This document shows, one piece after another, positions 1 through 64,000 of a stretch of DNA of 64,000 bases. This stretch comes from Allonocardiopsis opalescens (GTDB taxonomy: Bacteria > Actinomycetota > Actinomycetes > Streptosporangiales > Streptosporangiaceae): the NCBI RefSeq assembly GCF_003002095.1, contig NZ_PVZC01000001.1, positions 1,364,001 to 1,428,000 of the forward strand, given 5' to 3'. Position 1 is the stretch's first letter. Each line of letters opens with the position of its first letter. The notes beneath the pieces were generated by a model that did not search any database, had not been told where the DNA came from, and saw nothing but the letters and a program-made list of their open reading frames with translations. The position numbers and the translations under genes are program-made.

Positions 1-2
1 TC

Positions 3-161
3 GCCCATGCCCACCACGCCCTGCACCAGGACGCCCAGGCCCGTCGGCACTGGCGACAGGCCCTGGACATCCTCGTGCACCTCGGTGTCGACCACACCGA
101 GGACGAGGAGGCCGGCGCCGAGGCCATCCGCGCCCGGCTCGGCGACCGCGTCCAGGACTAG
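3..161 (+). CDS. 3' end of a TPR-type protein (partial, cut by window start)
   Basis: The reading frame open from base 3 ends with a TAG at 159-161 and encodes about 52 residues. It contains the pattern HWRQALDI followed by AEAIRARL. This is typical of the last tetratricopeptide helices of actinomycete SARP/NB-ARC-TPR regulators, in which successive repeats carry 'HxALGD...ARxHWRQAL'. No start or effector domain is visible because the gene begins left of the window, so the family assignment rests on this short repeat pattern only. The next gene lies on the opposite strand. Confidence 0.5.
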   Translation, partial: AHAHHALHQDAQARRHWRQALDILVHLGVDHTEDEEAGAEAIRARLGDRVQD

Positions 162-279
162 ACGCACGGCCGGCCGCGGCTCCGCTGCGTTCTCCGCGAC
201 CGCAGCGGAGCCGCGGCCCCTCACCGGTCCGGGAGCCCCGCCGGAGACGACTCCCGCACCCGCGCCGCCCCGGAGAGCG

Positions 280-699
280 TCAGTGCGTGATGCACGGCAG
301 GCCGTGCGACGAGTAGCGGCCCCCGCCCAGGTGACGCCACAGTTCCCCGCACAGCCGCTCCCCACGGCTCAGGCTGTAGATCTCGGTACCGCGGAGGTCC
401 ACGCCGTGCTCGTAGTTGATACCGGCCGCGTAGGACCTCGCCGGAGTGTTGTGATCGTAGTTCGGGGCGTTGGCCAACCACAGGTGCACGTGGTAGGTCC
501 CGGCGGAGGGAGGAGTGATCGTCACCTCGACGTTGTAGGCGGGGTCCTGGAAGTAGTTGGTCGCCAGGCACAGGTTGAGGCTGCAGCCGGACGCGGCCGA
601 CGCCGGCGCGGTGGGAGCGAGCACGAACAGGAAGGACAGCAGGGCGAGGACACTGAGCAGCCTCACTCTGATGTTCCCGTGGCGTTCCGTTAGTGACAT
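280..699 (-). CDS. Small secreted protein of unknown function
   Basis: A 139-residue protein. It has a basic N-terminus, a hydrophobic core rich in Leu/Val and an Ala-x-Ala type cleavage region (PTAPASAAS), so a Sec signal peptide of about 35 residues is likely. The mature part has Cys pairs (CSLNLCLA near its start, two more near the C-terminus) that suggest disulfides outside the cell. The start at 699 was chosen because an AGGAG sits six bases upstream; an ATG six bases earlier overlaps that site. I do not recognise the family. It stands alone between a plus-strand 3' end and a non-coding stretch. Confidence 0.65.
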   Translation of the reverse strand: MSLTERHGNIRVRLLSVLALLSFLFVLAPTAPASAASGCSLNLCLATNYFQDPAYNVEVTITPPSAGTYHVHLWLANAPNYDHNTPARSYAAGINYEHGVDLRGTEIYSLSRGERLCGELWRHLGGGRYSSHGLPCITH

Positions 700-705
700 G
701 GACAT

Positions 706-1147
706 CTCCTCTTGGGGTGTCACACCCGACTTTCCGGGTGCACAGAGGAGATTCTCGACACGGACGTCAGCGCGAACCAGGCAACCGACCGGACATCCAC
801 CGGACAGCTCGCCCACGTCAGCGAAGGACAACGAAGGGGCTGTGACGCTGCAGGGGGTGTCGGGACCCGTCGATGGACGTCGGTCGGCGCAGTGCTCCTC
901 CTGCGCTGCGGCGGACGTTCCCTGAATCGGACCGGCCTCAAGATTCAGGTTCCGCCCAAGTCATCGGCTTCCACACCAAGATCACCACTTGCATCGCCGC
1001 CGACGCCGGCACCGTCTGGAACCGCTACGTCCCCAGCGTTCACACTGTGGTCAATGCAGCTCACACCGACCACCCGATCAACGGCCCTACCAGACCTGGC
1101 GCTCTGAAGGAATTGCGGCGATTGCAGCGTGCACGCTGATATGCCGC
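706..1147. other. Intergenic stretch without a supported gene
   Basis: About 440 bases between the secreted protein gene and the end of the dioxygenase gene. Short open frames occur on both strands, but none has a convincing ribosome site, recognisable domain or consistent codon pattern. It presumably holds the promoter of the minus-strand secreted protein (just right of 705). Confidence 0.4.
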
Positions 1148-1897
1148 TTACGAGTTGCTGAGCCCGGTGAAGCTCATTAAAAGCATGTCGCGATGGCCGG
1201 TGGGACCGTCGGGGCCTAGGACTACGGGCGTGACGTCGTGCAGGATGCGGGAGTCGTCGGCGTATAGGCTGTCGAGCCGGCCGGTGAAAGTGCGAAATTT
1301 CAGCAGTGCGCCCTCGATGTCGTAGATCTTGGTGCACCCGCCTGTCACGTTTTCCCGCCCGATGTGGTGCAGAGCGATGTAGTCGAAGCCGTCACGGTGC
1401 TTTCCCTCGGGGGATGGTCGACCAGGTACACCCGGGCGGGCTGTGATTCGGATCAGGTGGACGTCGATCTCCCATGCGGCTGGCATTGCATGGGTGCAGG
1501 CACTGAAGATGCTGGCGTTGCGCAGGATCAGGGCCTGCAGGAATGGATTGCGTGCTTGCCCGTCCAGAAGCGGGGCGAATCGGCGCACGATCCCCCCGGT
1601 GAGAGGATTCACGGTGGGGTGCTGGAAATAGCCCGCGTCCTGCACCCACTGAAGTCTCCCGCTGTCGGGGTTCAGTATGAACCGGGCGTGTCGCCTCAGC
1701 CGATACGAGGCATTCCCGGGTAGGTAGTCGTCCGGCGGCAGGTCCCGCCATGTCTGGCTGAACGCGTCCAGCGCGAGCATGCACGCTTGGTCCGGGCGGA
1801 AGGCAGGACCATCCACGAGCAGGAAGCCGTAGGCGGCGATGCCTCTGGCAACGTCGGTCACCAGTTCGAGACTCGAGACGGAAGCGCTCGGCGCCAT
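1148..1897 (-). CDS. 2-oxoglutarate/Fe(II)-dependent dioxygenase family protein (PF10014-like)
   Basis: A 249-residue protein resembling the family that includes BsmA and bacterial L-isoleucine 4-hydroxylase. The facial triad is visible as HRD in the stretch EGKHRDGFDY (about residues 164-173), with a distal His in ILHDVTPV (about 219-226). These enzymes hydroxylate free amino acids using 2-oxoglutarate and O2 in the cytoplasm. The gene is last of a minus-strand trio: its ATG lies 6 nt after the stop of the small membrane protein gene, behind a GAAGGG site. With the glutamine-synthetase-like ligase upstream, a role in making a modified amino acid or gamma-glutamyl derivative is an inference; the substrate cannot be read from the sequence. 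Confidence 0.75.
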   Translation of the reverse strand: MAPSASVSSLELVTDVARGIAAYGFLLVDGPAFRPDQACMLALDAFSQTWRDLPPDDYLPGNASYRLRRHARFILNPDSGRLQWVQDAGYFQHPTVNPLTGGIVRRFAPLLDGQARNPFLQALILRNASIFSACTHAMPAAWEIDVHLIRITARPGVPGRPSPEGKHRDGFDYIALHHIGRENVTGGCTKIYDIEGALLKFRTFTGRLDSLYADDSRILHDVTPVVLGPDGPTGHRDMLLMSFTGLSNS

Positions 1898-1903
1898 GGT
1901 GTG

Positions 1904-2431
1904 CTAACGCCCTTCGGGCTTTGGATCCGTGAACGATGCATGGTCAGGAGTGACTGGGTCTGGAACCATCGAGGGCGGGGACTGTGTCGGCAGGGAGGTC
2001 CCGGCGAACTCGTCCTGGGAGAAGTACAGGTCTGTGACGGTGGGATGCCACGCCGGGTGGTTGAGGTGGTACTGACGCAAGACCGGGCTGAGCGCGAACA
2101 TCCGGCCGATGTAGTCAGACCAGGCCTGGCGATCAACCTCCGTTATGCCCTCGCGTCGGTGCCATATCCACTCGAATACATCCAGTATCAGTTCGGCGGT
2201 AGCCTGCACTCGGTGGAAGTTCGGGTCGTCCTCTGTGAGTGCCTTGCCGGAGTAGAAGTATGGTCGTACCTGCGGGTACTCCACGAACACCAGGTTGAGC
2301 TGCATGAAGAGGTCCGTCCCGGAGTGGTATGACGCCGTTTCGTAGCCCTTCGCTGAGACGCGATATGCCTTCCAAGCTGCGAGCAGCGAGAACATCACAG
2401 CTGCTATGGAAATGTAGTCTGATGTCTGCAC
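1904..2431 (-). CDS. Small single-span membrane protein of unknown function
   Basis: A 175-residue protein starting at a GTG preceded by a purine-rich GGAACGGAG site. One N-terminal hydrophobic segment (about residues 6-22) is followed by a soluble helical region rich in aromatic residues, with the stretch QLNLVFVEYPQVRPYFY, and a Pro-rich tail. I do not recognise a named family. It lies 97 nt downstream of the glutamine-synthetase-like gene and 6 nt upstream of the dioxygenase gene, so it is probably co-transcribed with both. It may tether or partner one of them at the membrane (inference). Confidence 0.6.
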   Translation of the reverse strand: MQTSDYISIAAVMFSLLAAWKAYRVSAKGYETASYHSGTDLFMQLNLVFVEYPQVRPYFYSGKALTEDDPNFHRVQATAELILDVFEWIWHRREGITEVDRQAWSDYIGRMFALSPVLRQYHLNHPAWHPTVTDLYFSQDEFAGTSLPTQSPPSMVPDPVTPDHASFTDPKPEGR

Positions 2432-2528
2432 TTGGCACTCCGTTCCCCTCTGGGGATAGAATGTCAAGGACGAACAAGTATGCACAAGGGCATCCGAGGG
2501 ACCGCACAGGAACTTCCCAGAGTCGTAC

Positions 2529-3926
2529 TCAGTACCGCCAGCGAGTGGCCTCGATGATCTCCGCCGAGGTTTGTCCTGCGAACAACTCGTCCTCACCATG
2601 CCGGACCGCGAGCACAGCACGGAACAACGGCTCACCAAGTGCCTGGCGCAGGAGCGTGGAGGACTCTAGGTGTCGAACGGCCTCCGTGAGGCTGGTGGGT
2701 AGTCGCCGTACTTCCAATCTTTCCAGCTCTGTGGCGTCCGCGACAGCCGGATCGCCTGAGTATTCCGGGGGGAGACGAAGACTTGCGTCGACTCCAGCGA
2801 GCCCAGCAGCGATGACCGTGCCTACCACCAGATATGGATTGGCCGCCCCGTCGAAGCATTTGATCTCGGCATTCGCCGCCTCAATCTCCTGTCCAGGCAT
2901 CCCGGTGACGAAACGGACCGCCGCCTCGCGGTTCTCCCAGCCCCAACACTGGTACACGCCCGCCCACCGAGATGGCACCAGCCGCAGATAGCTGGCAGGC
3001 GTTGGACTGCCGATCGCCGTCAGCGCAGGCAACGCGCTGAGCACCCCGGCCAGGAACGCCTCGCCTTCCGCCGTCATCCCGCGCGGGCCCTGACCACCCT
3101 GGAGCAGATTCCGGCCATTGCGCCAGATGCTCAGATGCAGGTGTCCGCCGTTGCCAGCACCGGATTGTGTGGTCAGTGGGGCAAATGACGGGCGCAGTCC
3201 GTGGCTCCGTGACACCGCGCGCAGGGTGTGTCGGACCAGAACCGCGCTGTCGGCCGCGCCCAAGGGGTCCTCGGCGCCGGTAGACACTTCGAACTGCCCC
3301 GTCTCGTACTCGGGATGGATTTGGAGTACGTCGAGCTCTTGCGCGATGAGCGCGTCGGCGACATCGACGAGGTATGGCCCGGCGTCTGCCAGGCGGGCCA
3401 GACCGTAAGCGGATCCGGCCCTGATCCGGCCAGACCTCGGTACCGACTCGAATCCCGGAACCGGATGTGAGTCCGCCTCGACGGTCCACTCGGTCTCAAA
3501 GCCCATGCGAAGGCCTAGCCCTCGGCCAGCTGTCTCGTGAGCCATTCGGGCGGCGAACCAACGGTGACACCCCAGGTAAGGCGTGCCGTCCTGGCTATAG
3601 CGGTCGGCCGGCGCCCAGGCCCAGCCAGGCTGCGCGGCGAGCCGTGTCAGGCGACTCAGGTCGGGCAGCAGCCGCAGATCCCCGGTTGGCCCACTGAAGC
3701 CGTCAGCGTGGGCCCGTGAGTCGTTCACCAGGAAAGTGTCGAACACCGGCGACATGCCGACCCCCCAGCGCGCCACGTGAGGCAGCCTGTGCAGCGGCAC
3801 CGCTTTAGCCCGGCTGATGCCCGCGTTGTCCACCCAGCTCAGTGCGACAATACGCACGCCTTGCGCAGCAAGGCGCCCCTCCGCCTCATCAGCCAACGAC
3901 GCTCCGCTGCCAGCGCTTGCGGTCAT
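2529..3926 (-). CDS. Glutamine-synthetase-like ligase
   Basis: A 465-residue member of the glutamine synthetase fold, close to the usual 450-470. Visible hallmarks are the GFETEWTVE segment (metal-binding Glu), GAGNGGHLHLS (the ammonia/ATP loop, normally GxSGxxxHxHxS), an R-x-P-x-W-A...W-G-W-E-N-R-E-A-A-V-R stretch and DGAANPYL. Such paralogues gamma-glutamylate amines or amino acids (GlnA3/GlnA4, PuuA, FluG type) as well as making glutamine. The start at 3926 is supported by AAAGGAG nine bases upstream. It is the first gene of the trio with a membrane protein and a 2OG dioxygenase. That context favours a specialised ligase over the housekeeping enzyme; this is inference. Confidence 0.85.
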   Translation of the reverse strand: MTASAGSGASLADEAEGRLAAQGVRIVALSWVDNAGISRAKAVPLHRLPHVARWGVGMSPVFDTFLVNDSRAHADGFSGPTGDLRLLPDLSRLTRLAAQPGWAWAPADRYSQDGTPYLGCHRWFAARMAHETAGRGLGLRMGFETEWTVEADSHPVPGFESVPRSGRIRAGSAYGLARLADAGPYLVDVADALIAQELDVLQIHPEYETGQFEVSTGAEDPLGAADSAVLVRHTLRAVSRSHGLRPSFAPLTTQSGAGNGGHLHLSIWRNGRNLLQGGQGPRGMTAEGEAFLAGVLSALPALTAIGSPTPASYLRLVPSRWAGVYQCWGWENREAAVRFVTGMPGQEIEAANAEIKCFDGAANPYLVVGTVIAAGLAGVDASLRLPPEYSGDPAVADATELERLEVRRLPTSLTEAVRHLESSTLLRQALGEPLFRAVLAVRHGEDELFAGQTSAEIIEATRWRY

Positions 3927-4114
3927 ACGAGCATGCTCCTTTACGAGCGCCGTGCGGCCGATGATCGCCGCGCGTCCGGCCTGCCGGGTCCCGACATGGG
4001 CGCCTCCTTTTGATTCGCCTATAGACTCCCTCACCTCCACCCCAGTCGTCACAACGGCACGAGAGTTCTCTCGTCAACTGTTTCAGAGCGGCATCTTTCC
4101 GCGGCTGCATGTTA

Positions 4115-4291
4115 TTTAGCCCGGTAGTGGCAGGCACTGTCCGGGTGCCGGCGACGCGGACGACGCCGAGAACGGATCGGCGGGATGGCCATGAACAACG
4201 GCTTGAACGCCTGGATGTCAGGGTGTTGGCGGCCGAGGCGCCCACCACCAGCGGCAGCCCGCCGCTGTCGGACAGCACGGGAGTCTGCCGC
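4115..4291 (-). mobile_element. Fragment of an IS5-family transposase
   Basis: On the minus strand the frames here encode SGGLPLVVGASAAN, then after a frameshift QAFKPLFMAIPPIRSRR. This is the internal stretch of actinomycete IS5-type (IS112-like) DDE transposases (GLPLVVGVSAANTHDSQALKPLV...IPAIRSRRGPRRRRP). Only about 55 codons remain, with a frame change and no terminal inverted repeats that I can see. Its upstream edge coincides with the point where the TIGR02679-like reading frame breaks, so insertion or an IS-mediated deletion probably ended that gene. Confidence 0.6.
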
Positions 4292-4292
4292 C

Positions 4293-4785
4293 CTACTTGC
4301 CGGGGCCGATGAGGGAGCGCGTGATCGCGATGCCCGGCCAGTCGAAATCGCCGTGGTGGCGCAGGCACCCGCCGGCCGCCGCGATCGTGGCGGCGAGTCG
4401 GTGGAAGGCGGCAGAGTGGCGGCCCTCGGTGCACACCAGGGGTCGAGTGGAGGGGCCCAGTTCGGCCGCGGCGCGGCGCAGTACGGCGGGGTTCTCGCAC
4501 ACGTGCACCACCGGCAGGTCGACGGTGATGGGCAGGCTGATGAGCTACTGCAGGCTGATGTGGAAGGGCGTGCCATGGCGGGCGGCTCCGGTCAGCCACT
4601 CGCCCAGTCCTTCGCCGTGCGCGGGCAGGTTGAGCACCAGCGCTCGGCCGGCGAGGTCGTCGAGGACCACGCCGCAGGACTCCCACAGTTCGCGGCGCTG
4701 CTCGGCGTTGTGCGGACGGGGCGCCTTCATCCGGAGCGCCAAGGCGCGCAGTACCAGGCCGGACAGGGCGTTCCCGTGGTTGCAA
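4293..4785 (-). pseudogene. Relic of a TIGR02679/DUF2399 (JetD-type) gene
   Basis: A single frame reads LRMKAPRPHNAEQRRELWE, later HGTPFHISLQ, an in-frame TAG at 4545-4547, then VVHVCENPAVLRRAAAELG and LRHHGDFDWPGIAI. This matches the C-terminal half of TIGR02679-family proteins, whose DUF2399 Toprim-like domain is the nuclease partner (JetD) of Wadjet-type anti-plasmid SMC systems. The N-terminal half is missing, there is an internal stop, and the end is cut after the FDWPGIAI motif by the transposase fragment. Not functional. Confidence 0.65.
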
Positions 4786-4793
4786 CTCGGAAA

Positions 4794-5256
4794 GGCCGGC
4801 CGGTCCGAGGGCGCGTGCGTCGCGCTCCAGCAGGTGCGAAGGGGTGCGCTGCCGCTCGCCGGCCCGGTCCGAGCGCACCCAGCGAATGCCGATGGCCGTT
4901 TCCGACGACATCGGCCGCGACTGGGTGTCGTGGTTCATCCCCACGACCGGTTCTCTGGCGAGGACGACGCGGTCGTGGATCTGTTGGGCGAGCCCGGCCA
5001 GCAACTCGTCCTCCAGTGTGGCCCGCTGGCGTTCCTGGAGCAGTAGACCCTGCTCGGCGACACGGTCGGCCATCCGGCGGGCGAACACGGCGACGGGATC
5101 GCGGCCTCCGTCGTCGTTGACGTACACCATGACGACACCGCTCGCTCCTGGATCATGGTCGATCCGGTCGTCCTCGGCGCAGCCGTCCAGTGCCTCCTGG
5201 AAGGCCCGCAGGCGCCGGTCACCCTCGCCCGCCTCGACGGTGGCGGGGGCGTCCAG
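4794..5256 (-). pseudogene. Relic of a TIGR02680 (JetC-type SMC ATPase) gene
   Basis: About 155 codons in one frame, including RRMADRVAEQGLLLQERQ, EDELLAGLAQQIHDR and SRPMSSETAIGIRWVRSD. This is the late coiled-coil/head region of TIGR02680-family SMC-like ATPases, which normally precede TIGR02679 genes. Both the long N-terminal part and the C-terminal Walker B/signature region are absent. The reading runs directly into the JetD-type relic, so a deletion joined the two. The homology is recalled from the family pattern; a profile search would settle it. Confidence 0.55.
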
Positions 5257-5570
5257 GCGGTCAGCGTGGGCGGCGCGGTGCAGTGATCGGTCATCCGCCG
5301 GCGGTCGCCGACGTCGAGGAGATCCAGGAACCGGCCCGCCGTGGCTCCGGCCGCCGACGCAATACCGGTGACGGCGAGCGTGAAGTCCCCGGCCTCCAAT
5401 GCGCCGCGGGTCACCGCCTGCACACGCACCCGCACCCGCACCCGCACGTCGACATGGGGCAGCGGTGTGGGGTCGGCGTCGTGCTCCAACTCCGCCGGCA
5501 GCGACGAGGTCAACAGGACCTCGCGGGCGCCGTCGCAGGCGGCGCGCTGCGCCACAGCGCCAGCAGCCGC
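5256..5570 (-). pseudogene. Relic of a lantibiotic dehydratase gene
   Basis: One frame encodes EVLLTSSLPAELEHD, ALEAGDFTLAVTGIASAAG and TAGRFLDLLDVGDRRRM. This closely resembles the middle of the N-terminal domain of actinomycete lantibiotic dehydratases (LanB, which glutamylates Ser/Thr in RiPP precursors). Only about 100 codons survive, open upstream to a TAA near 5577, and it fuses without a gap to the SMC-type relic. A run of CACCCG hexamers (near 5425-5450) expands the VRVRV stretch. No precursor peptide or cyclase is nearby. Confidence 0.6.
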
Positions 5571-5584
5571 TGGGCTTTACATTC

Positions 5585-5600
5585 TGGCAACCGATTGTCA
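5585..5600. promoter_or_regulatory. LacI-family type operator (site 1)
   Basis: TGGCAACCGATTGTCA is an imperfect palindrome of the form TGrCAAyCGrTTGyCA, with the central CG and outer TG/CA typical of LacI-family operators. The same 17 bases (including the following A) occur at 13889-13905. It lies about 110 bases upstream of the ABC-transporter operon. No LacI-type gene is in the window. Confidence 0.6.
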
Positions 5601-5666
5601 ATCTGGCGTGGGTGTGGTTTGCTGATCTCCCCCCGACCGGCGGATCTGCCGGTCTGACAGCAATTA

Positions 5667-5678
5667 GCGATCGATTGC
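5667..5678. promoter_or_regulatory. Second LacI-like half-palindrome before the ABC operon
   Basis: GCGATCGATTGC differs by one base from the perfect palindrome GCAATCGATTGC seen at 13769-13780. It sits about 30 bases before the transporter start codon, where a repressor could block transcription. Together with the site at 5585-5600 it may form a double operator. Confidence 0.4.
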
Positions 5679-5707
5679 AGAACGTTCGAGCAAGGGAGTT
5701 TGGGCCC

Positions 5708-7240
5708 ATGTCTCAGATCGCTCGATACCGGGGCTTCCCTGTGGTGCTACTCGCGGCCGCTCTCGTACTGGCGGCATGTGCGTCCGGCGGTGGGGAAGCG
5801 ACCGCTGACGGTGAGCGCGAACTCGTCTTCTCCGTCCAAACGGCCCCCAATTCCTTCGACCCCGCACAACTCGCCGACGGCTCGCAGGCATACGCCTGGA
5901 ATTCGATCTTCGACACGCTGCTGTTTCGCGATCTGATGACGGGTGAGATCCAGCCGAACGCGGCGGAGAGCTGGGAGTACAACGAAGACGGCACCCGGTT
6001 GACCCTCAGGCTGCGCGACGACATGACCTTCAGCGACGGCGACCCTGTCACCGCGGATGCCGTGGTCGCCACCATGGAGCGCTCGCGTGACACCCCGGGC
6101 ACCGTGCAGAACAAGTTCCAGTACGTCACGGCTGTATCGGCCCCCGACGACTACACGGTGGTCATCGAGTTCGAACGCTTCGATCCGCAGTTCATCTCGG
6201 AGCTGTACCAGAACGCCGGCGTGATCGCGGACCCCGACACCTTCGGTGACGACCGCGGCGCCACCGAACCGATCGGCTCGGGCGCGTACACGCTCGACAC
6301 GGCCGCAACGGTCCCCGGCGACACGTACGTCCTGCGCAAGCGCGAGGACCACTGGAACGCCGACGCCCATCCGTTCACCACGGTGACGATCCGCGTGCTG
6401 CAGGACCCGACCGCCGCGCTGAACGCGCTGCAGGCCGGTGAGATCGACGCCGCGTCGGTCCCGCCGCAGCTGCTCCCGCAGGTCGGCGACGAGAGTACCT
6501 ACACGCATACGGAGTTCCCCGCGCAGTCCGTGATGTACCTCGACATCCTCGACCGGGGCGGCGAGGACTTTCCCGCGCTGGGCGACCAGCGCGTCCGCCA
6601 GGCGATCAACTACGCGATCGATCGCGAGGGCATCGTCACGGGCCTGCTCGGCGGTGTCGGCATCCCGACGAACCAGGTGTTCAATCCGCAGGGCGAGGTC
6701 TACGACGAGGCGCTCAACGACACGTACCCGTACGATCCTGAGCGCGGCCGCAGGCTGGTCGAGGAGGCCGGCCACACCGGCGAGGTCTTCCAGGTCCCGA
6801 GCACGTACCTGTCGACGACCTTCGAAGCGGCCCTGTCGGATGCCTTCGAGTCGATCGGGCTCGGCATCGAATGGGTCCCGGTGCCCCCGCAGCAGGCCCA
6901 GTCCGCTCACCGTTCGGGCGACTACGGCATGAGCTTCCAGGTGACCCCGTACACCTCCGACGTGGCCGACGTCATCAACCACTTCGGTCAGGGCGGCTAT
7001 GCCAACCCGATGAACCACACCGACCCGACGCTCGACGAGCTGATCGGCGAGATCTCCGCGACGGTGGACCAGGAGGCCGCGCTGCCGATCTTCCGCCGGT
7101 TGAACGAGTACGTCGTCGAGCAGGCCTTCGAGGTGCCGATCGCCTTCAACATGACGACATGGGTCACGCGCGACGGCGTGGTGATGGCCGACAACGGCTC
7201 CAGTCGCCAGACGGTGCGCCAGTTCACCATCGCCGGATGA
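5708..7240 (+). CDS. ABC transporter substrate-binding lipoprotein (SBP_bac_5 family)
   Basis: A 510-residue protein. The N-terminal signal ends in a lipobox (LAACAS, Cys near residue 23), so it should be an extracytoplasmic lipoprotein. The body follows the family 5 pattern: APNSFDPAQ near the N-terminus, FSDGDPVTADAVV, GSGAYTLD and DQRVRQAINYAIDREGI. Family 5 receptors bind peptides, nickel or oligosaccharides. The start at 5708 has an AAGGGAG site. It heads a four-gene transporter operon behind LacI-type operators shared with a glycosidase and an MFS sugar transporter. An oligosaccharide ligand is therefore more likely than a peptide (inference). Confidence 0.88.
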   Translation: MSQIARYRGFPVVLLAAALVLAACASGGGEATADGERELVFSVQTAPNSFDPAQLADGSQAYAWNSIFDTLLFRDLMTGEIQPNAAESWEYNEDGTRLTLRLRDDMTFSDGDPVTADAVVATMERSRDTPGTVQNKFQYVTAVSAPDDYTVVIEFERFDPQFISELYQNAGVIADPDTFGDDRGATEPIGSGAYTLDTAATVPGDTYVLRKREDHWNADAHPFTTVTIRVLQDPTAALNALQAGEIDAASVPPQLLPQVGDESTYTHTEFPAQSVMYLDILDRGGEDFPALGDQRVRQAINYAIDREGIVTGLLGGVGIPTNQVFNPQGEVYDEALNDTYPYDPERGRRLVEEAGHTGEVFQVPSTYLSTTFEAALSDAFESIGLGIEWVPVPPQQAQSAHRSGDYGMSFQVTPYTSDVADVINHFGQGGYANPMNHTDPTLDELIGEISATVDQEAALPIFRRLNEYVVEQAFEVPIAFNMTTWVTRDGVVMADNGSSRQTVRQFTIAG

Positions 7241-7297
7241 CCGTACGACGCCGGACGCAGGGCGAAGAGCCCGCACTCCGCACCACAAGGATGGACG

Positions 7298-8239
7298 ATG
7301 CTCCTCTACATCCTGCGAAGGCTCGGCGCCGGGGCCGTGCTGACCGTGCTGGTCACCCTCATCACCTTCCTGCTGCTGAGCACGTCGCTGGACGACGTCG
7401 CCGCGACGATCCTCGGGCAGTCCGCGACTCCTGAGACGATCGCCGCACTGATGGCGGACCGGGGATGGGACCGGCCCGTCGCCGTCCAGTACGCCGAGTG
7501 GCTGGTCGGCGCCGTCCAGGGAGACTTCGGCCAGTCCGTGTACAACGCCTTGCCGGTGGGCCCGACAGTGCTGCAGCGGCTCGGCGTGACGCTCTCGCTG
7601 ATCGTCCCCGCGCTGCTCATCACGGTGCTCATCTCGGTGCTGCTCGGTGTGTGGGCCGCCTCGCGCGGCGGTGTCGCGGACCGGCTCGCCCAGGTCATCT
7701 CGCTCATCGGCAACATCCTGCCCGCCCTCCTGCTGGCGATCGGCTTGGTCGTCGTGCTGGCCGTGCAGCTGAGCTGGCTGCCGGCGACCGGGTACACCGC
7801 GCCCGCCGACGACGTCCTCGCCTGGATGCGCAGCATCACGATGCCCGTGATCGTGCTCGTCATCGGGGGCGTCGCGAGCATGGCGGCGCAGGTGCGCGGC
7901 CGGATGATCGACGAACTGCGCCGCGACTACGTGCGCACCCGGCGCACGCGTGGTGCCTCGACGTCCTCGATCGTCTTCAAGCACGCGCTGCGCAACGCGG
8001 GCAGCCCGGCCCTGACGGTGATGTCCCTGGAGTTCATCCAGATGTTCGGGGGCGCCCTCATCATTGAGCAGGTCTTCGCCCTGCCCGGCTACGGCAGCTA
8101 CGCGTTCAACGCCTCGATGCAAGGCGACGTCCCCGTCATCATGGGCGTCACCGTCTGGGCTGTGCTGCTCGTGACCGCCGTCAATCTGGCAACCGACATC
8201 GCCAACGGCCTCCTCAACCCCAAAGCGAGAGTCCATTGA
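7298..8239 (+). CDS. ABC transporter permease (DppB/OppB type)
   Basis: A 313-residue inner-membrane permease with about six membrane segments. It has the characteristic N-terminal LRRLGAGAVLTVLVTLITFLL and the EAA-type loop MIDELRRDYVRTRRTRGAS that docks on the ATPase. It begins 57 bases after the receptor gene behind AAGGATGG, and its TGA overlaps the TTG start of the next gene. The role is translocation of the family 5 receptor's ligand. Confidence 0.9.
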   Translation: MLLYILRRLGAGAVLTVLVTLITFLLLSTSLDDVAATILGQSATPETIAALMADRGWDRPVAVQYAEWLVGAVQGDFGQSVYNALPVGPTVLQRLGVTLSLIVPALLITVLISVLLGVWAASRGGVADRLAQVISLIGNILPALLLAIGLVVVLAVQLSWLPATGYTAPADDVLAWMRSITMPVIVLVIGGVASMAAQVRGRMIDELRRDYVRTRRTRGASTSSIVFKHALRNAGSPALTVMSLEFIQMFGGALIIEQVFALPGYGSYAFNASMQGDVPVIMGVTVWAVLLVTAVNLATDIANGLLNPKARVH

Positions 8240-10053
8240 GTACCGACCGGGATCACGGGTCCACGACGGCGGAGGCGGCGAGCACCGGGGCCGTCGCCGC
8301 CGGGCACGCGGTTCCCCGCATGCCGATGTGGCAGCGTGTGCTGCGCGACCCGCAGGCAGTGATCACATTGGGCACTCTCATCGTGATCATGCTGCTGGGC
8401 GCGCTGGCCCCCTTCATCACGCCGTACGGACCGAACCAGACCGACCTCCACGCGGTGAACGCGCCTGCGGGCACTCCGGGCTACCCGCTGGGCGCGGACG
8501 AGAGCGGACGCGACATCCTCACCCGGCTGCTCCACTCGATCAACACGGCGACGGTCTCCGCGCTCATCGGCGCCGCCACGGCCCTTGTCGTAGGCGCCAC
8601 CGCGGGACTCGTCGGCGGTTACTTCGGGACGCGCACCCGCGCGGTCACCGAGTGGATGTTCAACCTGGTCATGACCTTCCCCGGAGTACTGCTGCTCATC
8701 GTCCTCATGCCGGTCACCGGCGGTGACTACCGCTGGACCATGCTGATCTTCGGTGTGCTGCTCTCGCCCGGCATCTACCGCATCGTTCGCAACCTCGTCG
8801 TCGGGGTGAAGAACGAGCTGTACGTCGACGCGGCCCGCGTGTCCGGACTCACCGATCTGCGCATCCTCGGGCGTCATGTGTTCTTCGTCGTGCGCGGACC
8901 GATCATCATCGCAACGGCCTTCATGGCGGGGTCGGCCATCAGCGTGCAGTCGGGTCTCGCCTTCCTCGGCGTCGGCTCGCGAGAGATCCCGAGCTTCGGC
9001 GCCATGATCTCGTCGGGTTTCCGCAACCTCTACATCGCCCCCACCCAGTTCCTCTGGCCGTCGTTGCTGCTGGGCCTGATCACGACATCACTCGTGCTGC
9101 TCGGCAACGCGCTGCGCGACGTGGTCGAGGGGTCGAAACCGGCCCCGGCGAAGGTGGGCGCCGGCCAGCGGGCCGAGGTGGTGGCGGACGCCGAAGACGC
9201 CGCGGCGGGGACTCCCGCACTGCTCGACATTCACGACCTCGCGATCTCCTATCCGGACCCGGCCGGGAAGCAGCGCGAGGTCGTGCGCGGGTTGTCACTG
9301 CGCATCGAGCGTGGCCAGACCGTGGGCCTCGTCGGGGAATCGGGGTCGGGCAAGACCCAGACCGCGTTCGCGACCCTCGGCGTCCTGCCCGACGAGGCGG
9401 TGATCACGCGCGGCTCCATCCGCTTCGAGGGGCGCGAACTGATCGGCCTCACGGACGCCCAGTTGCGTCCGCTGCGTGGAAAGGCGATCGCGTACGTCCC
9501 GCAGGAGCCGATGTCCAATCTCGATCCGTCGTACCAGGTCGGCACCCAGTTGGTCGAGGATGTCCGGTGGGCGCTCGGCCTCGACGGACCGGAGGCCAAG
9601 CGCCGCGTGCTCGCGCTGCTCGAACGGTGCGGCATCACCGATCCAGAGCGCACGTTTCGGGCGTACCCGCACGAGATCTCAGGTGGGATGGCGCAGCGGG
9701 TGCTCGTCGCGGGCGCCGTCGCCAGCCGGCCCAAGCTGCTGATCGCCGACGAGCCGACGACGGCCCTGGACGTGACCGTGCAGGCCGAGATCCTCGACCT
9801 GCTGCGCGACCTGCAGGCGGAACTGGGCATGGCCATCCTGCTGGTGACGCACAACTTCGGTGTCGTCGCGGACATCTGCGACCACGTCGCGGTCATGCAG
9901 GCAGGACGGATCGTCGAGGTCGGCGAGGTCGCGCGGCTGTTCGCCGAGCCGCGGCACGAATACACCCGGATGCTGCTCGGTTCCATCCTCGACGAGAAGA
10001 CCGTCCGCGCCGACCCGCCGCTGGTGGCCTCGGAGGAAGGAATCCGGCCATGA
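8236..10053 (+). CDS. Fused ABC permease (DppC type) and ATPase (DppD type)
   Basis: A 605-residue fusion. Residues 1 to about 300 form a DppC-like permease with an N-terminal segment, the GADESGRDILTRLLH motif and an EAA loop (YVDAARVSGLTDLRILGRHV). A linker follows, then from about 325 an ABC ATPase domain with Walker A GESGSGKT, signature SGGMAQR, Walker B LLIADEP and the DVTVQAEILDLL stretch. The gene starts with TTG inside the preceding stop (TTGA), so it is translationally coupled. Permease-ATPase fusions of this type recur in actinomycetes, and the sequence is continuous with no frameshift. The final ATGA overlaps the next ATPase gene. Confidence 0.9.
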   Translation: MSTDRDHGSTTAEAASTGAVAAGHAVPRMPMWQRVLRDPQAVITLGTLIVIMLLGALAPFITPYGPNQTDLHAVNAPAGTPGYPLGADESGRDILTRLLHSINTATVSALIGAATALVVGATAGLVGGYFGTRTRAVTEWMFNLVMTFPGVLLLIVLMPVTGGDYRWTMLIFGVLLSPGIYRIVRNLVVGVKNELYVDAARVSGLTDLRILGRHVFFVVRGPIIIATAFMAGSAISVQSGLAFLGVGSREIPSFGAMISSGFRNLYIAPTQFLWPSLLLGLITTSLVLLGNALRDVVEGSKPAPAKVGAGQRAEVVADAEDAAAGTPALLDIHDLAISYPDPAGKQREVVRGLSLRIERGQTVGLVGESGSGKTQTAFATLGVLPDEAVITRGSIRFEGRELIGLTDAQLRPLRGKAIAYVPQEPMSNLDPSYQVGTQLVEDVRWALGLDGPEAKRRVLALLERCGITDPERTFRAYPHEISGGMAQRVLVAGAVASRPKLLIADEPTTALDVTVQAEILDLLRDLQAELGMAILLVTHNFGVVADICDHVAVMQAGRIVEVGEVARLFAEPRHEYTRMLLGSILDEKTVRADPPLVASEEGIRP

Positions 10054-10880
10054 CACTGCTTGAGGTCGAGAAGCTGCGGGTCGCCTTCCGGACCCGGGGC
10101 CTGCGGGCGAAACCCGTCGAGGTGCTGCACGGCGTGTCGCTGGAGGTGGCCGCAGGGGAGACGCTGGGACTCGTGGGAGAGTCCGGTTCGGGGAAGACGA
10201 CGATCGGTCGCGCGGTGCTGGGCCTCGTCAAGCCGTCCGGCGGCAGCATTCGCTTCGACCAGCGGGAGATCTCGGGGCTGTCCCGCAGGGAGCGCCGCAC
10301 CCTCGCCCCGGACATCCAGGTGGTGTTCCAGGACCCCTACTCCTCGCTCAACCCGGCCATGACCATCGGCGAGATCCTCTCCGAGCCGCTCGTCGTGCAG
10401 GGCACGGTGGCGAAGGGGGCGCGTGCGCGCGTGCGCGCGCTGCTCGACCAGGTGGGGCTTCCGTCCGATGCGTCGGAGCGGCTCCCTCGCGAGTTCTCCG
10501 GCGGCCAGCGCCAGCGCGTCGCCATCGCCCGCGCGCTCGCGCTCGAACCGAAGCTGATCGTGTGCGACGAACCGGTGTCGGCTCTCGACCTCTCCACACA
10601 GGCACGTGTCCTGGACCTCTTCATCGACATCCAGCGCCGCACCGGAGTCTCCTACCTCTTCGTCTCACACGACCTGACCGTGGTGCGCCACATCAGCCAC
10701 CGCGTCGCCGTGCTCTACCAAGGGGACCTGGTCGAGACGGGACCGGCCCCGGATGTCACCTCCACGCCCTCGCACCCCTACACACAGAGGCTCCTGCTCG
10801 CCGCGCCGGTCGCCGACCCCGCGCTGCAGCGCAGGCGCCGCGAGCGGCGAGCACGGCTGAGGACGTCCACCGCGGTGTGA
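10050..10880 (+). CDS. ABC transporter ATPase (DppF/OppF type)
   Basis: A 276-residue cytoplasmic ATPase with Walker A GESGSGKTT, a Q-loop QVVFQDPYSSLNPAMT, signature SGGQRQRVAIARAL, Walker B LIVCDEPVSALD and the H-loop SHDL. It pairs with the ATPase half of the preceding fusion to form the heterodimeric motor. The ATG overlaps the previous stop by four bases and follows GGAGGAAGG. It ends the operon; the next gene converges from the other strand. Confidence 0.92.
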   Translation: MTLLEVEKLRVAFRTRGLRAKPVEVLHGVSLEVAAGETLGLVGESGSGKTTIGRAVLGLVKPSGGSIRFDQREISGLSRRERRTLAPDIQVVFQDPYSSLNPAMTIGEILSEPLVVQGTVAKGARARVRALLDQVGLPSDASERLPREFSGGQRQRVAIARALALEPKLIVCDEPVSALDLSTQARVLDLFIDIQRRTGVSYLFVSHDLTVVRHISHRVAVLYQGDLVETGPAPDVTSTPSHPYTQRLLLAAPVADPALQRRRRERRARLRTSTAV

Positions 10881-11071
10881 GCGGCGCGTCCACCGCCTCG
10901 ATCCTCATCGTCACCGGCGCGCCGACCGCTGACGAGCGCCGCCGTATCCGGCAAGCCGGCCACGGACCGGTCGCGGCGCGATCTGCTCTCCGCGAGTGGC
11001 CTGACGTCGGACACCTCGGTGTCCCGTGCCGCCGAGGCGACGGCGGGGACCTGGGCGGAAGCGCGCGCTCG

Positions 11072-13705
11072 TCACGGTGAGACCTCGGCCGAGCGCTCGC
11101 GCTCGTGCCACAGCGTGCTGTGGACGACGATGTACGGCTGGTCGGTGAGGCTCGGATCGAAGCCCGGCAGGATGATCGGCTGGTCGCCGCGCGGCGTCAC
11201 CTCCGCGAAGAACATGACCGGGTACGTCGAGTCCGTGAAGTCCGCCGGGATGTCGGCCGACCATGCGCCGTCGGCCGGTGTCATCGCAAGGGATGTGTAC
11301 TCTTCGGCCTGGTTGACGTGCCGGTACCGCAGCAGCGCCCGTTCGATGCCCTCACCCGCGCCGATGAGCCGGACGCGCAGCGGTGCGCCGCGCTCGAAGG
11401 CGTCGGCCGACTCCAGCTTCACGCCGTCGAGCGACGGACGGCTCTCGCGTCGCACGGGGCGTGCGCCGCTCGCGGTATCGGCGGCCTTCGCGCGTTCCTT
11501 CCGGAGCGCGTCCAGGTCCTCGGCCATCCGTTCGAGTTCCTTGGACCAGTGCGTGCGTTCGGACAGCGCGACACCGAAGTCGAACTCGTCCTGGTACACG
11601 CCCTTCACGACGCCGACGATGCCGGCGTACTCCTCGTTCGCCGCCGCCGTGAGCCCGATCGCGGCGTCGAGGAAGGAGGTGTCGCCCGTGCGTTCGAAGA
11701 AGCCGTACTCGACCGCCGCGCGCAGCCTGCCTGCGAAGAACCGGCCGAGGCGCGCCAGCACCGCCGCGTCGATGACGGTGCGCCGCACCTGCGGGCCGTC
11801 CACGCCGGGCGACGCCAGTGCTCGCTCGATCGCGCGCTCGCCGTCGGCGGCGAGCCGCTCAAGCCAGCACGCCACCTCCAGCGGGCCGTACTTTCCGGTA
11901 AGGGTGCCGCGGAGCGCCGCCTCGGCGTACTCGCCGACCGGCGCGAAGAGTTCGGGGTCGAAGGTCTCGACGCCGCCCCAGGTGGCGGGCGCGGGATAGG
12001 TGTCCCAGAGGTAGTGCCGGGACGTGATCCACGGCGAGACGGGAAGGTTGGTGTACACCTCGGGCCAGAAGGCGTTGTTCGCACCGCTGACCCCGTGCAC
12101 CACTGTGACCAGCGGCAGGATCCGGCTGAGGTTCGACAGGGCTTCCTCGAAGCCGTCGGCGCCCGCGCCGTACTCACGAGCGAGGAAGCGGCGCCAGGTG
12201 TCGGCGGGGGCGCCCGGGTCGTACATCAAGCGGCCCCACAGCAGGTACGTGTACCGGTACTTCTTCCAGTCGTCCACGCCCAGACGGAGGTCGTCGCGCA
12301 CGTACGGGTCGCGTCGGCCCGGTGCTCCGCTGCCTTTGCGGCCCTTGAAGTACAGCGGTTCGCAGAACTCCGCGCCGAGCGCGCCGCCGAAGGTGGCATG
12401 GCGCCCGTAGCCGGCGGCACTCAGCGGATCGCCCCACAGCAGCAGGCGCTGGGTGCCGGGCCACATCCGGTAGAGCACGTCGATCTCGCGGTCCTCATCG
12501 AGGAGATCGGCATAGCCGTAGCGCGTGAAGCGGCGCTCGCCCTCCGTGACGCCCATGAGCGCCGCGCGGTCGCCGAGCCGCGACCTGGCGAAGCCGACGC
12601 GTTCGCGGGTGCGGATGGACGCCTGGTGGTAGGGGAGGCCCATGTGCTCGATCCAGTACTTGGGCGAGACCATCGGCACGATGTTGGGCTTGCGCACGGC
12701 GTCGATGAGTTCTCGGTCGACGCCCTTCGCGTGCAGGTCGACCACGATCGGGCGCCCCGCGTCGGAGACGGCCCGGAACAGGCGGTCCCAGAACGCCCGC
12801 CGGCCCGCCTCCTCGGGCACGCCGCCCTCGTAGTGCACACGGAAGGTGATGCCGCCGATGTCGGGGACCGCCTCCAGGAGCATCCTGAGCGCGGCCGCCG
12901 AGTACTCCGCGACCGTCTCGGGTCCGATGCCCAGGACGGGGTAGTCGTGCCGGGCGGCGGCGCCGTAGTCGTACGCGTGGTTCCACAGGCCGAGTTGGAA
13001 GCTCATCCCGCGCCGGCGCGTCTCGCGGGCGATGTGGGCGAGCGCGGCGAGGTTGCGGTCGCGCTCGTCCTCGCCGACGCCCTCAGCGCGCACCTTGAAG
13101 CCCGGGACGTCCAGCAGGAACGGATAGGCGAAGCACAGGTAGTTGTCGGTCGCGGCGGAGCTGTCGATGCGCGAGCCGTAGTTGTACTGCATCCCGAAGG
13201 CGAGCTGGAACCGGTTGAACCGCTGTGCGGCGAGGTGGTCGAGGTACTCGGCCCAGAACCGGCGATCGTGGAACCACGGGGTGTCCTCGTGGACGCTGGA
13301 GAAGGAGCGCATCACGGCGCGCACCGGAGTGGCGGGGCGGGCGATCTCGACGCCGGGCCGCAGCGCGGCGAGACCCTCAGGGCCGGCGATCCGGTCGGCG
13401 AGTTCGGTGAGCGCATAGGAGAAGCCGCGGGCGCCGCCTGCCTCGAGGGTGATGCGCACCCCGTCCGGTTCTGTGCCGATCCGCAGGACATATGACTCGG
13501 CATCCGCCGCCCCGGCGAGTCCACTGCCCGCACTCTGCGACGCGAGGAGATGGAGGTGCGTCGACGCGTCGGCCGCACCCTGCCGCACGCTGATGCCGTG
13601 GGGGCGGACGGTCGCGCGCAGACGGTCGATCGCCCACGTGATCGTCTCGTCGGCCAGCAGGTCCTCAGCGGCGGCGACCGACATGACACTGCTCGACGAC
13701 GTCAT
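11072..13705 (-). CDS. Large cytoplasmic glycoside-hydrolase-like protein
   Basis: An 877-residue protein without a signal peptide. The first 130 residues look like the alpha/beta domain that precedes the catalytic barrel in GH20/GH67/GH84-type enzymes (HLHLLAS, then GARGFSYALTELADRI). A barrel-like region follows, with FWAEYLDHLAAQRFNRFQL, QLGLWNHAYDYG and a GITFRVHYEGGVPEE segment whose acidic residues are candidate catalysts. A beta-rich C-terminal part ends the protein. I cannot assign it to a numbered GH family. The start at 13705 has GGAGGA nine bases upstream. Operator-like palindromes lie 64 and about 185 bases upstream, so it probably shares control with the ABC operon. Confidence 0.7.
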   Translation of the reverse strand: MTSSSSVMSVAAAEDLLADETITWAIDRLRATVRPHGISVRQGAADASTHLHLLASQSAGSGLAGAADAESYVLRIGTEPDGVRITLEAGGARGFSYALTELADRIAGPEGLAALRPGVEIARPATPVRAVMRSFSSVHEDTPWFHDRRFWAEYLDHLAAQRFNRFQLAFGMQYNYGSRIDSSAATDNYLCFAYPFLLDVPGFKVRAEGVGEDERDRNLAALAHIARETRRRGMSFQLGLWNHAYDYGAAARHDYPVLGIGPETVAEYSAAALRMLLEAVPDIGGITFRVHYEGGVPEEAGRRAFWDRLFRAVSDAGRPIVVDLHAKGVDRELIDAVRKPNIVPMVSPKYWIEHMGLPYHQASIRTRERVGFARSRLGDRAALMGVTEGERRFTRYGYADLLDEDREIDVLYRMWPGTQRLLLWGDPLSAAGYGRHATFGGALGAEFCEPLYFKGRKGSGAPGRRDPYVRDDLRLGVDDWKKYRYTYLLWGRLMYDPGAPADTWRRFLAREYGAGADGFEEALSNLSRILPLVTVVHGVSGANNAFWPEVYTNLPVSPWITSRHYLWDTYPAPATWGGVETFDPELFAPVGEYAEAALRGTLTGKYGPLEVACWLERLAADGERAIERALASPGVDGPQVRRTVIDAAVLARLGRFFAGRLRAAVEYGFFERTGDTSFLDAAIGLTAAANEEYAGIVGVVKGVYQDEFDFGVALSERTHWSKELERMAEDLDALRKERAKAADTASGARPVRRESRPSLDGVKLESADAFERGAPLRVRLIGAGEGIERALLRYRHVNQAEEYTSLAMTPADGAWSADIPADFTDSTYPVMFFAEVTPRGDQPIILPGFDPSLTDQPYIVVHSTLWHERERSAEVSP

Positions 13706-13768
13706 ACCTCTGGTTCCTCCGGGATCACGGGTTCCTGAAGCGGCTCGGCCGTCCGATCCGCGGACTCG

Positions 13769-13780
13769 GCAATCGATTGC
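13769..13780. promoter_or_regulatory. LacI-family type operator (site 2)
   Basis: GCAATCGATTGC is a perfect 12-base palindrome with the central CG of LacI-family sites. It lies 64 bases upstream of the start of the large glycosidase gene on the minus strand. Confidence 0.55.
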
Positions 13781-13888
13781 AGTGGTTCTCGGAAGCGCAC
13801 GGATGGTTTCTTCTCGTGCACTCCCGGAGAGCGAGATGCCAGATTGTGGATGGTACGGAGCGTGCGGGGCGTGGTAACTTTCACCATA

Positions 13889-13904
13889 TGGCAACCGATT
13901 GTCA
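13889..13904. promoter_or_regulatory. LacI-family type operator (site 3, identical to site 1)
   Basis: TGGCAACCGATTGTCA repeats exactly the site at 5585-5600. It lies 28 bases upstream of the GH2 stub and MFS genes on the plus strand and about 185 bases upstream of the minus-strand glycosidase. It can therefore serve both divergent units. Confidence 0.6.
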
Positions 13905-13931
13905 AACGGCAATGTTGTGACGGAAGGAGCC

Positions 13932-14120
13932 GTGTTGAGCTTCCCCGCTGACGACTCGGCGCCGGTCGAGCGGCCGTACGACACCACTGGCCTGGACCAC
14001 GTCGGTCGGCTGCCGGTGAGCTCGGTTCGGCGGCCGATCACGGTGCCGCTCGACGGCGAGTGGCGGTTCCATCTGCCGCCCTCCGACGGCGCGCTCCCCG
14101 AGGGGACGCGTGGTCGATGA
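13932..14120 (+). pseudogene. N-terminal stub of a GH2 beta-galactosidase-type gene
   Basis: From a GTG (or TTG three bases on) behind GGAAGGAG, about 62 codons encode a segment ending RPITVPLDGEWRFHLPPS. VPLDGEWRF is the opening of the sugar-binding domain of GH2 glycosidases, which normally run 600-1000 residues. The frame stops at a TGA at 14118-14120 and the catalytic barrel is absent. The following 40 bases hold another short frame (AYP then stop), which could be the far end of a deletion. The ribosome site and operator remain intact, so the stub may still be translated ahead of the MFS gene. Confidence 0.6.
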
Positions 14121-14162
14121 TGTACGCGCCGAGTCTGATCGCCGCGTATCCGTGATCCGCTG

Positions 14163-15413
14163 ATGGAATCCGATTCCCCGAGTGAGCGACGCGTTCCCTG
14201 GTGGGCCATCCTGCTCGCCCTGGGCGCCACCTTCGGCACGATGATGGCGGCGGTGGTGCCGACCGCCTTCTCGCTCGCCCTGCGCGTCGAGGAGCTCGCG
14301 CCGGGACGCACTGAGGTTCTCGGCTTCATCCTCAGCGCGGGCGCGGCGGCGACACTCGTGATGGCACCGATCACCGGCATCGTCAGCGACCGCACCCGCT
14401 CGCGGTGGGGAAAGCGGCGGCCGTTCACGGTCATCGGCGCGTTCGTGGGCGCCGGCTCGATCCCGTTGATGACCGGCGCCCCCGATACGACGATGCTCAC
14501 ACTGGGGTGGGTCCTGTCGACGGTCGGCTGGAGCACGGCATCGGCATCGGTCGGCAACTGGAAGGCCGACAGGCTCCCGCCCGGCCAGCGCGGCAAGGTC
14601 TCGGGGCTCACAGCGCTCATCACGCACATCGCACCGGTCGTCGGGATCATCCTCGTCAGCTCCGTGCGCGACCACACCTGGCTCGTGTTTCTCATTCCCG
14701 CTGTGGTGGGCAGCGTCGGCACCGCGCTCTTCGTCGTGCTCATCCCCGAGCCCTCCACCCGCGATGCTCCCCCGCAAGGCGGATTGCAGGTGGGCGAGGT
14801 ACTGCGGAGCTACCTCTTCCGTCCGCGCGACGCCCCCGATTTCGCATGGGTCTGGCTGGGGCGCTTCGTGTTCTTCATGGGGCTCACCCTCACCACGAGT
14901 TTCACCGTCTACATGTACGCACAGCGGCTCGCCCTGCCCGTTGCCGACATCGCGCCGGTGCTGGCCCTCACGTCATCGCTGGGCATCATCACGACGACGA
15001 TCGGCTCCGTCGGCGGCGGCTGGATCAGCGACCGCATCGGACGGCGCCGCCCACTGGTCCTGGTGGGCGCCGCGCTGTTCGCGACCGGCGGTGTGGTGTC
15101 GGCCTTCGCCCACGACCTCGTGACACTCGTGGGCGGGACACTGCTGTCCTCGATGGGAATCGCCGCCTTCACCGCCGTCGGCCAGGCACTACTGCTCGAC
15201 GTGCTGCCCCACCGCGAGACACAGGCAGGGCGCTACATGGCCACCATGCTGCTCGCCCAGAAGATCCCGGGCGTCACGGCACCGCTGCTCACCCCGTTGA
15301 TCCTCGCCGTCGGCGGCGGCCCTCAGAACTTCACCCTGCTCTACCTCGTCATGGCCGTACTGGGCACGGCGGGCGGCACGGTCATCGCGTTCTTCGTACG
15401 CGGCGCGCGATGA
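14163..15413 (+). CDS. MFS sugar transporter (GPH-like)
   Basis: A 416-residue protein with about 12 membrane segments. The loop SDRTRSRWGKRRPF between segments 2 and 3 is typical of the glycoside-pentoside-hexuronide cation symporters, and a second GWISDRIGRRRP loop occurs in the second half. It should import a sugar or glycoside with a cation. It starts 42 bases after the GH2 stub and shares its operator at 13889. The linkage to glycosidase and ABC genes suggests a common substrate. Confidence 0.85.
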   Translation: MESDSPSERRVPWWAILLALGATFGTMMAAVVPTAFSLALRVEELAPGRTEVLGFILSAGAAATLVMAPITGIVSDRTRSRWGKRRPFTVIGAFVGAGSIPLMTGAPDTTMLTLGWVLSTVGWSTASASVGNWKADRLPPGQRGKVSGLTALITHIAPVVGIILVSSVRDHTWLVFLIPAVVGSVGTALFVVLIPEPSTRDAPPQGGLQVGEVLRSYLFRPRDAPDFAWVWLGRFVFFMGLTLTTSFTVYMYAQRLALPVADIAPVLALTSSLGIITTTIGSVGGGWISDRIGRRRPLVLVGAALFATGGVVSAFAHDLVTLVGGTLLSSMGIAAFTAVGQALLLDVLPHRETQAGRYMATMLLAQKIPGVTAPLLTPLILAVGGGPQNFTLLYLVMAVLGTAGGTVIAFFVRGAR

Positions 15414-15446
15414 GGAGCCTCGGGGAGTCCTGAACGTACGCAAACG

Positions 15447-15553
15447 TTGGTTTCAAGGGTGCCACGGATCGGGCCCGGCCTCGCCCGCGTCCGCCCGGAC
15501 CGCGTCATCGGCGACAAGGGCTACAGCAGCAAGGCGATCCGCGTCCGGCTGCG
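15447..15553 (+). mobile_element. Transposase fragment, IS5 family (plus strand)
   Basis: The frame encodes RVPRIGPGLARVRPDRVIGD followed by KGYSSKAIRVRLR, the segment around the second catalytic Asp (GDKGY) of IS5/IS427-type transposases. Only about 35 codons remain. It meets another transposase fragment in opposite orientation at about 15553. Confidence 0.6.
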
Positions 15554-15555
15554 TG

Positions 15556-15850
15556 ATCGGCGTCTGCGGCGCTTGTCGCGTTGGTCGCAGGGCTGGGCGA
15601 TGGTGGCCTTGATCCCGCGGCGGGCCAGGTGGGCGCGGATCGCCGCCGAGGGGTACGCCTTGTCGGCGAGGAGGCGGTCGGGGCGGGTTCAGGGGCGGCC
15701 GGTGGCTCGGGGCGGGCGCAGGGCGTCCATCACCGGCTCGAACATCCGCGCGTCGCCCCGCTGGCCAGGGCTGGTGACGAACGCCAGGCGCTTTCGGCGG
15801 GAGTCGGCGAGCAGGTGGATCTTGGTGGTCACCGCCGATGGCCGCACGCG
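15556..15850 (-). mobile_element. Transposase fragment, IS5 family (minus strand)
   Basis: On the minus strand the frame reads VTTKIHLLADSRRKRLAFV, SPGQRGDARMFEPVMDAL, a stop near 15689, then TRPDRLLADKAYPSAAIR and GIKATIAQPCDQ. This is the middle of an IS5-type transposase, with the first catalytic Asp region lost and the second one (ADKAY) kept. The internal stop and missing ends make it a relic. It abuts the DUF418 gene's 3' end. Confidence 0.6.
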
Positions 15851-15854
15851 CCTG

Positions 15855-17015
15855 TCAGCCGCTCCCGCCGCGGGCACGGCCGTGCTCGCTCCAGTGGCGT
15901 AGGAGTGCGTCGGCCGGACCGGGCCGGCCCGCGCCCTCCAAGGCCAGGGCTGCCAGTACCGCCACCAGCCAGCATCCCGCGGCGACCGCGGTCGCACCGG
16001 CGCTGTTGAGGTGAGAGCCCGCGCCCAGCAGGTCGCGGTGCAGCACAAGGGCCAGCAGCCCCGAGGACAGCAGGTAGACCGTCAGCGAGCGCCGTCCGGC
16101 GGCCGCGAGCGCCCGCACCACCGGAGTGCGGCGCTGCTCGACCGCGGCCGCGATGAGACCGAACAGCGCGGCATAGCCCAGTCCGCCGGCCATCCCGGTC
16201 AGCGTCTGTACCCCCAGGGCCGCCTCGGCCCAGGCGGGGTCGGCGAGGGCGCCGGAGGCGATCAGCGCGCTCGGTGCCGCCCCGGCCAGCGACACGGTGA
16301 TCCCGGTCGCGGCCGCCCAGGCCAGCAGCCGGCGGTGCCGGCGGGGTTCGTGCAGCAGCCGCCGCCGACCGGCCCAGGCGCCCAGCAGCAGTGCCGGCAG
16401 CAGCGGGTAGGTGGCCAGGACGACCAGCGGTGTCACCGGCCACAGCGCGATGCGTTCGACCCAGTCGGCGGCGCGCGTGTAGCCCGCGATCGGCTCGCGC
16501 CCCGAGTACCACCCGGCCCACGCCGCGCCCGTCACCAGCACGGTGGACACCGCGCCCGCCGCCACCGCGGTGCTCAGCAGTCCGCGTCGCGGACCGGCCA
16601 GCAACCCGGCCACCATCAGCCCGGCCACTCCGTAGGCGCCCAGGATCTCCCCGGGGAACACCAGCACGGCGTGCGCGAAGCCGAAGGCCAGCAGCACCAG
16701 GGACCGGCGCCGCACCAGGCGCCGGGCCTGGACGTCGCAGGCCCCGGCGGCGCGGCGCTTGTCGATGAGGACGACCAGGCCGTAGCCGAACAGGGCGGCG
16801 AACATGGGGAAGGCGCGGTTGTCCACCACCAGCACGGCGAGGGTGCGGGCCGCGGTGTCGAGCGCGCCGCCGCCGGCCGGGTGGGCGCCCACCGAGGCCG
16901 AGGCCACCTCCAGGTAGGCGGGGGCATAGGCGATGGCGATGAGCAGCAGCAGGGTGCCGCGGGCCAGATCCGGTGCCAGGTGGCGCGCGGCCGCGCCGGG
17001 GGGTGCCGGGGGCAT
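15855..17015 (-). CDS. DUF418 domain membrane protein
   Basis: A 386-residue polytopic membrane protein. It has the N-terminal ARGTLLLLIAIAYAPAYL, DNRAFPMFAALFGYGLVVL and RRSLVLLAFGFAHAVLVFPGEILGAYGV patterns of the DUF418/YeiB family, then a C-terminal GRRSLTVYLLSS stretch. Function is unknown in the family; acyltransferase-like membrane proteins are the closest relatives. The ATG at 17015 has GGAAG eight bases upstream; a GTG at 17024 is the alternative. The C-terminal end borders transposase debris, so the last few residues may be altered. Confidence 0.8.
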   Translation of the reverse strand: MPPAPPGAAARHLAPDLARGTLLLLIAIAYAPAYLEVASASVGAHPAGGGALDTAARTLAVLVVDNRAFPMFAALFGYGLVVLIDKRRAAGACDVQARRLVRRRSLVLLAFGFAHAVLVFPGEILGAYGVAGLMVAGLLAGPRRGLLSTAVAAGAVSTVLVTGAAWAGWYSGREPIAGYTRAADWVERIALWPVTPLVVLATYPLLPALLLGAWAGRRRLLHEPRRHRRLLAWAAATGITVSLAGAAPSALIASGALADPAWAEAALGVQTLTGMAGGLGYAALFGLIAAAVEQRRTPVVRALAAAGRRSLTVYLLSSGLLALVLHRDLLGAGSHLNSAGATAVAAGCWLVAVLAALALEGAGRPGPADALLRHWSEHGRARGGSG

Positions 17016-17161
17016 GGTCCTCACTTCCGGGTGGTGCGGCCGCGTGGCGGCCGTTGCTCGTGAGCGGTCCCGGCCACGGTAGGAACGGCGGCGCGGGTGA
17101 GGCCCGACCGTTGCGTACCGGCTGCGATCAAGTGGGCTTCGGCTTGATCGGAGGGGGAGCG

Positions 17162-17860
17162 ATGCTGGACCGGTTGAACGAGGCTTCGGAGTTCGTTGAG
17201 GAGGATCCGGGCGGTGCGGTGGATGTGGCGGCGATGGCGCGTATCGCCTTGACGTCGGAGCACCATCTGCGTCGGACGTTCGCGGTGTTGGCGGGCATGG
17301 GGCTGTCGGAGTACCTGCGTCGGCGTCGGCTCACCCTGGCGGGTGCGGAGCTTGGAGGGTGAGCGGGCTCTGCTCGATATCGCGGTGGACTACGGGTACT
17401 CCTCCACCGAGGCGTTCAGCCGGGCCTTCCGCGCTGTTCACGGCGTCGCCCCCGGCCAGGCCCGGCGCAGGGGGTCGCGCTGGTCTCCCAGGCCCGGCTG
17501 GCCTTCCACCTCACCGTCGAAGGGAGCACGCAGATGCGCTACCGCATCCTCGACAAGGGCGCCTTCGCCCTGGTCGGACTGCGAAGGCGGATCCCCAACA
17601 TCGCCCAGGGCCCCAACCCCGACATGGCCGCCTTCACCGAGGCGGTCGACGACCCACCTGGCAGCGGCTGGAGGAGCTCGGCGACCAGGAGCCGCGCGGC
17701 GCGCTGTCGGTGACCATGGCCCTGGACGGGGACGAGGGCTTCGGCGAGGAGATCGACTACTACGTCGCCGCCGCCACCACCGCCCCCCAGGGGATGGGAT
17801 CGCGGCGGCACTCGCCATCCTCGCCATCGCATTCTCGGCGCTGGGACGGCCGCGGAATCC
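17162..17860 (+). pseudogene. Frameshifted AraC-family regulator with GyrI-like effector domain
   Basis: An ATG behind GGAGGGGGAGC opens a frame with MLDRLNEASEFVEEDPGG and LRRTFAVLAGMGLSEYLRRR, the first helix-turn-helix of AraC/XylS proteins. The frame shifts near 17345 (to GERALLDIAVDYGYSSTEAF), again near 17470 (to RYRILDKGAFALVGLRRRIP) and again near 17655 (to LEELGDQEPRGALSVTMAL). Together these spell an AraC DNA-binding domain followed by a GyrI-like small-molecule domain. At least three frame changes make it a pseudogene, unless the assembly has errors here. Confidence 0.7.
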
Positions 17861-17869
17861 AGATCCGGG

Positions 17870-18084
17870 CGCATCTCCGCCCAGTTCGACGCCGACGCTT
17901 CAACGTGCGAAAAGGGCTGGCGATCGCGCTGCTGCCCTCGGCCCACGTCCCCCACCTGACGGGTCTGGCCACCGTCGAGATCACCGACCCACCCATGCGC
18001 GTCGAGTACCTCATCTGGAGCGGCGTCGGACGCACCCCGGCGGCAACCGCGTTCCTCGATCTGCTGGACCTGCCGGACCACTGA
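17870..18084 (+). pseudogene. C-terminal relic of a LysR-family regulator
   Basis: The frame encodes GLAIALLPSAHVP, later EYLIWSGVGRTPAATAFLDL and a TGA at 18082-18084. This resembles the last 60 residues of LysR effector domains (GLGIALLPS...RTPAARAFLD). The DNA-binding and most of the effector domain are absent. It follows directly on the AraC/GyrI relic, as if a deletion joined two regulators. Confidence 0.5.
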
Positions 18085-18355
18085 CCACCGGGGGATACTG
18101 ATGAGTTTGTCCGGTTGGCCACTTAGTAGATGCCCAGCGCCCGGTCCCTGACCGAGGTGAGGTCGAGGAGCATCACGGCGAACGTCACACGCGAGCGAGT
18201 CACCAGGGTTGACGCCACGGCCCAACCCGGCGGTCGACACCCTGCGGCGGCCTCCCGGCACCAACGCCCACAGCATCCAGACGCTCAAAGCCACAGACCG
18301 CCCTGACTTGCCGCTTTCGACCGACCCCGGGGGGAAGAGCACGTCCGGGCACGCG

Positions 18356-18401
18356 AAAACCCCAGCGTCAACGTAGGAAACGCCCGTTGACCTGGGGTTT
18401 T
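18356..18401. terminator. Terminator hairpin (copy A of the tRNA-Lys terminator)
   Basis: AAAACCCCAG...CTGGGGTTTT arms, extended by CAACG/CGTTG, form a stem of about 17 bp with one bulge. The arms are AT-ended on both sides, so it can work in either direction. The same hairpin follows the intact tRNA-Lys at 45436-45481. Confidence 0.6.
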
Positions 18402-18406
18402 GGGGG

Positions 18407-18449
18407 TGCGCCGCCAGGGACTCGAACCCCGAACCCGCTGATTAAGAGT
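18407..18449 (-). repeat. Partial tRNA-Lys copy: left attachment site of a genomic island
   Basis: The 43 bases from the discriminator position to the anticodon loop are identical to the 3' half of tRNA-Lys at 45486-45528. Similarity continues left through the terminator, with one base indel in the G run. At 18450 the match ends inside the anticodon arm. A 3' tRNA fragment in direct orientation to an intact tRNA 27 kb away is the usual footprint of integrase-mediated insertion (attL/attR). Confidence 0.75.
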
Positions 18450-19240
18450 TCCCTTGATGGATGTCTCGGAATGGCATCTGGTGTTGCTGTGTGCCGTATA
18501 GGCCGGTCGTTCGCGTGTTGGTGTGCCGCTTTTCGGTGTTCGGTGATGGGTGATGGCGGTTTGCTTCAAATGCGCCGAGCGCGTTTGGAGCACGGTCGAC
18601 GCAAGGAAACCGTCGGGTTGGTGTCTCGGATCTGATGCGGATCTGGAGAATGACTCGTGCAATGAGGTGGACCAGCCGTGGACGCCCTCGTGCGGATGCC
18701 CTGATGAAGGGGTGCGAGGGGTGGGTCGAAGCGTACAAGCTGTAGTTTCTTGAGGTGCGGATGTAATTGCCTTGGAGGAATCGACTTCATTAGCAACCCG
18801 GGCTGGTGGTAATCCACCTAAGCAACCCTATGGACGCCGTCTACCGGGCTCGTCATAACGCGCCGCTCTCATTGCGCGTGCTTCCTCGTCGATGAAGGCA
18901 TAGAAAGGTCACGTTCGATTACTTGTTGGGTCTGGTCGCAAGCAGGTAGTAGAGCTCCTGCGCTGCTGTTCTGCTCAGCGTAAGCTGTAACCGCGCGGAC
19001 CAGTGACCCAGATGGGCGCCGTTCGTCGTTGATCCATTCGAACGTGCGGAAAATAGTCTCGCCTGGTTTTGCCCTAACCGTGGATTACCGGTAAATCCTC
19101 TGAGGGTGCGGTGTCATGTGTCGATGTCCGCATCTCACAGGTGCACGGTGGTCTCGCCGTCAGTGGCTCGTCCATGAGTCGCCAGCTCCATCCTCGGTGC
19201 GCTGCCCCTGCTCGGGGCTCGCCACCACCGTGGAACGGTT
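18450..19240. other. Non-coding or decayed stretch inside the left island end
   Basis: About 800 bases of lower GC without a supported gene. On the minus strand, about 18890-19090, a short open frame includes EWINDERRPSGSLVRAVTAY and could be the tail of a lost gene. No integrase, excisionase or recognisable repeat is seen next to the attachment site, where one would expect them. Confidence 0.4.
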
Positions 19241-19246
19241 GAGGGC

Positions 19247-19801
19247 GTGCTCTGGGGGACGACGACCCTCGGAGCGACGGTGGAGGCCGCCGCCTGGGCC
19301 GCCGGACCCATGGCTGGCAGCAGCGACGACAATTTCTGTGACGGCGTGCTCACCGGCCACTTCGCCAAATGGCAGCGCGGCGCTCACCCTGGAACCGAAC
19401 GTGTGCTGCGCGGACTTGTCTATGTCCTGGGCGTCGCCGAACATCTTCCTGGATGTGACGATACAGTGAATCCGTTGCACAGACTTTATCACGACGATCT
19501 CCGGAGGGAACTCAATAGGGATGCTGCGCGGAGAGTATGCTCTCAACAGCCGAATTATCCGGGCGGCAACATGGATTGTGACGAGTATCCATTTGCGAGC
19601 ACGTATCAAGGCGGGGCTCAGAGTGTTTACGAGCAAGACGCCCGGATCGGTAACTTTTCTGCCCGTCCGATCGACTCAACCGACAACCAGATGGCGGGTA
19701 ACTGGATTTCGATTTTTTATGCAGAAAACAGAATCCTTGATTATCGGGGCGGCCAATTCGGCGACATGAGAGACCCATTCATCACTCGAATAGTTCCATA
19801 G
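19247..19801 (+). CDS. NucA/NucB-type DNase domain protein (N-terminus uncertain)
   Basis: The last 90 residues contain NPLHRLYHDDLRRELNRDAA, NMDCDEYPFASTYQGGAQ and DSTDNQMAGNWISIFYAENR. This is the NucA/NucB deoxyribonuclease domain with its conserved CDEYPFAST motif, found in secreted nucleases and as toxin tips of polymorphic toxins. The frame is open back to a TGA at 19175, but the first 90 residues lack a credible signal or delivery domain. No ribosome site supports the GTG used here. It may be a displaced toxin tip left by recombination. The following gene is a candidate immunity partner. Codon use is less GC-rich than in the rest of the window. Confidence 0.55.
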   Translation: MLWGTTTLGATVEAAAWAAGPMAGSSDDNFCDGVLTGHFAKWQRGAHPGTERVLRGLVYVLGVAEHLPGCDDTVNPLHRLYHDDLRRELNRDAARRVCSQQPNYPGGNMDCDEYPFASTYQGGAQSVYEQDARIGNFSARPIDSTDNQMAGNWISIFYAENRILDYRGGQFGDMRDPFITRIVP

Positions 19802-19942
19802 CGGCGAGTGTCCTGGGCGTCGATGGCGCGATCATCTCCTTAGGTGGTGCGGCCGCCGGATCTCTGCGAATCCGGCGGCTGCATTGTGGTTGGTAGAATG
19901 TTGGGCGCTGTGTGCAGCAATCGACATTGGGGAAGGGGTGCG

Positions 19943-20566
19943 ATGTCACTCATTCGGCAAGCTAGTGGTCGCGTCGTGGTGGAACGACATCTGTTTTACA
20001 TTGGAGCCGATGTGCTGCTACGGAGCGATATGACGGCCAGACTCCGGGAGAACCCTGATAGCTGGGTCGTCATCGTTGGCCAATGCGTTGCGATCCGAAG
20101 CAGGCATGAGGACGCGAAGGTCGCGATTGATCTACAGTTTTGGGAGCATGCGCCAACCTTCCCTGCCGAAGTCGAAGAATATCGCCAGTTCCAGATGTCG
20201 CTTGCCGTACCCGAGGTTCATGTTTCCACTCTGACGCTGGGGCCGGCGAGGATAGACCTCGACTTGGAGTATGCTGGCGATTACCAATGCCGGGTGATTC
20301 GGGAATCTGACTCGAGTCGGGTGCCGGTTAATGGTTCCGTGTTCTCATATTACGTCGATATATCCGAACGGTACGTCGTTCAGTTGTGGTCCGAGAAGAC
20401 GCCTCTTCATGGCGTGAGTGAGGGGAGCGCAGCAAGGCGGGGCGCCAGGACGGGGGCGCAAGGGCCAGTTGATCAGACCCGCGAGATGACGCAACAAGAG
20501 ATAATCGATCGTATGAATGAAGGCCAGAGAAGAAGTAGGTTCGACGGGACCCCGCGGAACATCTAG
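19943..20566 (+). CDS. Hypothetical protein downstream of NucA/NucB domain (immunity candidate)
   Basis: A 207-residue soluble protein with an ATG behind GGAAGGGG. No signal peptide or membrane segment is seen. The first 150 residues alternate beta-strand-like stretches (VVIVGQCVAIRS, RIDLDLEYAGDYQCRVI), and the C-terminus is basic and Gln/Arg-rich. I do not recognise a family. Its position 140 bases after the nuclease domain on the same strand, its cytoplasmic character and the shared low GC suggest an immunity or accessory protein. That is inference from context only. Confidence 0.5.
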   Translation: MSLIRQASGRVVVERHLFYIGADVLLRSDMTARLRENPDSWVVIVGQCVAIRSRHEDAKVAIDLQFWEHAPTFPAEVEEYRQFQMSLAVPEVHVSTLTLGPARIDLDLEYAGDYQCRVIRESDSSRVPVNGSVFSYYVDISERYVVQLWSEKTPLHGVSEGSAARRGARTGAQGPVDQTREMTQQEIIDRMNEGQRRSRFDGTPRNI

Positions 20567-20749
20567 TTCGGTCCATCAGGGGTGGATTCCCGGCTCGATC
20601 GATCATGGCAGCCCATTCGCTCTTTTTGTAAATTCAAGCGCCACATTCCCATGGGCTGATATTCTGAGGGCCGATACGAAATCAAATGATCTGCCGCAGC
20701 TGGTCGCAGCGTGCTGGAAGTGCGTCGCTGAGATTCTATGTGTTCACTG

Positions 20750-20955
20750 TTATTTGTTTCTGGCTTCGTTGATGTAGCTGCGATCTTTGGGAGTGAGTTT
20801 GTAAGTCCAGGCGGTGGCGACGTCGATGTAGTGCTGTCCGGCTGGGCCGAGTCGTCGGGCAGCGATGCGGCTGATGGCGGTCTTGGGCAGGCCGGGCGGT
20901 AAAGCATCTTGTACTGCGGTGAGTGCGTGGTGCAGCCAGTCGGCCGCGGCCAGTT
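20750..20955 (-). pseudogene. Unidentified C-terminal coding fragment
   Basis: A minus-strand frame reads WLHHALTAVQDALPP, GLPKTAISRIAARRLGPAG, YIDVATAWTYKLTPKDR and ends INEARNK then stop. Its composition looks like real protein but no start is available; upstream it runs into the Cas3 relic in another frame. I cannot name the family. Confidence 0.3.
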
Positions 20956-21042
20956 GCGCGCTGCTGACCGCTCCTCGACCTGCATGACGCGGCCGCGTCC
21001 AAGGGCGAGCGGCTGTGAGCGCTGCCTGCCTCGCCTACGCCG

Positions 21043-21462
21043 ATGGCCGTAATCAGCGGGCGGTTGCCCGAGGTGCCTGCGGATGTCGGTGTCGGTGGGT
21101 GGGTGGTCGCAGTCGTCGTTGAGGGCGCGTTCGAGGTGGAAGCAGGCGGCACGCGAGTGCACGACGCCGATGCGCTCCAGGTGCGGGTCGTTGAGTTCCT
21201 CACCCAGGCGCTGGGTCATGGCGCTGATGGACGCCAGGTAGGGCAAGGTGTAGAAGACGCGGGGCGTGCCCCCGCGCGTGACGGCCAGGTCGGTGACCTG
21301 GCGGTGGGCCCACAGCAGCGCGGCCTCGGTCTTGCCCCGCCCGGTGGGGGCGCGCAGCAGCAGGTGCCCGCGCACCTGGGCGGCGTCGTGCTGGTGGCGG
21401 TACAGCCGCCGCGCCGCGGTGAGGCGCTGGGGGTAGGAGGCGTCGAGCCGCCGTCGCCTGAG
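21043..21462 (-). pseudogene. Relic of a CRISPR-associated helicase Cas3
   Basis: One frame encodes LLLRAPTGRGKTEAALLWA (Walker A of the Cas3 SF2 helicase) and TPRVFYTLPYLASISAMTQRL, then VVHSRAACFHLERALN, all typical of type I Cas3. The HD nuclease domain, the DEVH box and the second RecA domain are missing, and the frame degenerates at both ends. No other cas gene and no repeat-spacer array are visible anywhere in the window, so this is an isolated remnant. Confidence 0.65.
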
Positions 21463-21625
21463 CGCATCATGCGGATGGTGCGCTCCGCCCTGCACACCGT
21501 GGAGGAGACCTGGTCGCCACGGTCTTCGCCAGGGTGCCCTAGCCGGTACGGGAGCGGATCTTGGCCCTGGTGGCTGGTGCACCGGAAGGGGCGAGGAGAC
21601 GGTGGGCGCCGAGGCGGAGGGCGGC

Positions 21626-21718
21626 TCCGAGGAGGAGTCGGTGCTGGCGCTGGTGAAGGCGATGCCGGGCAATGTGAACCTGGAGTCGATGTTGCGGGAG
21701 ATCCGCAAGCTGACAGCG
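21626..21718 (+). mobile_element. Fragment of a Tn3-family transposase
   Basis: The frame SEEESVLALVKAMPGN followed by VNLESMLREIRKLTA matches the N-terminal (DUF4158-type) region of Tn3-family TnpA, where GNVSLESMLxEIxKL is conserved. Only about 30 codons remain before the sequence diverges into the recombinase relic. Confidence 0.5.
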
Positions 21719-21844
21719 GCGTCGGCACCCCATGCGCGAGGCCGGCATCCGGTCCCTTCCACCGAGGGGCCCGGAATCAGGGCACGACGGATCCTTCAGT
21801 TCCCCGCACACCGCGGCCTGGTCATTCCCGATTCAACCCACCAG

Positions 21845-22713
21845 GCCGACATCCACCAGCGCATCCAGACCTTCCCTGAAGACATCGCCGACGAACTGCG
21901 CAGCTGGGTCCTGGTTTTGCGGGGCGAAGGCCGCTGCGAACATCCTGCGATGCTCGTTCGAGATGATGCGCAAGTACCCGGGCTACCTCCACCCGGTCCT
22001 GACCGCCTGGGCGAGTCGCGTCACCAGCCTCCGCGAGATCACCAAGGACGACCTCCAGGACCCCCTCGCCCAGCGGCCGGGTCCAACAGGCCGGCATCTC
22101 CTCAGCGCACTGCGCAGCCCTCCAGGCCCTCAAACAGAAACAACTGATCTTCCGCGACCCGACTCGCGGCATCTCACTACCCGCCGCCCGACGCCTGCCG
22201 GTGCCCATCCCACCGATCGGCTCCGCGGCCTGGTCGACCGGGTCGAGTCCCCGTGGCGAAGTTCGTCGTCGCGCTCGTCGCCGTCCACGGCCTCGGCCGG
22301 CGCGAGACCCGCTACCTCCTGCTGACCGATCTCGACCGTGCCCGCGGCCGCCCGGGAGTCCACCGGGTCCTGCGACACACGGCCTACCTGGACGAAGTCA
22401 CCCTTGCCCTCGCGAGCGACTGGCTTCGTGACCGTCACCAGCGGTGGCCTCTGACGACCAATCCCTACCTCCTGGTCAGCCGGCAGACCGTCGCCGACGA
22501 CCGGCTCCCGCCGTCGCCACCATGGTCATCAACGCCATCTACCGACCCCTCGGTCTGAGCCCGTCAAAACTCCGCCAGGGCCGCATCCTCGACGAAGCCC
22601 GCCGCACCGCCGACCCCGTCCACCTCATGCGCGTCTTCGGCATCGCCGCCCAGACCGCGATGGAGTACATCGCCACCGCGCACCCCGAACGCACTTCCCA
22701 AGTTGCCCGATAG
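21845..22713 (+). pseudogene. Frameshifted site-specific recombinase/integrase-like gene
   Basis: Successive frames encode FPEDIADELRSWVLVLRGEG, YLHPVLTAWASRVTSLREIT, LRGLVDRVESPW, KFVVALVAVHGLGRRETRY, LLLTDLDRARGR and finally VINAIYRPLGLSPSKLRQGR with a tail ending ERTSQVAR and TAG. The order and spacing fit tyrosine-recombinase-like proteins seen beside Tn3 elements in actinomycetes. At least four frame changes are needed to read it through, so it is inactive. It is the only integrase-like sequence found between the two tRNA-Lys repeats. Confidence 0.5.
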
Positions 22714-23063
22714 CCGCTACCGAGATTGCCGCAGGCCGTCAGGATGTGGCCCTGCTCGCCGCCTTCGCCTGCTTGGCCGCATTGACCACGAAGGCTTTGA
22801 CCTGCTGAAGAACCTCGTCGCACTGGTCACGGACTGCTGTCATCGTGCGGTCTCGGCGGCTGGAACTGCCTGGCCGTACGCTCGCCCTTCCACATGTGAC
22901 GCGTAGGCGGGGTTCGCGCGGCGGGCTGTGGAAGGCCCAGCGGGGAAATCACTCACAAAAAGGCAGATGAAGCTTCCGATAGGCGAGGGTTTGCTCCTCT
23001 GACGAGTTCCTTCGGCTGACCATTGAAACCCGGTCTTCTGAGGCTGGCTGGTTCCTGCCTTGC
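22714..23063. other. Intergenic stretch, nothing recognised
   Basis: About 350 bases between the recombinase relic and the end of the lipoprotein gene. No open frame with a ribosome site and no clear hairpin was found. Confidence 0.4.
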
Positions 23064-24209
23064 TCAGGACGGCAGCTGGATGCGCAGGCCGCGGTTGGTG
23101 ATGGTGAGGTCCGCGCCCTGGCAGTTGCGGCCGCCCCAGGTGATGAGGTGGTGGGCGGTCAGTGCGGCGGTGGCGCCGGCGCCGCAGTAGTCGGCGTGGT
23201 CGGTGAGGCGGTAGTGGGTGAGTTCGCCCGAGTCGGGGTCGAAGGTGCTGAGGTCGCGGCCGTTGAGGGAGATGATCTGACGTGCTGCGGAGATCCACAT
23301 GGCTCCCCGGTTGAGCCCTGCTTGTGTCAGGTCGATCGGGGGGCGCAGGTCCACGCTGTCGTGGGTGGCGACCGTCTGCACGGCGCCGTCCTCGCTCATG
23401 TGCGCGACATGGGTGCGGGTGTCGTCGGAGGCGAGCAGGTAGGTGGAGCCCTGGCCGTCGGAGGCGAGTCCAAGTGAGCGGAGCGGTTCGGTGAGGTCGA
23501 TGTCGTGGGGCACGACGGAGGTCGAGTCGTTGTCGGCGTCGTAGTGGCGGATCGCCAGGGTGCGGTCGGGGTCGGTGCCGGCCAGCAGTACCCGCCCCGG
23601 TCCGGTCGCCGCCATGGCCTGCACCTGGATGTCGACCTCGGTGGTGTGCCAGTGGTCGTCGGCGATCGCGTAGCTCAGCAGTGCGTCGGTCGGCCGGTCC
23701 GACCTACGCCCGCCGCCGATGACCATCCACCCGCCGGTCGCCACCGCCAGCGCCGAACTCCGTTCCTGCGGGGCCGGTGCGATGGGCCGCCAGGTGTCCT
23801 CGCCGGGGTGGTAGGCCGCTCCGTCGCGGGCGAAGTGGCCAGGGGCGGGTGCGCTCGTCGCGCCGCCCCAGACGATCATCTCCGTACCCGTCCACACCGC
23901 GACGTGCCGCGTGCGCGGCGCCACCGGCGCGGGAGGGATCGGATTCCAGCCGCCGCCGGTCAGAGAGAGCACCGCCCCGTCCGCATGCGGCCGGTGCTCG
24001 TCCCCGAAATCTCCACCCCAGATCAGCAGGGAATCCTCTGCCAGCACCGAGGAGTGCCCGACCCGCGCGTGCAGGGGTGAGGCGCCGATCTCCGACACCA
24101 CCAAGGCGTCGTCCGCTTGCCCGGGGTCGCCCACGGCGCACGAGGTGGCCAGCAGGGCCACGGCCAGCAACCCGACGGGGGCCTTAATCATATCGAAGCC
24201 ATTTCTCAT
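23064..24209 (-). CDS. Kelch-like beta-propeller lipoprotein
   Basis: A 381-residue protein with a signal peptide ending in a lipobox (LLATSC, Cys near residue 28), so it is probably anchored on the outer face of the membrane. The body carries repeated W-G-G motifs (LLIWGGDFGDE, MIVWGGATSA, MVIGGGRRS, LITWGGRNC) spaced about 50 residues apart, as in Kelch/galactose-oxidase-type propellers. No catalytic residues can be named; propellers mostly bind ligands. The ATG overlaps the stop of the upstream hydrolase gene (ATGA), which fixes the start and couples the two. Confidence 0.75.
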   Translation of the reverse strand: MRNGFDMIKAPVGLLAVALLATSCAVGDPGQADDALVVSEIGASPLHARVGHSSVLAEDSLLIWGGDFGDEHRPHADGAVLSLTGGGWNPIPPAPVAPRTRHVAVWTGTEMIVWGGATSAPAPGHFARDGAAYHPGEDTWRPIAPAPQERSSALAVATGGWMVIGGGRRSDRPTDALLSYAIADDHWHTTEVDIQVQAMAATGPGRVLLAGTDPDRTLAIRHYDADNDSTSVVPHDIDLTEPLRSLGLASDGQGSTYLLASDDTRTHVAHMSEDGAVQTVATHDSVDLRPPIDLTQAGLNRGAMWISAARQIISLNGRDLSTFDPDSGELTHYRLTDHADYCGAGATAALTAHHLITWGGRNCQGADLTITNRGLRIQLPS

Positions 24210-25528
24210 TCTGCGGAAAGACCTACCGATTCCAAGCACTCCACGGTCCCGTCCTGGGCGGAGTGCGAACCATCAGGCGACTCAAGCCAATCTACCTCGT
24301 TGTCAAAGTGAAGGTAACGACGTATCAGTGTATCTGGAACTAGTGGATCTTGATCGGATGTCACGACACAGACGTTTTCCGCAGTCGCCTCGATCCGCGC
24401 TGGTTCCCCAGGTGGACGTGTGAAGTCGCGGCAGGGAGCGTGGAGGGAAGCGAGTACGTGTGCAACCGGGGATTCATCGCCTTGATCGTCCGCCCACGGG
24501 GCAGCGATCCGGCAGACTTCCGCAAGGTAAGCCAGGTATCCGGACGAAATCGAGTTTTCTCCGTAGCGGAGCCACAACGAGTCGGAGAGTCGGCCTGCCA
24601 ACTCATGGTCTGATCTACCTGCGATCTCTCTGGCGCTATCGGTGATCTCGTCTCCGGGCAGGTAACCCAGTGCGAGTTCGGCAGACGCATAATCGAATGC
24701 TTCCACCGGCAGATGCCTGTTTGCGACGTTCGAAGACATGAACTCGTGGTCGGAGCGTTCGAAATCGTCGAGAAGACCGTCAGATTGCTCTACGCGCGCA
24801 CCCAGCAGCTCTTCGCCGGCCACTCCGACTGGAAAAGGGCGGATCAGTGCGATCCAGTCAAGTTCCACCTCGGCTAGGTAAGAAAGTCTCGCAGAGCCGA
24901 ACGAGTACCCGAGAAAGCCGTTTAGTTCAATTGATTCAGTCGCCTCGATGGCGGAGACGACAGAGGCGTAGTGATCGGGAGAGAATCCCCAAGCCAAGGC
25001 GTCGTCTCCACTGATACCACATTGATTGATGACGTTCTCTATGCCGGGAAGCGTGTCTGGGTGCCCGGTGCGGCTCGACGCATAGAAATATGACAAGGAC
25101 GAAGAGCACTCATCTGACTGGTTGGATCTTACCCAAGGCTCTTCGATGAAAAGAAGATTAGAATTTCTTAGGCTGGGGATGGAGTTTCGGAACTCGTGCA
25201 GATTGAATCTGCCGGACAGGATCGATACTCCGGGCCCTCCGAAGTCGACGATCGCGGTCTCTGATGTTTCCTCCTCTGATCTGAGCAGAGCGTATCTGAC
25301 TTCTCGGCCAGCATGGGTGATCGACTGGCATGGTTCGTTCGGTCGGGGCTCTTCGCAAGGGGTGGCGGGAGCGGAGTCCGGTATGGGGGAAGCGGGCGTA
25401 GGCTGGTCGACGTGCACGAATACGGCTACGAGGCTGACGATGACCACGAGAATGGATGCTGACACCATATATGCTGGAGGGGTGCTCCGAACGAGTCGGA
25501 GCACCCCCGATGCCTTGCGCTGATTCAC
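24206..25528 (-). CDS. Membrane-anchored alpha/beta hydrolase, tripeptidyl-aminopeptidase-like
   Basis: A 440-residue protein with one N-terminal membrane anchor (about residues 20-40) and an extracellular hydrolase domain. The oxyanion GGPG motif (IVDFGGPGVS), the nucleophile elbow GYSFGS, a late Asp in VVTSDQDPLVP and His in DGSHSAQ form a full catalytic triad. The layout is that of the TAP/S33 peptidase group. Cys pairs suggest disulfides. It is the middle gene of a three-gene exported-protein operon: 3 bases after one stop, 4 bases overlapping the next start. The usual GC is reduced, pointing to recent acquisition. Confidence 0.75.
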   Translation of the reverse strand: MNQRKASGVLRLVRSTPPAYMVSASILVVIVSLVAVFVHVDQPTPASPIPDSAPATPCEEPRPNEPCQSITHAGREVRYALLRSEEETSETAIVDFGGPGVSILSGRFNLHEFRNSIPSLRNSNLLFIEEPWVRSNQSDECSSSLSYFYASSRTGHPDTLPGIENVINQCGISGDDALAWGFSPDHYASVVSAIEATESIELNGFLGYSFGSARLSYLAEVELDWIALIRPFPVGVAGEELLGARVEQSDGLLDDFERSDHEFMSSNVANRHLPVEAFDYASAELALGYLPGDEITDSAREIAGRSDHELAGRLSDSLWLRYGENSISSGYLAYLAEVCRIAAPWADDQGDESPVAHVLASLHAPCRDFTRPPGEPARIEATAENVCVVTSDQDPLVPDTLIRRYLHFDNEVDWLESPDGSHSAQDGTVECLESVGLSAE

Positions 25529-25531
25529 GCT

Positions 25532-26590
25532 CTACCAGCCGCTGTCAGTGTGCACATAGCTGAACGAGGGGTTCTCGGGCGAACAGATGATGCTGCACGT
25601 CATTACTTCGGCCCAAACGTAATCAGCATAGAGCGGAACGGTCGTGGTGTCGCGCGCGGTCACGTGCATGCCGAAATCCAATGCCCGCTGATCGCCGGAG
25701 CGAATGAAAGGCGGATCGTAGTCCACTCCCATGGACCTCGCTCCGGTATCGGGAAGAACGACGACATCCTCGCAGTTGTCGATAGGAATCGATATGCCCG
25801 TTCCGTTGAAGCCGACGTCGACGTTGGCTCCGGGGTTGCACTGAGTGCTGGGGGATCGGGGCTCGTAATCATTCATCCTACTGATTCGGGCTCCGGTGCC
25901 TTGCCAGGGGCGGCTGCGCAACGTGTAGTCGATGAGGGCGGTCCTGACGTTAAGATCGGCATCGGCGGTGGTCCACAGGCCCCATCTGTTGTAAGCCCAC
26001 TCCCTCGTGCCCGCTTCCGCGTACTTCTCATAACAGGTGACCATATGGTGATCGTGGTCAGATGGAAACTGGGGGGCGAAGTAACCGGTGAAACAATCGT
26101 TCGAATACAAGTACATCCCATTGGGGGTGGCGGCGGCATATCCCATGCCGGTACCTTCGGGTGTTTCCACCTGTGCAGCTTGGGAGGTTTCGACTACTCC
26201 TACGCCGAAGCCTGATTGCACCTGGCCTTCGGGTCCCTCGACCCTTGATAGATTTACCTCCGACGGCTGGATGCTATTGCTCCAAATAAGATCAATGGCC
26301 CCACCGTTGACCGGGTTCTCAAGGCTAGAACTGCGAATCTGGGTGATGTCGACGAGATTTCCCTGACGTGCTTGCTCGTCCAAGAACTCCTCGATCCGCG
26401 GCTGGTCGTCCAGCGCGCGCATCTGCCCCGGCGAGAGTTGTCCTTCAAGGATCTGCTGACGCGTAAGGTGTGCAACTTCAGGGGTGGACCACCCCACCTG
26501 CTCCTCTGCCGCCGCAGGCAAGGGGGCAGCGAGAACCAGACTCGTCGCGGCGGATGCCGCTAAGATCCACTTACTCCTAGATGCAAACAC
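25532..26590 (-). CDS. Secreted protein of unknown function
   Basis: A 352-residue protein with a classical signal peptide (KWILAASAATSLVLAAPLP then AAAEE). The GTG at 26590 is used because GGAGG lies five bases upstream. The N-terminal 100 residues are helical and charged. The C-terminal half is aromatic- and Cys-containing (CFTGYFAPQFPSDHDHHMV, VTCYEKYAEAG, MTCSIICSPENPSFSY) and may be a beta-rich disulfide domain. No family is recognised. It is the first gene of the operon with a surface hydrolase and a propeller lipoprotein, so the three products likely act together outside the cell. Confidence 0.65.
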   Translation of the reverse strand: MFASRSKWILAASAATSLVLAAPLPAAAEEQVGWSTPEVAHLTRQQILEGQLSPGQMRALDDQPRIEEFLDEQARQGNLVDITQIRSSSLENPVNGGAIDLIWSNSIQPSEVNLSRVEGPEGQVQSGFGVGVVETSQAAQVETPEGTGMGYAAATPNGMYLYSNDCFTGYFAPQFPSDHDHHMVTCYEKYAEAGTREWAYNRWGLWTTADADLNVRTALIDYTLRSRPWQGTGARISRMNDYEPRSPSTQCNPGANVDVGFNGTGISIPIDNCEDVVVLPDTGARSMGVDYDPPFIRSGDQRALDFGMHVTARDTTTVPLYADYVWAEVMTCSIICSPENPSFSYVHTDSGW

Positions 26591-26599
26591 TCCAGCCTC

Positions 26600-27424
26600 C
26601 ACTCAGGCGAACATAGTATCCGTTTTGCGAAGATGCAAAGGCAATCTAGCACGGAGCGCCGCGGCGGCTTCGTGTGATGTGGATTGCCTCTTCGTTCGTG
26701 TTCGGCATATTGTCTGGCCGTCCGATGGATGGTAGGAGTGTCCACGCTGATAAATGATCATTGCCTTGAGCTCAGAGTATTAAATGATCAAGATTCCATC
26801 AGACATCTCGGTGATCTTCTCGTCGAGGGAGGCGAAGCTCGGAGCGGCTCTGCTGATGGCGGATCCGTCCGTAAACGGACACCGCTCAAACCATGTGATC
26901 GGCTCACGATGATCGTCGGCGGACCGATCGCGGCGGTGGATACCGCGTAATTCCGAACCGCAGCACGCGTTGCCCCGGGATCGTTATCGGCCTACATCGT
27001 GGACGGCGGTCGTGGCACCATGATCCCGACCCGGCCCACCGGGCGGACAGCGGCGACCTGTCCCGCCTGGCCATCGTTGGTGTGATGGTAACCCTGCACA
27101 TCAGAGCCAACCTGAATAGGCCTTCGCCGCGCCATCAAGCCCGCCTGCGTACCGGTTGTTCGGCGTAAGGCGCAGGAATTGCTGAGTGTGTGACGCTCCG
27201 CTGTCGTGGAGCTCACCGCCACATTGGCCGCTGTGGGGGCTACGGTAGATGTCTAGCCTGCGGAGGTGTTGCGCGCTGCAGGCTTCTTAACCTGCTGATT
27301 CCGGATTCGACCGCCGCCGAGGCGCTGTCGCGATCCCGCTTGGTCTTGCCCGCATAGGTGAAGGTCGCCAATGCCTCGGCTTCGGTCGACCGCTGCGGTG
27401 GGGCGAGCTCGTCGCCCTGTCGTG
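26600..27424. other. Intergenic stretch upstream of the exported-protein operon
   Basis: About 800 bases with no supported gene. The first 100 bases should hold the operon promoter. Around 26985-27020 the plus strand reads AYIVDGGRGTM, which could be the last residues of a lost SDR gene, but this is too short to call. Confidence 0.35.
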
Positions 27425-27779
27425 TCCGATGGCCGTACCGAACGCTGCGGCGGTGCCCGGGCCGCAGTGCTCGACGATCGGGTGCAGCGCGTCGTCACGG
27501 TTCACCCACCGCGGTGGTGGGCTCGTCGCGATCGTGCCGTTCACGTCTCCCTCGCGCGGATACGCCTTTACGGGGGTCCAGCGGCCGACACGCCGTCTGA
27601 GAGAACCCCACACCACCACACCAGTCGAACCGCCGGCCCTGGCCCCGTGTTGGACACGACTCGGGAGCGCCACCCGGCAGGCTAGACCACCGAGTCGTCT
27701 CGACCTGCCACTTCGACCGCGTCCGTACGGAAGAGCACGTTTAGAGCACGTCCGGACACGCGAAAACCCCAGCGTCAAC
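27425..27779. repeat. Long dispersed repeat, copy C (truncated attachment-site flank)
   Basis: This stretch aligns with 45185-45450: both contain GGCCGTACCGAAC, GCTCGACGATCGGGTGC, CAGTCGAACCGCC, CTGCCACTTCGACCG and GGAAGAGCACGTTT, in the same order and orientation, with an insertion of about 80 bases in copy C. It ends inside the terminator hairpin (after CCCCAGCGTCAAC) and lacks the tRNA part. The last 50 bases are also shared with copy A near 18300-18373. It looks like the scar of an earlier integration or deletion at the same attachment site. Confidence 0.6.
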
Positions 27780-28132
27780 AGGGGAAGTTCGACCAGTTGG
27801 CGGCTGGCCCGGGGTCTCGGACCCACACCGCGACATGCACACAAGGTGCCCGGATGCACGATAACCGCTGTGACCAGTGCGAGGGCATGGACCGTGCGGA
27901 CGGTGTCGACGTCGACCGGGTCCATGGCGCGCACCGCGACGTCCTTGGGTAGGTGGGTGGGCAGCGCGAGCGGCGTGCCTGTACCACCTGGAGGGCGCCG
28001 CCGTGAGCCTGGCTGACAATGTGCCGTCCCGGTCAGAGCAGTTGCACCTCGCTGATCATCCCTGGAGGGATCGCAACCACGCTCGCCGGGGGCGGACCCG
28101 CAGGTTATGTGGGTCGCTGATTATCTCTAGGG
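27780..28132. other. Intergenic stretch, nothing firm
   Basis: About 350 bases after the truncated repeat. Several overlapping open frames exist on both strands, but none has a recognisable domain or ribosome site. Confidence 0.35.
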
Positions 28133-28585
28133 GTGGGACGATGTGCGGCACGCGCGATCTTGATTGACGATCTCGGCAGTTTGGTGGTGATCAAGCGGAC
28201 CAGACCGGGCCAGGCGCCGTACTGGACCGCGCCCGGTGGCGGTGTCGAGGGCACCGATGCCTCGGTGGAGGCGGCTCTGTACCGGGAGTTGGCGGAGGAA
28301 CTGGGTGCCAAGGCTGCGGATGCCTCGCAGGTGTTCCTGTTCAGTTCGCCGTCGGATGGTGGGGTCGCTGTGCAGCACTTCTTCGTGGCCCGGCTGGTCA
28401 GTTTGGACGAGTCGGCCCGTAGTGGCCCGGAGTTCGGCGATTCGTCGCGCGGTGGGTATGACCTGGACCGGATTGACCTTCGGGGAGACGATCTCGCGTC
28501 GATCGACTTGAAGCCGACCGCGTTGAAGGAGTTCATCCTGGCCAATCGGGAAGCTCTGCTGGTCGAGGGTGGTGTAGTGACCTGA
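28133..28585 (+). CDS. NUDIX hydrolase
   Basis: A 150-residue protein with the Nudix signature GGGVEGTDASVEAALYRELA followed by EELGA. The metal-binding REL-x-EE-x-G core is intact, whereas the usual upstream Glu is replaced by a small residue. The N-terminal strand AILIDDLGSLVVIKR and the YWTAPGGGVE approach are typical. It should cleave a nucleoside diphosphate linked to another moiety; the substrate is unknown. The GTG start has only a weak purine-rich site, so the N-terminus may be slightly off. It stands alone between the repeat and the galactan locus. Confidence 0.75.
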   Translation: MGRCAARAILIDDLGSLVVIKRTRPGQAPYWTAPGGGVEGTDASVEAALYRELAEELGAKAADASQVFLFSSPSDGGVAVQHFFVARLVSLDESARSGPEFGDSSRGGYDLDRIDLRGDDLASIDLKPTALKEFILANREALLVEGGVVT

Positions 28586-29090
28586 GCTGCGGCTACGCCC
28601 CCAATCGTGCGGGATGGACTCTGCCGTTCCTCGAAGGCGTCGCTCTGTTCGGCGCCAGGAACGGGAAATGTCATCGCGGTTGCCCCGGGACGGACTCACA
28701 TCCGTCAATGACGAATGGGCGACGGCGGTGACGACGCCCATTCGCTCGACCGTGTGGTCGACGCCCACTCCTTGCAGCGTATGGCCGCCTCCACCGATGT
28801 CGCGGTGATAGTCCTCTTCCTCGCTGGAGTCGGAGCTCGCGTGATCATCGGGGCGGTGCTACCGGTCGACGCCGGCCTCTTGCTCATCGTCGGAGTGGAC
28901 TGAGGAAAGGAAGTGCGGCGAGGGGTGAGGCGATATGGACGCCTGGCCCCTTTGCATGGACATATTCGCTGCCGTGCTCACATGAGGACACGCGGGTGGT
29001 GAACTTGCCGCAGCCGGTGACCCTTGCGCGGTGACGACGGAGACGTCGGCCAGGTGAGCATCGCCGCGCCATCGGCGGCAAGGAGTTTCC
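28586..29090. other. Upstream region of the galactanase gene
   Basis: About 500 bases. A 62-codon frame (28715-28903, plus) has one hydrophobic stretch but no ribosome site and is not called. The GH53 promoter should lie here. No palindrome like those at 5585 or 37938 was found. Confidence 0.35.
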
Positions 29091-30776
29091 ATGCAGATCC
29101 CCAGAGAAAGAGTTCGCACAGCGCTCTCCCTGACCGCGGTGTCGCTCGTCGTGGTGCCGTTGGCGTTCGTCGCTCCGCTGAACGCCGAAGAGGAGACCGC
29201 GGCTGAAGCACTGGTCAACAGCGGTTTCGAGGACGGCGGGGACGGTGTTCCCGACGGATGGACCGTCGCGAGCGGTGACGCGCGGATCAGCGTCGTGTCC
29301 GACGCGCGCGGCGGCGAGGGCGCCATGCGCGTGTCGTTCGACGAGGACGGTTCCGTGGTCCTCCGCCAGGTCATCGTCGACCAGGCGGCGGGCGCCTACG
29401 ACCTCACCGCCTGGACCCGGACGGACGGGCTCGAGGGTGGTGCGGTCGCCCTCGGCGACCAGGAGTGGCGCCGCACCGGCATCCCTTCCTCCACCGACTG
29501 GACCCAGGTCACGGTGCGCGGGGTCGAGGCGACGAGCGGCCAATTGGAAGTGCGCTTCGAACTGGCCGGAGCGGCCGGCCAGTCGATTGTGATCGATGAC
29601 GTGGCGATCGCCGAGGGCGGCGCGGGAGAGGACTTCCTGGCGGGCGGCGATCTCACCCAGCTGAACTACATCGAGGATCTGGGCGGCGTCTTCCGCGATG
29701 AGCAGGGCCGGGCCGTCGACCCCGTCGAATTCATGGCCGACAACGGCATGGGGATCGCCCGCCTGCGCATGTACAACGACACCGGCCCCGAGAACCACCG
29801 CATCGGATACCCCGGCTCCTATCTCGCGGACGGATACCAGGACCCCGAAGACGTCCTCGACCTCGCCCGCCGCGCGCATGACGCGGGCATGCAGATCCAG
29901 CTCACGTTCCACTACAGCGACTACTGGTCGAATGGAGAGATCCAGGACATCCCGCTCGAGTGGCGCTACGTCAACGACCTGCCCTACGAGGAGGCCGTGG
30001 CCGAGCTCGAAAGGCTCATGTACGACTACACGCGCGACTTCCTGCAGGAGATGGTCGACCAGGGGACTCCTCCGGCCTACGTCGCCCTGGGCAACGAGAC
30101 CGCGGGCGGGCTCCTCCACCCGTACGGTGGTTCCTGGCAGGAGGGCGGCAGTCTCGACGTCATGGCCGACTTCTTCACCGCCGCCTCGCAGGCCGTCCAC
30201 GACACGCTTCCGGACGCGCAGGTCATCATCCACCTGGACGACGCGGGCAACCGGGACAAGTACGAGTGGTACTTCGGCGAGCTGGAGCGGCGCGGCGTGC
30301 CCTACGACGTCATCGGCAGCTCGTACTACCCCTACTGGACGCAGCTGGACGTCGAGACCGTCGCCCCGTTCTTCCAGTGGGCGAACGAACGGTTCGACAA
30401 GCCCGTCATGATCATGGAAACCGGTTTCAACTGGACGCCGCTCACGCACGAAGGCCGCGAGGGCCAGCTGAACGACAACGGCCCCTACGGTGAGGACCCG
30501 ATCAGCCAGCGCGACTTTTTCCGCGAACTCTTCGCCGCGGTGAAGGCGCTGCCTCCGGGCACCGTGATCGGCGACATCTACTGGGACCCGATCTTCCTCG
30601 GCGTCCCTGGAGCGGGCTGGGAGGTCGGTCAGCCGAACTACGTCAGCAATTCGACCGTCTTCGACTTCGATGGTGTCGCCCTGCCGGTGTTCCAGGCCTA
30701 CCGGGAGAACGCCGCCTCGCCGCGCGAAACGATCGCTGTGGCCGGGCACCGGCCGCAGGGCCCTGACGGTCCCTGA
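29091..30776 (+). CDS. Secreted GH53 endo-beta-1,4-galactanase
   Basis: A 561-residue exported enzyme. A signal peptide (to about residue 32) is followed by a carbohydrate-binding module-like beta domain (about 38-175, opening LVNSGFEDGGDGVPDGW) and the GH53 barrel (about 185-545). The acid/base Glu336 sits in VALGNETAGGLL and the nucleophile Glu443 in VMIMETGFNW; the FHYSDYWS motif is also present. GH53 enzymes cut the galactan side chains of type I arabinogalactan and pectin. The start has AAGGAG upstream. A perfect hairpin follows. It is the extracellular entry point of the galactan locus that spans to 44 kb. Confidence 0.92.
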   Translation: MQIPRERVRTALSLTAVSLVVVPLAFVAPLNAEEETAAEALVNSGFEDGGDGVPDGWTVASGDARISVVSDARGGEGAMRVSFDEDGSVVLRQVIVDQAAGAYDLTAWTRTDGLEGGAVALGDQEWRRTGIPSSTDWTQVTVRGVEATSGQLEVRFELAGAAGQSIVIDDVAIAEGGAGEDFLAGGDLTQLNYIEDLGGVFRDEQGRAVDPVEFMADNGMGIARLRMYNDTGPENHRIGYPGSYLADGYQDPEDVLDLARRAHDAGMQIQLTFHYSDYWSNGEIQDIPLEWRYVNDLPYEEAVAELERLMYDYTRDFLQEMVDQGTPPAYVALGNETAGGLLHPYGGSWQEGGSLDVMADFFTAASQAVHDTLPDAQVIIHLDDAGNRDKYEWYFGELERRGVPYDVIGSSYYPYWTQLDVETVAPFFQWANERFDKPVMIMETGFNWTPLTHEGREGQLNDNGPYGEDPISQRDFFRELFAAVKALPPGTVIGDIYWDPIFLGVPGAGWEVGQPNYVSNSTVFDFDGVALPVFQAYRENAASPRETIAVAGHRPQGPDGP

Positions 30777-30794
30777 GCCCTCCTGGACGGGATC

Positions 30795-30833
30795 GCGACC
30801 GCACACGGTGCAGATCGGGCCGTGTGCGGTCGC
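30795..30833. terminator. Bidirectional terminator hairpin
   Basis: GCGACCGCACACGG and its exact complement CCGTGTGCGGTCGC enclose an 11-base loop, giving a 14-bp perfect stem. It lies between the convergent GH53 and AraC genes, 19 bases after the GH53 stop, without a T run, as is common in actinomycetes. Confidence 0.6.
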
Positions 30834-30847
30834 CGTGCGTCCGCCCC

Positions 30848-31687
30848 TCATTCGGACGGGACCGTGCCCGCGCGTCTTCGGCGGAAGGCCGTGGGACTCA
30901 TTCCCTCCGCCGAGCGGAAGACCCGGGAGAAGTACAGCGGATCGGCGTAGCCGACGAGACCGGCGACACGGAAGACGGGGAGCTCGCTCGCGGTAAGCAG
31001 GTGCTTCGCCCGCTCGATCCGGCGTGCCCTTACGAAGTCGACGACGCCCATGCCGGTGATCTCCTGGAAGAGCACGGAGAATCTCGACGGGCTGAGGCCC
31101 GCGTGCGAGGCGAGTTCGGGTACGTGGACGTCCATGGCGGGGTTGTCCACGATGCTGTCGCGGACCGCGGCGACGGCGGCGCGCGACCCCTCGGCCGTCG
31201 CCTCCCCGGTGAAGAGCGCGAAGAGCCGCCACGCGGCACCGGCGGCCAGGCAGCGGGAGGCCAGCGAGTCCTCCTGCGTCGCCTCCCGGACCTGGCCCAT
31301 CGCCGACACGGCGCCCGCCATGTCGCTGACGGTGAAGGCGGGAGCCCCTCGCATGCTGAGCACCGACCGCAGCAGCGCGGGGACGTCATCGCCGACGACG
31401 TGCATCCACCAGATGGACCAGGGTGTGTTCGCCCCCGCTCCATAGCGGTGCGCGACCGCGGGAGGCAGGACGGCCGCGTGCTGACGCTGGATCCGAACAC
31501 GGGTGGAGCCCACGCGGACATCGCCTTCTCCGTCCACACAGAGCAGCACGATCGTCTCGTCCGTGCCGCGTGGCCGCTCGCACTCGTGCCCCGCGGCGCG
31601 TGCGAAGAACCCTGCCTCCACGACACGAAGGTGGTCGAGCAGGGGCAGCGTTCGCGCGGGCACGGACGGGACCGTCGGGGCGTCCAT
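30848..31687 (-). CDS. AraC-family regulator with cupin sensor domain
   Basis: A 279-residue regulator. The N-terminal half is a cupin-like sugar-binding domain (ETIVLLCVDGEGDVRVG, LPPAVAHRYGAGANTPWSI). The C-terminal 100 residues are two helix-turn-helix units (ELASHAGLSPSRFSVLFQEI and AGLVGYADPLYFSRVFRSAE). It is the last gene of the minus-strand sugar operon; a GTG at 31696 overlaps the aldolase stop (GTGA) and is an alternative start to the ATG at 31687. It probably activates the galactan genes in response to a sugar (inference). Confidence 0.88.
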   Translation of the reverse strand: MDAPTVPSVPARTLPLLDHLRVVEAGFFARAAGHECERPRGTDETIVLLCVDGEGDVRVGSTRVRIQRQHAAVLPPAVAHRYGAGANTPWSIWWMHVVGDDVPALLRSVLSMRGAPAFTVSDMAGAVSAMGQVREATQEDSLASRCLAAGAAWRLFALFTGEATAEGSRAAVAAVRDSIVDNPAMDVHVPELASHAGLSPSRFSVLFQEITGMGVVDFVRARRIERAKHLLTASELPVFRVAGLVGYADPLYFSRVFRSAEGMSPTAFRRRRAGTVPSE

Positions 31688-31692
31688 GGCCC

Positions 31693-32304
31693 TCACGCCG
31701 GCAGGAGTCCCCGTTCCAGGAGCGATCCGCGTTGCGCGGGGTCGCTGAAGGCCGACCCGATGGCGACCGCGCGGCACCCGGCGTCCAGGAACCCCCGGGC
31801 GTTGTCCGCGCCTATTCCGCCTGTTGCGATGAAGCGCACCTCCGGGAACGGGGCGAGCTGCGCGCGTACCCATTCGGCGCCGAGCACAGAGGCGGGGAAG
31901 GCCTTGAGCCAGGTGAGGCCGGCCTTGAGAGCGGTGTCGATGTCGGTGGATGTCGCCACGCCCGGCAGGTGCGGAATACCGATCTCGTTCGAAAGGCGCA
32001 CGATGTCGAGGTCGAGCCCGGGTGCGACCGTGAACCGCGCTCCGGCATCCGCGGCCCGCCGCAGTTGGTCGGGGAAGCGCACCGTCCCCGCGCCAACGGC
32101 GCGGCCGCGTGCACGCCCCGCGACGACTGCTGCGGAGAGGGCGTCGAACGCCTCTTCGCCCTGCACGGGCACCTCGACCGCCGTGACGCCGGCGTCCCAA
32201 GCGGCATGACAGAGCGCGACGGTGTCCTGCGGGGACACTCCCCGGAAGATGCCCATCACCTGGGCGGTTGAGAACAGTTCGTCGAACATGTCGTTCGTGG
32301 TCAT
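31693..32304 (-). CDS. dgoA: KDPG/KDPGal aldolase (DgoA/Eda type)
   Basis: A 203-residue class I aldolase. The Schiff-base Lys lies in GLTWLKAFPAS, with the catalytic Glu in TAVEVPVQG and phosphate-binding GGIG (FIATGGIGADN). It cleaves 2-keto-3-deoxy-6-phosphogluconate or the galactonate isomer to pyruvate and glyceraldehyde 3-phosphate. Because a DgoD-type galactonate dehydratase is in the same locus, the galacto-form is the likely substrate. ATGA overlap with the kinase gene and an AGGAGAAG site fix the start. It carries only the aldolase domain; E. coli DgoA is similar in size. Confidence 0.85.
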   Translation of the reverse strand: MTTNDMFDELFSTAQVMGIFRGVSPQDTVALCHAAWDAGVTAVEVPVQGEEAFDALSAAVVAGRARGRAVGAGTVRFPDQLRRAADAGARFTVAPGLDLDIVRLSNEIGIPHLPGVATSTDIDTALKAGLTWLKAFPASVLGAEWVRAQLAPFPEVRFIATGGIGADNARGFLDAGCRAVAIGSAFSDPAQRGSLLERGLLPA

Positions 32305-33251
32305 CGCTTCTCCTGCTCGAGGTCGAGATGGCGACGGATCTCGTCCTGCGTCGGCGCCTGGGGGCAGTCCCCGACGATCTGCACCGCACGCGAGGCCATG
32401 AGGTGGCCGAGCCGCAGGGCACGCTCGGAGTCCAGTCCGCGCATCCACCCGCTCAGCCACCCCGCCGCGAACGCGTCGCCCGCCCCGACCGGTTCGACCA
32501 CGTTCACGCGGAGCGCGTCCGCCCAGGACGCTCCGTCCGGGCCGAACGCCGTCGCACCGGTCGCCCCGTCCTTGACGACGAGGGTCCTGGGCTCGGGGAG
32601 AAGAGCCCGGACCGCCTCGGGGGACGCGGTTCCCCAGAGGGTCTCGGCCTCGTCGCGACCGACGAACACGATGTCGGCCTGACGGGCGATGACGGCGAGT
32701 TCGTCAGCGGCTTCGGACACCGGCCAGAGTCCGGGCCGGTAGTTGACGTCGAAGCTCACAGCGGCAGGGCCGAGCACCCGGTCACCGACGACCGCGTGCG
32801 TGAGTCCGCGGCAGTCCTCGCTCAGAGCGGGTGTGATCCCGCTGATGTGCACGACGCGGGCACCCTGCGCGGACAGGGGGTTCAGGTGCGTGACGTCCAT
32901 GCGGGAAGCGGCCGAGCCGCCGCGGTAGTAGTAGACGCGCGTCGACTCGCCGTGCGGGTCCTTGGCGTACAGTCCGGTCGACGCCGCGTCGTCGGTGGTG
33001 ACCCACGAGACGTCCACACCTGCGTCGGTGAGTTCGTCCAGGATGATGCGGCCGAAGGGATCCTTGCCGACCGCGCTCACCCAGCGTGTGCGGTGGCCGA
33101 GTCGTGCGAGTGAGACCGCGACGTTGGACTCGGCGCCGCCGACCCGCAGGACGAGGCGCGAGTCGGCGGCGATGGGCCGGGCGTTCCCGGTGACGAGCAT
33201 GACCATCGTCTCTCCGAGGCACACGACCTCGGGCGCATATCCGTCAGTCAC
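32301..33251 (-). CDS. PfkB-family 2-keto-3-deoxysugar kinase
   Basis: A 316-residue ribokinase-fold kinase. The substrate motif GGAESNVAVSLARLG and the ATP/anion-hole motif VGAGDAFAAGWLSGW with catalytic Asp are intact, and the RVYYYRGGSAASRM segment is typical of 2-keto-3-deoxygluconate kinases. In E. coli, KDGal is phosphorylated by DgoK, a different fold; here a PfkB enzyme takes the same position next to the aldolase. It overlaps the upstream cellulase-like gene by eight bases and the aldolase gene by four. Confidence 0.88.
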   Translation of the reverse strand: MTDGYAPEVVCLGETMVMLVTGNARPIAADSRLVLRVGGAESNVAVSLARLGHRTRWVSAVGKDPFGRIILDELTDAGVDVSWVTTDDAASTGLYAKDPHGESTRVYYYRGGSAASRMDVTHLNPLSAQGARVVHISGITPALSEDCRGLTHAVVGDRVLGPAAVSFDVNYRPGLWPVSEAADELAVIARQADIVFVGRDEAETLWGTASPEAVRALLPEPRTLVVKDGATGATAFGPDGASWADALRVNVVEPVGAGDAFAAGWLSGWMRGLDSERALRLGHLMASRAVQIVGDCPQAPTQDEIRRHLDLEQEKR

Positions 33252-34530
33252 CCGGGCTACCGTTTCCGAAGATGTCGTTGCACTCGACCTGAATGTCGAT
33301 CTCGGTCCACATCGGGTGGTGGGGCGCGGCGTTCGACGTCACCACGGACCCCCATGCCGAGATCGCCCGCGCCTTGCGGGCGGCGGCACGGTGGATCTCC
33401 TTGCCGACCGGCCCTTCCTCGTACCAGGTGTTGAGCGGTGTGTAGCCGATCCACCCTTCTCCGAACACGAGGGGCACGCCGCGGCCGAGGCTGAAGTCTC
33501 TGGCGGCGTCCGTCCACAGGTCCAGCTTCACCAGCATGGCGCTGTGGTGCAGTGCGTGGTGTTCGTACAGGTAGCGATCCCAGACCTCCGGGTCGCACCA
33601 GTCGTGCACATAGATCTCGGGCTTGCCGACGATCGTCGCCTCCTTGCGCCACAGGTCCTCGGCCGGCGGCTGCCAGTCCTCGTATGCGGGGGCGCCGGGA
33701 CGCAGGAAGGGACGTGTCCGCTCGGTGCTGAACCTCTTTTCGTCGCGCAGGGCGAGCCGGTCGGCCAGTTCCCCCAGCACCCCGTAGACGTAGGGGTGGA
33801 ACACCGCCACATCGATGTTGTGCGGGATACCGCGCATCGCGTCGACCGGCACGCGCGCGTAGTTCACCGTGACGGGCACCTGGGGGAGTCGCTCGTGAAA
33901 GACGTCGAGCGCCGCGGTGAGCCGCTTTTCGAGCGGGACGACGAGATCGGTTCCCACGGGTTCGAGCCCCCCGGTGAGCAGCCCGTACTGCACCTCGTTG
34001 TGGAGTTCGACGAAGGCGACCCGGTCGTGGAGGCCCCGCTCCGCGAGGAACTCGTAGAGGTCGGCCTGGGCGTGGGCGAGCGCCGCGGCGCGGTCCCGGG
34101 GTTCGACGGCCATGAGCGCGTCGAACCAGGAGCGGTCCCCATAGAACGAGGAGCTCTGCTGGTATTCCCAGCTGGAGACGATGACGAAGACCTCGTGCCG
34201 CCGGGCCGCCTCGAACAGGGCGACGAGATGGGCGCGCGCGTCGAGCGTCACCCGGTGCCTGACGTCGTACCAGCGGGTTCCCTGGGCGTAGTCGCCGCCC
34301 AGCGGACCGAATGACGCCGCGCTCGTGTCCAGCCCCGAACCGAAGAGGAGAAAGGGCATGGCGCAGATGCGAATGGTGTTGTATCCGCGGTCGACCGCCT
34401 CCTGGAAGGCGCGGTCGAGGTCTTCGAAGGGCTCACCCGGCCCGGTCCGGGTGTACCAGCTGAAGTCCCACAGGGTGATGGTGAGCCGTTCGGGGAGGTG
34501 GTCGTGGATCGGAGTGGGCTGGTAGGTCAC
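33244..34530 (-). CDS. Cytoplasmic cellulase-like (GH5-type clan A) glycosidase
   Basis: A 428-residue protein without a signal peptide. It has a (beta/alpha)8 pattern: ITLWDFSWYTRTGPGEPFED at the start, VAFVELHNEVQYG with the N-E pair typical of the acid/base of clan A enzymes, and VPLVFGEGWIGY with a candidate nucleophile Glu. Related proteins are annotated as 'cellulase-like' sugar hydrolases of unknown specificity. In this operon, between the sugar importer and the KDG kinase, it may trim imported galacto-oligosaccharides inside the cell (inference). It starts 43 bases after the permease gene. Confidence 0.7.
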   Translation of the reverse strand: MTYQPTPIHDHLPERLTITLWDFSWYTRTGPGEPFEDLDRAFQEAVDRGYNTIRICAMPFLLFGSGLDTSAASFGPLGGDYAQGTRWYDVRHRVTLDARAHLVALFEAARRHEVFVIVSSWEYQQSSSFYGDRSWFDALMAVEPRDRAAALAHAQADLYEFLAERGLHDRVAFVELHNEVQYGLLTGGLEPVGTDLVVPLEKRLTAALDVFHERLPQVPVTVNYARVPVDAMRGIPHNIDVAVFHPYVYGVLGELADRLALRDEKRFSTERTRPFLRPGAPAYEDWQPPAEDLWRKEATIVGKPEIYVHDWCDPEVWDRYLYEHHALHHSAMLVKLDLWTDAARDFSLGRGVPLVFGEGWIGYTPLNTWYEEGPVGKEIHRAAARKARAISAWGSVVTSNAAPHHPMWTEIDIQVECNDIFGNGSPGD

Positions 34531-34573
34531 AGAGCGTCCTTTTCTCTGTTCGCGGGGCGTCTCGGGGAAACGG

Positions 34574-35491
34574 TCAGCTCTTGACGGCTCCGGCGGCGAG
34601 CCCGTCGATCAACTGCTTGCGCAGCGCGATGAACACGATGACGCTCGGGATGGCGGCGAGGATCGAGCCGGCCAGGACGATGTCGTACTGACGCCCCTCG
34701 GCGCCGAAGATCGCCTGCAGGCCCAGCGGCAGCGTGTACATGTCGGGGTCGCCGACGACGATGAGCGGCCACAGGAAGTTGTTGTACGCGTTGAGGAAGC
34801 TCCAGACGGCGAGGGCACCGAGTCCGGGACGCAGCAGGGGGGCGACGATACTGCGGAAGATCGTGAACTCGCCGGCGCCGTCGATACGGGCGGCGTTCAG
34901 GATCTCGTCGGGGATCGCCTGCTCACTGAACTGCCGCATCATGAAGATGCCGAACGCCGGAGCGACCCAGGGCACGATGAGGGCGAACCACGGCTGGGCG
35001 AGTCCCGTCTTGGCGAGCATGATGAACAGCGGAACGACGATCACCGCGAACGGGATGGCCATCGAGCTGAACATGATGTCGAAGAGGGCGCGCTTGCCCC
35101 GGAACTCGTACTTGGCGAAGCCGAAGCCCGCCAGTGAGCACACGAACACCGTGATCACCGTGGACACGACCGCGATGACCGTGCTGACGAGGAACCATGA
35201 GACGAAGGGATAGCGTTCGAACAGGCTCACGTAGTTGAGGACCGTGGGGTCCGCGGGAATCAGGGTCGGCGGGTAGCCGAACAGGTCGCTGCGCTGCTTG
35301 AAGGACGAGAACAGGGCCCAGACGAGCGGGAAGAGCCAGAACAGCCCCACCAGGGCGAGCGCGATGAAGATGAGCGGACGGGATGTGTCCCGCGAGGCTC
35401 CCGGGCGCCGCACGGCTCGCCTTCCCCGCTTGGGCGCGATGGCGGCGGCGGAGCGCGTTTCCGTGGGCCTTGGGTCGAGTGTGCTGTTCAC
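34574..35491 (-). CDS. Sugar ABC transporter permease (MalG type)
   Basis: A 305-residue permease of the carbohydrate uptake-1 type, with about six membrane segments. The EAA loop reads LNAARIDGAGEFTIFRSIVA, and the C-terminus ends QLIDGLAAGAVKS, a signature of MalG-like subunits. A basic N-terminal tail precedes the first segment. Its ATG overlaps the stop of the MalF-type gene. No ATPase gene is present in the locus, so a shared MsiK-type ATPase elsewhere is expected, as is usual in actinomycetes. Confidence 0.92.
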   Translation of the reverse strand: MNSTLDPRPTETRSAAAIAPKRGRRAVRRPGASRDTSRPLIFIALALVGLFWLFPLVWALFSSFKQRSDLFGYPPTLIPADPTVLNYVSLFERYPFVSWFLVSTVIAVVSTVITVFVCSLAGFGFAKYEFRGKRALFDIMFSSMAIPFAVIVVPLFIMLAKTGLAQPWFALIVPWVAPAFGIFMMRQFSEQAIPDEILNAARIDGAGEFTIFRSIVAPLLRPGLGALAVWSFLNAYNNFLWPLIVVGDPDMYTLPLGLQAIFGAEGRQYDIVLAGSILAAIPSVIVFIALRKQLIDGLAAGAVKS

Positions 35492-36429
35492 TTGGCTTTT
35501 CCGATCCCGAGTGACGTGTAGAGCATGCGGCCGATGACGAAGACCGCGAGGAACATCACCACTCCGCCGGCCGCGGCGTAGCCGAACTCCTGCCGTTCGA
35601 AGCCCGCGCGGTAGATGAACTGCGCGATGGACATGGTCGCCTCACCGGGGCCGCCGCGGGTGAGCAGGAACGGCTCCTCGAAGATCTGGGCGGTGCTGAC
35701 GAGCACGGTCACGGCGATGAAGGCGCTGATCGGCTTCATCTGCGGCAGGGTGACGTGCCAGAACGAACGGATGTCCCCCGCGCCGTCCAGCGAGGCCGCT
35801 TCGTACAGCTCGCGTGGAATGTTCTGCAGGCCGGCCAGGAAGAAGATGGTGAGATAACCGGTCCAGCGCCACAGGACCAGGATGATGACGACCACCTTCG
35901 CCCAGGCGGGGCTGGTGAGCCATTCGATGCCGCCGAAGCCGAAGACGGCGCGCAGCAGGGCGTTGACGAGCCCGTACTGCTGGTCGAAGAAGAGGCCGAA
36001 CACCAGGGCGATGACGATGGGCGAGACCACGACGGGGATGAAGAACACGGCGCGGAACATGTCACGCAGCCGCAGTCCTCGCGCGTTGATGGCCATCGCG
36101 AGGAAGAGCGACAGCGGCAGGACGACCGCCATCGTGACAACCGTGTAGATGGCGGTGTTGCCGAGCGCGGTCCAGAAGCTGGGGTCGCGGAACAGTTCGG
36201 TGTAGTTGCGGAAGCCCACCCAGACCGGCGTGCCGAGGCCGGTCCATTCCGTGAAACTCAACGCGATCCCGACGAGGATCGGGACGAGCATGAAAAGCGC
36301 GTAGAGAACGAAGAACGGCGAGATGAACAGGTAGGGGGCGCGTGTCATCGACGTGCCGCGCCGGCGGGGTCGTGGTGCCTGCGCTCGCGTGGCCGAGCGC
36401 GGACCGGCGAGAAGTGCGTTGCTGCTCAT
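35488..36429 (-). CDS. Sugar ABC transporter permease (MalF type)
   Basis: A 313-residue permease with six predicted membrane segments. It has the N-terminal PYLFISPFFVLYALFMLVPI and the EAA loop LYEAASLDGAGDIRSFWHVT, typical of MalF-like sugar permeases. It lies 20 bases downstream of the binding-protein gene and overlaps the MalG-type gene by four bases. Confidence 0.92.
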   Translation of the reverse strand: MSSNALLAGPRSATRAQAPRPRRRGTSMTRAPYLFISPFFVLYALFMLVPILVGIALSFTEWTGLGTPVWVGFRNYTELFRDPSFWTALGNTAIYTVVTMAVVLPLSLFLAMAINARGLRLRDMFRAVFFIPVVVSPIVIALVFGLFFDQQYGLVNALLRAVFGFGGIEWLTSPAWAKVVVIILVLWRWTGYLTIFFLAGLQNIPRELYEAASLDGAGDIRSFWHVTLPQMKPISAFIAVTVLVSTAQIFEEPFLLTRGGPGEATMSIAQFIYRAGFERQEFGYAAAGGVVMFLAVFVIGRMLYTSLGIGKAK

Positions 36430-36448
36430 GGGGGCTCTTTCGTGTTTC

Positions 36449-37819
36449 CTAGACGGCCTGGCGCGTCTGCTGCAGGTAGCCCTCGGTGGTGGCCCTGATG
36501 GCCTGGGCCGCGTTCATGCGACCGCTGTAGACGTCCAGGAGCGGAGCCCCCATCGCCGCGGAGAGCTGCTGCATCGTCTCCGACTGGTAGAAGACCGGGA
36601 TATCGCGTGCGGCCTCGCGGAAGACGTCGAAGACCCGCTGGCCGCCGAGGAACTCGTCCTCGATGCCGACGAAGTCGGGGTCCTCGTACAGGGAGGCCAG
36701 GGTGGGCAGGTAGCCGCCGGCCTGGTAGCGCAGCAGCTGCCCCTCCTTGGTCAGGTAGGTGCGGCGCAGCAGGTCGAGGGCGGCTTCGGCGCGCGGGCTG
36801 TCGAGCCCGATGGCGAAACCCGTTCCGCCGAGATTGCTCGCGATGTGCCCTCCCGCGCCGAAGCGCGGGATCGTGCGCATCCGCCACCGCCCGGCCTGGT
36901 CCGGGGCGTTGGCCTGGAGGCCGTAGAGGTTGTACCAGGACGGCATCACGGTGGCGATGAGCGTTCCCGACTGCAGCGCCGAGGCGGCCGCGGCTCCGTA
37001 GGGGTCGCCGATGACCATGAGGGAGCCGCTGTCGACGCCGCGGCGGATGAACTCCAGCACCTCGACGGACTCGTCGGTGTCGATCGTGAGTTCGCCGGTC
37101 TCGCTGAAGGGGGAGCCGCCCCGCTGCAGCAGGAACTGCAGGTAGCTGTTGAAGATCGAGGTGTTGTCTCCGTTGGAGACCGATCCGATCGCCTGCCCCG
37201 TCCGCTCGAACGCCATCGCGCCGGCTTCGAGGTACTCGTCCCAGGTCTCCATCCCGGGGTCGATGCCCAGCCTCGCGAACTCGTCCTCCCGGTAGAAGAA
37301 CACCGAGATCGAGGCGTCGGACTCCAGAGCGTAGACCGTGCCGTCCCGTGTGTAGGGCGCCGTGCGCAGGACCTCGTCGTCGATGTCGGTGACGAGTCCG
37401 CCGAGGTCGACGAAGAGGTTCTCGGCCATCTGGCTCTTCATCACGCGGGGGAACTCGGAGATGATGATCCCCAGCAGGTCAGGGCCTTCGTTTCCCGCGA
37501 CCGCCTGGGTGATGGTGCGCGTCACCAGGTCGCCTCCGTTGGCCGAGACCGGCGCGATCCGCGGAGCGAAGGCCGAACCCCGCATCAGCGCGTCGCTGGC
37601 CGCGGCGTTCTGGAAGGCCGTGACGTATCCGGGGTCGTGCGTCCACAAGCCGAGTTCCACCGCGCCGGACGTGACCTGCGTGGCCGAACGGGCGCCGCAT
37701 CCCGCGAGCGCGAGCGCCCCGACCGCTCCCAGACCGGCCAGGAAGGCGCGCCGGGTGGGGAGAGGCCGCTCGCCGGCAGGTGCCCGACCGGTGGCGGGGG
37801 TGGCTGACCGAGTACTCAT
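36449..37819 (-). CDS. Sugar ABC transporter substrate-binding lipoprotein
   Basis: A 456-residue family 1 extracellular receptor. The N-terminus has twin arginines (TRRAFLAGLG) and a lipobox (LALAGC, Cys near residue 41), suggesting a Tat-exported lipoprotein. Later parts show the family pattern (NEGPDLLGIIISEFPRV, GTVYALESDASISVFFY, GGTGFAIGLDSPRAEAA). Placement with galactanase, beta-galactosidase and the De Ley-Doudoroff genes suggests galacto-oligosaccharides as ligand. It is the first gene of a seven-gene minus-strand operon divergent from the GntR gene. Confidence 0.88.
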   Translation of the reverse strand: MSTRSATPATGRAPAGERPLPTRRAFLAGLGAVGALALAGCGARSATQVTSGAVELGLWTHDPGYVTAFQNAAASDALMRGSAFAPRIAPVSANGGDLVTRTITQAVAGNEGPDLLGIIISEFPRVMKSQMAENLFVDLGGLVTDIDDEVLRTAPYTRDGTVYALESDASISVFFYREDEFARLGIDPGMETWDEYLEAGAMAFERTGQAIGSVSNGDNTSIFNSYLQFLLQRGGSPFSETGELTIDTDESVEVLEFIRRGVDSGSLMVIGDPYGAAAASALQSGTLIATVMPSWYNLYGLQANAPDQAGRWRMRTIPRFGAGGHIASNLGGTGFAIGLDSPRAEAALDLLRRTYLTKEGQLLRYQAGGYLPTLASLYEDPDFVGIEDEFLGGQRVFDVFREAARDIPVFYQSETMQQLSAAMGAPLLDVYSGRMNAAQAIRATTEGYLQQTRQAV

Positions 37820-37937
37820 GTTTCCTCTCAGTGGATCGGGACGCGCCCCGCCTGCCGGTCCTGGCCAGGCGTCGCGTCACATCGAAAGCCACATGGGACG
37901 AACGTCCCGGGATCATGATGACACAGATCACACTATA

Positions 37938-37954
37938 ATTCATAATTTATCAAT
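37938..37954. promoter_or_regulatory. Candidate GntR/DgoR operator between divergent units
   Basis: ATTCATAATTTATCAAT is a 17-base near-palindrome with one mismatch, in an unusually AT-rich island (about 37930-37960). It lies 119 bases from the importer start and 66 from the GntR start. FadR/DgoR-type repressors commonly bind such sites. The AT-rich patch also contains TATAAT (37934-37939), a possible -10 element. Confidence 0.55.
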
Positions 37955-38019
37955 AAATCGTCCATCTGCGGTAACGTGAACCTGCGATGGAGCGTGCGCA
38001 GGGCGGAACGAGGAGGAAC

Positions 38020-38775
38020 GTGCGGAGCTACAAGGGCCGCGGCCTGCACGGCCAGGTCGTCGAGGCGGTCGGTCGTCGAATCGTCCAGGGTCACTACACC
38101 GACGGGCTGACCCTCGACATGGAGGAGTTGCGGCGCGAACACGACGTGAGCCTCACGGTCATCCGCGAGACCCTGAAGGTCCTCGCGGCCAAGGGGCTCG
38201 TCGACGCCCGGCAGCGGCGTGGCACCTTCGTGCTGCCGCGCGGCCGCTGGAATCTCCTGGACCCCGACATCCTGCGGTGGGAGATCACCGCGGAGAACCT
38301 GCCGGGCAAGCTCGAACAGCTCGCCGAGGTGCGCGCCATCTTCGAACCCGCCGCGTCCGCACTCGCTGCCACCCGACGCGAAGAGAACGACATCTCCGCG
38401 ATCGAGGCCGCACTCGCGGCGATGGAGGCGGCGGCGGACCCGGAGGAGCTGACCCGGGCCGACCTGGATTTCCACCGCGCGGTGCTGGCGGCCACGAAGA
38501 ACGATCTCCTCGGCCGGGTCGAACTGGTCACCCGCGTGCTCCTGGCCGAACGGGACCTCCTGGTGCATCAGCACGTCGCGACCGCTGACGGCCTCGCCCT
38601 GCACCGCTCGCTGTTCGAGTCGATCGCCGCCGGAGCACCTGCGGACGCCGCCCGTGCTACCGAACGGCTCCTGGGCCAGGCCCTCGCGGACGAGAACGCC
38701 TCGATCACCACCTCCGCCACGGGCAGGGAAGCCGGAACCGACGCCCATTCCTCGAAGAAGGCCGGTCGAGCATGA
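38020..38775 (+). CDS. GntR (FadR subfamily) regulator, DgoR-like
   Basis: A 251-residue regulator. The N-terminal winged helix (RREHDVSLTVIRETLKVL, GLVDARQRRGTFVLPR) is followed by the WNLLDPDILRW linker, which also occurs in E. coli DgoR, and an all-helical FCD domain (DLDFHRAVLAATKNDLLG). The GTG at 38020 is preferred because AGGAGG precedes it; an ATG at 37987 has no ribosome site. Its stop overlaps the DgoD start. By analogy with DgoR it probably represses this locus until galactonate is present; the palindrome at 37938 is the candidate site. Confidence 0.85.
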   Translation: MRSYKGRGLHGQVVEAVGRRIVQGHYTDGLTLDMEELRREHDVSLTVIRETLKVLAAKGLVDARQRRGTFVLPRGRWNLLDPDILRWEITAENLPGKLEQLAEVRAIFEPAASALAATRREENDISAIEAALAAMEAAADPEELTRADLDFHRAVLAATKNDLLGRVELVTRVLLAERDLLVHQHVATADGLALHRSLFESIAAGAPADAARATERLLGQALADENASITTSATGREAGTDAHSSKKAGRA

Positions 38776-39914
38776 GAATCACCCGTATTGAGACCTTCCT
38801 CGTCGCCCCCCGCTGGCTCTTCTGCCGCGTCGAGACCGACGAGGGCCTGGTCGGCTGGGGCGAACCCGTGCTCGAAGGCCGCGCTCTCACCGTGCGCACC
38901 GCCGTGGAGGAGCTCGCTCCGCTGCTCATCGGACGCGACCCGCTGCGGGTGGAGGACCTGTGGCAGGTCATGACGAAGTCGACCTTCTACCGCGGCGGGG
39001 GCATCCTGTCGAGCGCGGTGGCGGGCATCGACCAGGCCCTGTGGGACATCGCGGGCAAAGCGCGCGGTGTCCCCGTGCACGAGCTCTTCGGCGGACCGGT
39101 ACGCGATCGGGTGCGCTTCTACTCCTGGGTCGGCGGGGACGAACCGGCCGAGATCGCCGACCGCGTGGCGGCGCAGGTCGAGGCGGGGGCGACGGCCGTC
39201 AAGATGAACGCGATCGGGCGCAAGCGGGCGGTCGCGTCGAACGCGGAGCTCGACGCCGTCATCGCGCGCGCAGCTGAAGCGCGATCGGTCCTCGGTCCCG
39301 AGCGCGACTTCGCCCTGGACTTCCACGGCCGCATGTCGATCATCGACTGCCGGCGCCTCTTCCCCTGGCTGGCGCCGCTGTCGCCGCTCTTCGTCGAGGA
39401 ACCCCTCGTACCGGAGCTCGGCCACCTGCTGCCCCAGCTGGCCGAACACGGTGTGCCGATCGCGACGGGCGAACGACTCTTCGGACGGCACGAGTTCCTC
39501 CCCGCCTTCACAGCGGGGATCTCGGTGGCGCAGCCCGACATCTCGCACGCGGGCGGCATCTCCGAGGTACGCCGCATCGCCTCCATGGCCGACGTGTGGG
39601 GCGTGCAGATCGCCCCGCACTGCCCGCTGGGGCCGATCGCGCTGGCATCGAGCCTGCAGGTCGGTTTCAGCACGCACAATTTCCTCGTCCAGGAGGTCAG
39701 CGCCGGCATCCACTACAACGCGGGTGCCGACCTGCTCGACTACCTCGTCGACACCTCCGTCTTCCGGACCGAGGACGGACACATCCCCCGCCTCACCGGC
39801 CCGGGGCTGGGAATCGAGATCGACGAGGGGGCCGTCCGTGCCGCCGACGCACGCGGCTTCACCTGGACCCCTCCCGTCTGGCGCGACGACGACGGCGCCC
39901 ATGCCGAGTGGTGA
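38772..39914 (+). CDS. dgoD: D-galactonate dehydratase
   Basis: A 380-residue enolase-superfamily enzyme, nearly the same length as E. coli DgoD. Strong motif agreement is seen along the whole chain: ETDEGLVGWGEPVLEGRA, FYRGGGILSSAVAGIDQALW, RFYSWVGGDEP, ALDFHGRMS (metal Asp and the catalytic His), FVEEPL, IATGER, QPDISHAGGI, APHCPLGPIALA (catalytic His) and GIHYNAGADLLDYL. It converts D-galactonate to 2-keto-3-deoxygalactonate in the cytoplasm. It is coupled to the GntR gene by ATGA and followed by an SDR gene. Confidence 0.92.
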   Translation: MRITRIETFLVAPRWLFCRVETDEGLVGWGEPVLEGRALTVRTAVEELAPLLIGRDPLRVEDLWQVMTKSTFYRGGGILSSAVAGIDQALWDIAGKARGVPVHELFGGPVRDRVRFYSWVGGDEPAEIADRVAAQVEAGATAVKMNAIGRKRAVASNAELDAVIARAAEARSVLGPERDFALDFHGRMSIIDCRRLFPWLAPLSPLFVEEPLVPELGHLLPQLAEHGVPIATGERLFGRHEFLPAFTAGISVAQPDISHAGGISEVRRIASMADVWGVQIAPHCPLGPIALASSLQVGFSTHNFLVQEVSAGIHYNAGADLLDYLVDTSVFRTEDGHIPRLTGPGLGIEIDEGAVRAADARGFTWTPPVWRDDDGAHAEW

Positions 39915-39945
39915 TCCCGCAGGCGACCAGGAAAGCAGGCCATCC

Positions 39946-40707
39946 GTGAACTCCGAATCCCCCCTCGCCGGGCGCGTCGCCGTCGTCACCGGTTGCGCCG
40001 GCGGGATCGGCGCGGCCACCGCGCGCCGTCTCGCCGAGGACGGCGCGCGTGTCTTCCTCATCGACCTCTCGCCCGACGTCCTCCAGGTCCGCGACGAGCT
40101 GCGCGCCGCGGGGCACCGCGCGGCGGCGTCGGTCATGGACGTCGCGGACGAGGTGGCCTGGAACACGGCGGCGGCCTCGTGCCGAACGGAGCTGGGGCGC
40201 CCCCACATCCTGGTGAGCAACGCGTTCACCGTGGACGTCGCACCGCTTGAGGACACGGCACCGGCCAGCTGGGACCGGCAGCTGCGCGTCAACCTCACCG
40301 GCGCCTATCTCGCCACCCGCGCGCTGCTGCCCGACCTCACGGCGTCGGGGCGCGGTGCCGTCGTCATGGTCTCGTCCGTGCACGCGCACTTCGGACTCCC
40401 CGGCCGCGCGGCGTACGCCTCGACCAAAGCGGGCATCACCGGCCTGGCCCGCCAGCTCGCGGCCGAGTACGGCCCGGCCATCCGCGTCAATAGCGTGCTC
40501 CCGGGCCCCGTGCTCACCGCCGCGTGGGACGGCATCGACGCCCAGGCCCGTGCCGGGGCCGCGGCGGCGACCGCTCTGGGCCGTATGGGCGCCCCGGAGG
40601 AGGTCGCCGACGCCATCGCCTACCTGTGCTCCGACCGCGCCTCGTTCATCACGGGCGTCGAGCTCGCCGTCGACGGCGGATGGAGCGTCACCAAGGATTC
40701 GGCGTAG
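39946..40707 (+). CDS. SDR-family dehydrogenase (candidate D-galactose 1-dehydrogenase)
   Basis: A 253-residue classical short-chain dehydrogenase: TGCAGGIG nucleotide-binding motif, DVAD, the active-site Ser in VMVSSVHAH, YASTK catalytic pair and a C-terminal DGGWSV. The NNAG motif is changed to SNAF. An Asp (FLIDLS) at the end of the second strand favours NAD. Its place between galactonate dehydratase and an AraC regulator suggests oxidation of D-galactose to the lactone, the first step of the De Ley-Doudoroff pathway; substrate is inferred from context. GTG start at 39946. Confidence 0.8.
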   Translation: MNSESPLAGRVAVVTGCAGGIGAATARRLAEDGARVFLIDLSPDVLQVRDELRAAGHRAAASVMDVADEVAWNTAAASCRTELGRPHILVSNAFTVDVAPLEDTAPASWDRQLRVNLTGAYLATRALLPDLTASGRGAVVMVSSVHAHFGLPGRAAYASTKAGITGLARQLAAEYGPAIRVNSVLPGPVLTAAWDGIDAQARAGAAAATALGRMGAPEEVADAIAYLCSDRASFITGVELAVDGGWSVTKDSA

Positions 40708-40725
40708 TCCCATGGAGGGTCCGCG

Positions 40726-41607
40726 ATGCCCGCAGCAGCGCATGCGCGTGCGGAGAACACCGGTTTCGCGGGGCAGCGCGTATGTGTCGTCCCGCTGCCG
40801 CAGGTCGCCACCGCCCTGCGCCGGCCCGCCACGCGGCAGCTCACCGTCGTCCACGCGGGCTACTACCGCCGCGCCGCGGGCCACACGCGCGAACGCGGAA
40901 AGGGCACGCGCGACGTCATCGTCATCCTCTGCATCGCCGGCACGGGCACCGTCGAGGTCGGCGGCACGAGCCATCCCGTCGGCCCGTTGAGCTACGCCGT
41001 TCTGCCCGCCTTCACGCCGCACACCTATCGGGCCTCCGCCGACAACCCGTGGACGATCTGGTGGGTGCACCTGCGCGGCACCGGGCTCGGTGACCTCACC
41101 CGGGTGCTCATGCGCGACGGCCGTCCGGTCACGCGTGTCCGCTCGGTCGGCCACGCGGTCGCCCTGTTCGACGAGCTGCTGACCCTGCTGGAGCGGCGGC
41201 TGTCCCCCGCGCACATCCTCGCCTCCTCCGGCGTCGCCTGGCAGCTGCTGACCCGGCTGGCCGCCGACGGCGCCCTGCCGAGCGAGGACTCCCCCCTCGA
41301 CCGGGCCATCCGCTACCTTGAGGCGCGCGTCGACGGCACCGTTCGGGTGGACGACCTGGCAGCGCTCGTCGGCCTCTCGACGTCCCACCTGACGGCCCAG
41401 TTCCGCAAGGCGACGGGCGGCGGCCCCGGCGCCTTCCACACCGGACTGAAGATGGCGCGGGCGCGCACCCTCCTCGACACGACGACGAAGACCATCGGCG
41501 AGATCGCCCGGGCGGTGGGCTACACCGACGCCCTCTACTTCTCCCGGCAGTTCCGCCGCCACCACGGGATCAGCCCCTCGTCCTACCGTGCGCAGGCGAA
41601 GGGCTGA
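40726..41607 (+). CDS. AraC-family regulator with cupin sensor domain
   Basis: A 293-residue regulator built like the AraC protein at 31 kb: N-terminal cupin (VIVILCIAGTGTVEVGG, LPAFTPHTYRASADNPWTIW) and C-terminal double helix-turn-helix (DDLAALVGLSTSHLTAQFRK, EIARAVGYTDALYFSRQFRR). The two share the 'NPW[ST]IWW.H' sensor motif, so they may be paralogues binding related sugars. It begins 18 bases after the SDR gene and ends 15 bases before the convergent beta-galactosidase gene. Confidence 0.88.
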   Translation: MPAAAHARAENTGFAGQRVCVVPLPQVATALRRPATRQLTVVHAGYYRRAAGHTRERGKGTRDVIVILCIAGTGTVEVGGTSHPVGPLSYAVLPAFTPHTYRASADNPWTIWWVHLRGTGLGDLTRVLMRDGRPVTRVRSVGHAVALFDELLTLLERRLSPAHILASSGVAWQLLTRLAADGALPSEDSPLDRAIRYLEARVDGTVRVDDLAALVGLSTSHLTAQFRKATGGGPGAFHTGLKMARARTLLDTTTKTIGEIARAVGYTDALYFSRQFRRHHGISPSSYRAQAKG

Positions 41608-41622
41608 TCCCGGCGGGAACGG

Positions 41623-44004
41623 TCAGCGGACCGACCGCGAGCGGACGGCGGTCAAGGACGCCTCCCGTACCTGCAGCACCGGCGCGGACGCGTCGGGGCG
41701 CACCCGCGGGTCCACGTAGACGCCCGAGTCCGGCGCCCAGGCGAACGCGCGCAGCCACAGACCGGAGGCGCGGATCTCCTCGCGGTAGGGTGCCAGGTCG
41801 ACTTCGACGTCCCGGCCGTACCAGAACTGGTCGGCGATGAGCCGGTCTCCCGCGTAGACGCGGACGGCATCGCCCGTCCAGTCCAGCCGCAGCAGCAGCC
41901 GTTCGGCGTCGTCGAAGAGCGCATCGTCCACGGGTACCTCCACGGGTGCGAGCGCCGCGAAGTCATCGTCGTCGGGAGCCGACAAACGCCCGACGCTGCC
42001 GCCCGTGCGCACGGGCGCGAGCGCCGCGATGTCGAACACCGGCGCGGGGACCGGAACCGAGACGTCCTCACCGGGCACCGCGTAACGGGTGAAGACCGTG
42101 CCCTCCCCGGGTACCTCGGTGAGCCCGCCCCCGCGAAGCGGGGGGAAGACGTCGAGGACGCCGTCGTGCGCCTGCGCGACGTAGCGGAAGCCGCCGTCGA
42201 ACCATCCGCTGCCGCGCCAGACCACGACGCTCTCGCGGCCGTCGACCTCGCCCTTCCAGACGGCGTCCGCCGTCGCGGGGTCGAGGAAGACGAGGGTCGT
42301 GTCGCCCACGACCACCTCGGCGCCCAGCCCAGGGGCCGACGTCGGCACCGCGATGAGGACATCGCCCTCGTCACGGAGTTCGGCCCCGCGGACGGTGTCG
42401 GCCGTGACTCCCTCGAGCTGGAGTTCCACGCCGACACCCTCGGTCGCGGCGAACAGGATGACCGGCCCGCGAGGAGTGTCGATCCGCGTGATCGGCTGAG
42501 CGGTGGCGGTGAGCGCGGGGATGCCGCCGAGGCGCTGCCGCAGCGGCCAGGCGGCGTGGACGCCCGAGCGCAGCGTGAAGGGCGCGCTCGGCACGGTCAC
42601 CGTACGCTCGGAGAACTCGACCTCGAAGCGCACTCCGTCGACGTCGGCCAGCGCGGCGAGGGCCGGCTGCTGGTTGTTGACGAAGAGGTAGCCGCGTTCG
42701 CCGTCGCCGCGCACGGCCCAGCGCACCGTGTCACCGCCCTGGGGCAGGACGGTCGGATAGGTCGCGATCGTCGGCCCGAAGGCGTCGAGCAGCAGGTGCT
42801 GGCGGCGCAGCCGGTGGAAGTGGGCGCGTTCTCCGCCTTCGGCGCCCAGCGGGGCGAAGAAGTCGTAGTCACGCACCGGCAGATCGTTCGGATAACCCGT
42901 CGCGTGGGATTCCTGGGTCGTCGAAAGCGCTCCGACGACCTGGGTGGCACCGTGGTAGAGGTAGTAGCCCTGCCAGGCCGAACCGCTCCCCAGCTTGGTG
43001 AGCGCGAGGGCGGAGACGTCCTCCGGGTCGACGAGGGGACGCCGGTGGTAGGCGACCTGCATACCGCCACCGAGCTCGCAGGTCGCGAACGGCCACGGAT
43101 CGTCCGCGCCCAGGGCCGCCTCGTTGCCGGCGGAGACGGGTGCGTCGCGCAGGTCGGCACCGACCGACAGATCATCGCGCACGGTGGTGAAGGTGAAGTG
43201 CATGACGCCGAAGTGCGGCCAGCCGGTCGTGGACTCCTCCCAGAACCCGTCCGAATACCCCGCGTATACCGGCAGCAGGGCGCCCTTCGGCAGCTCGGCC
43301 CCGCCCCACCCGGTCGCCACCCACAGCGGCGCCCGCATACCGACCTCCTCGGCCAGCGCACGCAGCCGGCCGAGGTGGTCGGGCTGGTCGTAGAGCTCGT
43401 TGTCGACCTGAACGCCGATGACGGGCCCGGCGGGGTCGTGCTCGCTGTGGAAGAGGCCGCGCACCTGCTCCTCGATGGCGGCGTACCAGCCGCGCGCCAG
43501 CTCGAGATAGCCGGGATCATTCGTGCGGTGCGCGATGGGCAGCGCCTGCAGCCAGTCGGGGAATCCGCCATTGCGCGTCTCGCCGTGCGCCCAGGGCCCG
43601 ATGCGGATGAGGACCTTGAGGCCGACGCGGTCCGCGGTCTCGACGAAGCGCCTCAGGTCGCGGTGACCATCCCAGCGGACCTCACCCCGGACCTCCTCAT
43701 GGACGATCCACAGCAGATACGTCGCGACGATGCCGATACCGCCCGCCTTCATCTTCCGCAGTTCGGTCTCCCAGCGCTCGGGGAGGTCCCGGCTGAAGTG
43801 GTACTCGCCCATGACGGGGAACCACGGCCGCCCGTCCCTCTCGACATAGCGCTTCGTGAGCCGGATCCCACCCGGCACGCCTTCCTCGTGACCCATGTCG
43901 AGCGGAGCGTTCCCCACCACGGGGGCTCTGGGGACGCGGACCCGCCGGGTGCGCGGTGCCTGGTCGCCGGTCTGGGACTGTGCCTTGTCGAAGTTCGTCG
44001 TCAC
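41623..44004 (-). CDS. GH35 beta-galactosidase
   Basis: A 793-residue enzyme. The GH35 opening is clear (FPVMGEYHFSRDLPERWE, then GGIGIVATYLLWIVHE, LIRIGPWAHGETRNGGFPDW). The acid/base Glu is in IGVQVDNELYDQ and the nucleophile Glu in FATCELGGGMQ. Beta-rich domains fill the C-terminal half. No signal peptide is seen, so it probably acts in the cytoplasm on imported galacto-oligosaccharides. The GTG at 44004 is preferred; starts further upstream lie in unstructured, promoter-like sequence with a TATAGA element. It converges on the AraC gene. Confidence 0.85.
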   Translation of the reverse strand: MTTNFDKAQSQTGDQAPRTRRVRVPRAPVVGNAPLDMGHEEGVPGGIRLTKRYVERDGRPWFPVMGEYHFSRDLPERWETELRKMKAGGIGIVATYLLWIVHEEVRGEVRWDGHRDLRRFVETADRVGLKVLIRIGPWAHGETRNGGFPDWLQALPIAHRTNDPGYLELARGWYAAIEEQVRGLFHSEHDPAGPVIGVQVDNELYDQPDHLGRLRALAEEVGMRAPLWVATGWGGAELPKGALLPVYAGYSDGFWEESTTGWPHFGVMHFTFTTVRDDLSVGADLRDAPVSAGNEAALGADDPWPFATCELGGGMQVAYHRRPLVDPEDVSALALTKLGSGSAWQGYYLYHGATQVVGALSTTQESHATGYPNDLPVRDYDFFAPLGAEGGERAHFHRLRRQHLLLDAFGPTIATYPTVLPQGGDTVRWAVRGDGERGYLFVNNQQPALAALADVDGVRFEVEFSERTVTVPSAPFTLRSGVHAAWPLRQRLGGIPALTATAQPITRIDTPRGPVILFAATEGVGVELQLEGVTADTVRGAELRDEGDVLIAVPTSAPGLGAEVVVGDTTLVFLDPATADAVWKGEVDGRESVVVWRGSGWFDGGFRYVAQAHDGVLDVFPPLRGGGLTEVPGEGTVFTRYAVPGEDVSVPVPAPVFDIAALAPVRTGGSVGRLSAPDDDDFAALAPVEVPVDDALFDDAERLLLRLDWTGDAVRVYAGDRLIADQFWYGRDVEVDLAPYREEIRASGLWLRAFAWAPDSGVYVDPRVRPDASAPVLQVREASLTAVRSRSVR

Positions 44005-44166
44005 ACCAGCGACGGTACGGAGGCCCAGGCGATGCGACCAGGACAAAAACGACGCTCTATATGGACGATCCGACGGCGGCATCCCCGCCCGCGCGGATGA
44101 ACTCATCGTCTGTCCGACTTCGTCGTTGTGCCCCGAAAAGCGGCACCTGCCGATTACTCTCCAGTC

Positions 44167-44976
44167 ATGGTTGGTTCCCGTCGCCTGCGGACCGGGCGAC
44201 CACCACGGCGGCCGCCCATTTCGGCCTCGAGGCGCCTGCTCGCCTCAACACGGCGGCATTCCACTACGCGTTCCCTCGCGGCTGCGGGCCACCCGCAGCT
44301 CAAGCGCGATCGGCGGTGGAACTGGAACGAGTTCATCATGTCGGTGGCCACGGTGGTGGCCGCCGCGGCCGCATTCGCGAGTCTGCAGTACGTCGACGCC
44401 ACTTTCCGCATGCAGCAGGAGCAGCACGAGGCGGACGTGCACGACCGCGAGCGCCGCTATATCGACATGGTTTCGGCCTCGTACAACCCCATGACGGCGG
44501 AACCTGATGAGGTCATCAGCATTGACAACACCGGCTTCGCGCCCGTGGAGGCTTTCCTGGTGTACAGCATGCACGTGGTCGAAGACGGCGCCTGGCCCGA
44601 TGCCGTTGCCGCACTCGACGAAGAGTTCTTCTCCGCAGGACCGGTCAACCCGGTGATCGCACAGGTGGACTCCACGGTCCCCGGCTGCTCGTCCATCACC
44701 ATGCCCGAACTGGATTGGGGGCACCTCGATCGGATCCAGGGTGCTGATCGATTCGACATCGAGATGTTCTTTGCCGGCTTCGCCGTGGTAGATCCAGCCG
44801 GGGCTTGGTGGTTCAGCACTGGCGGAGGAGACTTTCGACCTGGTATTGGCGGCACCACCCGCGACCTGCCGGCTGACGCCCGTGACATTTACCGTGAGGC
44901 GGCCTTCCATTCTGTGCCGCAGGACATCGATTTAACCGAGATCCGTGAGGGCGTGGCCTGCTCCGCACCGTCCTGA
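44167..44976 (+). CDS. Single-span membrane protein of unknown function
   Basis: A protein of about 269 residues with a basic N-terminal tail and one membrane segment (MSVATVVAAAAAFASLQYV), then a soluble domain with strands such as DEVISIDNTGFAPVEAFLVY. The N-terminus is uncertain: no ribosome site supports the upstream ATG, and an ATG at 44338 directly at the membrane segment is possible. No family recognised. It is the last gene before the right-hand repeat of the island. Confidence 0.5.
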   Translation: MVGSRRLRTGRPPRRPPISASRRLLASTRRHSTTRSLAAAGHPQLKRDRRWNWNEFIMSVATVVAAAAAFASLQYVDATFRMQQEQHEADVHDRERRYIDMVSASYNPMTAEPDEVISIDNTGFAPVEAFLVYSMHVVEDGAWPDAVAALDEEFFSAGPVNPVIAQVDSTVPGCSSITMPELDWGHLDRIQGADRFDIEMFFAGFAVVDPAGAWWFSTGGGDFRPGIGGTTRDLPADARDIYREAAFHSVPQDIDLTEIREGVACSAPS

Positions 44977-45184
44977 CAGCATGTGCACGTCGCGACAGGA
45001 GCTGGATCGCTCAACCGAAGAACTGGTCTCCCGGCGTGCATTGGCGCAGTTGGTGGGGCTGGGTCCGCTGCGAGTGGGGCGCGGTTGAACGCGGTGCCGG
45101 CGCCCCTGACCTACCACCCGCGAACACGAATCGTGGAGGCCCGGATCGAACCGGGACTCCACGACATGTGCGAAACGACGGTGT

Positions 45185-45435
45185 CCGAGGGCCGTACCGA
45201 ACACTGCGGCGGTGCCCCAGCCGCAACGCTCGACGATCGGGTGCGGCGCGTCGCGACCGTGCACTCACCGCGATGATGGGCTCATCGCGAACAGTCGAAC
45301 CGCCGACCCGGCCCTCGTAGGACACACCCGGAAGCGCCCCACCTCACGGGCTTGCTAGACCCCCGAGCCGCCCGGGCCTGCCACTTCGACCGAACCCGGA
45401 CGGAAGAGCACGTTTGGAGCGCGTCCGGACAAGCG
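45185..45435. repeat. Long dispersed repeat, copy B (right attachment-site flank)
   Basis: It aligns with 27425-27779 (about four of five bases by eye) and leads without a break into the terminator and tRNA-Lys. On the minus strand both copies can be read as HPIVE[HR]CGxGTAAxFGTAxGH, which may be the remnant of a shared coding sequence. It marks the right end of the island. Confidence 0.6.
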
Positions 45436-45481
45436 AAAACCCCAGCGCCAAGGTAGGAAACGCCCGTTGACCTGGGGTTTT
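45436..45481. terminator. Terminator hairpin behind tRNA-Lys (copy B)
   Basis: AAAACCCCAG and CTGGGGTTTT form a 10-bp stem immediately after the 3' end of the tRNA on the minus strand. The inner bases are less well paired than in copy A. Confidence 0.6.
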
Positions 45482-45485
45482 GGGG

Positions 45486-45558
<73 letters not shown>

Positions 45559-45661
45559 GTGTTCCGGCGGCCGTGGCGCGGAACTGTTAGAACTTTAGCA
45601 GCGCTGGTGGGCGCTTGCGAATCGGTTTGGAGGGGTGCACGGCTGCCGGGGCGGGTGGGGT

Positions 45662-45853
45662 TCAGAGGAGCCACGCGATGATGGCGACGACGGCGATGGC
45701 GACGACGAGGACGGGGATGGCGTAGCGCATCCAGTTGGTGGAGGAGCGGGGGATGGGGTCCTCGCTCTGGTGCTGGTACTCGTTGGCGAAGCGCTGGAAC
45801 TTGCCGGTGCTCGCGGTGGGGTCGTTGGACTGGTTCGGTTCGTTTTCAGGCAT
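45662..45853 (-). CDS. Small membrane protein (63 residues)
   Basis: A polar N-terminal 40 residues rich in Asn, Gln and Ser precede one C-terminal membrane segment (AIPVLVVAIAVVAIIAWLL) that ends the protein, a tail-anchor layout. AAGG lies eight bases before the ATG. The function is unknown. The composition is consistent with a real small gene between the tRNA and the GH3 gene. Confidence 0.65.
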   Translation of the reverse strand: MPENEPNQSNDPTASTGKFQRFANEYQHQSEDPIPRSSTNWMRYAIPVLVVAIAVVAIIAWLL

Positions 45854-46032
45854 GTGGTCGACCTTAGCGGGCGGCGGGGGCGCGCGGGGTGCCGGTGGCG
45901 GGTGCGTTCACGCGTCGTTTCCGGGACCGAGACCGGAACGCGCCGCGGTGGCGGGATTGACCTTCGGATGTGATGTAGATAACTTTCCAGCAAAGGTGTG
46001 CTTTCCGGTACTTAATTTCGAAAGGGACGCCG

Positions 46033-47871
46033 ATGGTGCGCAGATCCCTCCGATCCCTGCTGAGCGCCGGAGGGCTGGCCGTGCTGGTCAGTGCCGGTGC
46101 CGTGATTCCTGCCCAGGCGGAGCCGGCTCCCGGCTCCGGCGGGCCGCCCGATCCGGCCGCGCTGCGCCAGGTGGAGCGCACCGCAGACCCTGACGAGATC
46201 GCCGAGATCGTCGCCGGGATGACGGTGGAGCAGAAGGTGGGGCAGCTGTTCGTGCCCCACGTCTACGGCGACGACGCCGAGAACCCCGATCCGGCCGACG
46301 CCGCGATGAACATGGAGCTGTTCGGGGTCGAGACGCCGGCCGAGGTGGTGAGCAGGTACCACCTGGGCGGCGTCATCTACTTCGAGTGGTCCAACAACCT
46401 CCGCGGCGGCCCCGAGCAGATCGCCGGGCTGTCCAACGGCCTGCAGCGGGCGGCGGCCGACTCCGGGGCGGGCGTGCCGCTGGTGATCGGCACCGACCAG
46501 GAGCAGGGCGTGGTCACCCGCATCCGCGAGCCCGCCACCACCTTCCCCGGCAACATGGCGCTCGCCGCTGGCCGCAGCGTCCTGGGGGCGACCACGGCCG
46601 CCTACATCACCGGCGCCGAGCTGCGCGCGATGGGCATCAACCAGAACTACGCGCCCACCGCCGACGTGAACGTGAACCCGCTCAACCCGGTGATCGGCGT
46701 CCGCTCGTTCAGCTCCGACCCGGGACTGGCCGCCCGCTACTCCGCCGCGCAGGTGCTCGGCTACCAGGCCGCCGACGTCACCGCGACGACCAAGCACTTC
46801 CCGGGCCACGGCGACACCCACCAGGACAGCCACCTGGAGGTGCCGCAGATCGACCACACCCGCGAGGAGTGGGAGCGGCTGGACCTGCCGCCCTTCCGGG
46901 CCGCCGTCGACGCCGGCATCGACTCGGTGATGACCGGCCACCTGGTGGTGCCGGCCCTGGACCCCACCGGTACCCCCGCCACCCTGTCGGAGCCGATCAT
47001 CACCGGCGTGCTCCGCGGCGAGCTGGGCTTCGACGGCGTGGTCGTCACCGACGGGCTCGACATGGAGGGCGTCCGCCAGGACTACACCGACGAGGAGATC
47101 GCGGTGCGGGCCGTGCAGGCCGGTGTCGACATGCTGCTGAAGTCGCCCGAGGGCGCCTTCGCCGCCCAGTACAACGCCGTCCTGGCCGCGGTGGACTCCG
47201 GCGAGATCAGCATGGAGCGGCTGGACGCGTCCGTCGTCCGGATCCTGACGATGAAGTACGAGCGGGGCCTGTTCGACGACCCCTACGCCGACACCGGGAC
47301 GGTCGACCGCATCGTCGGCAACCGGCTGCACCAGGCCGCCGCCGGCCGTATCACCGACCGCACCACCACCCTGGTCAGCAATGACGGCGTGCTCCCGCTC
47401 GACGCCGGCACCACCGGCAGCGTGCTGGTCACCGGCACCCTGACCGAACCGCTGGTGGCCGGCATGGCCGAGCGCGGGGTGGCGGCCGAGGGCGTCGGCA
47501 CCGGGCTGAACCCCACACCCGCGCAGATCGACGCCGCCGTCGCCGCCGCGGCCGGGCACGACCTCGTCGTGGTCGCCACCAACCGCGCCGGCGACGCCCG
47601 CTGGGCCGAGCAGCGCGAGCTGGTGAACGAGCTGGTCGCGACCGGTGTGCCGGTGGTGGCGGTGGCGATGCGCGACCCCTACGACATCGCCTACTTCACC
47701 GGAGTCGACGCCTACCTGGCCACCTACTCGGCCACCTCGGCCTCCAACCGCTCCCTGCTGAGGGTGCTCTTCGGCGAGGTGGAGCCGAGCGGCCGGCTGC
47801 CGGTGGACATCCCGGTGGCCGGCTCCGCGACGGAGGTGCTGTACCCCTTCGGGCACGGCCTGGGCTACTGA
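46033..47871 (+). CDS. Secreted GH3 beta-N-acetylhexosaminidase-type glycosidase
   Basis: A 612-residue protein with a signal peptide (to about residue 29). The GH3 barrel shows MTVEQKVGQLFVPHVYGDD, VPLVIGTDQEQG and the NagZ-type loop KHFPGHGDTHQDSH, whose His/Asp dyad acts as acid/base. The nucleophile Asp lies in VVVTDGLDMEGV. A second alpha/beta domain (from about 430) completes it. It probably removes N-acetylglucosamine from cell-wall fragments or chitooligosaccharides outside the cell. A very strong hairpin follows the stop. Confidence 0.88.
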   Translation: MVRRSLRSLLSAGGLAVLVSAGAVIPAQAEPAPGSGGPPDPAALRQVERTADPDEIAEIVAGMTVEQKVGQLFVPHVYGDDAENPDPADAAMNMELFGVETPAEVVSRYHLGGVIYFEWSNNLRGGPEQIAGLSNGLQRAAADSGAGVPLVIGTDQEQGVVTRIREPATTFPGNMALAAGRSVLGATTAAYITGAELRAMGINQNYAPTADVNVNPLNPVIGVRSFSSDPGLAARYSAAQVLGYQAADVTATTKHFPGHGDTHQDSHLEVPQIDHTREEWERLDLPPFRAAVDAGIDSVMTGHLVVPALDPTGTPATLSEPIITGVLRGELGFDGVVVTDGLDMEGVRQDYTDEEIAVRAVQAGVDMLLKSPEGAFAAQYNAVLAAVDSGEISMERLDASVVRILTMKYERGLFDDPYADTGTVDRIVGNRLHQAAAGRITDRTTTLVSNDGVLPLDAGTTGSVLVTGTLTEPLVAGMAERGVAAEGVGTGLNPTPAQIDAAVAAAAGHDLVVVATNRAGDARWAEQRELVNELVATGVPVVAVAMRDPYDIAYFTGVDAYLATYSATSASNRSLLRVLFGEVEPSGRLPVDIPVAGSATEVLYPFGHGLGY

Positions 47872-47881
47872 CGCCCCGACC

Positions 47882-47928
47882 GCCGGCCGCGGCCCCCGGA
47901 CGCCGTCCGTCCGGGGGCCGCGGCCGGC
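47882..47928. terminator. Strong GC-rich terminator hairpin
   Basis: A perfect 21-bp stem (arms 47882-47902 and 47908-47928) with a five-base loop lies 11 bases after the GH3 stop. No T run follows, as is common for actinomycete terminators. Confidence 0.7.
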
Positions 47929-48004
47929 CCGGGGCCGGTGGCCGCGCGGTGCGGGGCCACGGAATAACCTGGGCGTTCCGCCGTCCCCCGAGCCGGAGAG
48001 CCCC

Positions 48005-49027
<1,023 letters not shown>

Positions 49028-49187
49028 CGCCGCGTACGGCGCGGCCCATGGCGTTTGCGGCGCGGCCCGGTGATCCGTGAGGCGCGCGCTCGTGTCTGGA
49101 CCGACGAGGAGGGCTGTGTCTTCCCGGGGACACCCCGGACCCCGGGCACGAGCTCAAAGCGCGCCGAACAGCCGCGCGCCAGCGCGG

Positions 49188-49790
49188 CTAGAAGACAAAG
49201 GCCTGGAGGCACAGCACCGCGATGCCGAGCAGCCAGACGATGACGATCGGCAGGTGGTTGCGGACCAGCGCCTTCGGCAGCGGCAGGTGGCCCCGCTCGG
49301 CGTTGTAGACGGTGACGTACCAGAACATCGGGATGGTGACCGCCCACACGACCATGCAGTAGGGGCAGAGCGCGCGGATGTTGTAGAGGGTCTGGAAGAT
49401 CAGCCAGTGCACGAAGCCGACGGCGAACAGCATCCCGGCCTGCATCCCCAGCCAGTACCAGCGCTGGAAGCTCGCCTTGGCCAGCAGCGCCATGCCGATG
49501 GTGGTGACGATCGCGAAGCCGCCGATGCCGATCAGCGGGTTGGGGAAGCCGAAGGCCTCGCCCTGGGGTGAGGTCATCACGTTCCCGCAGTTGAGCACGG
49601 CGTTGATCGTGCAGCTGGTGACGTAGTCGGGGTCCAGCAGCAGTTCGATGCGCTCGTACATCAGGATGAAGGCGGCGGTGAAGCCGATCGCGCCTCCGAC
49701 GGCGAGCAGCCACGGGATGAACCGGCCCACCCCCGAGGGGGTCTCGCCGGCGTCGGGACCCGGGGCGCTGCGCTCAAGCTGGTCGTGCAT
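49188..49790 (-). CDS. Vitamin K epoxide reductase (VKOR) family protein
   Basis: A 200-residue membrane protein with about five segments. The loop Cys pair (TSCTINAVLNCGNVM) and the active-site CPYC in IRALCPYCMVVW are both present, with a conserved Ser/Phe-rich GEAFGFPNPLIG. VKOR homologues reoxidise a DsbA-like partner by reducing a quinone and so drive disulfide formation outside the cell. GAGGAGA lies about 11 bases before the ATG at 49790. No fused thioredoxin domain is present. Confidence 0.9.
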   Translation of the reverse strand: MHDQLERSAPGPDAGETPSGVGRFIPWLLAVGGAIGFTAAFILMYERIELLLDPDYVTSCTINAVLNCGNVMTSPQGEAFGFPNPLIGIGGFAIVTTIGMALLAKASFQRWYWLGMQAGMLFAVGFVHWLIFQTLYNIRALCPYCMVVWAVTIPMFWYVTVYNAERGHLPLPKALVRNHLPIVIVWLLGIAVLCLQAFVF

Positions 49791-50128
49791 GGTGGTCGGT
49801 TCTCCTCGGCGTCTGCGGCCGGCGCCTGGCGCGCGGCGCGGCCCGGCGGGTGCCACGGGCGGGGGCGGTGCCGTCTGGGAATGGTGCAAGGGTGCCGCTG
49901 GTGGGGGCCCGCGCCGCCGGGGCGGTGGGGCCGCCTCCAGAGTAGCCGCAGGACTCGCGCCGTGTCCGGGATGGCGGGCGGTGGGAGGGGTGGGGCCAGC
50001 ACTACCCCGCGGATGGGGGGTGGCCCGCCTCAAGCGTGGTGGCAGCCCCATTGGGGCGGACGGCCCCGCTGCGTAGCGTCGGAGACGATCCGCAGACCGC
50101 CGCCTCCCGCCCCGGATGGGACCCGACC

Positions 50129-50710
50129 GTGCCGCAGCAGACCACGGCGCCGACGCCGGCCGCTCCACGGGCGCTCGCCGCCCCGCGGCGGCCGCACGCC
50201 GGGGAGCCGCTGTGGTGGCGGCGGACCGCGAATGCGGCCGCCGACCTGGTCGCCGGGGTGCGGGCGCTGCTTTTCTGGGCGGCGGCGCTGCTGGCGGCGG
50301 TCCCCTTCCTGCTGTGGCCGCCGAGCCTGCGCTGGTGGGCGGTGTGGGCCAGGTGCACGGTCCTGCACCTGGCCAGGTCCGACCGCCGCGCCCGCACCCG
50401 GCTGCTGGCCGCCGGACCCGTCCAGGGACCGGACCGGCTCGACGGACACCGCGCCGCCGCCCACCTGCTGCTGCGGCTGCCGCTCGCCCTGCTCGCCCTC
50501 GCCGCCGTGCTCTGCCTGGCCGTCGGCGTGCTCGCCCTCGCCTGGGTGGCGCTCGCCTCGCCCGCGGCGGCGGATCTGACCGGCTGGGGCTCGGCCTGCG
50601 CCGGCGCGCTCGCGGGGCTGGCCCTCATCATGCTGGGCTCGCACCTGGCCTCGGTGCTCACCGCCCTGGACCTGCGGCTGCTCGCCGACGCGGGACCCGA
50701 GCGGCCGTAG
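50129..50710 (+). CDS. Membrane protein of unknown function
   Basis: About 193 residues. A Pro/Ala-rich N-terminus precedes at least three hydrophobic segments (ALLFWAAALLAAVPFLLW, LLLRLPLALLALAAVLCLAV, AGALAGLALIMLGSHLASVL), with a charged RCTVLHLARSDRRARTR loop. The start is uncertain; a GTG at 50129 is used, and the frame extends to 50036. The layout is loosely like the sensor module of the histidine kinase at 60 kb, but no motif settles this. Confidence 0.55.
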   Translation: MPQQTTAPTPAAPRALAAPRRPHAGEPLWWRRTANAAADLVAGVRALLFWAAALLAAVPFLLWPPSLRWWAVWARCTVLHLARSDRRARTRLLAAGPVQGPDRLDGHRAAAHLLLRLPLALLALAAVLCLAVGVLALAWVALASPAAADLTGWGSACAGALAGLALIMLGSHLASVLTALDLRLLADAGPERP

Positions 50711-50816
50711 CGGGCCGGCAGGCTAGCATCGGTCCCGGCGCCGGTCCGGGCGAGCGCCGCAGCACTCACCGACCCAACGGCCGCGCCGTCCGGGCGCGGG
50801 GAGCGGAGACGACGGC

Positions 50817-51572
50817 ATGGAACGGTTCGAGGGCAGAGTCGCGATCGTCACCGGAGCGAGCCGGGGCATCGGCTTCGCGGTGGCCCAGCGGATCCGCGCG
50901 GAGGGCGGCCGGGTCGTCGTCACCGCCCGCGGCGCGGAGGCGCTCGCCGAGGCGGTGGGCGAGCTGGGCGGACCCGAGCACGCCCTGGGCGTCGCGGGCC
51001 GGGCGCACGACGCCGAGCACCGCGCCGAGGTGATCGCCCGCGCCCTCGACAGCTTCGGCCGCCTGGACGTGCTGGTCAACAACACCGGCATCAACCCGGT
51101 CATGGGCCCCGTGCTGGACAGCGAGCCCGGCGCGGTCGCCAAGATCTTCGAGGTGAACCTGCTGGCCGCGATCGGCTGGGCGCGCGCCGCCCGCGACGCC
51201 GGGCTGGCCGAGCACGGCGGCGCGATCGTGAACGTCTCGTCCGTCGCCGGAGTGACGGCCTCGCCCGGCATCGGCGTGTACGGCACCAGCAAGGCCGCGC
51301 TGATCAACCTCACCCAGCAGCTCGCCGTCGAGCTGGCCCCCGCCGTGCGCGTCAACGCGGTCGCCCCGGCCGTGGTCAAGACCCGCTTCGCCAGCGCCCT
51401 GATCGCCGACCGCGAGGACGACGTGGCCGCCGGATACCCGCTGGGCCGCCTCGGCCGCCCGGCCGACGTGGCCGCCGCCGTCGCCTTCCTCGCCTCCGAC
51501 GACGCCGCCTGGATCACCGGCCAGACCCACATCCTGGACGGCGGCCGCTCCCTCACCGGCGGTATCGCCTGA
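50817..51572 (+). CDS. SDR-family oxidoreductase (FabG-like)
   Basis: A 251-residue classical short-chain dehydrogenase: TGASRGIG, a NNTG motif (VLVNNTGIN), active-site Ser in VNVSSVAG, YGTSK catalytic pair and DGGRSL near the end. A basic residue-containing segment (VTARGAEAL) after the second strand suits NADP(H). Substrate not deducible. It stands alone upstream of the STAND receptor gene; 117 bases separate them. Confidence 0.88.
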   Translation: MERFEGRVAIVTGASRGIGFAVAQRIRAEGGRVVVTARGAEALAEAVGELGGPEHALGVAGRAHDAEHRAEVIARALDSFGRLDVLVNNTGINPVMGPVLDSEPGAVAKIFEVNLLAAIGWARAARDAGLAEHGGAIVNVSSVAGVTASPGIGVYGTSKAALINLTQQLAVELAPAVRVNAVAPAVVKTRFASALIADREDDVAAGYPLGRLGRPADVAAAVAFLASDDAAWITGQTHILDGGRSLTGGIA

Positions 51573-51688
51573 CCCCCGTCCGGCAGCGGCCCGAATGCCG
51601 CGAACCCCTGTCACACGGGCCCTGCGCGCCGTAGCGTAGGGCCCGTCCCGCTGCGGCCGGGACCCCGACGAGACGAGGCAGGGCGCGA

Positions 51689-53824
51689 ATGTCGCGGAGC
51701 GCGGACGACGAGCGGCGCGAGGGCACGCACAACCGGCTCGGTGGCCAGGTGGGCGGCTCGGCGGTGCAGGCACGCGACATAGGGCAGGTCACCATCAACA
51801 GCGCTGCGCCCGAGCGCTTCGTGCCGCACCTGCTCCCGCTCCCGCCCGCCCACTTCATCAACCAGCGCGCGCTGCTGGACCGCTTCGGCGCCCTGGTGGC
51901 CCAGCGCAGGGACGGCGGACGTCCGCTGGTCCTGCTGGTCAGCGGCGCGCAGGGCGTCGGCAAGACCGGCTTCGCCCTGCGCGCCGCGGACGACTTCGGC
52001 GGAGGCTTCCCCGACGGACGGCTGTACGCGGATCTGGCCGAGCACCGCCTCGGCGGTGCCGTGGACGTGCTCGGGGTGCTCCGCCGCCTGCTGCGCGGCC
52101 TGGCGGTGCCGGCCGAGCGGATCGACGCCTGGTCCGACGACCTCGTCGGCCTGTACCGCACCGTGACCCACGGCCGCCGGCTGCTGCTGGTGATCGACAA
52201 TGCCGAGCAGTACCCCGACGTCAAGTGGCTGCTGCCCAGCTCCCCGCACGCGCTGGTCGTCGTGGTCGGCCGGACCCGGCTGGCCGAGCTGGTCAGCGAG
52301 GAGGCGGCGGTGCCCCTGGTGGTGGCGCCGCTGACCCCTGCGGACGGCGGCGAGTTGCTCGCGCGGATGGCCGACCTGCACGGGGTGGGAGACGAGGTCG
52401 AGCGGCTGGCCGAGCTGTGCGGCGGCCTGCCGGTGGCGCTGCGGTCGTGCGCGTCACGGCTGCGCCGCGGCTCCCGGGACACCGTCGCAGAACTGCTCGC
52501 GCTGCTCGCCGACGAGCGGCGGCGCCTCGGCGCGCTGTCGATCGACGCCGTCTTCGACGCCGCCTACGCCGACCTGGCCCCGCCCCTGGCCCGCTTCTAC
52601 CGGCGGCTCGGCCTGCTGGCCGGAAAGCGCCTGGAGCCGGAGACCGCCGGAGTGATCGCGGGCACCACGGCCGACGAGGCGCGCGGACTGCTGCGAAGGC
52701 TCGCGGACGCCTACCTGGTCGAGGCCGACGGCGACGACCGCTGGTACTGGCACGACCTGCGCCGGCTGCACGCCCGGCAGCGTGGAGAGGCGGAGGACCC
52801 GGTGGCGGAGCGCGACGCGGCCGAGCGGGAGCTGGTGCGCTGGTACCTGGACCGCGCCGCCGCCGTCGACCGCCTGGTGTCGGGCGGCCGCTGGCGGCTC
52901 GGCGGCCACGACGACTCCGTACAGCCCTTCGCCGGCGCCGCCGAGGCGTCGGCCTGGATCGACGCCGAGCTGCCCCAGCTGGAGCAGGCCGTGCGCACCG
53001 CGCACCGGCACGGCTGGCACGAGCTGGTCTGGCGGCTGGTCGAAGTGCTGTGGCCCGTCTACCACGCCCGCAAGAACTACACGACCTGGATCGAGGCGCA
53101 CGAGCTGGCGGTGGACTCCGCTCGGCGGTGCGGCCACGACGGCGCGCTGGCCCGCATGCTCAACCAGCTGACCCGCGCCTACCACGAGCAGGCGGCGACC
53201 CTGCGCACCAGGGGGCGCGGCGAGCGCGCCGCCGCGCTGCTGGAGCAGGCCGGCGGGTACCTGGCGGAGGCGCGCTCGGCGGCCGACAGGTCCGGCGGTC
53301 CGCACGTGCGCGCCGCCGTGCTCGACACCCTCGCGCTGGTCCGCGGCGCGCACGGCGACCTGCCCGGCGCGCTCGCCGCCCTGGACGAGTCCGAGGCGCT
53401 CTACACCGGACTCGGCGACCGGCGGGGCGTCGCCTTCGCCCGCTACGAGCGCGGCAAGCTGCTGGCCGAGCACGGCCGCGCCGCCGAGGCGATCCCCGTG
53501 CTCGACTCGGCGCTCGACGCGCTCCCGTCCGGCGACCGCAGCGCCGCGTGCCGGTTCCGGCTGCGGCGCGCCGAGGCGCGCCGCGCCCTCGGCGAACTCG
53601 ACGCGGCCGAGTACGACGCCGGAGCGGCCCGGGCCGCCGCGCAGGGGCTGGGCCGCCGGGAGCTGGAGGTCACCGCCCTGCGCCTGCTCGGCGCGATCGC
53701 CGCAGAGCGCGGCGACGCCCCGGCGGCCGAGCGGTACCTGCGCGAGGCGCTGGCCGTCGCCGAGGCGGCCGGAAGCCCGCAGCTTCAGCAGCTGCGCGAC
53801 CACTTCGGCGGCTCCGGCGCGTAG
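51689..53824 (+). CDS. NB-ARC/STAND receptor with TPR repeats and N-terminal amyloid (RHIM-like) motif
   Basis: A 711-residue signal-transducing NTPase. Residues 15-32 carry NRLGGQVGGSAVQARDIG, an amyloid-type signalling motif of the RHIM-like BASS class. The NB-ARC module follows, with a P-loop (GAQGVGKT, about 86-93), Walker B (RLLLVIDNAE, 164-173) and the GLP motif (GGLP, 245-248), then a winged-helix part. From about 400 a series of TPR-like helices forms the sensor. Such NLR-like proteins oligomerise on ligand binding and template amyloid growth in an effector carrying the same motif. A matching 131-residue protein lies at 55698-56093. The ligand and the outcome here are inferred. Confidence 0.82.
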   Translation: MSRSADDERREGTHNRLGGQVGGSAVQARDIGQVTINSAAPERFVPHLLPLPPAHFINQRALLDRFGALVAQRRDGGRPLVLLVSGAQGVGKTGFALRAADDFGGGFPDGRLYADLAEHRLGGAVDVLGVLRRLLRGLAVPAERIDAWSDDLVGLYRTVTHGRRLLLVIDNAEQYPDVKWLLPSSPHALVVVVGRTRLAELVSEEAAVPLVVAPLTPADGGELLARMADLHGVGDEVERLAELCGGLPVALRSCASRLRRGSRDTVAELLALLADERRRLGALSIDAVFDAAYADLAPPLARFYRRLGLLAGKRLEPETAGVIAGTTADEARGLLRRLADAYLVEADGDDRWYWHDLRRLHARQRGEAEDPVAERDAAERELVRWYLDRAAAVDRLVSGGRWRLGGHDDSVQPFAGAAEASAWIDAELPQLEQAVRTAHRHGWHELVWRLVEVLWPVYHARKNYTTWIEAHELAVDSARRCGHDGALARMLNQLTRAYHEQAATLRTRGRGERAAALLEQAGGYLAEARSAADRSGGPHVRAAVLDTLALVRGAHGDLPGALAALDESEALYTGLGDRRGVAFARYERGKLLAEHGRAAEAIPVLDSALDALPSGDRSAACRFRLRRAEARRALGELDAAEYDAGAARAAAQGLGRRELEVTALRLLGAIAAERGDAPAAERYLREALAVAEAAGSPQLQQLRDHFGGSGA

Positions 53825-53861
53825 GCCGGGCCGCCGAGCCGCGGATCAGGCACCAGCCCCT

Positions 53862-55580
53862 TCACCCGCGGGGGGGGGTGACGAATACCGACCCCTCGGT
53901 GCCCCCCGCGCGGACGCGCAGGCCGTGCCGGAGCCCGGTGGGCGGGCGGCCCTCGCGGAGCCAGGCGTAGACGGCGGCGATGACCAGGGCCGGTTCGAGG
54001 GCGCCGCCGGTGCCGCGGTAGGCGACGGTCGACAGTTCGCGGCCGTCGGCGTGGCGGAGCAGGAGGCGGCGGGTGTCCAGGGCGGCGCCGGCGAGGAGGC
54101 AGCCGGGGTGGTCGGCCAGGGTCTCGTCCAGCCACCGCGCCGCGGGCGTCTCGGCCTCGGGGTCGTCGCGCAGCAGTACGGGGGAGCCGTTGAGGTGCCG
54201 TAGCCCGGCCTCGGCCAGGGCGAGCAGGAAGGCGCCCGGCGGGGCGCCGGGGCGGCCGCCGGCCGAGGGCGACACCGGGAAGCGCCGCAGGGTGACGGTT
54301 CCGGCGGGCCCGTCGCCCGGATCGGCGCGCAGCAGCGCGTCCACCAGGAAGGCGCGCGGCCGGTCGCCCGTCTCCGCTTCCGGCTCCGGTACCGGCCGGA
54401 CCAGCGCTTCGGTCTCCGGTTCCGGCAGCCGCATCAGCCGGTAGAACTCGCGCCGTAGCAGCCGGGCGGACTCGCCCGGCGCGCCGAGGGTGCGGCCGGT
54501 GATCGCGGTGTGCCGGCCCGGGGTGTGCGCGGCGCGCACCCGCTCCACGGCGGCGCGCAGATCCTCGCCGGGGGAGAGCGCCGGCAGCGCCCGCAGCAGC
54601 GCGCCGGTGGGGGAGCCGGGGTCGATCTGCTCGGCCGCGCCCGGCGAGGCCAGCAGCGTCGGACGGTCCAGCGCGGCGCCGTAGAAGGAGGTGGAGCCGT
54701 GGTCGCCGATCACCACGTCGGCGGCGATCAGCGCCGCCCGCCAGCCCTCGCGCGGCGGGAGCAGCCGCAGTCCGGAGTCGAGCGCGTCGGCCAGCACCGC
54801 TCTGACCTGGAACGGGTCATGCCAGTACCAGATGTTGGGATGCAGGATCAGCGCGACGCGGTACTCGTCGGCGGGCAGCTCGGCGACCAGGCGGCGCGGC
54901 AGCTCCAGCGCGGCGGCGAGGGTGCCGCGCCCGCCCCAGGTGGAGTTCACCACGACCAGGCGCCGCCCGTCGCGCACGCCCAGCCGGCGCCGGAAGGCGT
55001 CGCGCCGCGGCAGGCTGACCCGGATCCGGTCGAAGCAGGGGTCGCCGACGACCACGGCGCGCTCCACCGCCGCCGGGCAGCTGCGGCGCAGCCGCTCCAG
55101 CTGCTCGGGATGGGAGAGCCCGAGCACCGCCGGGATCACCCGCCCCCGGTGGGTCAGCTCGTGCCGCGACAGCCCGGCCGAGGAGAAGCCGTCACCCGTG
55201 GAGCTCGGTACCAGCCTGTTGTACCCGGCGCCGTGCGAGAGGGTGACCAGCGGCGCCCTGATCCGGCGCAGCCCGGCGTTGACGCTGGCGGACACCGCGA
55301 GGTCGAAGGCGCGCGAGCGCACCGCCCGCCGCCACGGCCACACCGTCGCGCCGATGTCGGCCAGGAACTCCGCGAGCCCGAGGTCGAAGGCCGAGCCCCG
55401 GTCGACGGTGAACACGACGTCGACCCGGGGATCGGCGGCGGCCACCGGGAGCACGTCGAGCAGGCGGGTGACCGAGGTGACATTGCGCGCGACCGCCAGC
55501 ACCCTGCGCTCCGGCCGCCAGGTCCACCGGTAGGCCGCGCGGGGTCCCTCGCGGTCGCGAAGCGCTCCCCACTCGGGCAC
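53862..55580 (-). CDS. GT-B-like protein related to CDP-glycerol glycerophosphotransferases
   Basis: A 572-residue protein, homologues of which are often mislabelled 'translation initiation factor 2' in actinomycetes. Two Rossmann-like halves are visible: RRVLAVARNVTSVTRLLDV near the N-terminus, then HPNIWYWHDPFQVRAVL and AALIAADVVIGDHGSTSFYG. The last pattern (D-x-V-I-x-D-x-S-S/T) is like the CDP-glycerol poly(glycerophosphate) transferase site. A less conserved C-terminal third follows. The GTG at 55580 with GAGGG upstream is used. It lies on the opposite strand between the amyloid receptor and its candidate effector. Confidence 0.6.
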   Translation of the reverse strand: MPEWGALRDREGPRAAYRWTWRPERRVLAVARNVTSVTRLLDVLPVAAADPRVDVVFTVDRGSAFDLGLAEFLADIGATVWPWRRAVRSRAFDLAVSASVNAGLRRIRAPLVTLSHGAGYNRLVPSSTGDGFSSAGLSRHELTHRGRVIPAVLGLSHPEQLERLRRSCPAAVERAVVVGDPCFDRIRVSLPRRDAFRRRLGVRDGRRLVVVNSTWGGRGTLAAALELPRRLVAELPADEYRVALILHPNIWYWHDPFQVRAVLADALDSGLRLLPPREGWRAALIAADVVIGDHGSTSFYGAALDRPTLLASPGAAEQIDPGSPTGALLRALPALSPGEDLRAAVERVRAAHTPGRHTAITGRTLGAPGESARLLRREFYRLMRLPEPETEALVRPVPEPEAETGDRPRAFLVDALLRADPGDGPAGTVTLRRFPVSPSAGGRPGAPPGAFLLALAEAGLRHLNGSPVLLRDDPEAETPAARWLDETLADHPGCLLAGAALDTRRLLLRHADGRELSTVAYRGTGGALEPALVIAAVYAWLREGRPPTGLRHGLRVRAGGTEGSVFVTPPRG

Positions 55581-55697
55581 GGTCCCTCGAATCCAGTGAC
55601 GTCTCGGCGGCGGCCGGCACCGGCGCCTTTCCGGCCGCGACCGCACCGAATACCTTAGCGGCAGGGCGCCGCGCGAGGCGGCGAGGAGGAGGCGGGC

Positions 55698-56093
55698 ATG
55701 CAGATCGAGCTGATCACCGCGGCCGTCACGGCCGCCGCGGGCGGCGTGGCCGGCGAGGCGGCCAAGCAGGCATGGACGGCGCTGACCGGGCTGGTGCGGC
55801 GGGCCTTCGGCGAGCGCGGCACCGAGACCGTGGCGCTGGAGGCGGTCGCCGAGCAGGCCGCCGGGGGCGCCGTGGACGAGGTGGCGGTGCGCAGGCTCGC
55901 GATGCTGCTCCAGTTGCAGGCCGAGGCCGACCCCGCCTTCGGCCGCGAGCTGGACGCATGGGTGCGCGGCGACGCCCGGCCGCTGCTGCGCACCGGCGAC
56001 GGCGACGTCGCCAACACCATCGAGAGGGGCGCCCGCATCGGCGGCTCGGTCGTGCAGGCCCGCGACATCCACGGACGCTTCGACCTGCCCTGA
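55698..56093 (+). CDS. Candidate amyloid-controlled effector (Bell-like domain plus RHIM-like motif)
   Basis: A 131-residue protein. Residues 1-95 are predicted helical and begin with a hydrophobic/amphipathic helix (IELITAAVTAAAGGVAG then EAAKQAWTALTGLV), the layout of the Bell domains regarded as bacterial counterparts of fungal HeLo-like pore formers. Residues 106-126 (NTIERGARIGGSVVQARDIH) match the motif at the N-terminus of the NB-ARC receptor: both share GGSxVQARDI. GGAGGAGG precedes the ATG. The architecture 'effector domain plus C-terminal amyloid motif' fits a membrane-damaging executor switched on by the receptor; this role is inferred. Confidence 0.75.
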   Translation: MQIELITAAVTAAAGGVAGEAAKQAWTALTGLVRRAFGERGTETVALEAVAEQAAGGAVDEVAVRRLAMLLQLQAEADPAFGRELDAWVRGDARPLLRTGDGDVANTIERGARIGGSVVQARDIHGRFDLP

Positions 56094-56301
56094 TCCCTCG
56101 GGCCGCGCGGCCGCCCGCGCGGCGCGGCCGGCCCGGGGACGCCTCCGGCGGAACCCTGAGGCGCCCCCCATTCGTCCCTCTGTCGGCCCTGAGAGCGGGT
56201 CACCTCCCGCTCCGGCCTCAATAGACTCGCCCGTGACCGGCCCGCGACGCGCGGCCGGGAGGCGCGGCCGAGGTGCCCGCGGAGACGTCTGTGGAGGACG
56301 A

Positions 56302-58722
56302 GTGAGCAGTCGAGGTGACCGCCCCGCGGGAACGGCGGACGCGCCGGAGCGGCCGTCCGGCCTGACCGACGCCGAGGTGGCCCAGCGGGTCGCCGCCGGG
56401 CAGACCAACGACGTGCGGGTGCGCACCGGCCGCACACTCGGGCAGATCATCCGCGCCAACGTGTTCACCCGGCTGAACGCCATCGTCGGCGTGCTGTTCG
56501 CGATCATCCTCGTCATCGGCCCGATCCAGGACGGCCTGTTCGCCGGCGTCATCGTCGCGAACATGGCCATCGGCATCTTCCAGGAGCTGCGGGCCAAGCG
56601 CACTCTGGACCGGCTGGCCATCGTCGGCGAGGCGCGGCCCCGGGTGCGCAGGAACGGCACCACCGCCGAGCTGCCGCAGGACCAGGTGGTGCTGGACGAC
56701 GTCATCGAGCTCGGCCCGGGCGACCAGGTCGTGGTCGACGGCGTGGTCACCGAGGCCACGGCCCTGGAGATCGACGAGTCGCTGCTCACCGGCGAGTCCG
56801 AGCCGGTGCTCAAGCGGCCGGGCGACCCGGTCATGTCGGGCAGCTTCGTGGTGGCCGGCACCGGCAGCCACCGCACCACCCGCGTCGGCAAGGAGGCCTA
56901 CGCCGCTCGGCTGGCCGAGGAGGCGTCCCGGTTCACCCTGGTCCGCTCCGAGCTGCGCTCGGGCGTCGACCGCATCCTCACCTACATCAGCTGGCTGCTC
57001 ATCCCGATCGGCCTGCTGATCGTCACCAGCCAGCTGTTCCGCGCCGACCAGGCCCTGCCCGACGCGCTGCGCGGCATGGTCGCCTCGCTGGTCTCGATGG
57101 TCCCCGAGGGCCTGGTGCTGATGACCAGCATCGCCTTCGCGGTCGGCATCATCCGGCTCGGCCGCCGGCAGTGCCTGGTGCAGGAGCTGCCCGCCATCGA
57201 GACCCTGGCCCGCGTCGACGTCGTCTGCCTGGACAAGACCGGCACCCTCACCGAGGACGGCATGCGCCTGGCCGAGCTGCGGCTGCTCGACGGCGCCGAG
57301 GCGGCCGAGGTGCACGACGTCCTGGCCGCGCTGGCCGCCGACGAGAGCCGCCCCAACGCCAGCCTGCGCGCCATCGCGGAGGCGTACCCGAAGGACCCCG
57401 GCTGGCGGCGCACGGCGGTCGCGCCCTTCTCCTCCGCCCGCAAGTGGAGCGGCGCCGGCTTCGACGGGCACGGCGACTGGATCCTCGGCGCCCCCGACGT
57501 GCTGCTGACCGACGACGGCCCGGTGGCGGCCGAGGCCGAGCGGGTCGCCGCACGCGGCCTGCGGGTGCTGCTGCTGGCGCGCGGCGCGCACCCGGCCGAC
57601 AGCGGGCGCGCCCTCGACGGCCTGACCCCGGTGGCGCTGGTCGTGCTGGAGCAGCGGGTCCGCGACGACGCGCGGCCCACCCTCGACTACTTCGCCGAGC
57701 AGGGCGTCGGCCTCAAGGTGATCTCCGGCGACAACGCCGCCTCGGTGGGCGCCGTGGCCGGCGCGCTGCGGCTGCCCGGCTCCGAGTCGCCCACCGACGC
57801 CCGCGACCTGCCCGCCGACGAGGCCGGGCTCAGCGAGCGCATGGGCGCGGGCAGCGTCTTCGGCCGGGTGGCCCCCCACCAGAAGCGCGACATGGTGGCG
57901 GCGCTGCGGCGGCGCGGGCACACCGTGGCGATGACCGGCGACGGCGTGAACGACGTGCTCGCCCTCAAGGACGCCGACATCGGGGTGGCGATGGGCGCCG
58001 GCAGCCCCGCCGCCCGGGCCGTCTCGCAGATCGTGCTGCTGAACAACCGCTTCGCCACCCTGCCGCACGTCGTGGCCGAGGGCCGCCGCGTCATCGCCAA
58101 CATCGAGCGGGTCGCCGCCCTCTTCCTCACCAAGACCGTCTACGCCATGACGATGTCCACCATCGTCGGGCTGTTCGGGGTGGCCTACCCGCTGCTGCCC
58201 CGGCACGCCACCCTGATCAACGCGCTGACCATCGGCATTCCCGCCTTCATCATCGCGCTGGCGCCCAACACCGAGCGGGCCAGGGCGGGCTTCGTACCCC
58301 GGGTGCTGCGGCTGTCGGTGCCGGCGGGCGTGGTGGCCGGCGTCGCGGCCATGGTCAGCTACCTGATCGTCACCAACGGGGCGGGCTCGGTCGACCTGGC
58401 CGCCCGCACCACCCCCGTCATCACCCTCTTCCTGGTCGCGCTCTGGGTGCTGGTGCTGGCCGCCCGCCCCTACACCTGGTGGCGGGTGGTGCTCATCGCG
58501 GCCATGGCGGCCGGGTTCCTCGGCGCGCTGCTCATCCCCTTCGGACAGCAGTTCTTCGCACTCGACCCCACCGACACCGGCAATCTCGCGGTCGCCCTGG
58601 CCACCGCGGCCGTGGCCGCCGCGCTCATCAGCCTGATCCGCTTCGCGGACCGCCGGCTGTGGCCGCCGGCGCCCGAGACCGCCGCCCCGGCCGAGGAGCC
58701 GGCCGAGGCGGTGCGGGCCTGA
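56302..58722 (+). CDS. HAD-type P-type ATPase (CtpE-like cation exporter)
   Basis: An 806-residue membrane ATPase. The phosphorylation motif DKTGTLTE, the actuator motif LLTGESEP (TGES), the membrane motif MVPEGLVLM and the hinge MTGDGVNDVLALKDADIG are all intact. Eight to ten membrane segments are visible. The short length and PEGL motif resemble mycobacterial CtpE, a calcium-type transporter. The GTG at 56302 follows GGAGGA. It should move a cation, probably Ca2+ or Mg2+ (inference), out of the cytoplasm. Confidence 0.88.
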   Translation: MSSRGDRPAGTADAPERPSGLTDAEVAQRVAAGQTNDVRVRTGRTLGQIIRANVFTRLNAIVGVLFAIILVIGPIQDGLFAGVIVANMAIGIFQELRAKRTLDRLAIVGEARPRVRRNGTTAELPQDQVVLDDVIELGPGDQVVVDGVVTEATALEIDESLLTGESEPVLKRPGDPVMSGSFVVAGTGSHRTTRVGKEAYAARLAEEASRFTLVRSELRSGVDRILTYISWLLIPIGLLIVTSQLFRADQALPDALRGMVASLVSMVPEGLVLMTSIAFAVGIIRLGRRQCLVQELPAIETLARVDVVCLDKTGTLTEDGMRLAELRLLDGAEAAEVHDVLAALAADESRPNASLRAIAEAYPKDPGWRRTAVAPFSSARKWSGAGFDGHGDWILGAPDVLLTDDGPVAAEAERVAARGLRVLLLARGAHPADSGRALDGLTPVALVVLEQRVRDDARPTLDYFAEQGVGLKVISGDNAASVGAVAGALRLPGSESPTDARDLPADEAGLSERMGAGSVFGRVAPHQKRDMVAALRRRGHTVAMTGDGVNDVLALKDADIGVAMGAGSPAARAVSQIVLLNNRFATLPHVVAEGRRVIANIERVAALFLTKTVYAMTMSTIVGLFGVAYPLLPRHATLINALTIGIPAFIIALAPNTERARAGFVPRVLRLSVPAGVVAGVAAMVSYLIVTNGAGSVDLAARTTPVITLFLVALWVLVLAARPYTWWRVVLIAAMAAGFLGALLIPFGQQFFALDPTDTGNLAVALATAAVAAALISLIRFADRRLWPPAPETAAPAEEPAEAVRA

Positions 58723-58779
58723 GCGGCGGCCGGGCCGTGCCGTACCGCCGGACGGACGGTGTGCTCCCGGCCTGACGCC

Positions 58780-59559
58780 TCAGCGCACCGCCGCCCCCGC
58801 CGCGGCGAACTCGGCGGCCACCACATCGGGGTAGTCGGAGATCACGCCGTCCACCCCGTCGCGGATCATCTTGCGGATGAAGCGGCGCCGGTTGACCGTC
58901 CAGGCGAACACGCGCATCCCGTGGCCGCGCACCTGGCGCACGTACGGGGCGTTCACCCGGAGGAAGTGCGGGTTGACCAGGTCGGCGTAGGCCGACACCT
59001 GGCCCAGCCCGCGCTGGCCGTGCGCCCGGCCGAGGACGGCGGTGGACACCCACGGCAGCCGCCGCTTGACGGTGCCGACCAGGTCCCAGCAGAAGCTCTG
59101 CAGGATCAGCCGGGGCCGCCCGGGGGTGGCCGCGAGCCAGTACGGGTCGGCGGCGAGTTCGGCGAGCAGGTGCTCGGCCGAGGGCGCGGTCCCCCGCGAC
59201 GCCTTGACCTCCAGCAGCACGCCGAGCTCCAGCGCGCGCAGCCGGTCCAGCGCCTGGCGCAGCGTCGGGATGGGCTCGCCGGCGAAGCGCCGGTCGAACC
59301 ACGAGCCCGCGTCCAGCTCGCGCAGCTCGGCCAGGGTGAAGTCCGACGCGTTCCACGGGTGCCGGTCGGGGAAGCGCAGCCGGGCGTCGGAGGTGCGGCC
59401 GAGCGTGGGGTCGTGCAGCACCACGAGCTCGCCGTCGGCACTGAGCCGCACGTCGAGCTCGACCATGTCGGCGCCGCGCCGGGCGGCCTCGTCGATCGCG
59501 GCGAGGGTGTTCTCCGGCGCGTACGCCGAGGCACCGCGGTGGGCGATCACGGTCACCAT
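58780..59559 (-). CDS. Glycerophosphodiester phosphodiesterase
   Basis: A 259-residue cytoplasmic GDPD. The catalytic IAHRGASAYAPENT, metal-binding ELDVRLSADG and VVLHDPTLGRTSD motifs are complete, and the C-terminal FAWTVNRR and GVDGVISDYPD complete the barrel. It splits glycerophosphodiesters to glycerol 3-phosphate and an alcohol. The ATG at 59559 has GGGAG just upstream. It converges on the P-type ATPase gene. Confidence 0.92.
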   Translation of the reverse strand: MVTVIAHRGASAYAPENTLAAIDEAARRGADMVELDVRLSADGELVVLHDPTLGRTSDARLRFPDRHPWNASDFTLAELRELDAGSWFDRRFAGEPIPTLRQALDRLRALELGVLLEVKASRGTAPSAEHLLAELAADPYWLAATPGRPRLILQSFCWDLVGTVKRRLPWVSTAVLGRAHGQRGLGQVSAYADLVNPHFLRVNAPYVRQVRGHGMRVFAWTVNRRRFIRKMIRDGVDGVISDYPDVVAAEFAAAGAAVR

Positions 59560-59908
59560 CTCATCTCCCGTACGGCTCCGGGTCCGGCGCGGCGCCTGTG
59601 CGGCGGCGCGCTCGACGCCCACCGTCGAGCTTGACCAAGCGCGGTTATCGCCCGCTTTCGGCCAGGCGAGCGCGGGGTGAGCGTCTGCCGGGCATCGGGC
59701 GCCGGCGGCGGGCGCGCCGCCGTGCGCCCGCGGCCCGTCGGGACGCGGCGCGCCGGGGGAGCGGTACTGGGGATTCATCATCCGTTCAGCAAACCGCAGC
59801 GCGCCGTCCGGCGCAGGGTGGCGCGCCTGTGAAAATGCGGTAGTGCTAGCCCCACCTGCGCGGGTCTGCCTGGCCGGGTGGCGGCGGCCCCCCGTTGCGC
59901 CTACGGTC

Positions 59909-61858
59909 GTGTCCGTGGGTGAGGTCTCCCTCGGTGAGCTGCTGCGCAGCCCCCGGCTGCTGCTGTCGAGCTGGCCGTGGCGCTCGCTGTACTACCTGCT
60001 GGGCAGCTGCGTCGTGGGCGCCGTCACGCTCCCGGCGCTGCTGGTGCTGACCGGCGCCGGGGTGCTCACCCTCTCCTTCCTGATCGGTGTGCCGCTGCTG
60101 CTGCTGGTGCCGATGTTCGCCCGCGGCCTGGCCCGCCTGGAGCGGCGGCGGCTGGCCGTCATCGACCCCGCGCCGCTGCCCACGGTCCGGGCGGCCCGGC
60201 ATTCGCCGGGTGCCTGGGGCTGGCTGTCCGGCCTGCTCAGGGACGGCTCCACCTGGCGCGACGTCGGCTACATGGTGCTGTTCGCCTTCGTGCTCGCGCC
60301 CTTCGACGCCGTCGTGCTGTGGGTGCTGGTGGTCGGCCCGCTGCCGATGGTGGCCGCGCCGCTCTACGCGCCCTCGGGCGCCCCGGTCGGCCCGACGGCG
60401 CTGCTGGACCTGTGGTGGCTGGCACGCTACGCCGACGGCTGGCTCGTCTCGCTGCTCGGGCTGGTGCTGCTGCTGGTCGCCGGCTACCTGCTCACCGTGC
60501 TCGCCGTCGTCCGGGTCCGGCTGGCCCGGGTGCTGCTCACCCACCAGCCCGAGCCCATCCTCGCCAAGACGGCCTGGCAGGCGATGACCCGCCAGCGCTT
60601 CCTGCTGTCGGCATGGCCGTGGCGCTCGGCCGTCTACCTGCTCAGCTCCGCGGCGGTCGCGCTGGTGGTGGGGGTGCTGCAGGCGGGGCTGCTGGTGGTG
60701 GGCGGCATCGGCTCGGTGGTCCTGATCGGGCTGCCGCTGCTGGCGCTGTCGCTGCTGGCCGGGGTGCCCGTCGCCTCCGTCGAGCGCTGGCGGCTGCGCC
60801 TGGTCGACACCGGCCCGGCCGCCGACCCGCACCGCGAGCCGGACGGCCCCGGGATGTGGAGCTGGCTGCTGACCCGCTACGGGGAGGCGGTCACCTGGCG
60901 GGAGCTGGGCTACACGGTGCTGTTCGTCGTGGTGCTCGCCCCGCTCGACCTGCTGGTGAGCATGCTCCTGCTCATCATCCCCGTTGCGCTGCTCAGCGCC
61001 CCGCTGGTGCTGATGTTCACCCAGGAGCCGGTGGCGATCGCCTTCTGGGAGATCTCCACCCTGCCCGAGTCCCTGTTCGCGGTCCCGGTCGGGCTGGTGC
61101 TTCTCGCCGTCTCCGGCTACCTGCTCACCGCCGTGGCGGGTTCGCGGGGCGCGCTGGCCCGGCTGATGCTGGCCCCGCACGAGGAGCAGCTGGGCGCCCA
61201 GCTGGTCGAGGTGGAGCGCTCGCGCGCCCGCCTGGTCGACGCCTTCGAGGTGGAGCGGCGCCGGATCGAGCGCGACCTGCACGACGGCGCCCAGCAGCGC
61301 CTGGTCTCCCTCGCGATGAGCCTGGGGCTGGCAAAGCTCGACCTGCCGCCGGGCTCCGAGGCGGCCGAGCAGGTCGCCTCGGCGCACGAGCAGGCCAAGC
61401 TGGCCCTGGCCGAGCTGCGCGAGCTGATCCGCGGCATCCACCCCCAGGTGCTCACCGACCGGGGCCTGCCCGCGGCGGTCGCCGACGTCGCCGACCGCTC
61501 ACCGGTCGCGGTGACCGTCGACATGGAGCTGCCGCACCGTCTGCCCGGCGAGGTGGAGGCGGCGGCGTACTTCATGGTCAGCGAGGCGCTGTCCAATGTC
61601 GCCAAGCACAGCGGCGCGCGGCGCGCCATCGTCGCCGGCCGCTTCGCGGACGGCTCCCTCATCGTGGAGGTCACCGATGACGGCCGCGGCGGCGCGGATC
61701 CGTCGCTAGGCACCGGGATAACCGGTCTCGCGGACCGCGTCGCGGTCCTGGACGGCACACTAAAGTGGTCGAGTCCCCCCGGCGGCCCGACCGTGCTTCG
61801 TGTGGAGATCCCGTGCGCCCAGAGCAGCCTGACCGACCGGCAACCGGTCGCCGAGTAG
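59909..61858 (+). CDS. Sensor histidine kinase with tandem membrane sensor modules
   Basis: About 649 residues. Two homologous multi-span modules fill the first 410 residues: each begins [14 protein letters not shown] or [16 protein letters not shown] and has a later WRxxGYxVLF motif, so the sensor is internally duplicated. A HisKA_3 domain follows with the phosphorylated His in [15 protein letters not shown], then an HATPase with [11 protein letters not shown] and DDGRGG. The start is uncertain (several GTGs near 59843-59915). It overlaps the response-regulator gene by 46 bases, so the two form one NarL-type two-component system; the signal is unknown. Confidence 0.85.
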
Positions 61859-62490
61859 TACTCGCGGAGGACGGCGTACTGCTGCGCGAAGGACTGGCCG
61901 GGCTGCTGGCCCGCTTCGGCTACCAGGTCGTCGCCACGGTCGGCGACGCCGACGGGCTGGTCGGCGCGGTGCGCGAGCACGCCCCCGACATCGTCGTCAC
62001 CGACGTGCGGATGCCGCCCGGCTTCAGCGACGAGGGGCTGCGCGCGGCGGTGCGGCTGCGGGCCGAGCACGCGTCGCTGGCCGTGCTGGTGCTCAGCCAG
62101 TACGTCGAGCAGACCTACGCCACCGAGCTGCTGGACTCCTCCGGCGACGCGGGCGTGGGCTACCTGCTCAAGGACCGCATCGGCGATGTGGAGGAGTTCG
62201 TCGACGCGCTCGGCCGGGTGGCGGCGGGCGGCACCGTGGTCGACCCCGAGGTGGTGCGGCAGCTGCTGCGCCGCCGCCGCGACCCGCTCGAACGGCTCTC
62301 GCCCCGTGAGCGCGAGGTGCTGGCCCTGATGGCCGAGGGCCGCTCCAACGGCGCCATCGCCCGCGAGCTGGTGGTGAGCGAGGCGGCGGTCGGCAAGCAC
62401 ATCGGCAACATCCTCACCAAGCTCGACCTGCCGCCGGCCGAGGACACCCACCGCCGGGTGCTCGCGGTGCTGGCCTACCTGCGCGACTGA
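61813..62490 (+). CDS. LuxR/NarL-family response regulator
   Basis: A 225-residue regulator. The receiver domain has AEDG acidic residues, the phospho-acceptor Asp in [12 protein letters not shown] and Lys in YLLKDR. The C-terminal helix-turn-helix reads [20 protein letters not shown] and [23 protein letters not shown] sits seven bases before the GTG start, inside the kinase gene's end. It is the output partner of the tandem-sensor kinase. Confidence 0.9.
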
Positions 62491-62531
62491 CCCGCGCCCG
62501 GCCGGTGCGGCGAGGCGGTAGCGTCCCTGCC

Positions 62532-63665
62532 ATGGGCCGCACCCTGATCGTCACCAACGACTTCCCGCCGCGCCAGGGCGGTATCGAGAGCTTCGTCTAC
62601 GAGCTGGCCCGGCGCTTCGACCCCGGCGAGATCGTCGTCTACACCTCCGCGACCCCGGGAGCGGCGGAGTTCGACCGGCGGCTGGACTTCCCGGTGCTGC
62701 GCGACCGCTCCCGGGTGCTGCTGCCCACCGCCCGGATGACGGGCCGCGCCGTGGACGCCGCGCACGCCTTCGGCTGCGACTCCGTCTGGTTCGGTGCCGC
62801 CGCGCCGCTCGGCCTGATGGGTCCGCGGCTGCGCCGCGCGGGAGTGCGGCGCCTGGTGGCCACCACCCACGGCCACGAGGTCTGGTGGTCGCGGGTGCCC
62901 GGCACCTCGGCGGCGCTGCGCCGGATAGGCGACGCCGTCGACGTGCTCACCTACCTGGGCGACTACACCCGCAGCCGCATCGCCCGCTCGCTGCGCCCCG
63001 AGGCGGCCGGGCGGATGCGCCGTCTGGTGCCCGGCGTCGACGCCGAGACCTTCGCGCCCGGCGGCGACGGGGAGAGGGTGCGGGCCGAGTACGGCCTGGG
63101 CGACCGGCCGGTGGTGGTGTGCGTCTCGCGGCTGGTGCCGAGGAAGGGGCAGGACACCCTGATCCGGGCGCTGCCGCGGCTGCGCCGCGAGGTGCCTGGC
63201 GCCACCCTGCTCATCGTCGGCCGCGGCCCCGACGAGTCGCGGCTGCGCTCGCTGGCCCGGCGCTGCGGGGTGGCCGACGCGGTGGTCTTCGCGGGCGGGC
63301 AGCCCCACCACGCGGTACCGGCCTTCTTCGCGGCCGGGGACGTCTTCGCGATGCCCTGCCGGACCCGGCGCGGCGGCCTCGAACCTGAGGCGCTGGGCAT
63401 CGTCTACCTGGAGGCGGCGGCGACCGGACTGCCCGTGGTGGTGGGGGACTCCGGCGGCGCGCCCGACACGGTGCGCGACGGCGAGACCGGCTACGTGGTG
63501 CGGGGCGGCGTCCCGGACGACACCGCGCGGCGGCTGGCCGAGCTGCTCGGCGACCGCGGACTGGCGCGGGCGATGGGGGAGAAGGGACGGGCCTGGGTGC
63601 GCCAGCACTGGAGCTGGGACCGGTCGCACCGCGCGCTCGCCGCGCTGCTGCGCGGGGACGGCTGA
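62532..63665 (+). CDS. pimB: GT4 mannosyltransferase, PimB-like
   Basis: A 377-residue GT-B glycosyltransferase. It opens LIVTNDFPPRQGGIESFVYE, typical of PimB-type enzymes that add the second mannose to phosphatidylinositol mannoside at the inner membrane face. VSRLVPRKGQDTLIRALP and the EX7E motif (EALGIVYLE) bind GDP-mannose. TTHGHEVWWSRVPG is also shared with PimB proteins. The ATG at 62532 gives the family's usual length (about 375). It stands downstream of the two-component system. Confidence 0.8.
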   Translation: MGRTLIVTNDFPPRQGGIESFVYELARRFDPGEIVVYTSATPGAAEFDRRLDFPVLRDRSRVLLPTARMTGRAVDAAHAFGCDSVWFGAAAPLGLMGPRLRRAGVRRLVATTHGHEVWWSRVPGTSAALRRIGDAVDVLTYLGDYTRSRIARSLRPEAAGRMRRLVPGVDAETFAPGGDGERVRAEYGLGDRPVVVCVSRLVPRKGQDTLIRALPRLRREVPGATLLIVGRGPDESRLRSLARRCGVADAVVFAGGQPHHAVPAFFAAGDVFAMPCRTRRGGLEPEALGIVYLEAAATGLPVVVGDSGGAPDTVRDGETGYVVRGGVPDDTARRLAELLGDRGLARAMGEKGRAWVRQHWSWDRSHRALAALLRGDG

Positions 63666-63699
63666 CCTGGCCGGGACGCGGGCCGTGCGGGCGCGGCCC

Positions 63700-64000
63700 T
63701 CAGTGGCCGACGACGGCCCAGACGACCTTCCCGCCGTGTTCGAGCGGGGTGCAGCCCCACTCCTGGCTGAACGAGCTGACCAGGTAGAGGCCACGTCCGG
63801 TCTCGTTGATGAAGTCCGGCGACTTCTCCACGGGGGTGCGGTCGCTGGGGTCGCGCACCGTGCACATCACCTGGGAGTCCTCCCGAAGCAGGCTCAGCTC
63901 GATCGGCCGTCCCAGCACGGGGGCGGCGAGCGGGCCGGAACGGGTGCCGCGCTCCAGGCCGACCCCGTGGCGCAGCGCGTTCGTGACCAGTTCGGACACG
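63700..64000 (-). CDS. HATPase_c_2 anti-sigma-factor-kinase-like protein (partial)
   Basis: The window holds about 100 C-terminal residues; the gene continues to the right. The N-box MSELVTNALRHG and the GRGLYLVSSFSQEWG stretch with the G-x-G-L motif are those of small RsbW/SpoIIAB-like ATP-binding proteins, abundant in actinomycetes. The frame remains open at the window edge, so the start is not visible. Confidence 0.85.
   Translation of the reverse strand, partial: VSELVTNALRHGVGLERGTRSGPLAAPVLGRPIELSLLREDSQVMCTVRDPSDRTPVEKSPDFINETGRGLYLVSSFSQEWGCTPLEHGGKVVWAVVGH

Follow-up and report, generated by a model that had tools for sequence, protein, structure and literature searches.

The region between positions 29091 and 44004 of the window, that is, of the 64,000-nt stretch of Allonocardiopsis opalescens contig NZ_PVZC01000001.1 that was analysed, is probably a galactan-utilization locus that feeds the De Ley-Doudoroff route of galactose breakdown. 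Thirteen genes were identified in it (Table 1). They include all those named by the first-pass annotation, each found where it had been placed and far above chance (Pfam E-values from 5e-13 to 2e-71), together with a thirteenth gene that was absent from that list and encodes an intracellular clan GH-A hydrolase of family PF12876. As had been proposed, a route from the polymer to pyruvate and glyceraldehyde 3-phosphate (G3P) can be drawn from these genes. For the locus to be called complete, an importer ATPase and perhaps a lactonase must be supplied from elsewhere. The locus would represent a plan by which an actinomycete takes pectic galactan from polymer to central metabolism and is able to avoid the Leloir intermediates, and it yields testable enzyme assignments for the short-chain dehydrogenase (SDR), the PfkB kinase, the aldolase and the PF12876 hydrolase, the last being the most useful new lead.

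Table 1. Features of the proposed galactan locus (positions in the window)
Feature	Position	Strand	Support
GH53 endo-beta-1,4-galactanase, secreted by its N-terminus	29091..30776	+	PF07745, E 2e-71
AraC-family regulator 1 (AraC 1)	30848..31687	-	PF12833/PF02311, E 9e-21; 34% identical to AraC 2
KDPG/KDPGal-type class I aldolase	31693..32304	-	PF01081, E 2e-35
PfkB-family KDG/KDGal-type kinase	32301..33251	-	PF00294, E 1e-51
PF12876 'cellulase-like' clan GH-A hydrolase	33244..34530	-	PF12876, E 3e-19; match to 3gyc
Sugar ABC permease B	34574..35491	-	PF00528; 66% to L137, 62% to L158
Sugar ABC permease A	35488..36429	-	PF00528; 62% to both L137 and L158
Solute-binding protein (SBP), lipoprotein by inspection	36449..37819	-	PF13416, E 6e-25; PDB sugar-binding proteins
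Divergent promoter region	37820..37986		putative TGGACGATTTA at 37954-37964 (-)
GntR/FadR-type regulator, DgoR-like	37987..38775	+	PF00392 and PF07729; GntR E 5e-13, FCD E 8e-17
DgoD D-galactonate dehydratase	38772..39914	+	PRK14017 equivalog, 531 bits (cut-off 311); MR/MLE, E 9e-55
SDR dehydrogenase, proposed D-galactose 1-dehydrogenase	39946..40707	+	PF13561, E 1e-57
AraC-family regulator 2 (AraC 2)	40726..41607	+	PF12833/PF02311, E 1e-20
GH35 beta-galactosidase	41623..44004	-	PF01301, E 6e-40; PDB GH35 beta-galactosidases
Putative AraC 2 site (TGGACGATCCG) lying some 60 bp upstream of GH35	44062..44072	+

Gene organization

The genes for SBP, permease A, permease B, the PF12876 hydrolase, PfkB, the aldolase and AraC 1 form a tight run on the minus strand, in which neighbours overlap or are 5–43 bp apart. 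Divergent to it is a plus-strand run of GntR, DgoD, SDR and AraC 2, whose neighbours overlap (GntR and DgoD by 4 bp) or are separated by 18–31 bp. GH35 has a GTG start at 44004, in agreement with the end previously assigned to the locus, and the longest ORF begins at 44106. In a comparison meant to reveal the empty site of a possible island, stretches around five of the 60 relatives of the GH3 gene on the right flank showed no synteny with the flanks of the window and no tRNA.

Proposed polymer degradation and import

The GH53 protein carries a signal peptide (by inspection), a CBM61-like region at residues 40–171 and the catalytic domain at residues 184–536. Its PDB matches are 7osk, 1r8l and 2xom of Thermotoga maritima (E 2.6e-4), which we take to be a CBM61. 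The Glu of GNE and the Glu of ET align with those of the solved GH53 structure 7osk and are presumably the acid/base and the nucleophile. Since the family is, to our knowledge, known solely as endo-beta-1,4-galactanase, we infer that the secreted enzyme cuts beta-1,4-galactan while its CBM61-like domain holds the substrate. The target could instead be another beta-galactoside, such as arabinogalactan side chains, galactolipid or a lactose-type sugar, in which case GH53 would have been added late. This would fit the five related loci with a GH35-SDR-DgoD core (L157–L161), where no full GH53 was present in the 20 kb fetched (the match in L157 spans 51 residues only), and the finding that a single protein among the GH53 proteins compared, that of genome G028, exceeds 40% identity. 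However, the likeness of the N-terminus to a galactan-binding CBM61 and the single known activity of the family argue against it, and we regard it as rather unlikely.

Galacto-oligosaccharides would then be imported by the SBP and the two permeases (PF00528 E-values 3e-16 and 3e-17). No PF00005 protein, the ABC ATPase, occurs among the scanned genes of the locus, and a MalK-like ATPase encoded elsewhere in the genome (L139) may serve the importer. GH35 and the PF12876 hydrolase, both without a signal peptide by inspection, would free galactose inside the cell. Strong matches to the PF12876 hydrolase were found in 5 of 297 genomes of the family, including the source genome, and DgoD adjoins each of them. 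Of 21 loci outside the window that were fetched after two genome searches, 20 have this hydrolase in the company of DgoD, of GH35 or of an AraC 2-type regulator. Its predicted structure (mean pLDDT 61, from a two-row alignment) does no more than suggest a GH-A type barrel, and its best Foldseek match is 3gyc.

Proposed galactose oxidation, kinase and aldolase

The SDR, a member of a large family, would oxidize galactose to galactonolactone. Its best NCBIfam model is PRK07231 'glucose 1-dehydrogenase' (199 bits, under the cut-off of 215), scored on 39949–40707, while the Pfam scan used the longer ORF 39451–40707. No lactonase is present among the 13 genes, and the lactone may open spontaneously or through a lactonase encoded elsewhere; five PF08450 matches occur elsewhere in the same genome. 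The assignment of DgoD as a galactonate dehydratase forming 2-keto-3-deoxygalactonate (KDGal) is well supported by its sequence: besides the equivalog score, it is 49% identical to E. coli DgoD, with D183, H185, E209, E234 and H283 invariant, residues which we take to be catalytic.

PfkB and the aldolase belong to families consistent with phosphorylation of KDGal and cleavage of KDPGal to pyruvate and G3P, and their stereospecificity for these substrates is a candidate assignment. The best NCBIfam models of PfkB, NF041332 and NF040938, both fall under their cut-offs, and the KDG kinase 1v19 is matched in the PDB with an E-value of 3e-49; since DgoK has no match in the genome, PfkB is the candidate kinase. 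In an alignment of the aldolase to the E. coli enzymes, its residue at the position of T161 in Eda and V154 in DgoA is the Eda-type Thr, and its residue at the position of P19 in Eda and A11 in DgoA is Gly. Among 96 DgoD loci, which include the same genome twice (for example L051/L165 and L040/L163) and some of which were picked for DgoD or hydrolase matches, 72 have an SDR relative no more than 4 kb away from DgoD and 63 have a PfkB within 6 kb, and the linked aldolase carries Val in 56 loci, Thr in 10 and a residue that was not obtained in 30, so the aldolase of the present locus is of a minority type.

This Thr, together with the name of the best subfamily of the SDR, would agree with a kinase and aldolase that are promiscuous or that act as KDG/KDPG enzymes on a gluconate-type substrate, and with an SDR acting on another aldose such as glucose or arabinose. 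Yet the dehydratase is a galactonate dehydratase by its equivalog score, the Gly makes the first strand of the aldolase unlike Eda, and all three PF01081 aldolases found in the genome have Thr at this site (the third read by eye). In addition, E. coli KDPGal aldolase with V154T alone stays KDPGal-selective (-79% ee), according to the part of that study consulted (PMC4915726). On balance we consider a gluconate-type function improbable, although the Thr leaves some likelihood to an aldolase suited to gluconate-derived KDPG, the outcome that the first-pass annotation had named as speaking against its reading.

Leloir genes in the same genome

None of the 13 genes is a Leloir gene, which bears out the reported lack of galactokinase, GalT and GalE in the locus. 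In the genome as a whole, galE and galK are located on contig C13 and galT on contig C6, each above its NCBIfam equivalog cut-off, so that galactose may go the Leloir way. The view of the first-pass annotation that metabolism here is oxidative instead of Leloir is therefore right within the cluster only, and is unsupported as worded. One could suppose that the galactose of the oligosaccharides passes mainly through these Leloir enzymes, and that the DgoD module handles free D-galactonate or another sugar acid and is clustered by chance. In the portions of the literature consulted, some Brevibacterium groups carry Leloir genes plus a galactonate cluster (PMC5719810), and work on Zobellia carrageenan use expects galactose to proceed through the Leloir route (PMC5698469). 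On the other hand, the kinase and aldolase genes lie in the tight gene run of the importer and hydrolase, and many genomes likewise have galactosidases next to DgoD-SDR. Moreover, a galactonate-only role suits better the second DgoD locus of this genome, which has its own importer, kinase and aldolase and no SDR or hydrolase match, and which could handle galactonate. We find a mainly Leloir fate unlikely; under the De Ley-Doudoroff reading, the Leloir genes would provide an additional way to use galactose.

Related loci in the family and other actinomycetes

GH53 stands beside DgoD in 2 of 51 sampled family genomes having both genes, as judged by reading two match tables. The searches behind them score a small number of candidates in each genome (6 in some searches), and fragmented contigs can hide cases. 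The second case is G028, of the same GTDB family, whose contig C46 (loci L137/L138) carries GH53, a lactonase (an SGL gene, PF08450), DgoD, SDR, an importer, GntR, GH35 and the PF12876 hydrolase. Identities to the present locus are 51% for GH53, 60% for DgoD, 47% for SDR, 59% for the PF12876 hydrolase, 62–66% for the permeases, 51% for SBP and 45% for GH35, and this recurrence of the set speaks for the proposed reading. The two differ in that G028 has the lactonase and a second GH53, whereas its 24.8-kb contig shows no AraC, kinase or aldolase match. GH35, GntR, SDR and DgoD occur together in six family loci, namely L137 and L157–L161 (the SDR match of L158 is weak, 34% and 75 bits). The PF12876 hydrolase is whole in three of L157–L161, a remnant in one and absent in one. 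In a DgoD tree of 39 hand-chosen rows, the DgoD proteins of these six loci form one starred clade (100/100), and that of the present locus, a long-branched row whose exact place is unsure, falls outside it. The DgoD of G028 is thus from another branch, and the DgoD of the present locus seems to have been joined to a similar gene set from another branch. In view of this tree, descent as a single inherited block was discarded as the reason for the resemblance to G028.

Oxidative galactoside clusters of similar type are common in actinomycetes. A galactosidase lies within 10 kb of DgoD in 33 of 69 actinomycete loci, which include near-identical relatives, versus none of 20 control stretches (312 kb; average about 16 kb, unmatched by genus), and in 29 of the 60 loci of at least 20 kb among them. 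In none of these 69 loci did a GH53 match fall within 10 kb of DgoD, and the attachment of GH53 to an oxidative galactoside cluster looks rare. Accordingly, the claim that the island is unusual applies to the GH53-DgoD link, but not to the SDR-GntR-DgoD-kinase-aldolase module, which is widespread in actinomycetes, often with alpha-galactosidases. Wiring galactosidases to galactose oxidation appears to be a wider actinomycete habit, little described in the literature found.

Regulators and promoter sites

With E. coli DgoR, the GntR protein has 35% identity across 195 aa (E 2e-33), and R71 and P92 of DgoR are preserved as R85 and P106. Variants at these two positions reduce the galactonate response in E. 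coli, as given in the part of the source seen (PMC12288454). The regulator would sense galactonate and repress the divergent promoter. Relatives of AraC 2 with 43–54% identity occur in 18 rows of other loci. The 11-nt site TGGACGATYCG, picked from AraC 2 loci after viewing the sequences, gave 9 matches with one mismatch allowed against 4.2 expected, a number reached by 3 of 100 shuffles. Because AraC 2 itself contains a conserved W-T-I-W stretch, TGGACGAT is overcounted in coding sequence. TGGACGATTTA in the divergent promoter matches 9 of its 11 positions. AraC 2 may control GH35, and perhaps the divergent promoter too. Before that, ATGGACRWT had been tried as a motif common to the divergent promoter and the promoters of GH53 and GH35; it had 4 matches where 0.8 were expected, and 3 of 100 shuffles reached that number. 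A motif shared by all three was rejected, as the site chosen later does not support GH53, whose promoter showed no good AraC 2 site.

Considering these loci together, it is possible, if somewhat doubtful, that actinomycete galactoside loci are swappable, with a core of SDR, DgoR-like GntR, DgoD, PfkB and aldolase joined to GH36/GH27, GH35 or GH53 front ends, a PF12876 protein that is a galactoside-releasing hydrolase of its own kind, and an AraC 2-type regulator that reads TGGACGATYCG sites.

Comparison with known systems

Compared with dgoRKADT of E. coli, the locus shares the GntR regulator, the dehydratase of the same equivalog and an aldolase of the same family (32%). It differs in having PfkB in place of DgoK and an ABC importer in place of DgoT, and adds the SDR, the hydrolases and GH53. 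Galactan hydrolases beside a galactonate dehydratase are also found in PUL 7 of Pseudoalteromonas carrageenovora, where a lactonase adjoins them too, and in similar red-algal loci. However, from what was seen of that paper (PMC6262041), PUL 7 is Gram-negative, targets a sulfated galactan and has 3,6-anhydro-galactose genes, and the chromosome carries the other two oxidative-route genes. The agar cluster SCO3471–SCO3487 of Streptomyces coelicolor, which leads to 2-keto-3-deoxygalactonate, is likewise an actinomycete polysaccharide cluster, but it encodes agarases and 3,6-anhydro-L-galactose enzymes, and GH53 is unmentioned in the portion of the report consulted (PMC9706016). The same oxidative module is present in the actinomycete SDR-GntR-DgoD-aldolase-PfkB loci with GH36/GH27 alpha-galactosidases, although there the front end is mostly an alpha-galactosidase and the aldolase mostly of the Val type. 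Such GH36/GH27 loci occur in Streptomyces, Micromonospora, Streptosporangium and others.

Organization of the galactan locus

Pfam and NCBIfam scans found all the genes listed in the first-pass annotation where it had placed them, together with a PF12876 hydrolase absent from its list, while neither an ABC ATPase nor a lactonase was found by these scans among the genes from GH53 to GH35. The seven minus-strand genes that begin with the solute-binding protein and end with AraC 1 overlap or are separated by 5–43 bases; judged from this spacing, a single transcript probably covers the importer, the PF12876 hydrolase, the kinase and the aldolase. Across 167 bases they face the plus-strand run GntR-DgoD-SDR-AraC 2 (overlap or gaps of 18–31 bases), and GH53 and GH35 stand as separate units at the two ends. 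The gene spacing argues for a joint use of the locus genes.

Genes of the galactan locus and their positions in the window
Feature	Position	Strand	Basis
GH53	29091-30776	+	Pfam/NCBIfam scans
AraC 1 (AraC-family regulator)	30848-31687	-	Pfam/NCBIfam scans
KDPG/KDPGal-type aldolase	31693-32304	-	Pfam/NCBIfam scans
PfkB kinase	32301-33251	-	Pfam/NCBIfam scans
PF12876 'cellulase-like' hydrolase	33244-34530	-	Pfam/NCBIfam scans
ABC permease	34574-35491	-	Pfam/NCBIfam scans
ABC permease	35488-36429	-	Pfam/NCBIfam scans
Solute-binding protein	36449-37819	-	Pfam/NCBIfam scans
GntR/FCD regulator	37987-38775	+	Pfam/NCBIfam scans
DgoD	38772-39914	+	Pfam/NCBIfam scans
SDR	39946-40707	+	Pfam/NCBIfam scans
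AraC 2 (AraC-family regulator)	40726-41607	+	Pfam/NCBIfam scans
GH35	41623-44004	-	Pfam/NCBIfam scans

Proposed route from galactan to pyruvate

The pathway from galactan to pyruvate that had been drawn from these genes is quite probably the best reading of the locus. The catalytic domain of GH53 resembles galactanases of solved structure (7osk, E = 1e-44; also 1r8l), residues 40-171 of the protein match structures 2xom/2xon (E = 2.6e-4), which we take to be a beta-1,4-galactan-binding CBM61, and inspection of the sequence reveals a signal peptide. Solved GH35 beta-galactosidases match the GH35 of the locus, and a low-confidence model of the PF12876 hydrolase (mean pLDDT 61) with a match to 3gyc suggests a GH-A type barrel. 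DgoD scores 531 bits against PRK14017 (NCBIfam cut-off 311), shares 49% identity with E. coli DgoD and keeps D183, H185, E209, E234 and H283 (window numbering), presumably the catalytic residues. The GntR protein is 35% identical to the E. coli galactonate regulator DgoR and retains, as R85 and P106, the residues R71 and P92, whose variants weaken the galactonate response (PMC12288454). The nearest relatives of the PfkB protein are KDG/KDGal kinases, with scores under their cut-offs; no DgoK match was found in the genome, and the SDR substrate is not assignable from sequence comparison.

The weak link of the proposed route is the aldolase, as judged from its residues. At one aligned site, V154 of the E. 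coli KDPGal aldolase corresponds to T161 of the KDPG aldolase Eda (PMC4915726). The window aldolase has Thr here, as have all three PF01081 aldolases found in its genome (the third read by eye), while the aldolases linked to 96 DgoD loci have Val in 56 and Thr in 10, no residue being obtained in 30. On the other hand, its first strand carries Gly where Eda has Pro, and V154T by itself did not abolish the preference of the E. coli KDPGal aldolase for KDPGal (-79% ee vs -96%; PMC4915726).

The first-pass annotation had oxidative breakdown take place instead of Leloir metabolism, which holds for the cluster but not for the organism, since its genome (98% complete) encodes galE next to galK on contig C13 (TIGR01179, 393 bits, cut-off 262; TIGR00131, 270 bits, cut-off 227), as well as galT on contig C6 (TIGR00209, 114 bits, cut-off 102; under the PRK11720 cut-off). 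Replacement of Leloir metabolism is not demonstrated for the host. The same genome encodes a second DgoD over cut-off on contig C2, in a locus (L139:8977-18248) that comprises an importer including a MalK-like ATPase, together with PfkB and a Thr-type aldolase, and has no SDR or hydrolase match; it looks like a galactonate-uptake locus. A RidA-like gene adjoins DgoD there.

Distribution in actinomycetes

A search of named genomes gave 73 loci, 69 of them with DgoD at ≥50% identity. In 33 of them a galactosidase (GH36 31, GH27 24, GH35 1; match threshold ≥100 bits) is encoded no more than 10 kb from DgoD, compared with 0 of 20 control stretches (312 kb in total, genus-unmatched). Among 96 DgoD loci, in which some genomes are counted twice, DgoD has an SDR relative no farther than 4 kb away in 72 and PfkB no farther than 6 kb away in 63, and 37 have a relative of PF08450-type lactonases. 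These counts indicate that the oxidative galactoside module is widespread in actinomycetes, and the locus is a variant of this habit; the word 'unusual', earlier applied to the whole, thus does not suit the module but suits its link to GH53.

This linkage looks rare. Among 297 sampled genomes of the same GTDB family, GH53 is over the Pfam cut-off in 82, DgoD over the NCBIfam cut-off in 104 and both in 51, and the two are neighbours only in the window's genome and in G028, as read by eye from tables in which fragmented contigs can hide cases. The G028 contig carries two GH53 genes (the first 51% identical to that of the window) along with a lactonase, DgoD, SDR, GntR, GH35, the PF12876 hydrolase, the binding protein and both permeases. 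Across 394 genomes of the class, GH53 matches other than the window's own stay at or below 39% identity, and the long ones reach at most 36%. Five more family loci (L157-L161), drawn from 15 regions fetched on DgoD hits, have GH35, GntR, SDR and DgoD together (the SDR match of L158 is weak, 34%), with the PF12876 hydrolase intact in three, reduced to a remnant in another and missing from the fifth; an aldolase is seen in three and PfkB in one. In the DgoD tree these five and G028 form one starred clade (100/100) with the window's DgoD outside, yet the window permeases share 62-66% identity with their counterparts in G028 and G187, both of the same family. The locus therefore looks like a mosaic, in which the same kind of set may have been assembled from different branches, and such assembly would support a functional link more than simple inheritance does. 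A phage-type integrase (PF00589; L137:695-1957) and a helicase-like ORF are also on the 24.8-kb G028 contig, hinting at mobility of that locus.

The PF12876 hydrolase has any match in 10 of the 297 family genomes, and its strong matches (≥60% identity) occur in five, including the window's, always beside DgoD. All 17 class matches of at least 43% identity outside the window were fetched, three short weak ones being left; DgoD is found in 6 of these loci, GH35 in 5 and an AraC 2 relative in 9, with at least one of them in 16, the seventeenth being a 3.5-kb contig. With four family loci included this becomes 20 of 21, and the hydrolase tracks galactoside loci. In two loci from other actinomycete families (L205 and L211, both scanned) a protein of ~1,100 aa with DUF5107 and TPR repeats lies between the hydrolase and the AraC 2 relative; L208, L210 and L212 have a similar one, by size only.

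In the parts of the literature covered, red-algal galactan loci of Pseudoalteromonas carrageenovora likewise carry a galactonate dehydratase and a lactonase (PMC6262041), Zobellia converts 3,6-anhydro-D-galactose oxidatively, its galactose being expected to enter the Leloir pathway (PMC5698469), Brevibacterium has galactonate clusters (PMC5719810, PMC6706770), and the agar cluster of S. coelicolor leads to 2-keto-3-deoxygalactonate (PMC9706016). Among the open-licence PMC papers on galactonate that were listed, a part of all those matching, no title or abstract opening reports an actinomycete GH53-DgoD locus, which is weak evidence that it is previously unpublished.

A motif shared by AraC 2 relatives

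The motif TGGACGATYCG was picked after the sequences of AraC 2 relatives had been inspected. In 13 of 18 such rows outside the window (11 of 16 with two twice-fetched genomes discounted) it stands upstream of the coding stretch that matched, at a distance of no more than 60 bases. The window has two exact copies of the 11-mer, one at 44062-44072, ~60 bases ahead of the GH35 start, and one within the GntR gene (38077-38087, minus), and none upstream of AraC 2; the divergent promoter holds a 9-of-11 form (37954-37964). The 8-mer TGGACGAT has seven copies in the window, several of them coding, vs 1.9 expected (reached in 0 of 100 shuffles), and the 11-mer with one mismatch is mildly enriched (9 vs 4.2 expected; 3 of 100 shuffles). 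In the promoter of GH53 there are no more than ATGGAC-like matches, which gives no support for joint control of this gene.

Genomic context

The 3' end of a tRNA-Lys(CTT) and the flank downstream of it occur as direct repeats at 18298-18449, 27422-27531, 27622-27778 and 45181-45528; 45 tRNA bases (45484-45528) recur identically at 18405-18449, and flank copies of 79-86% lie at 27.4-27.8 kb. The repeats thus place the galactan locus inside a 17.7-kb unit adjoining the tRNA, which resembles a genomic island assembled through successive insertions. The subset of ORFs scanned around them yielded no integrase. In the region 18000-28800 the G+C content drops (59-64% in four of the five 2-kb steps between 18001 and 28000) and most ORFs lack Pfam matches, the exceptions being a NucA/NucB-type nuclease domain (19247-19801), a weak helicase match (20563-21762), a kelch-repeat protein (23064-24239) and a NUDIX protein (28133-28585). 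About 0.5 kb past the tRNA, a GH3 enzyme (46033-47871; best NCBIfam name beta-N-acetylhexosaminidase, under cut-off) is a possible but uncertain member of the galactan locus.
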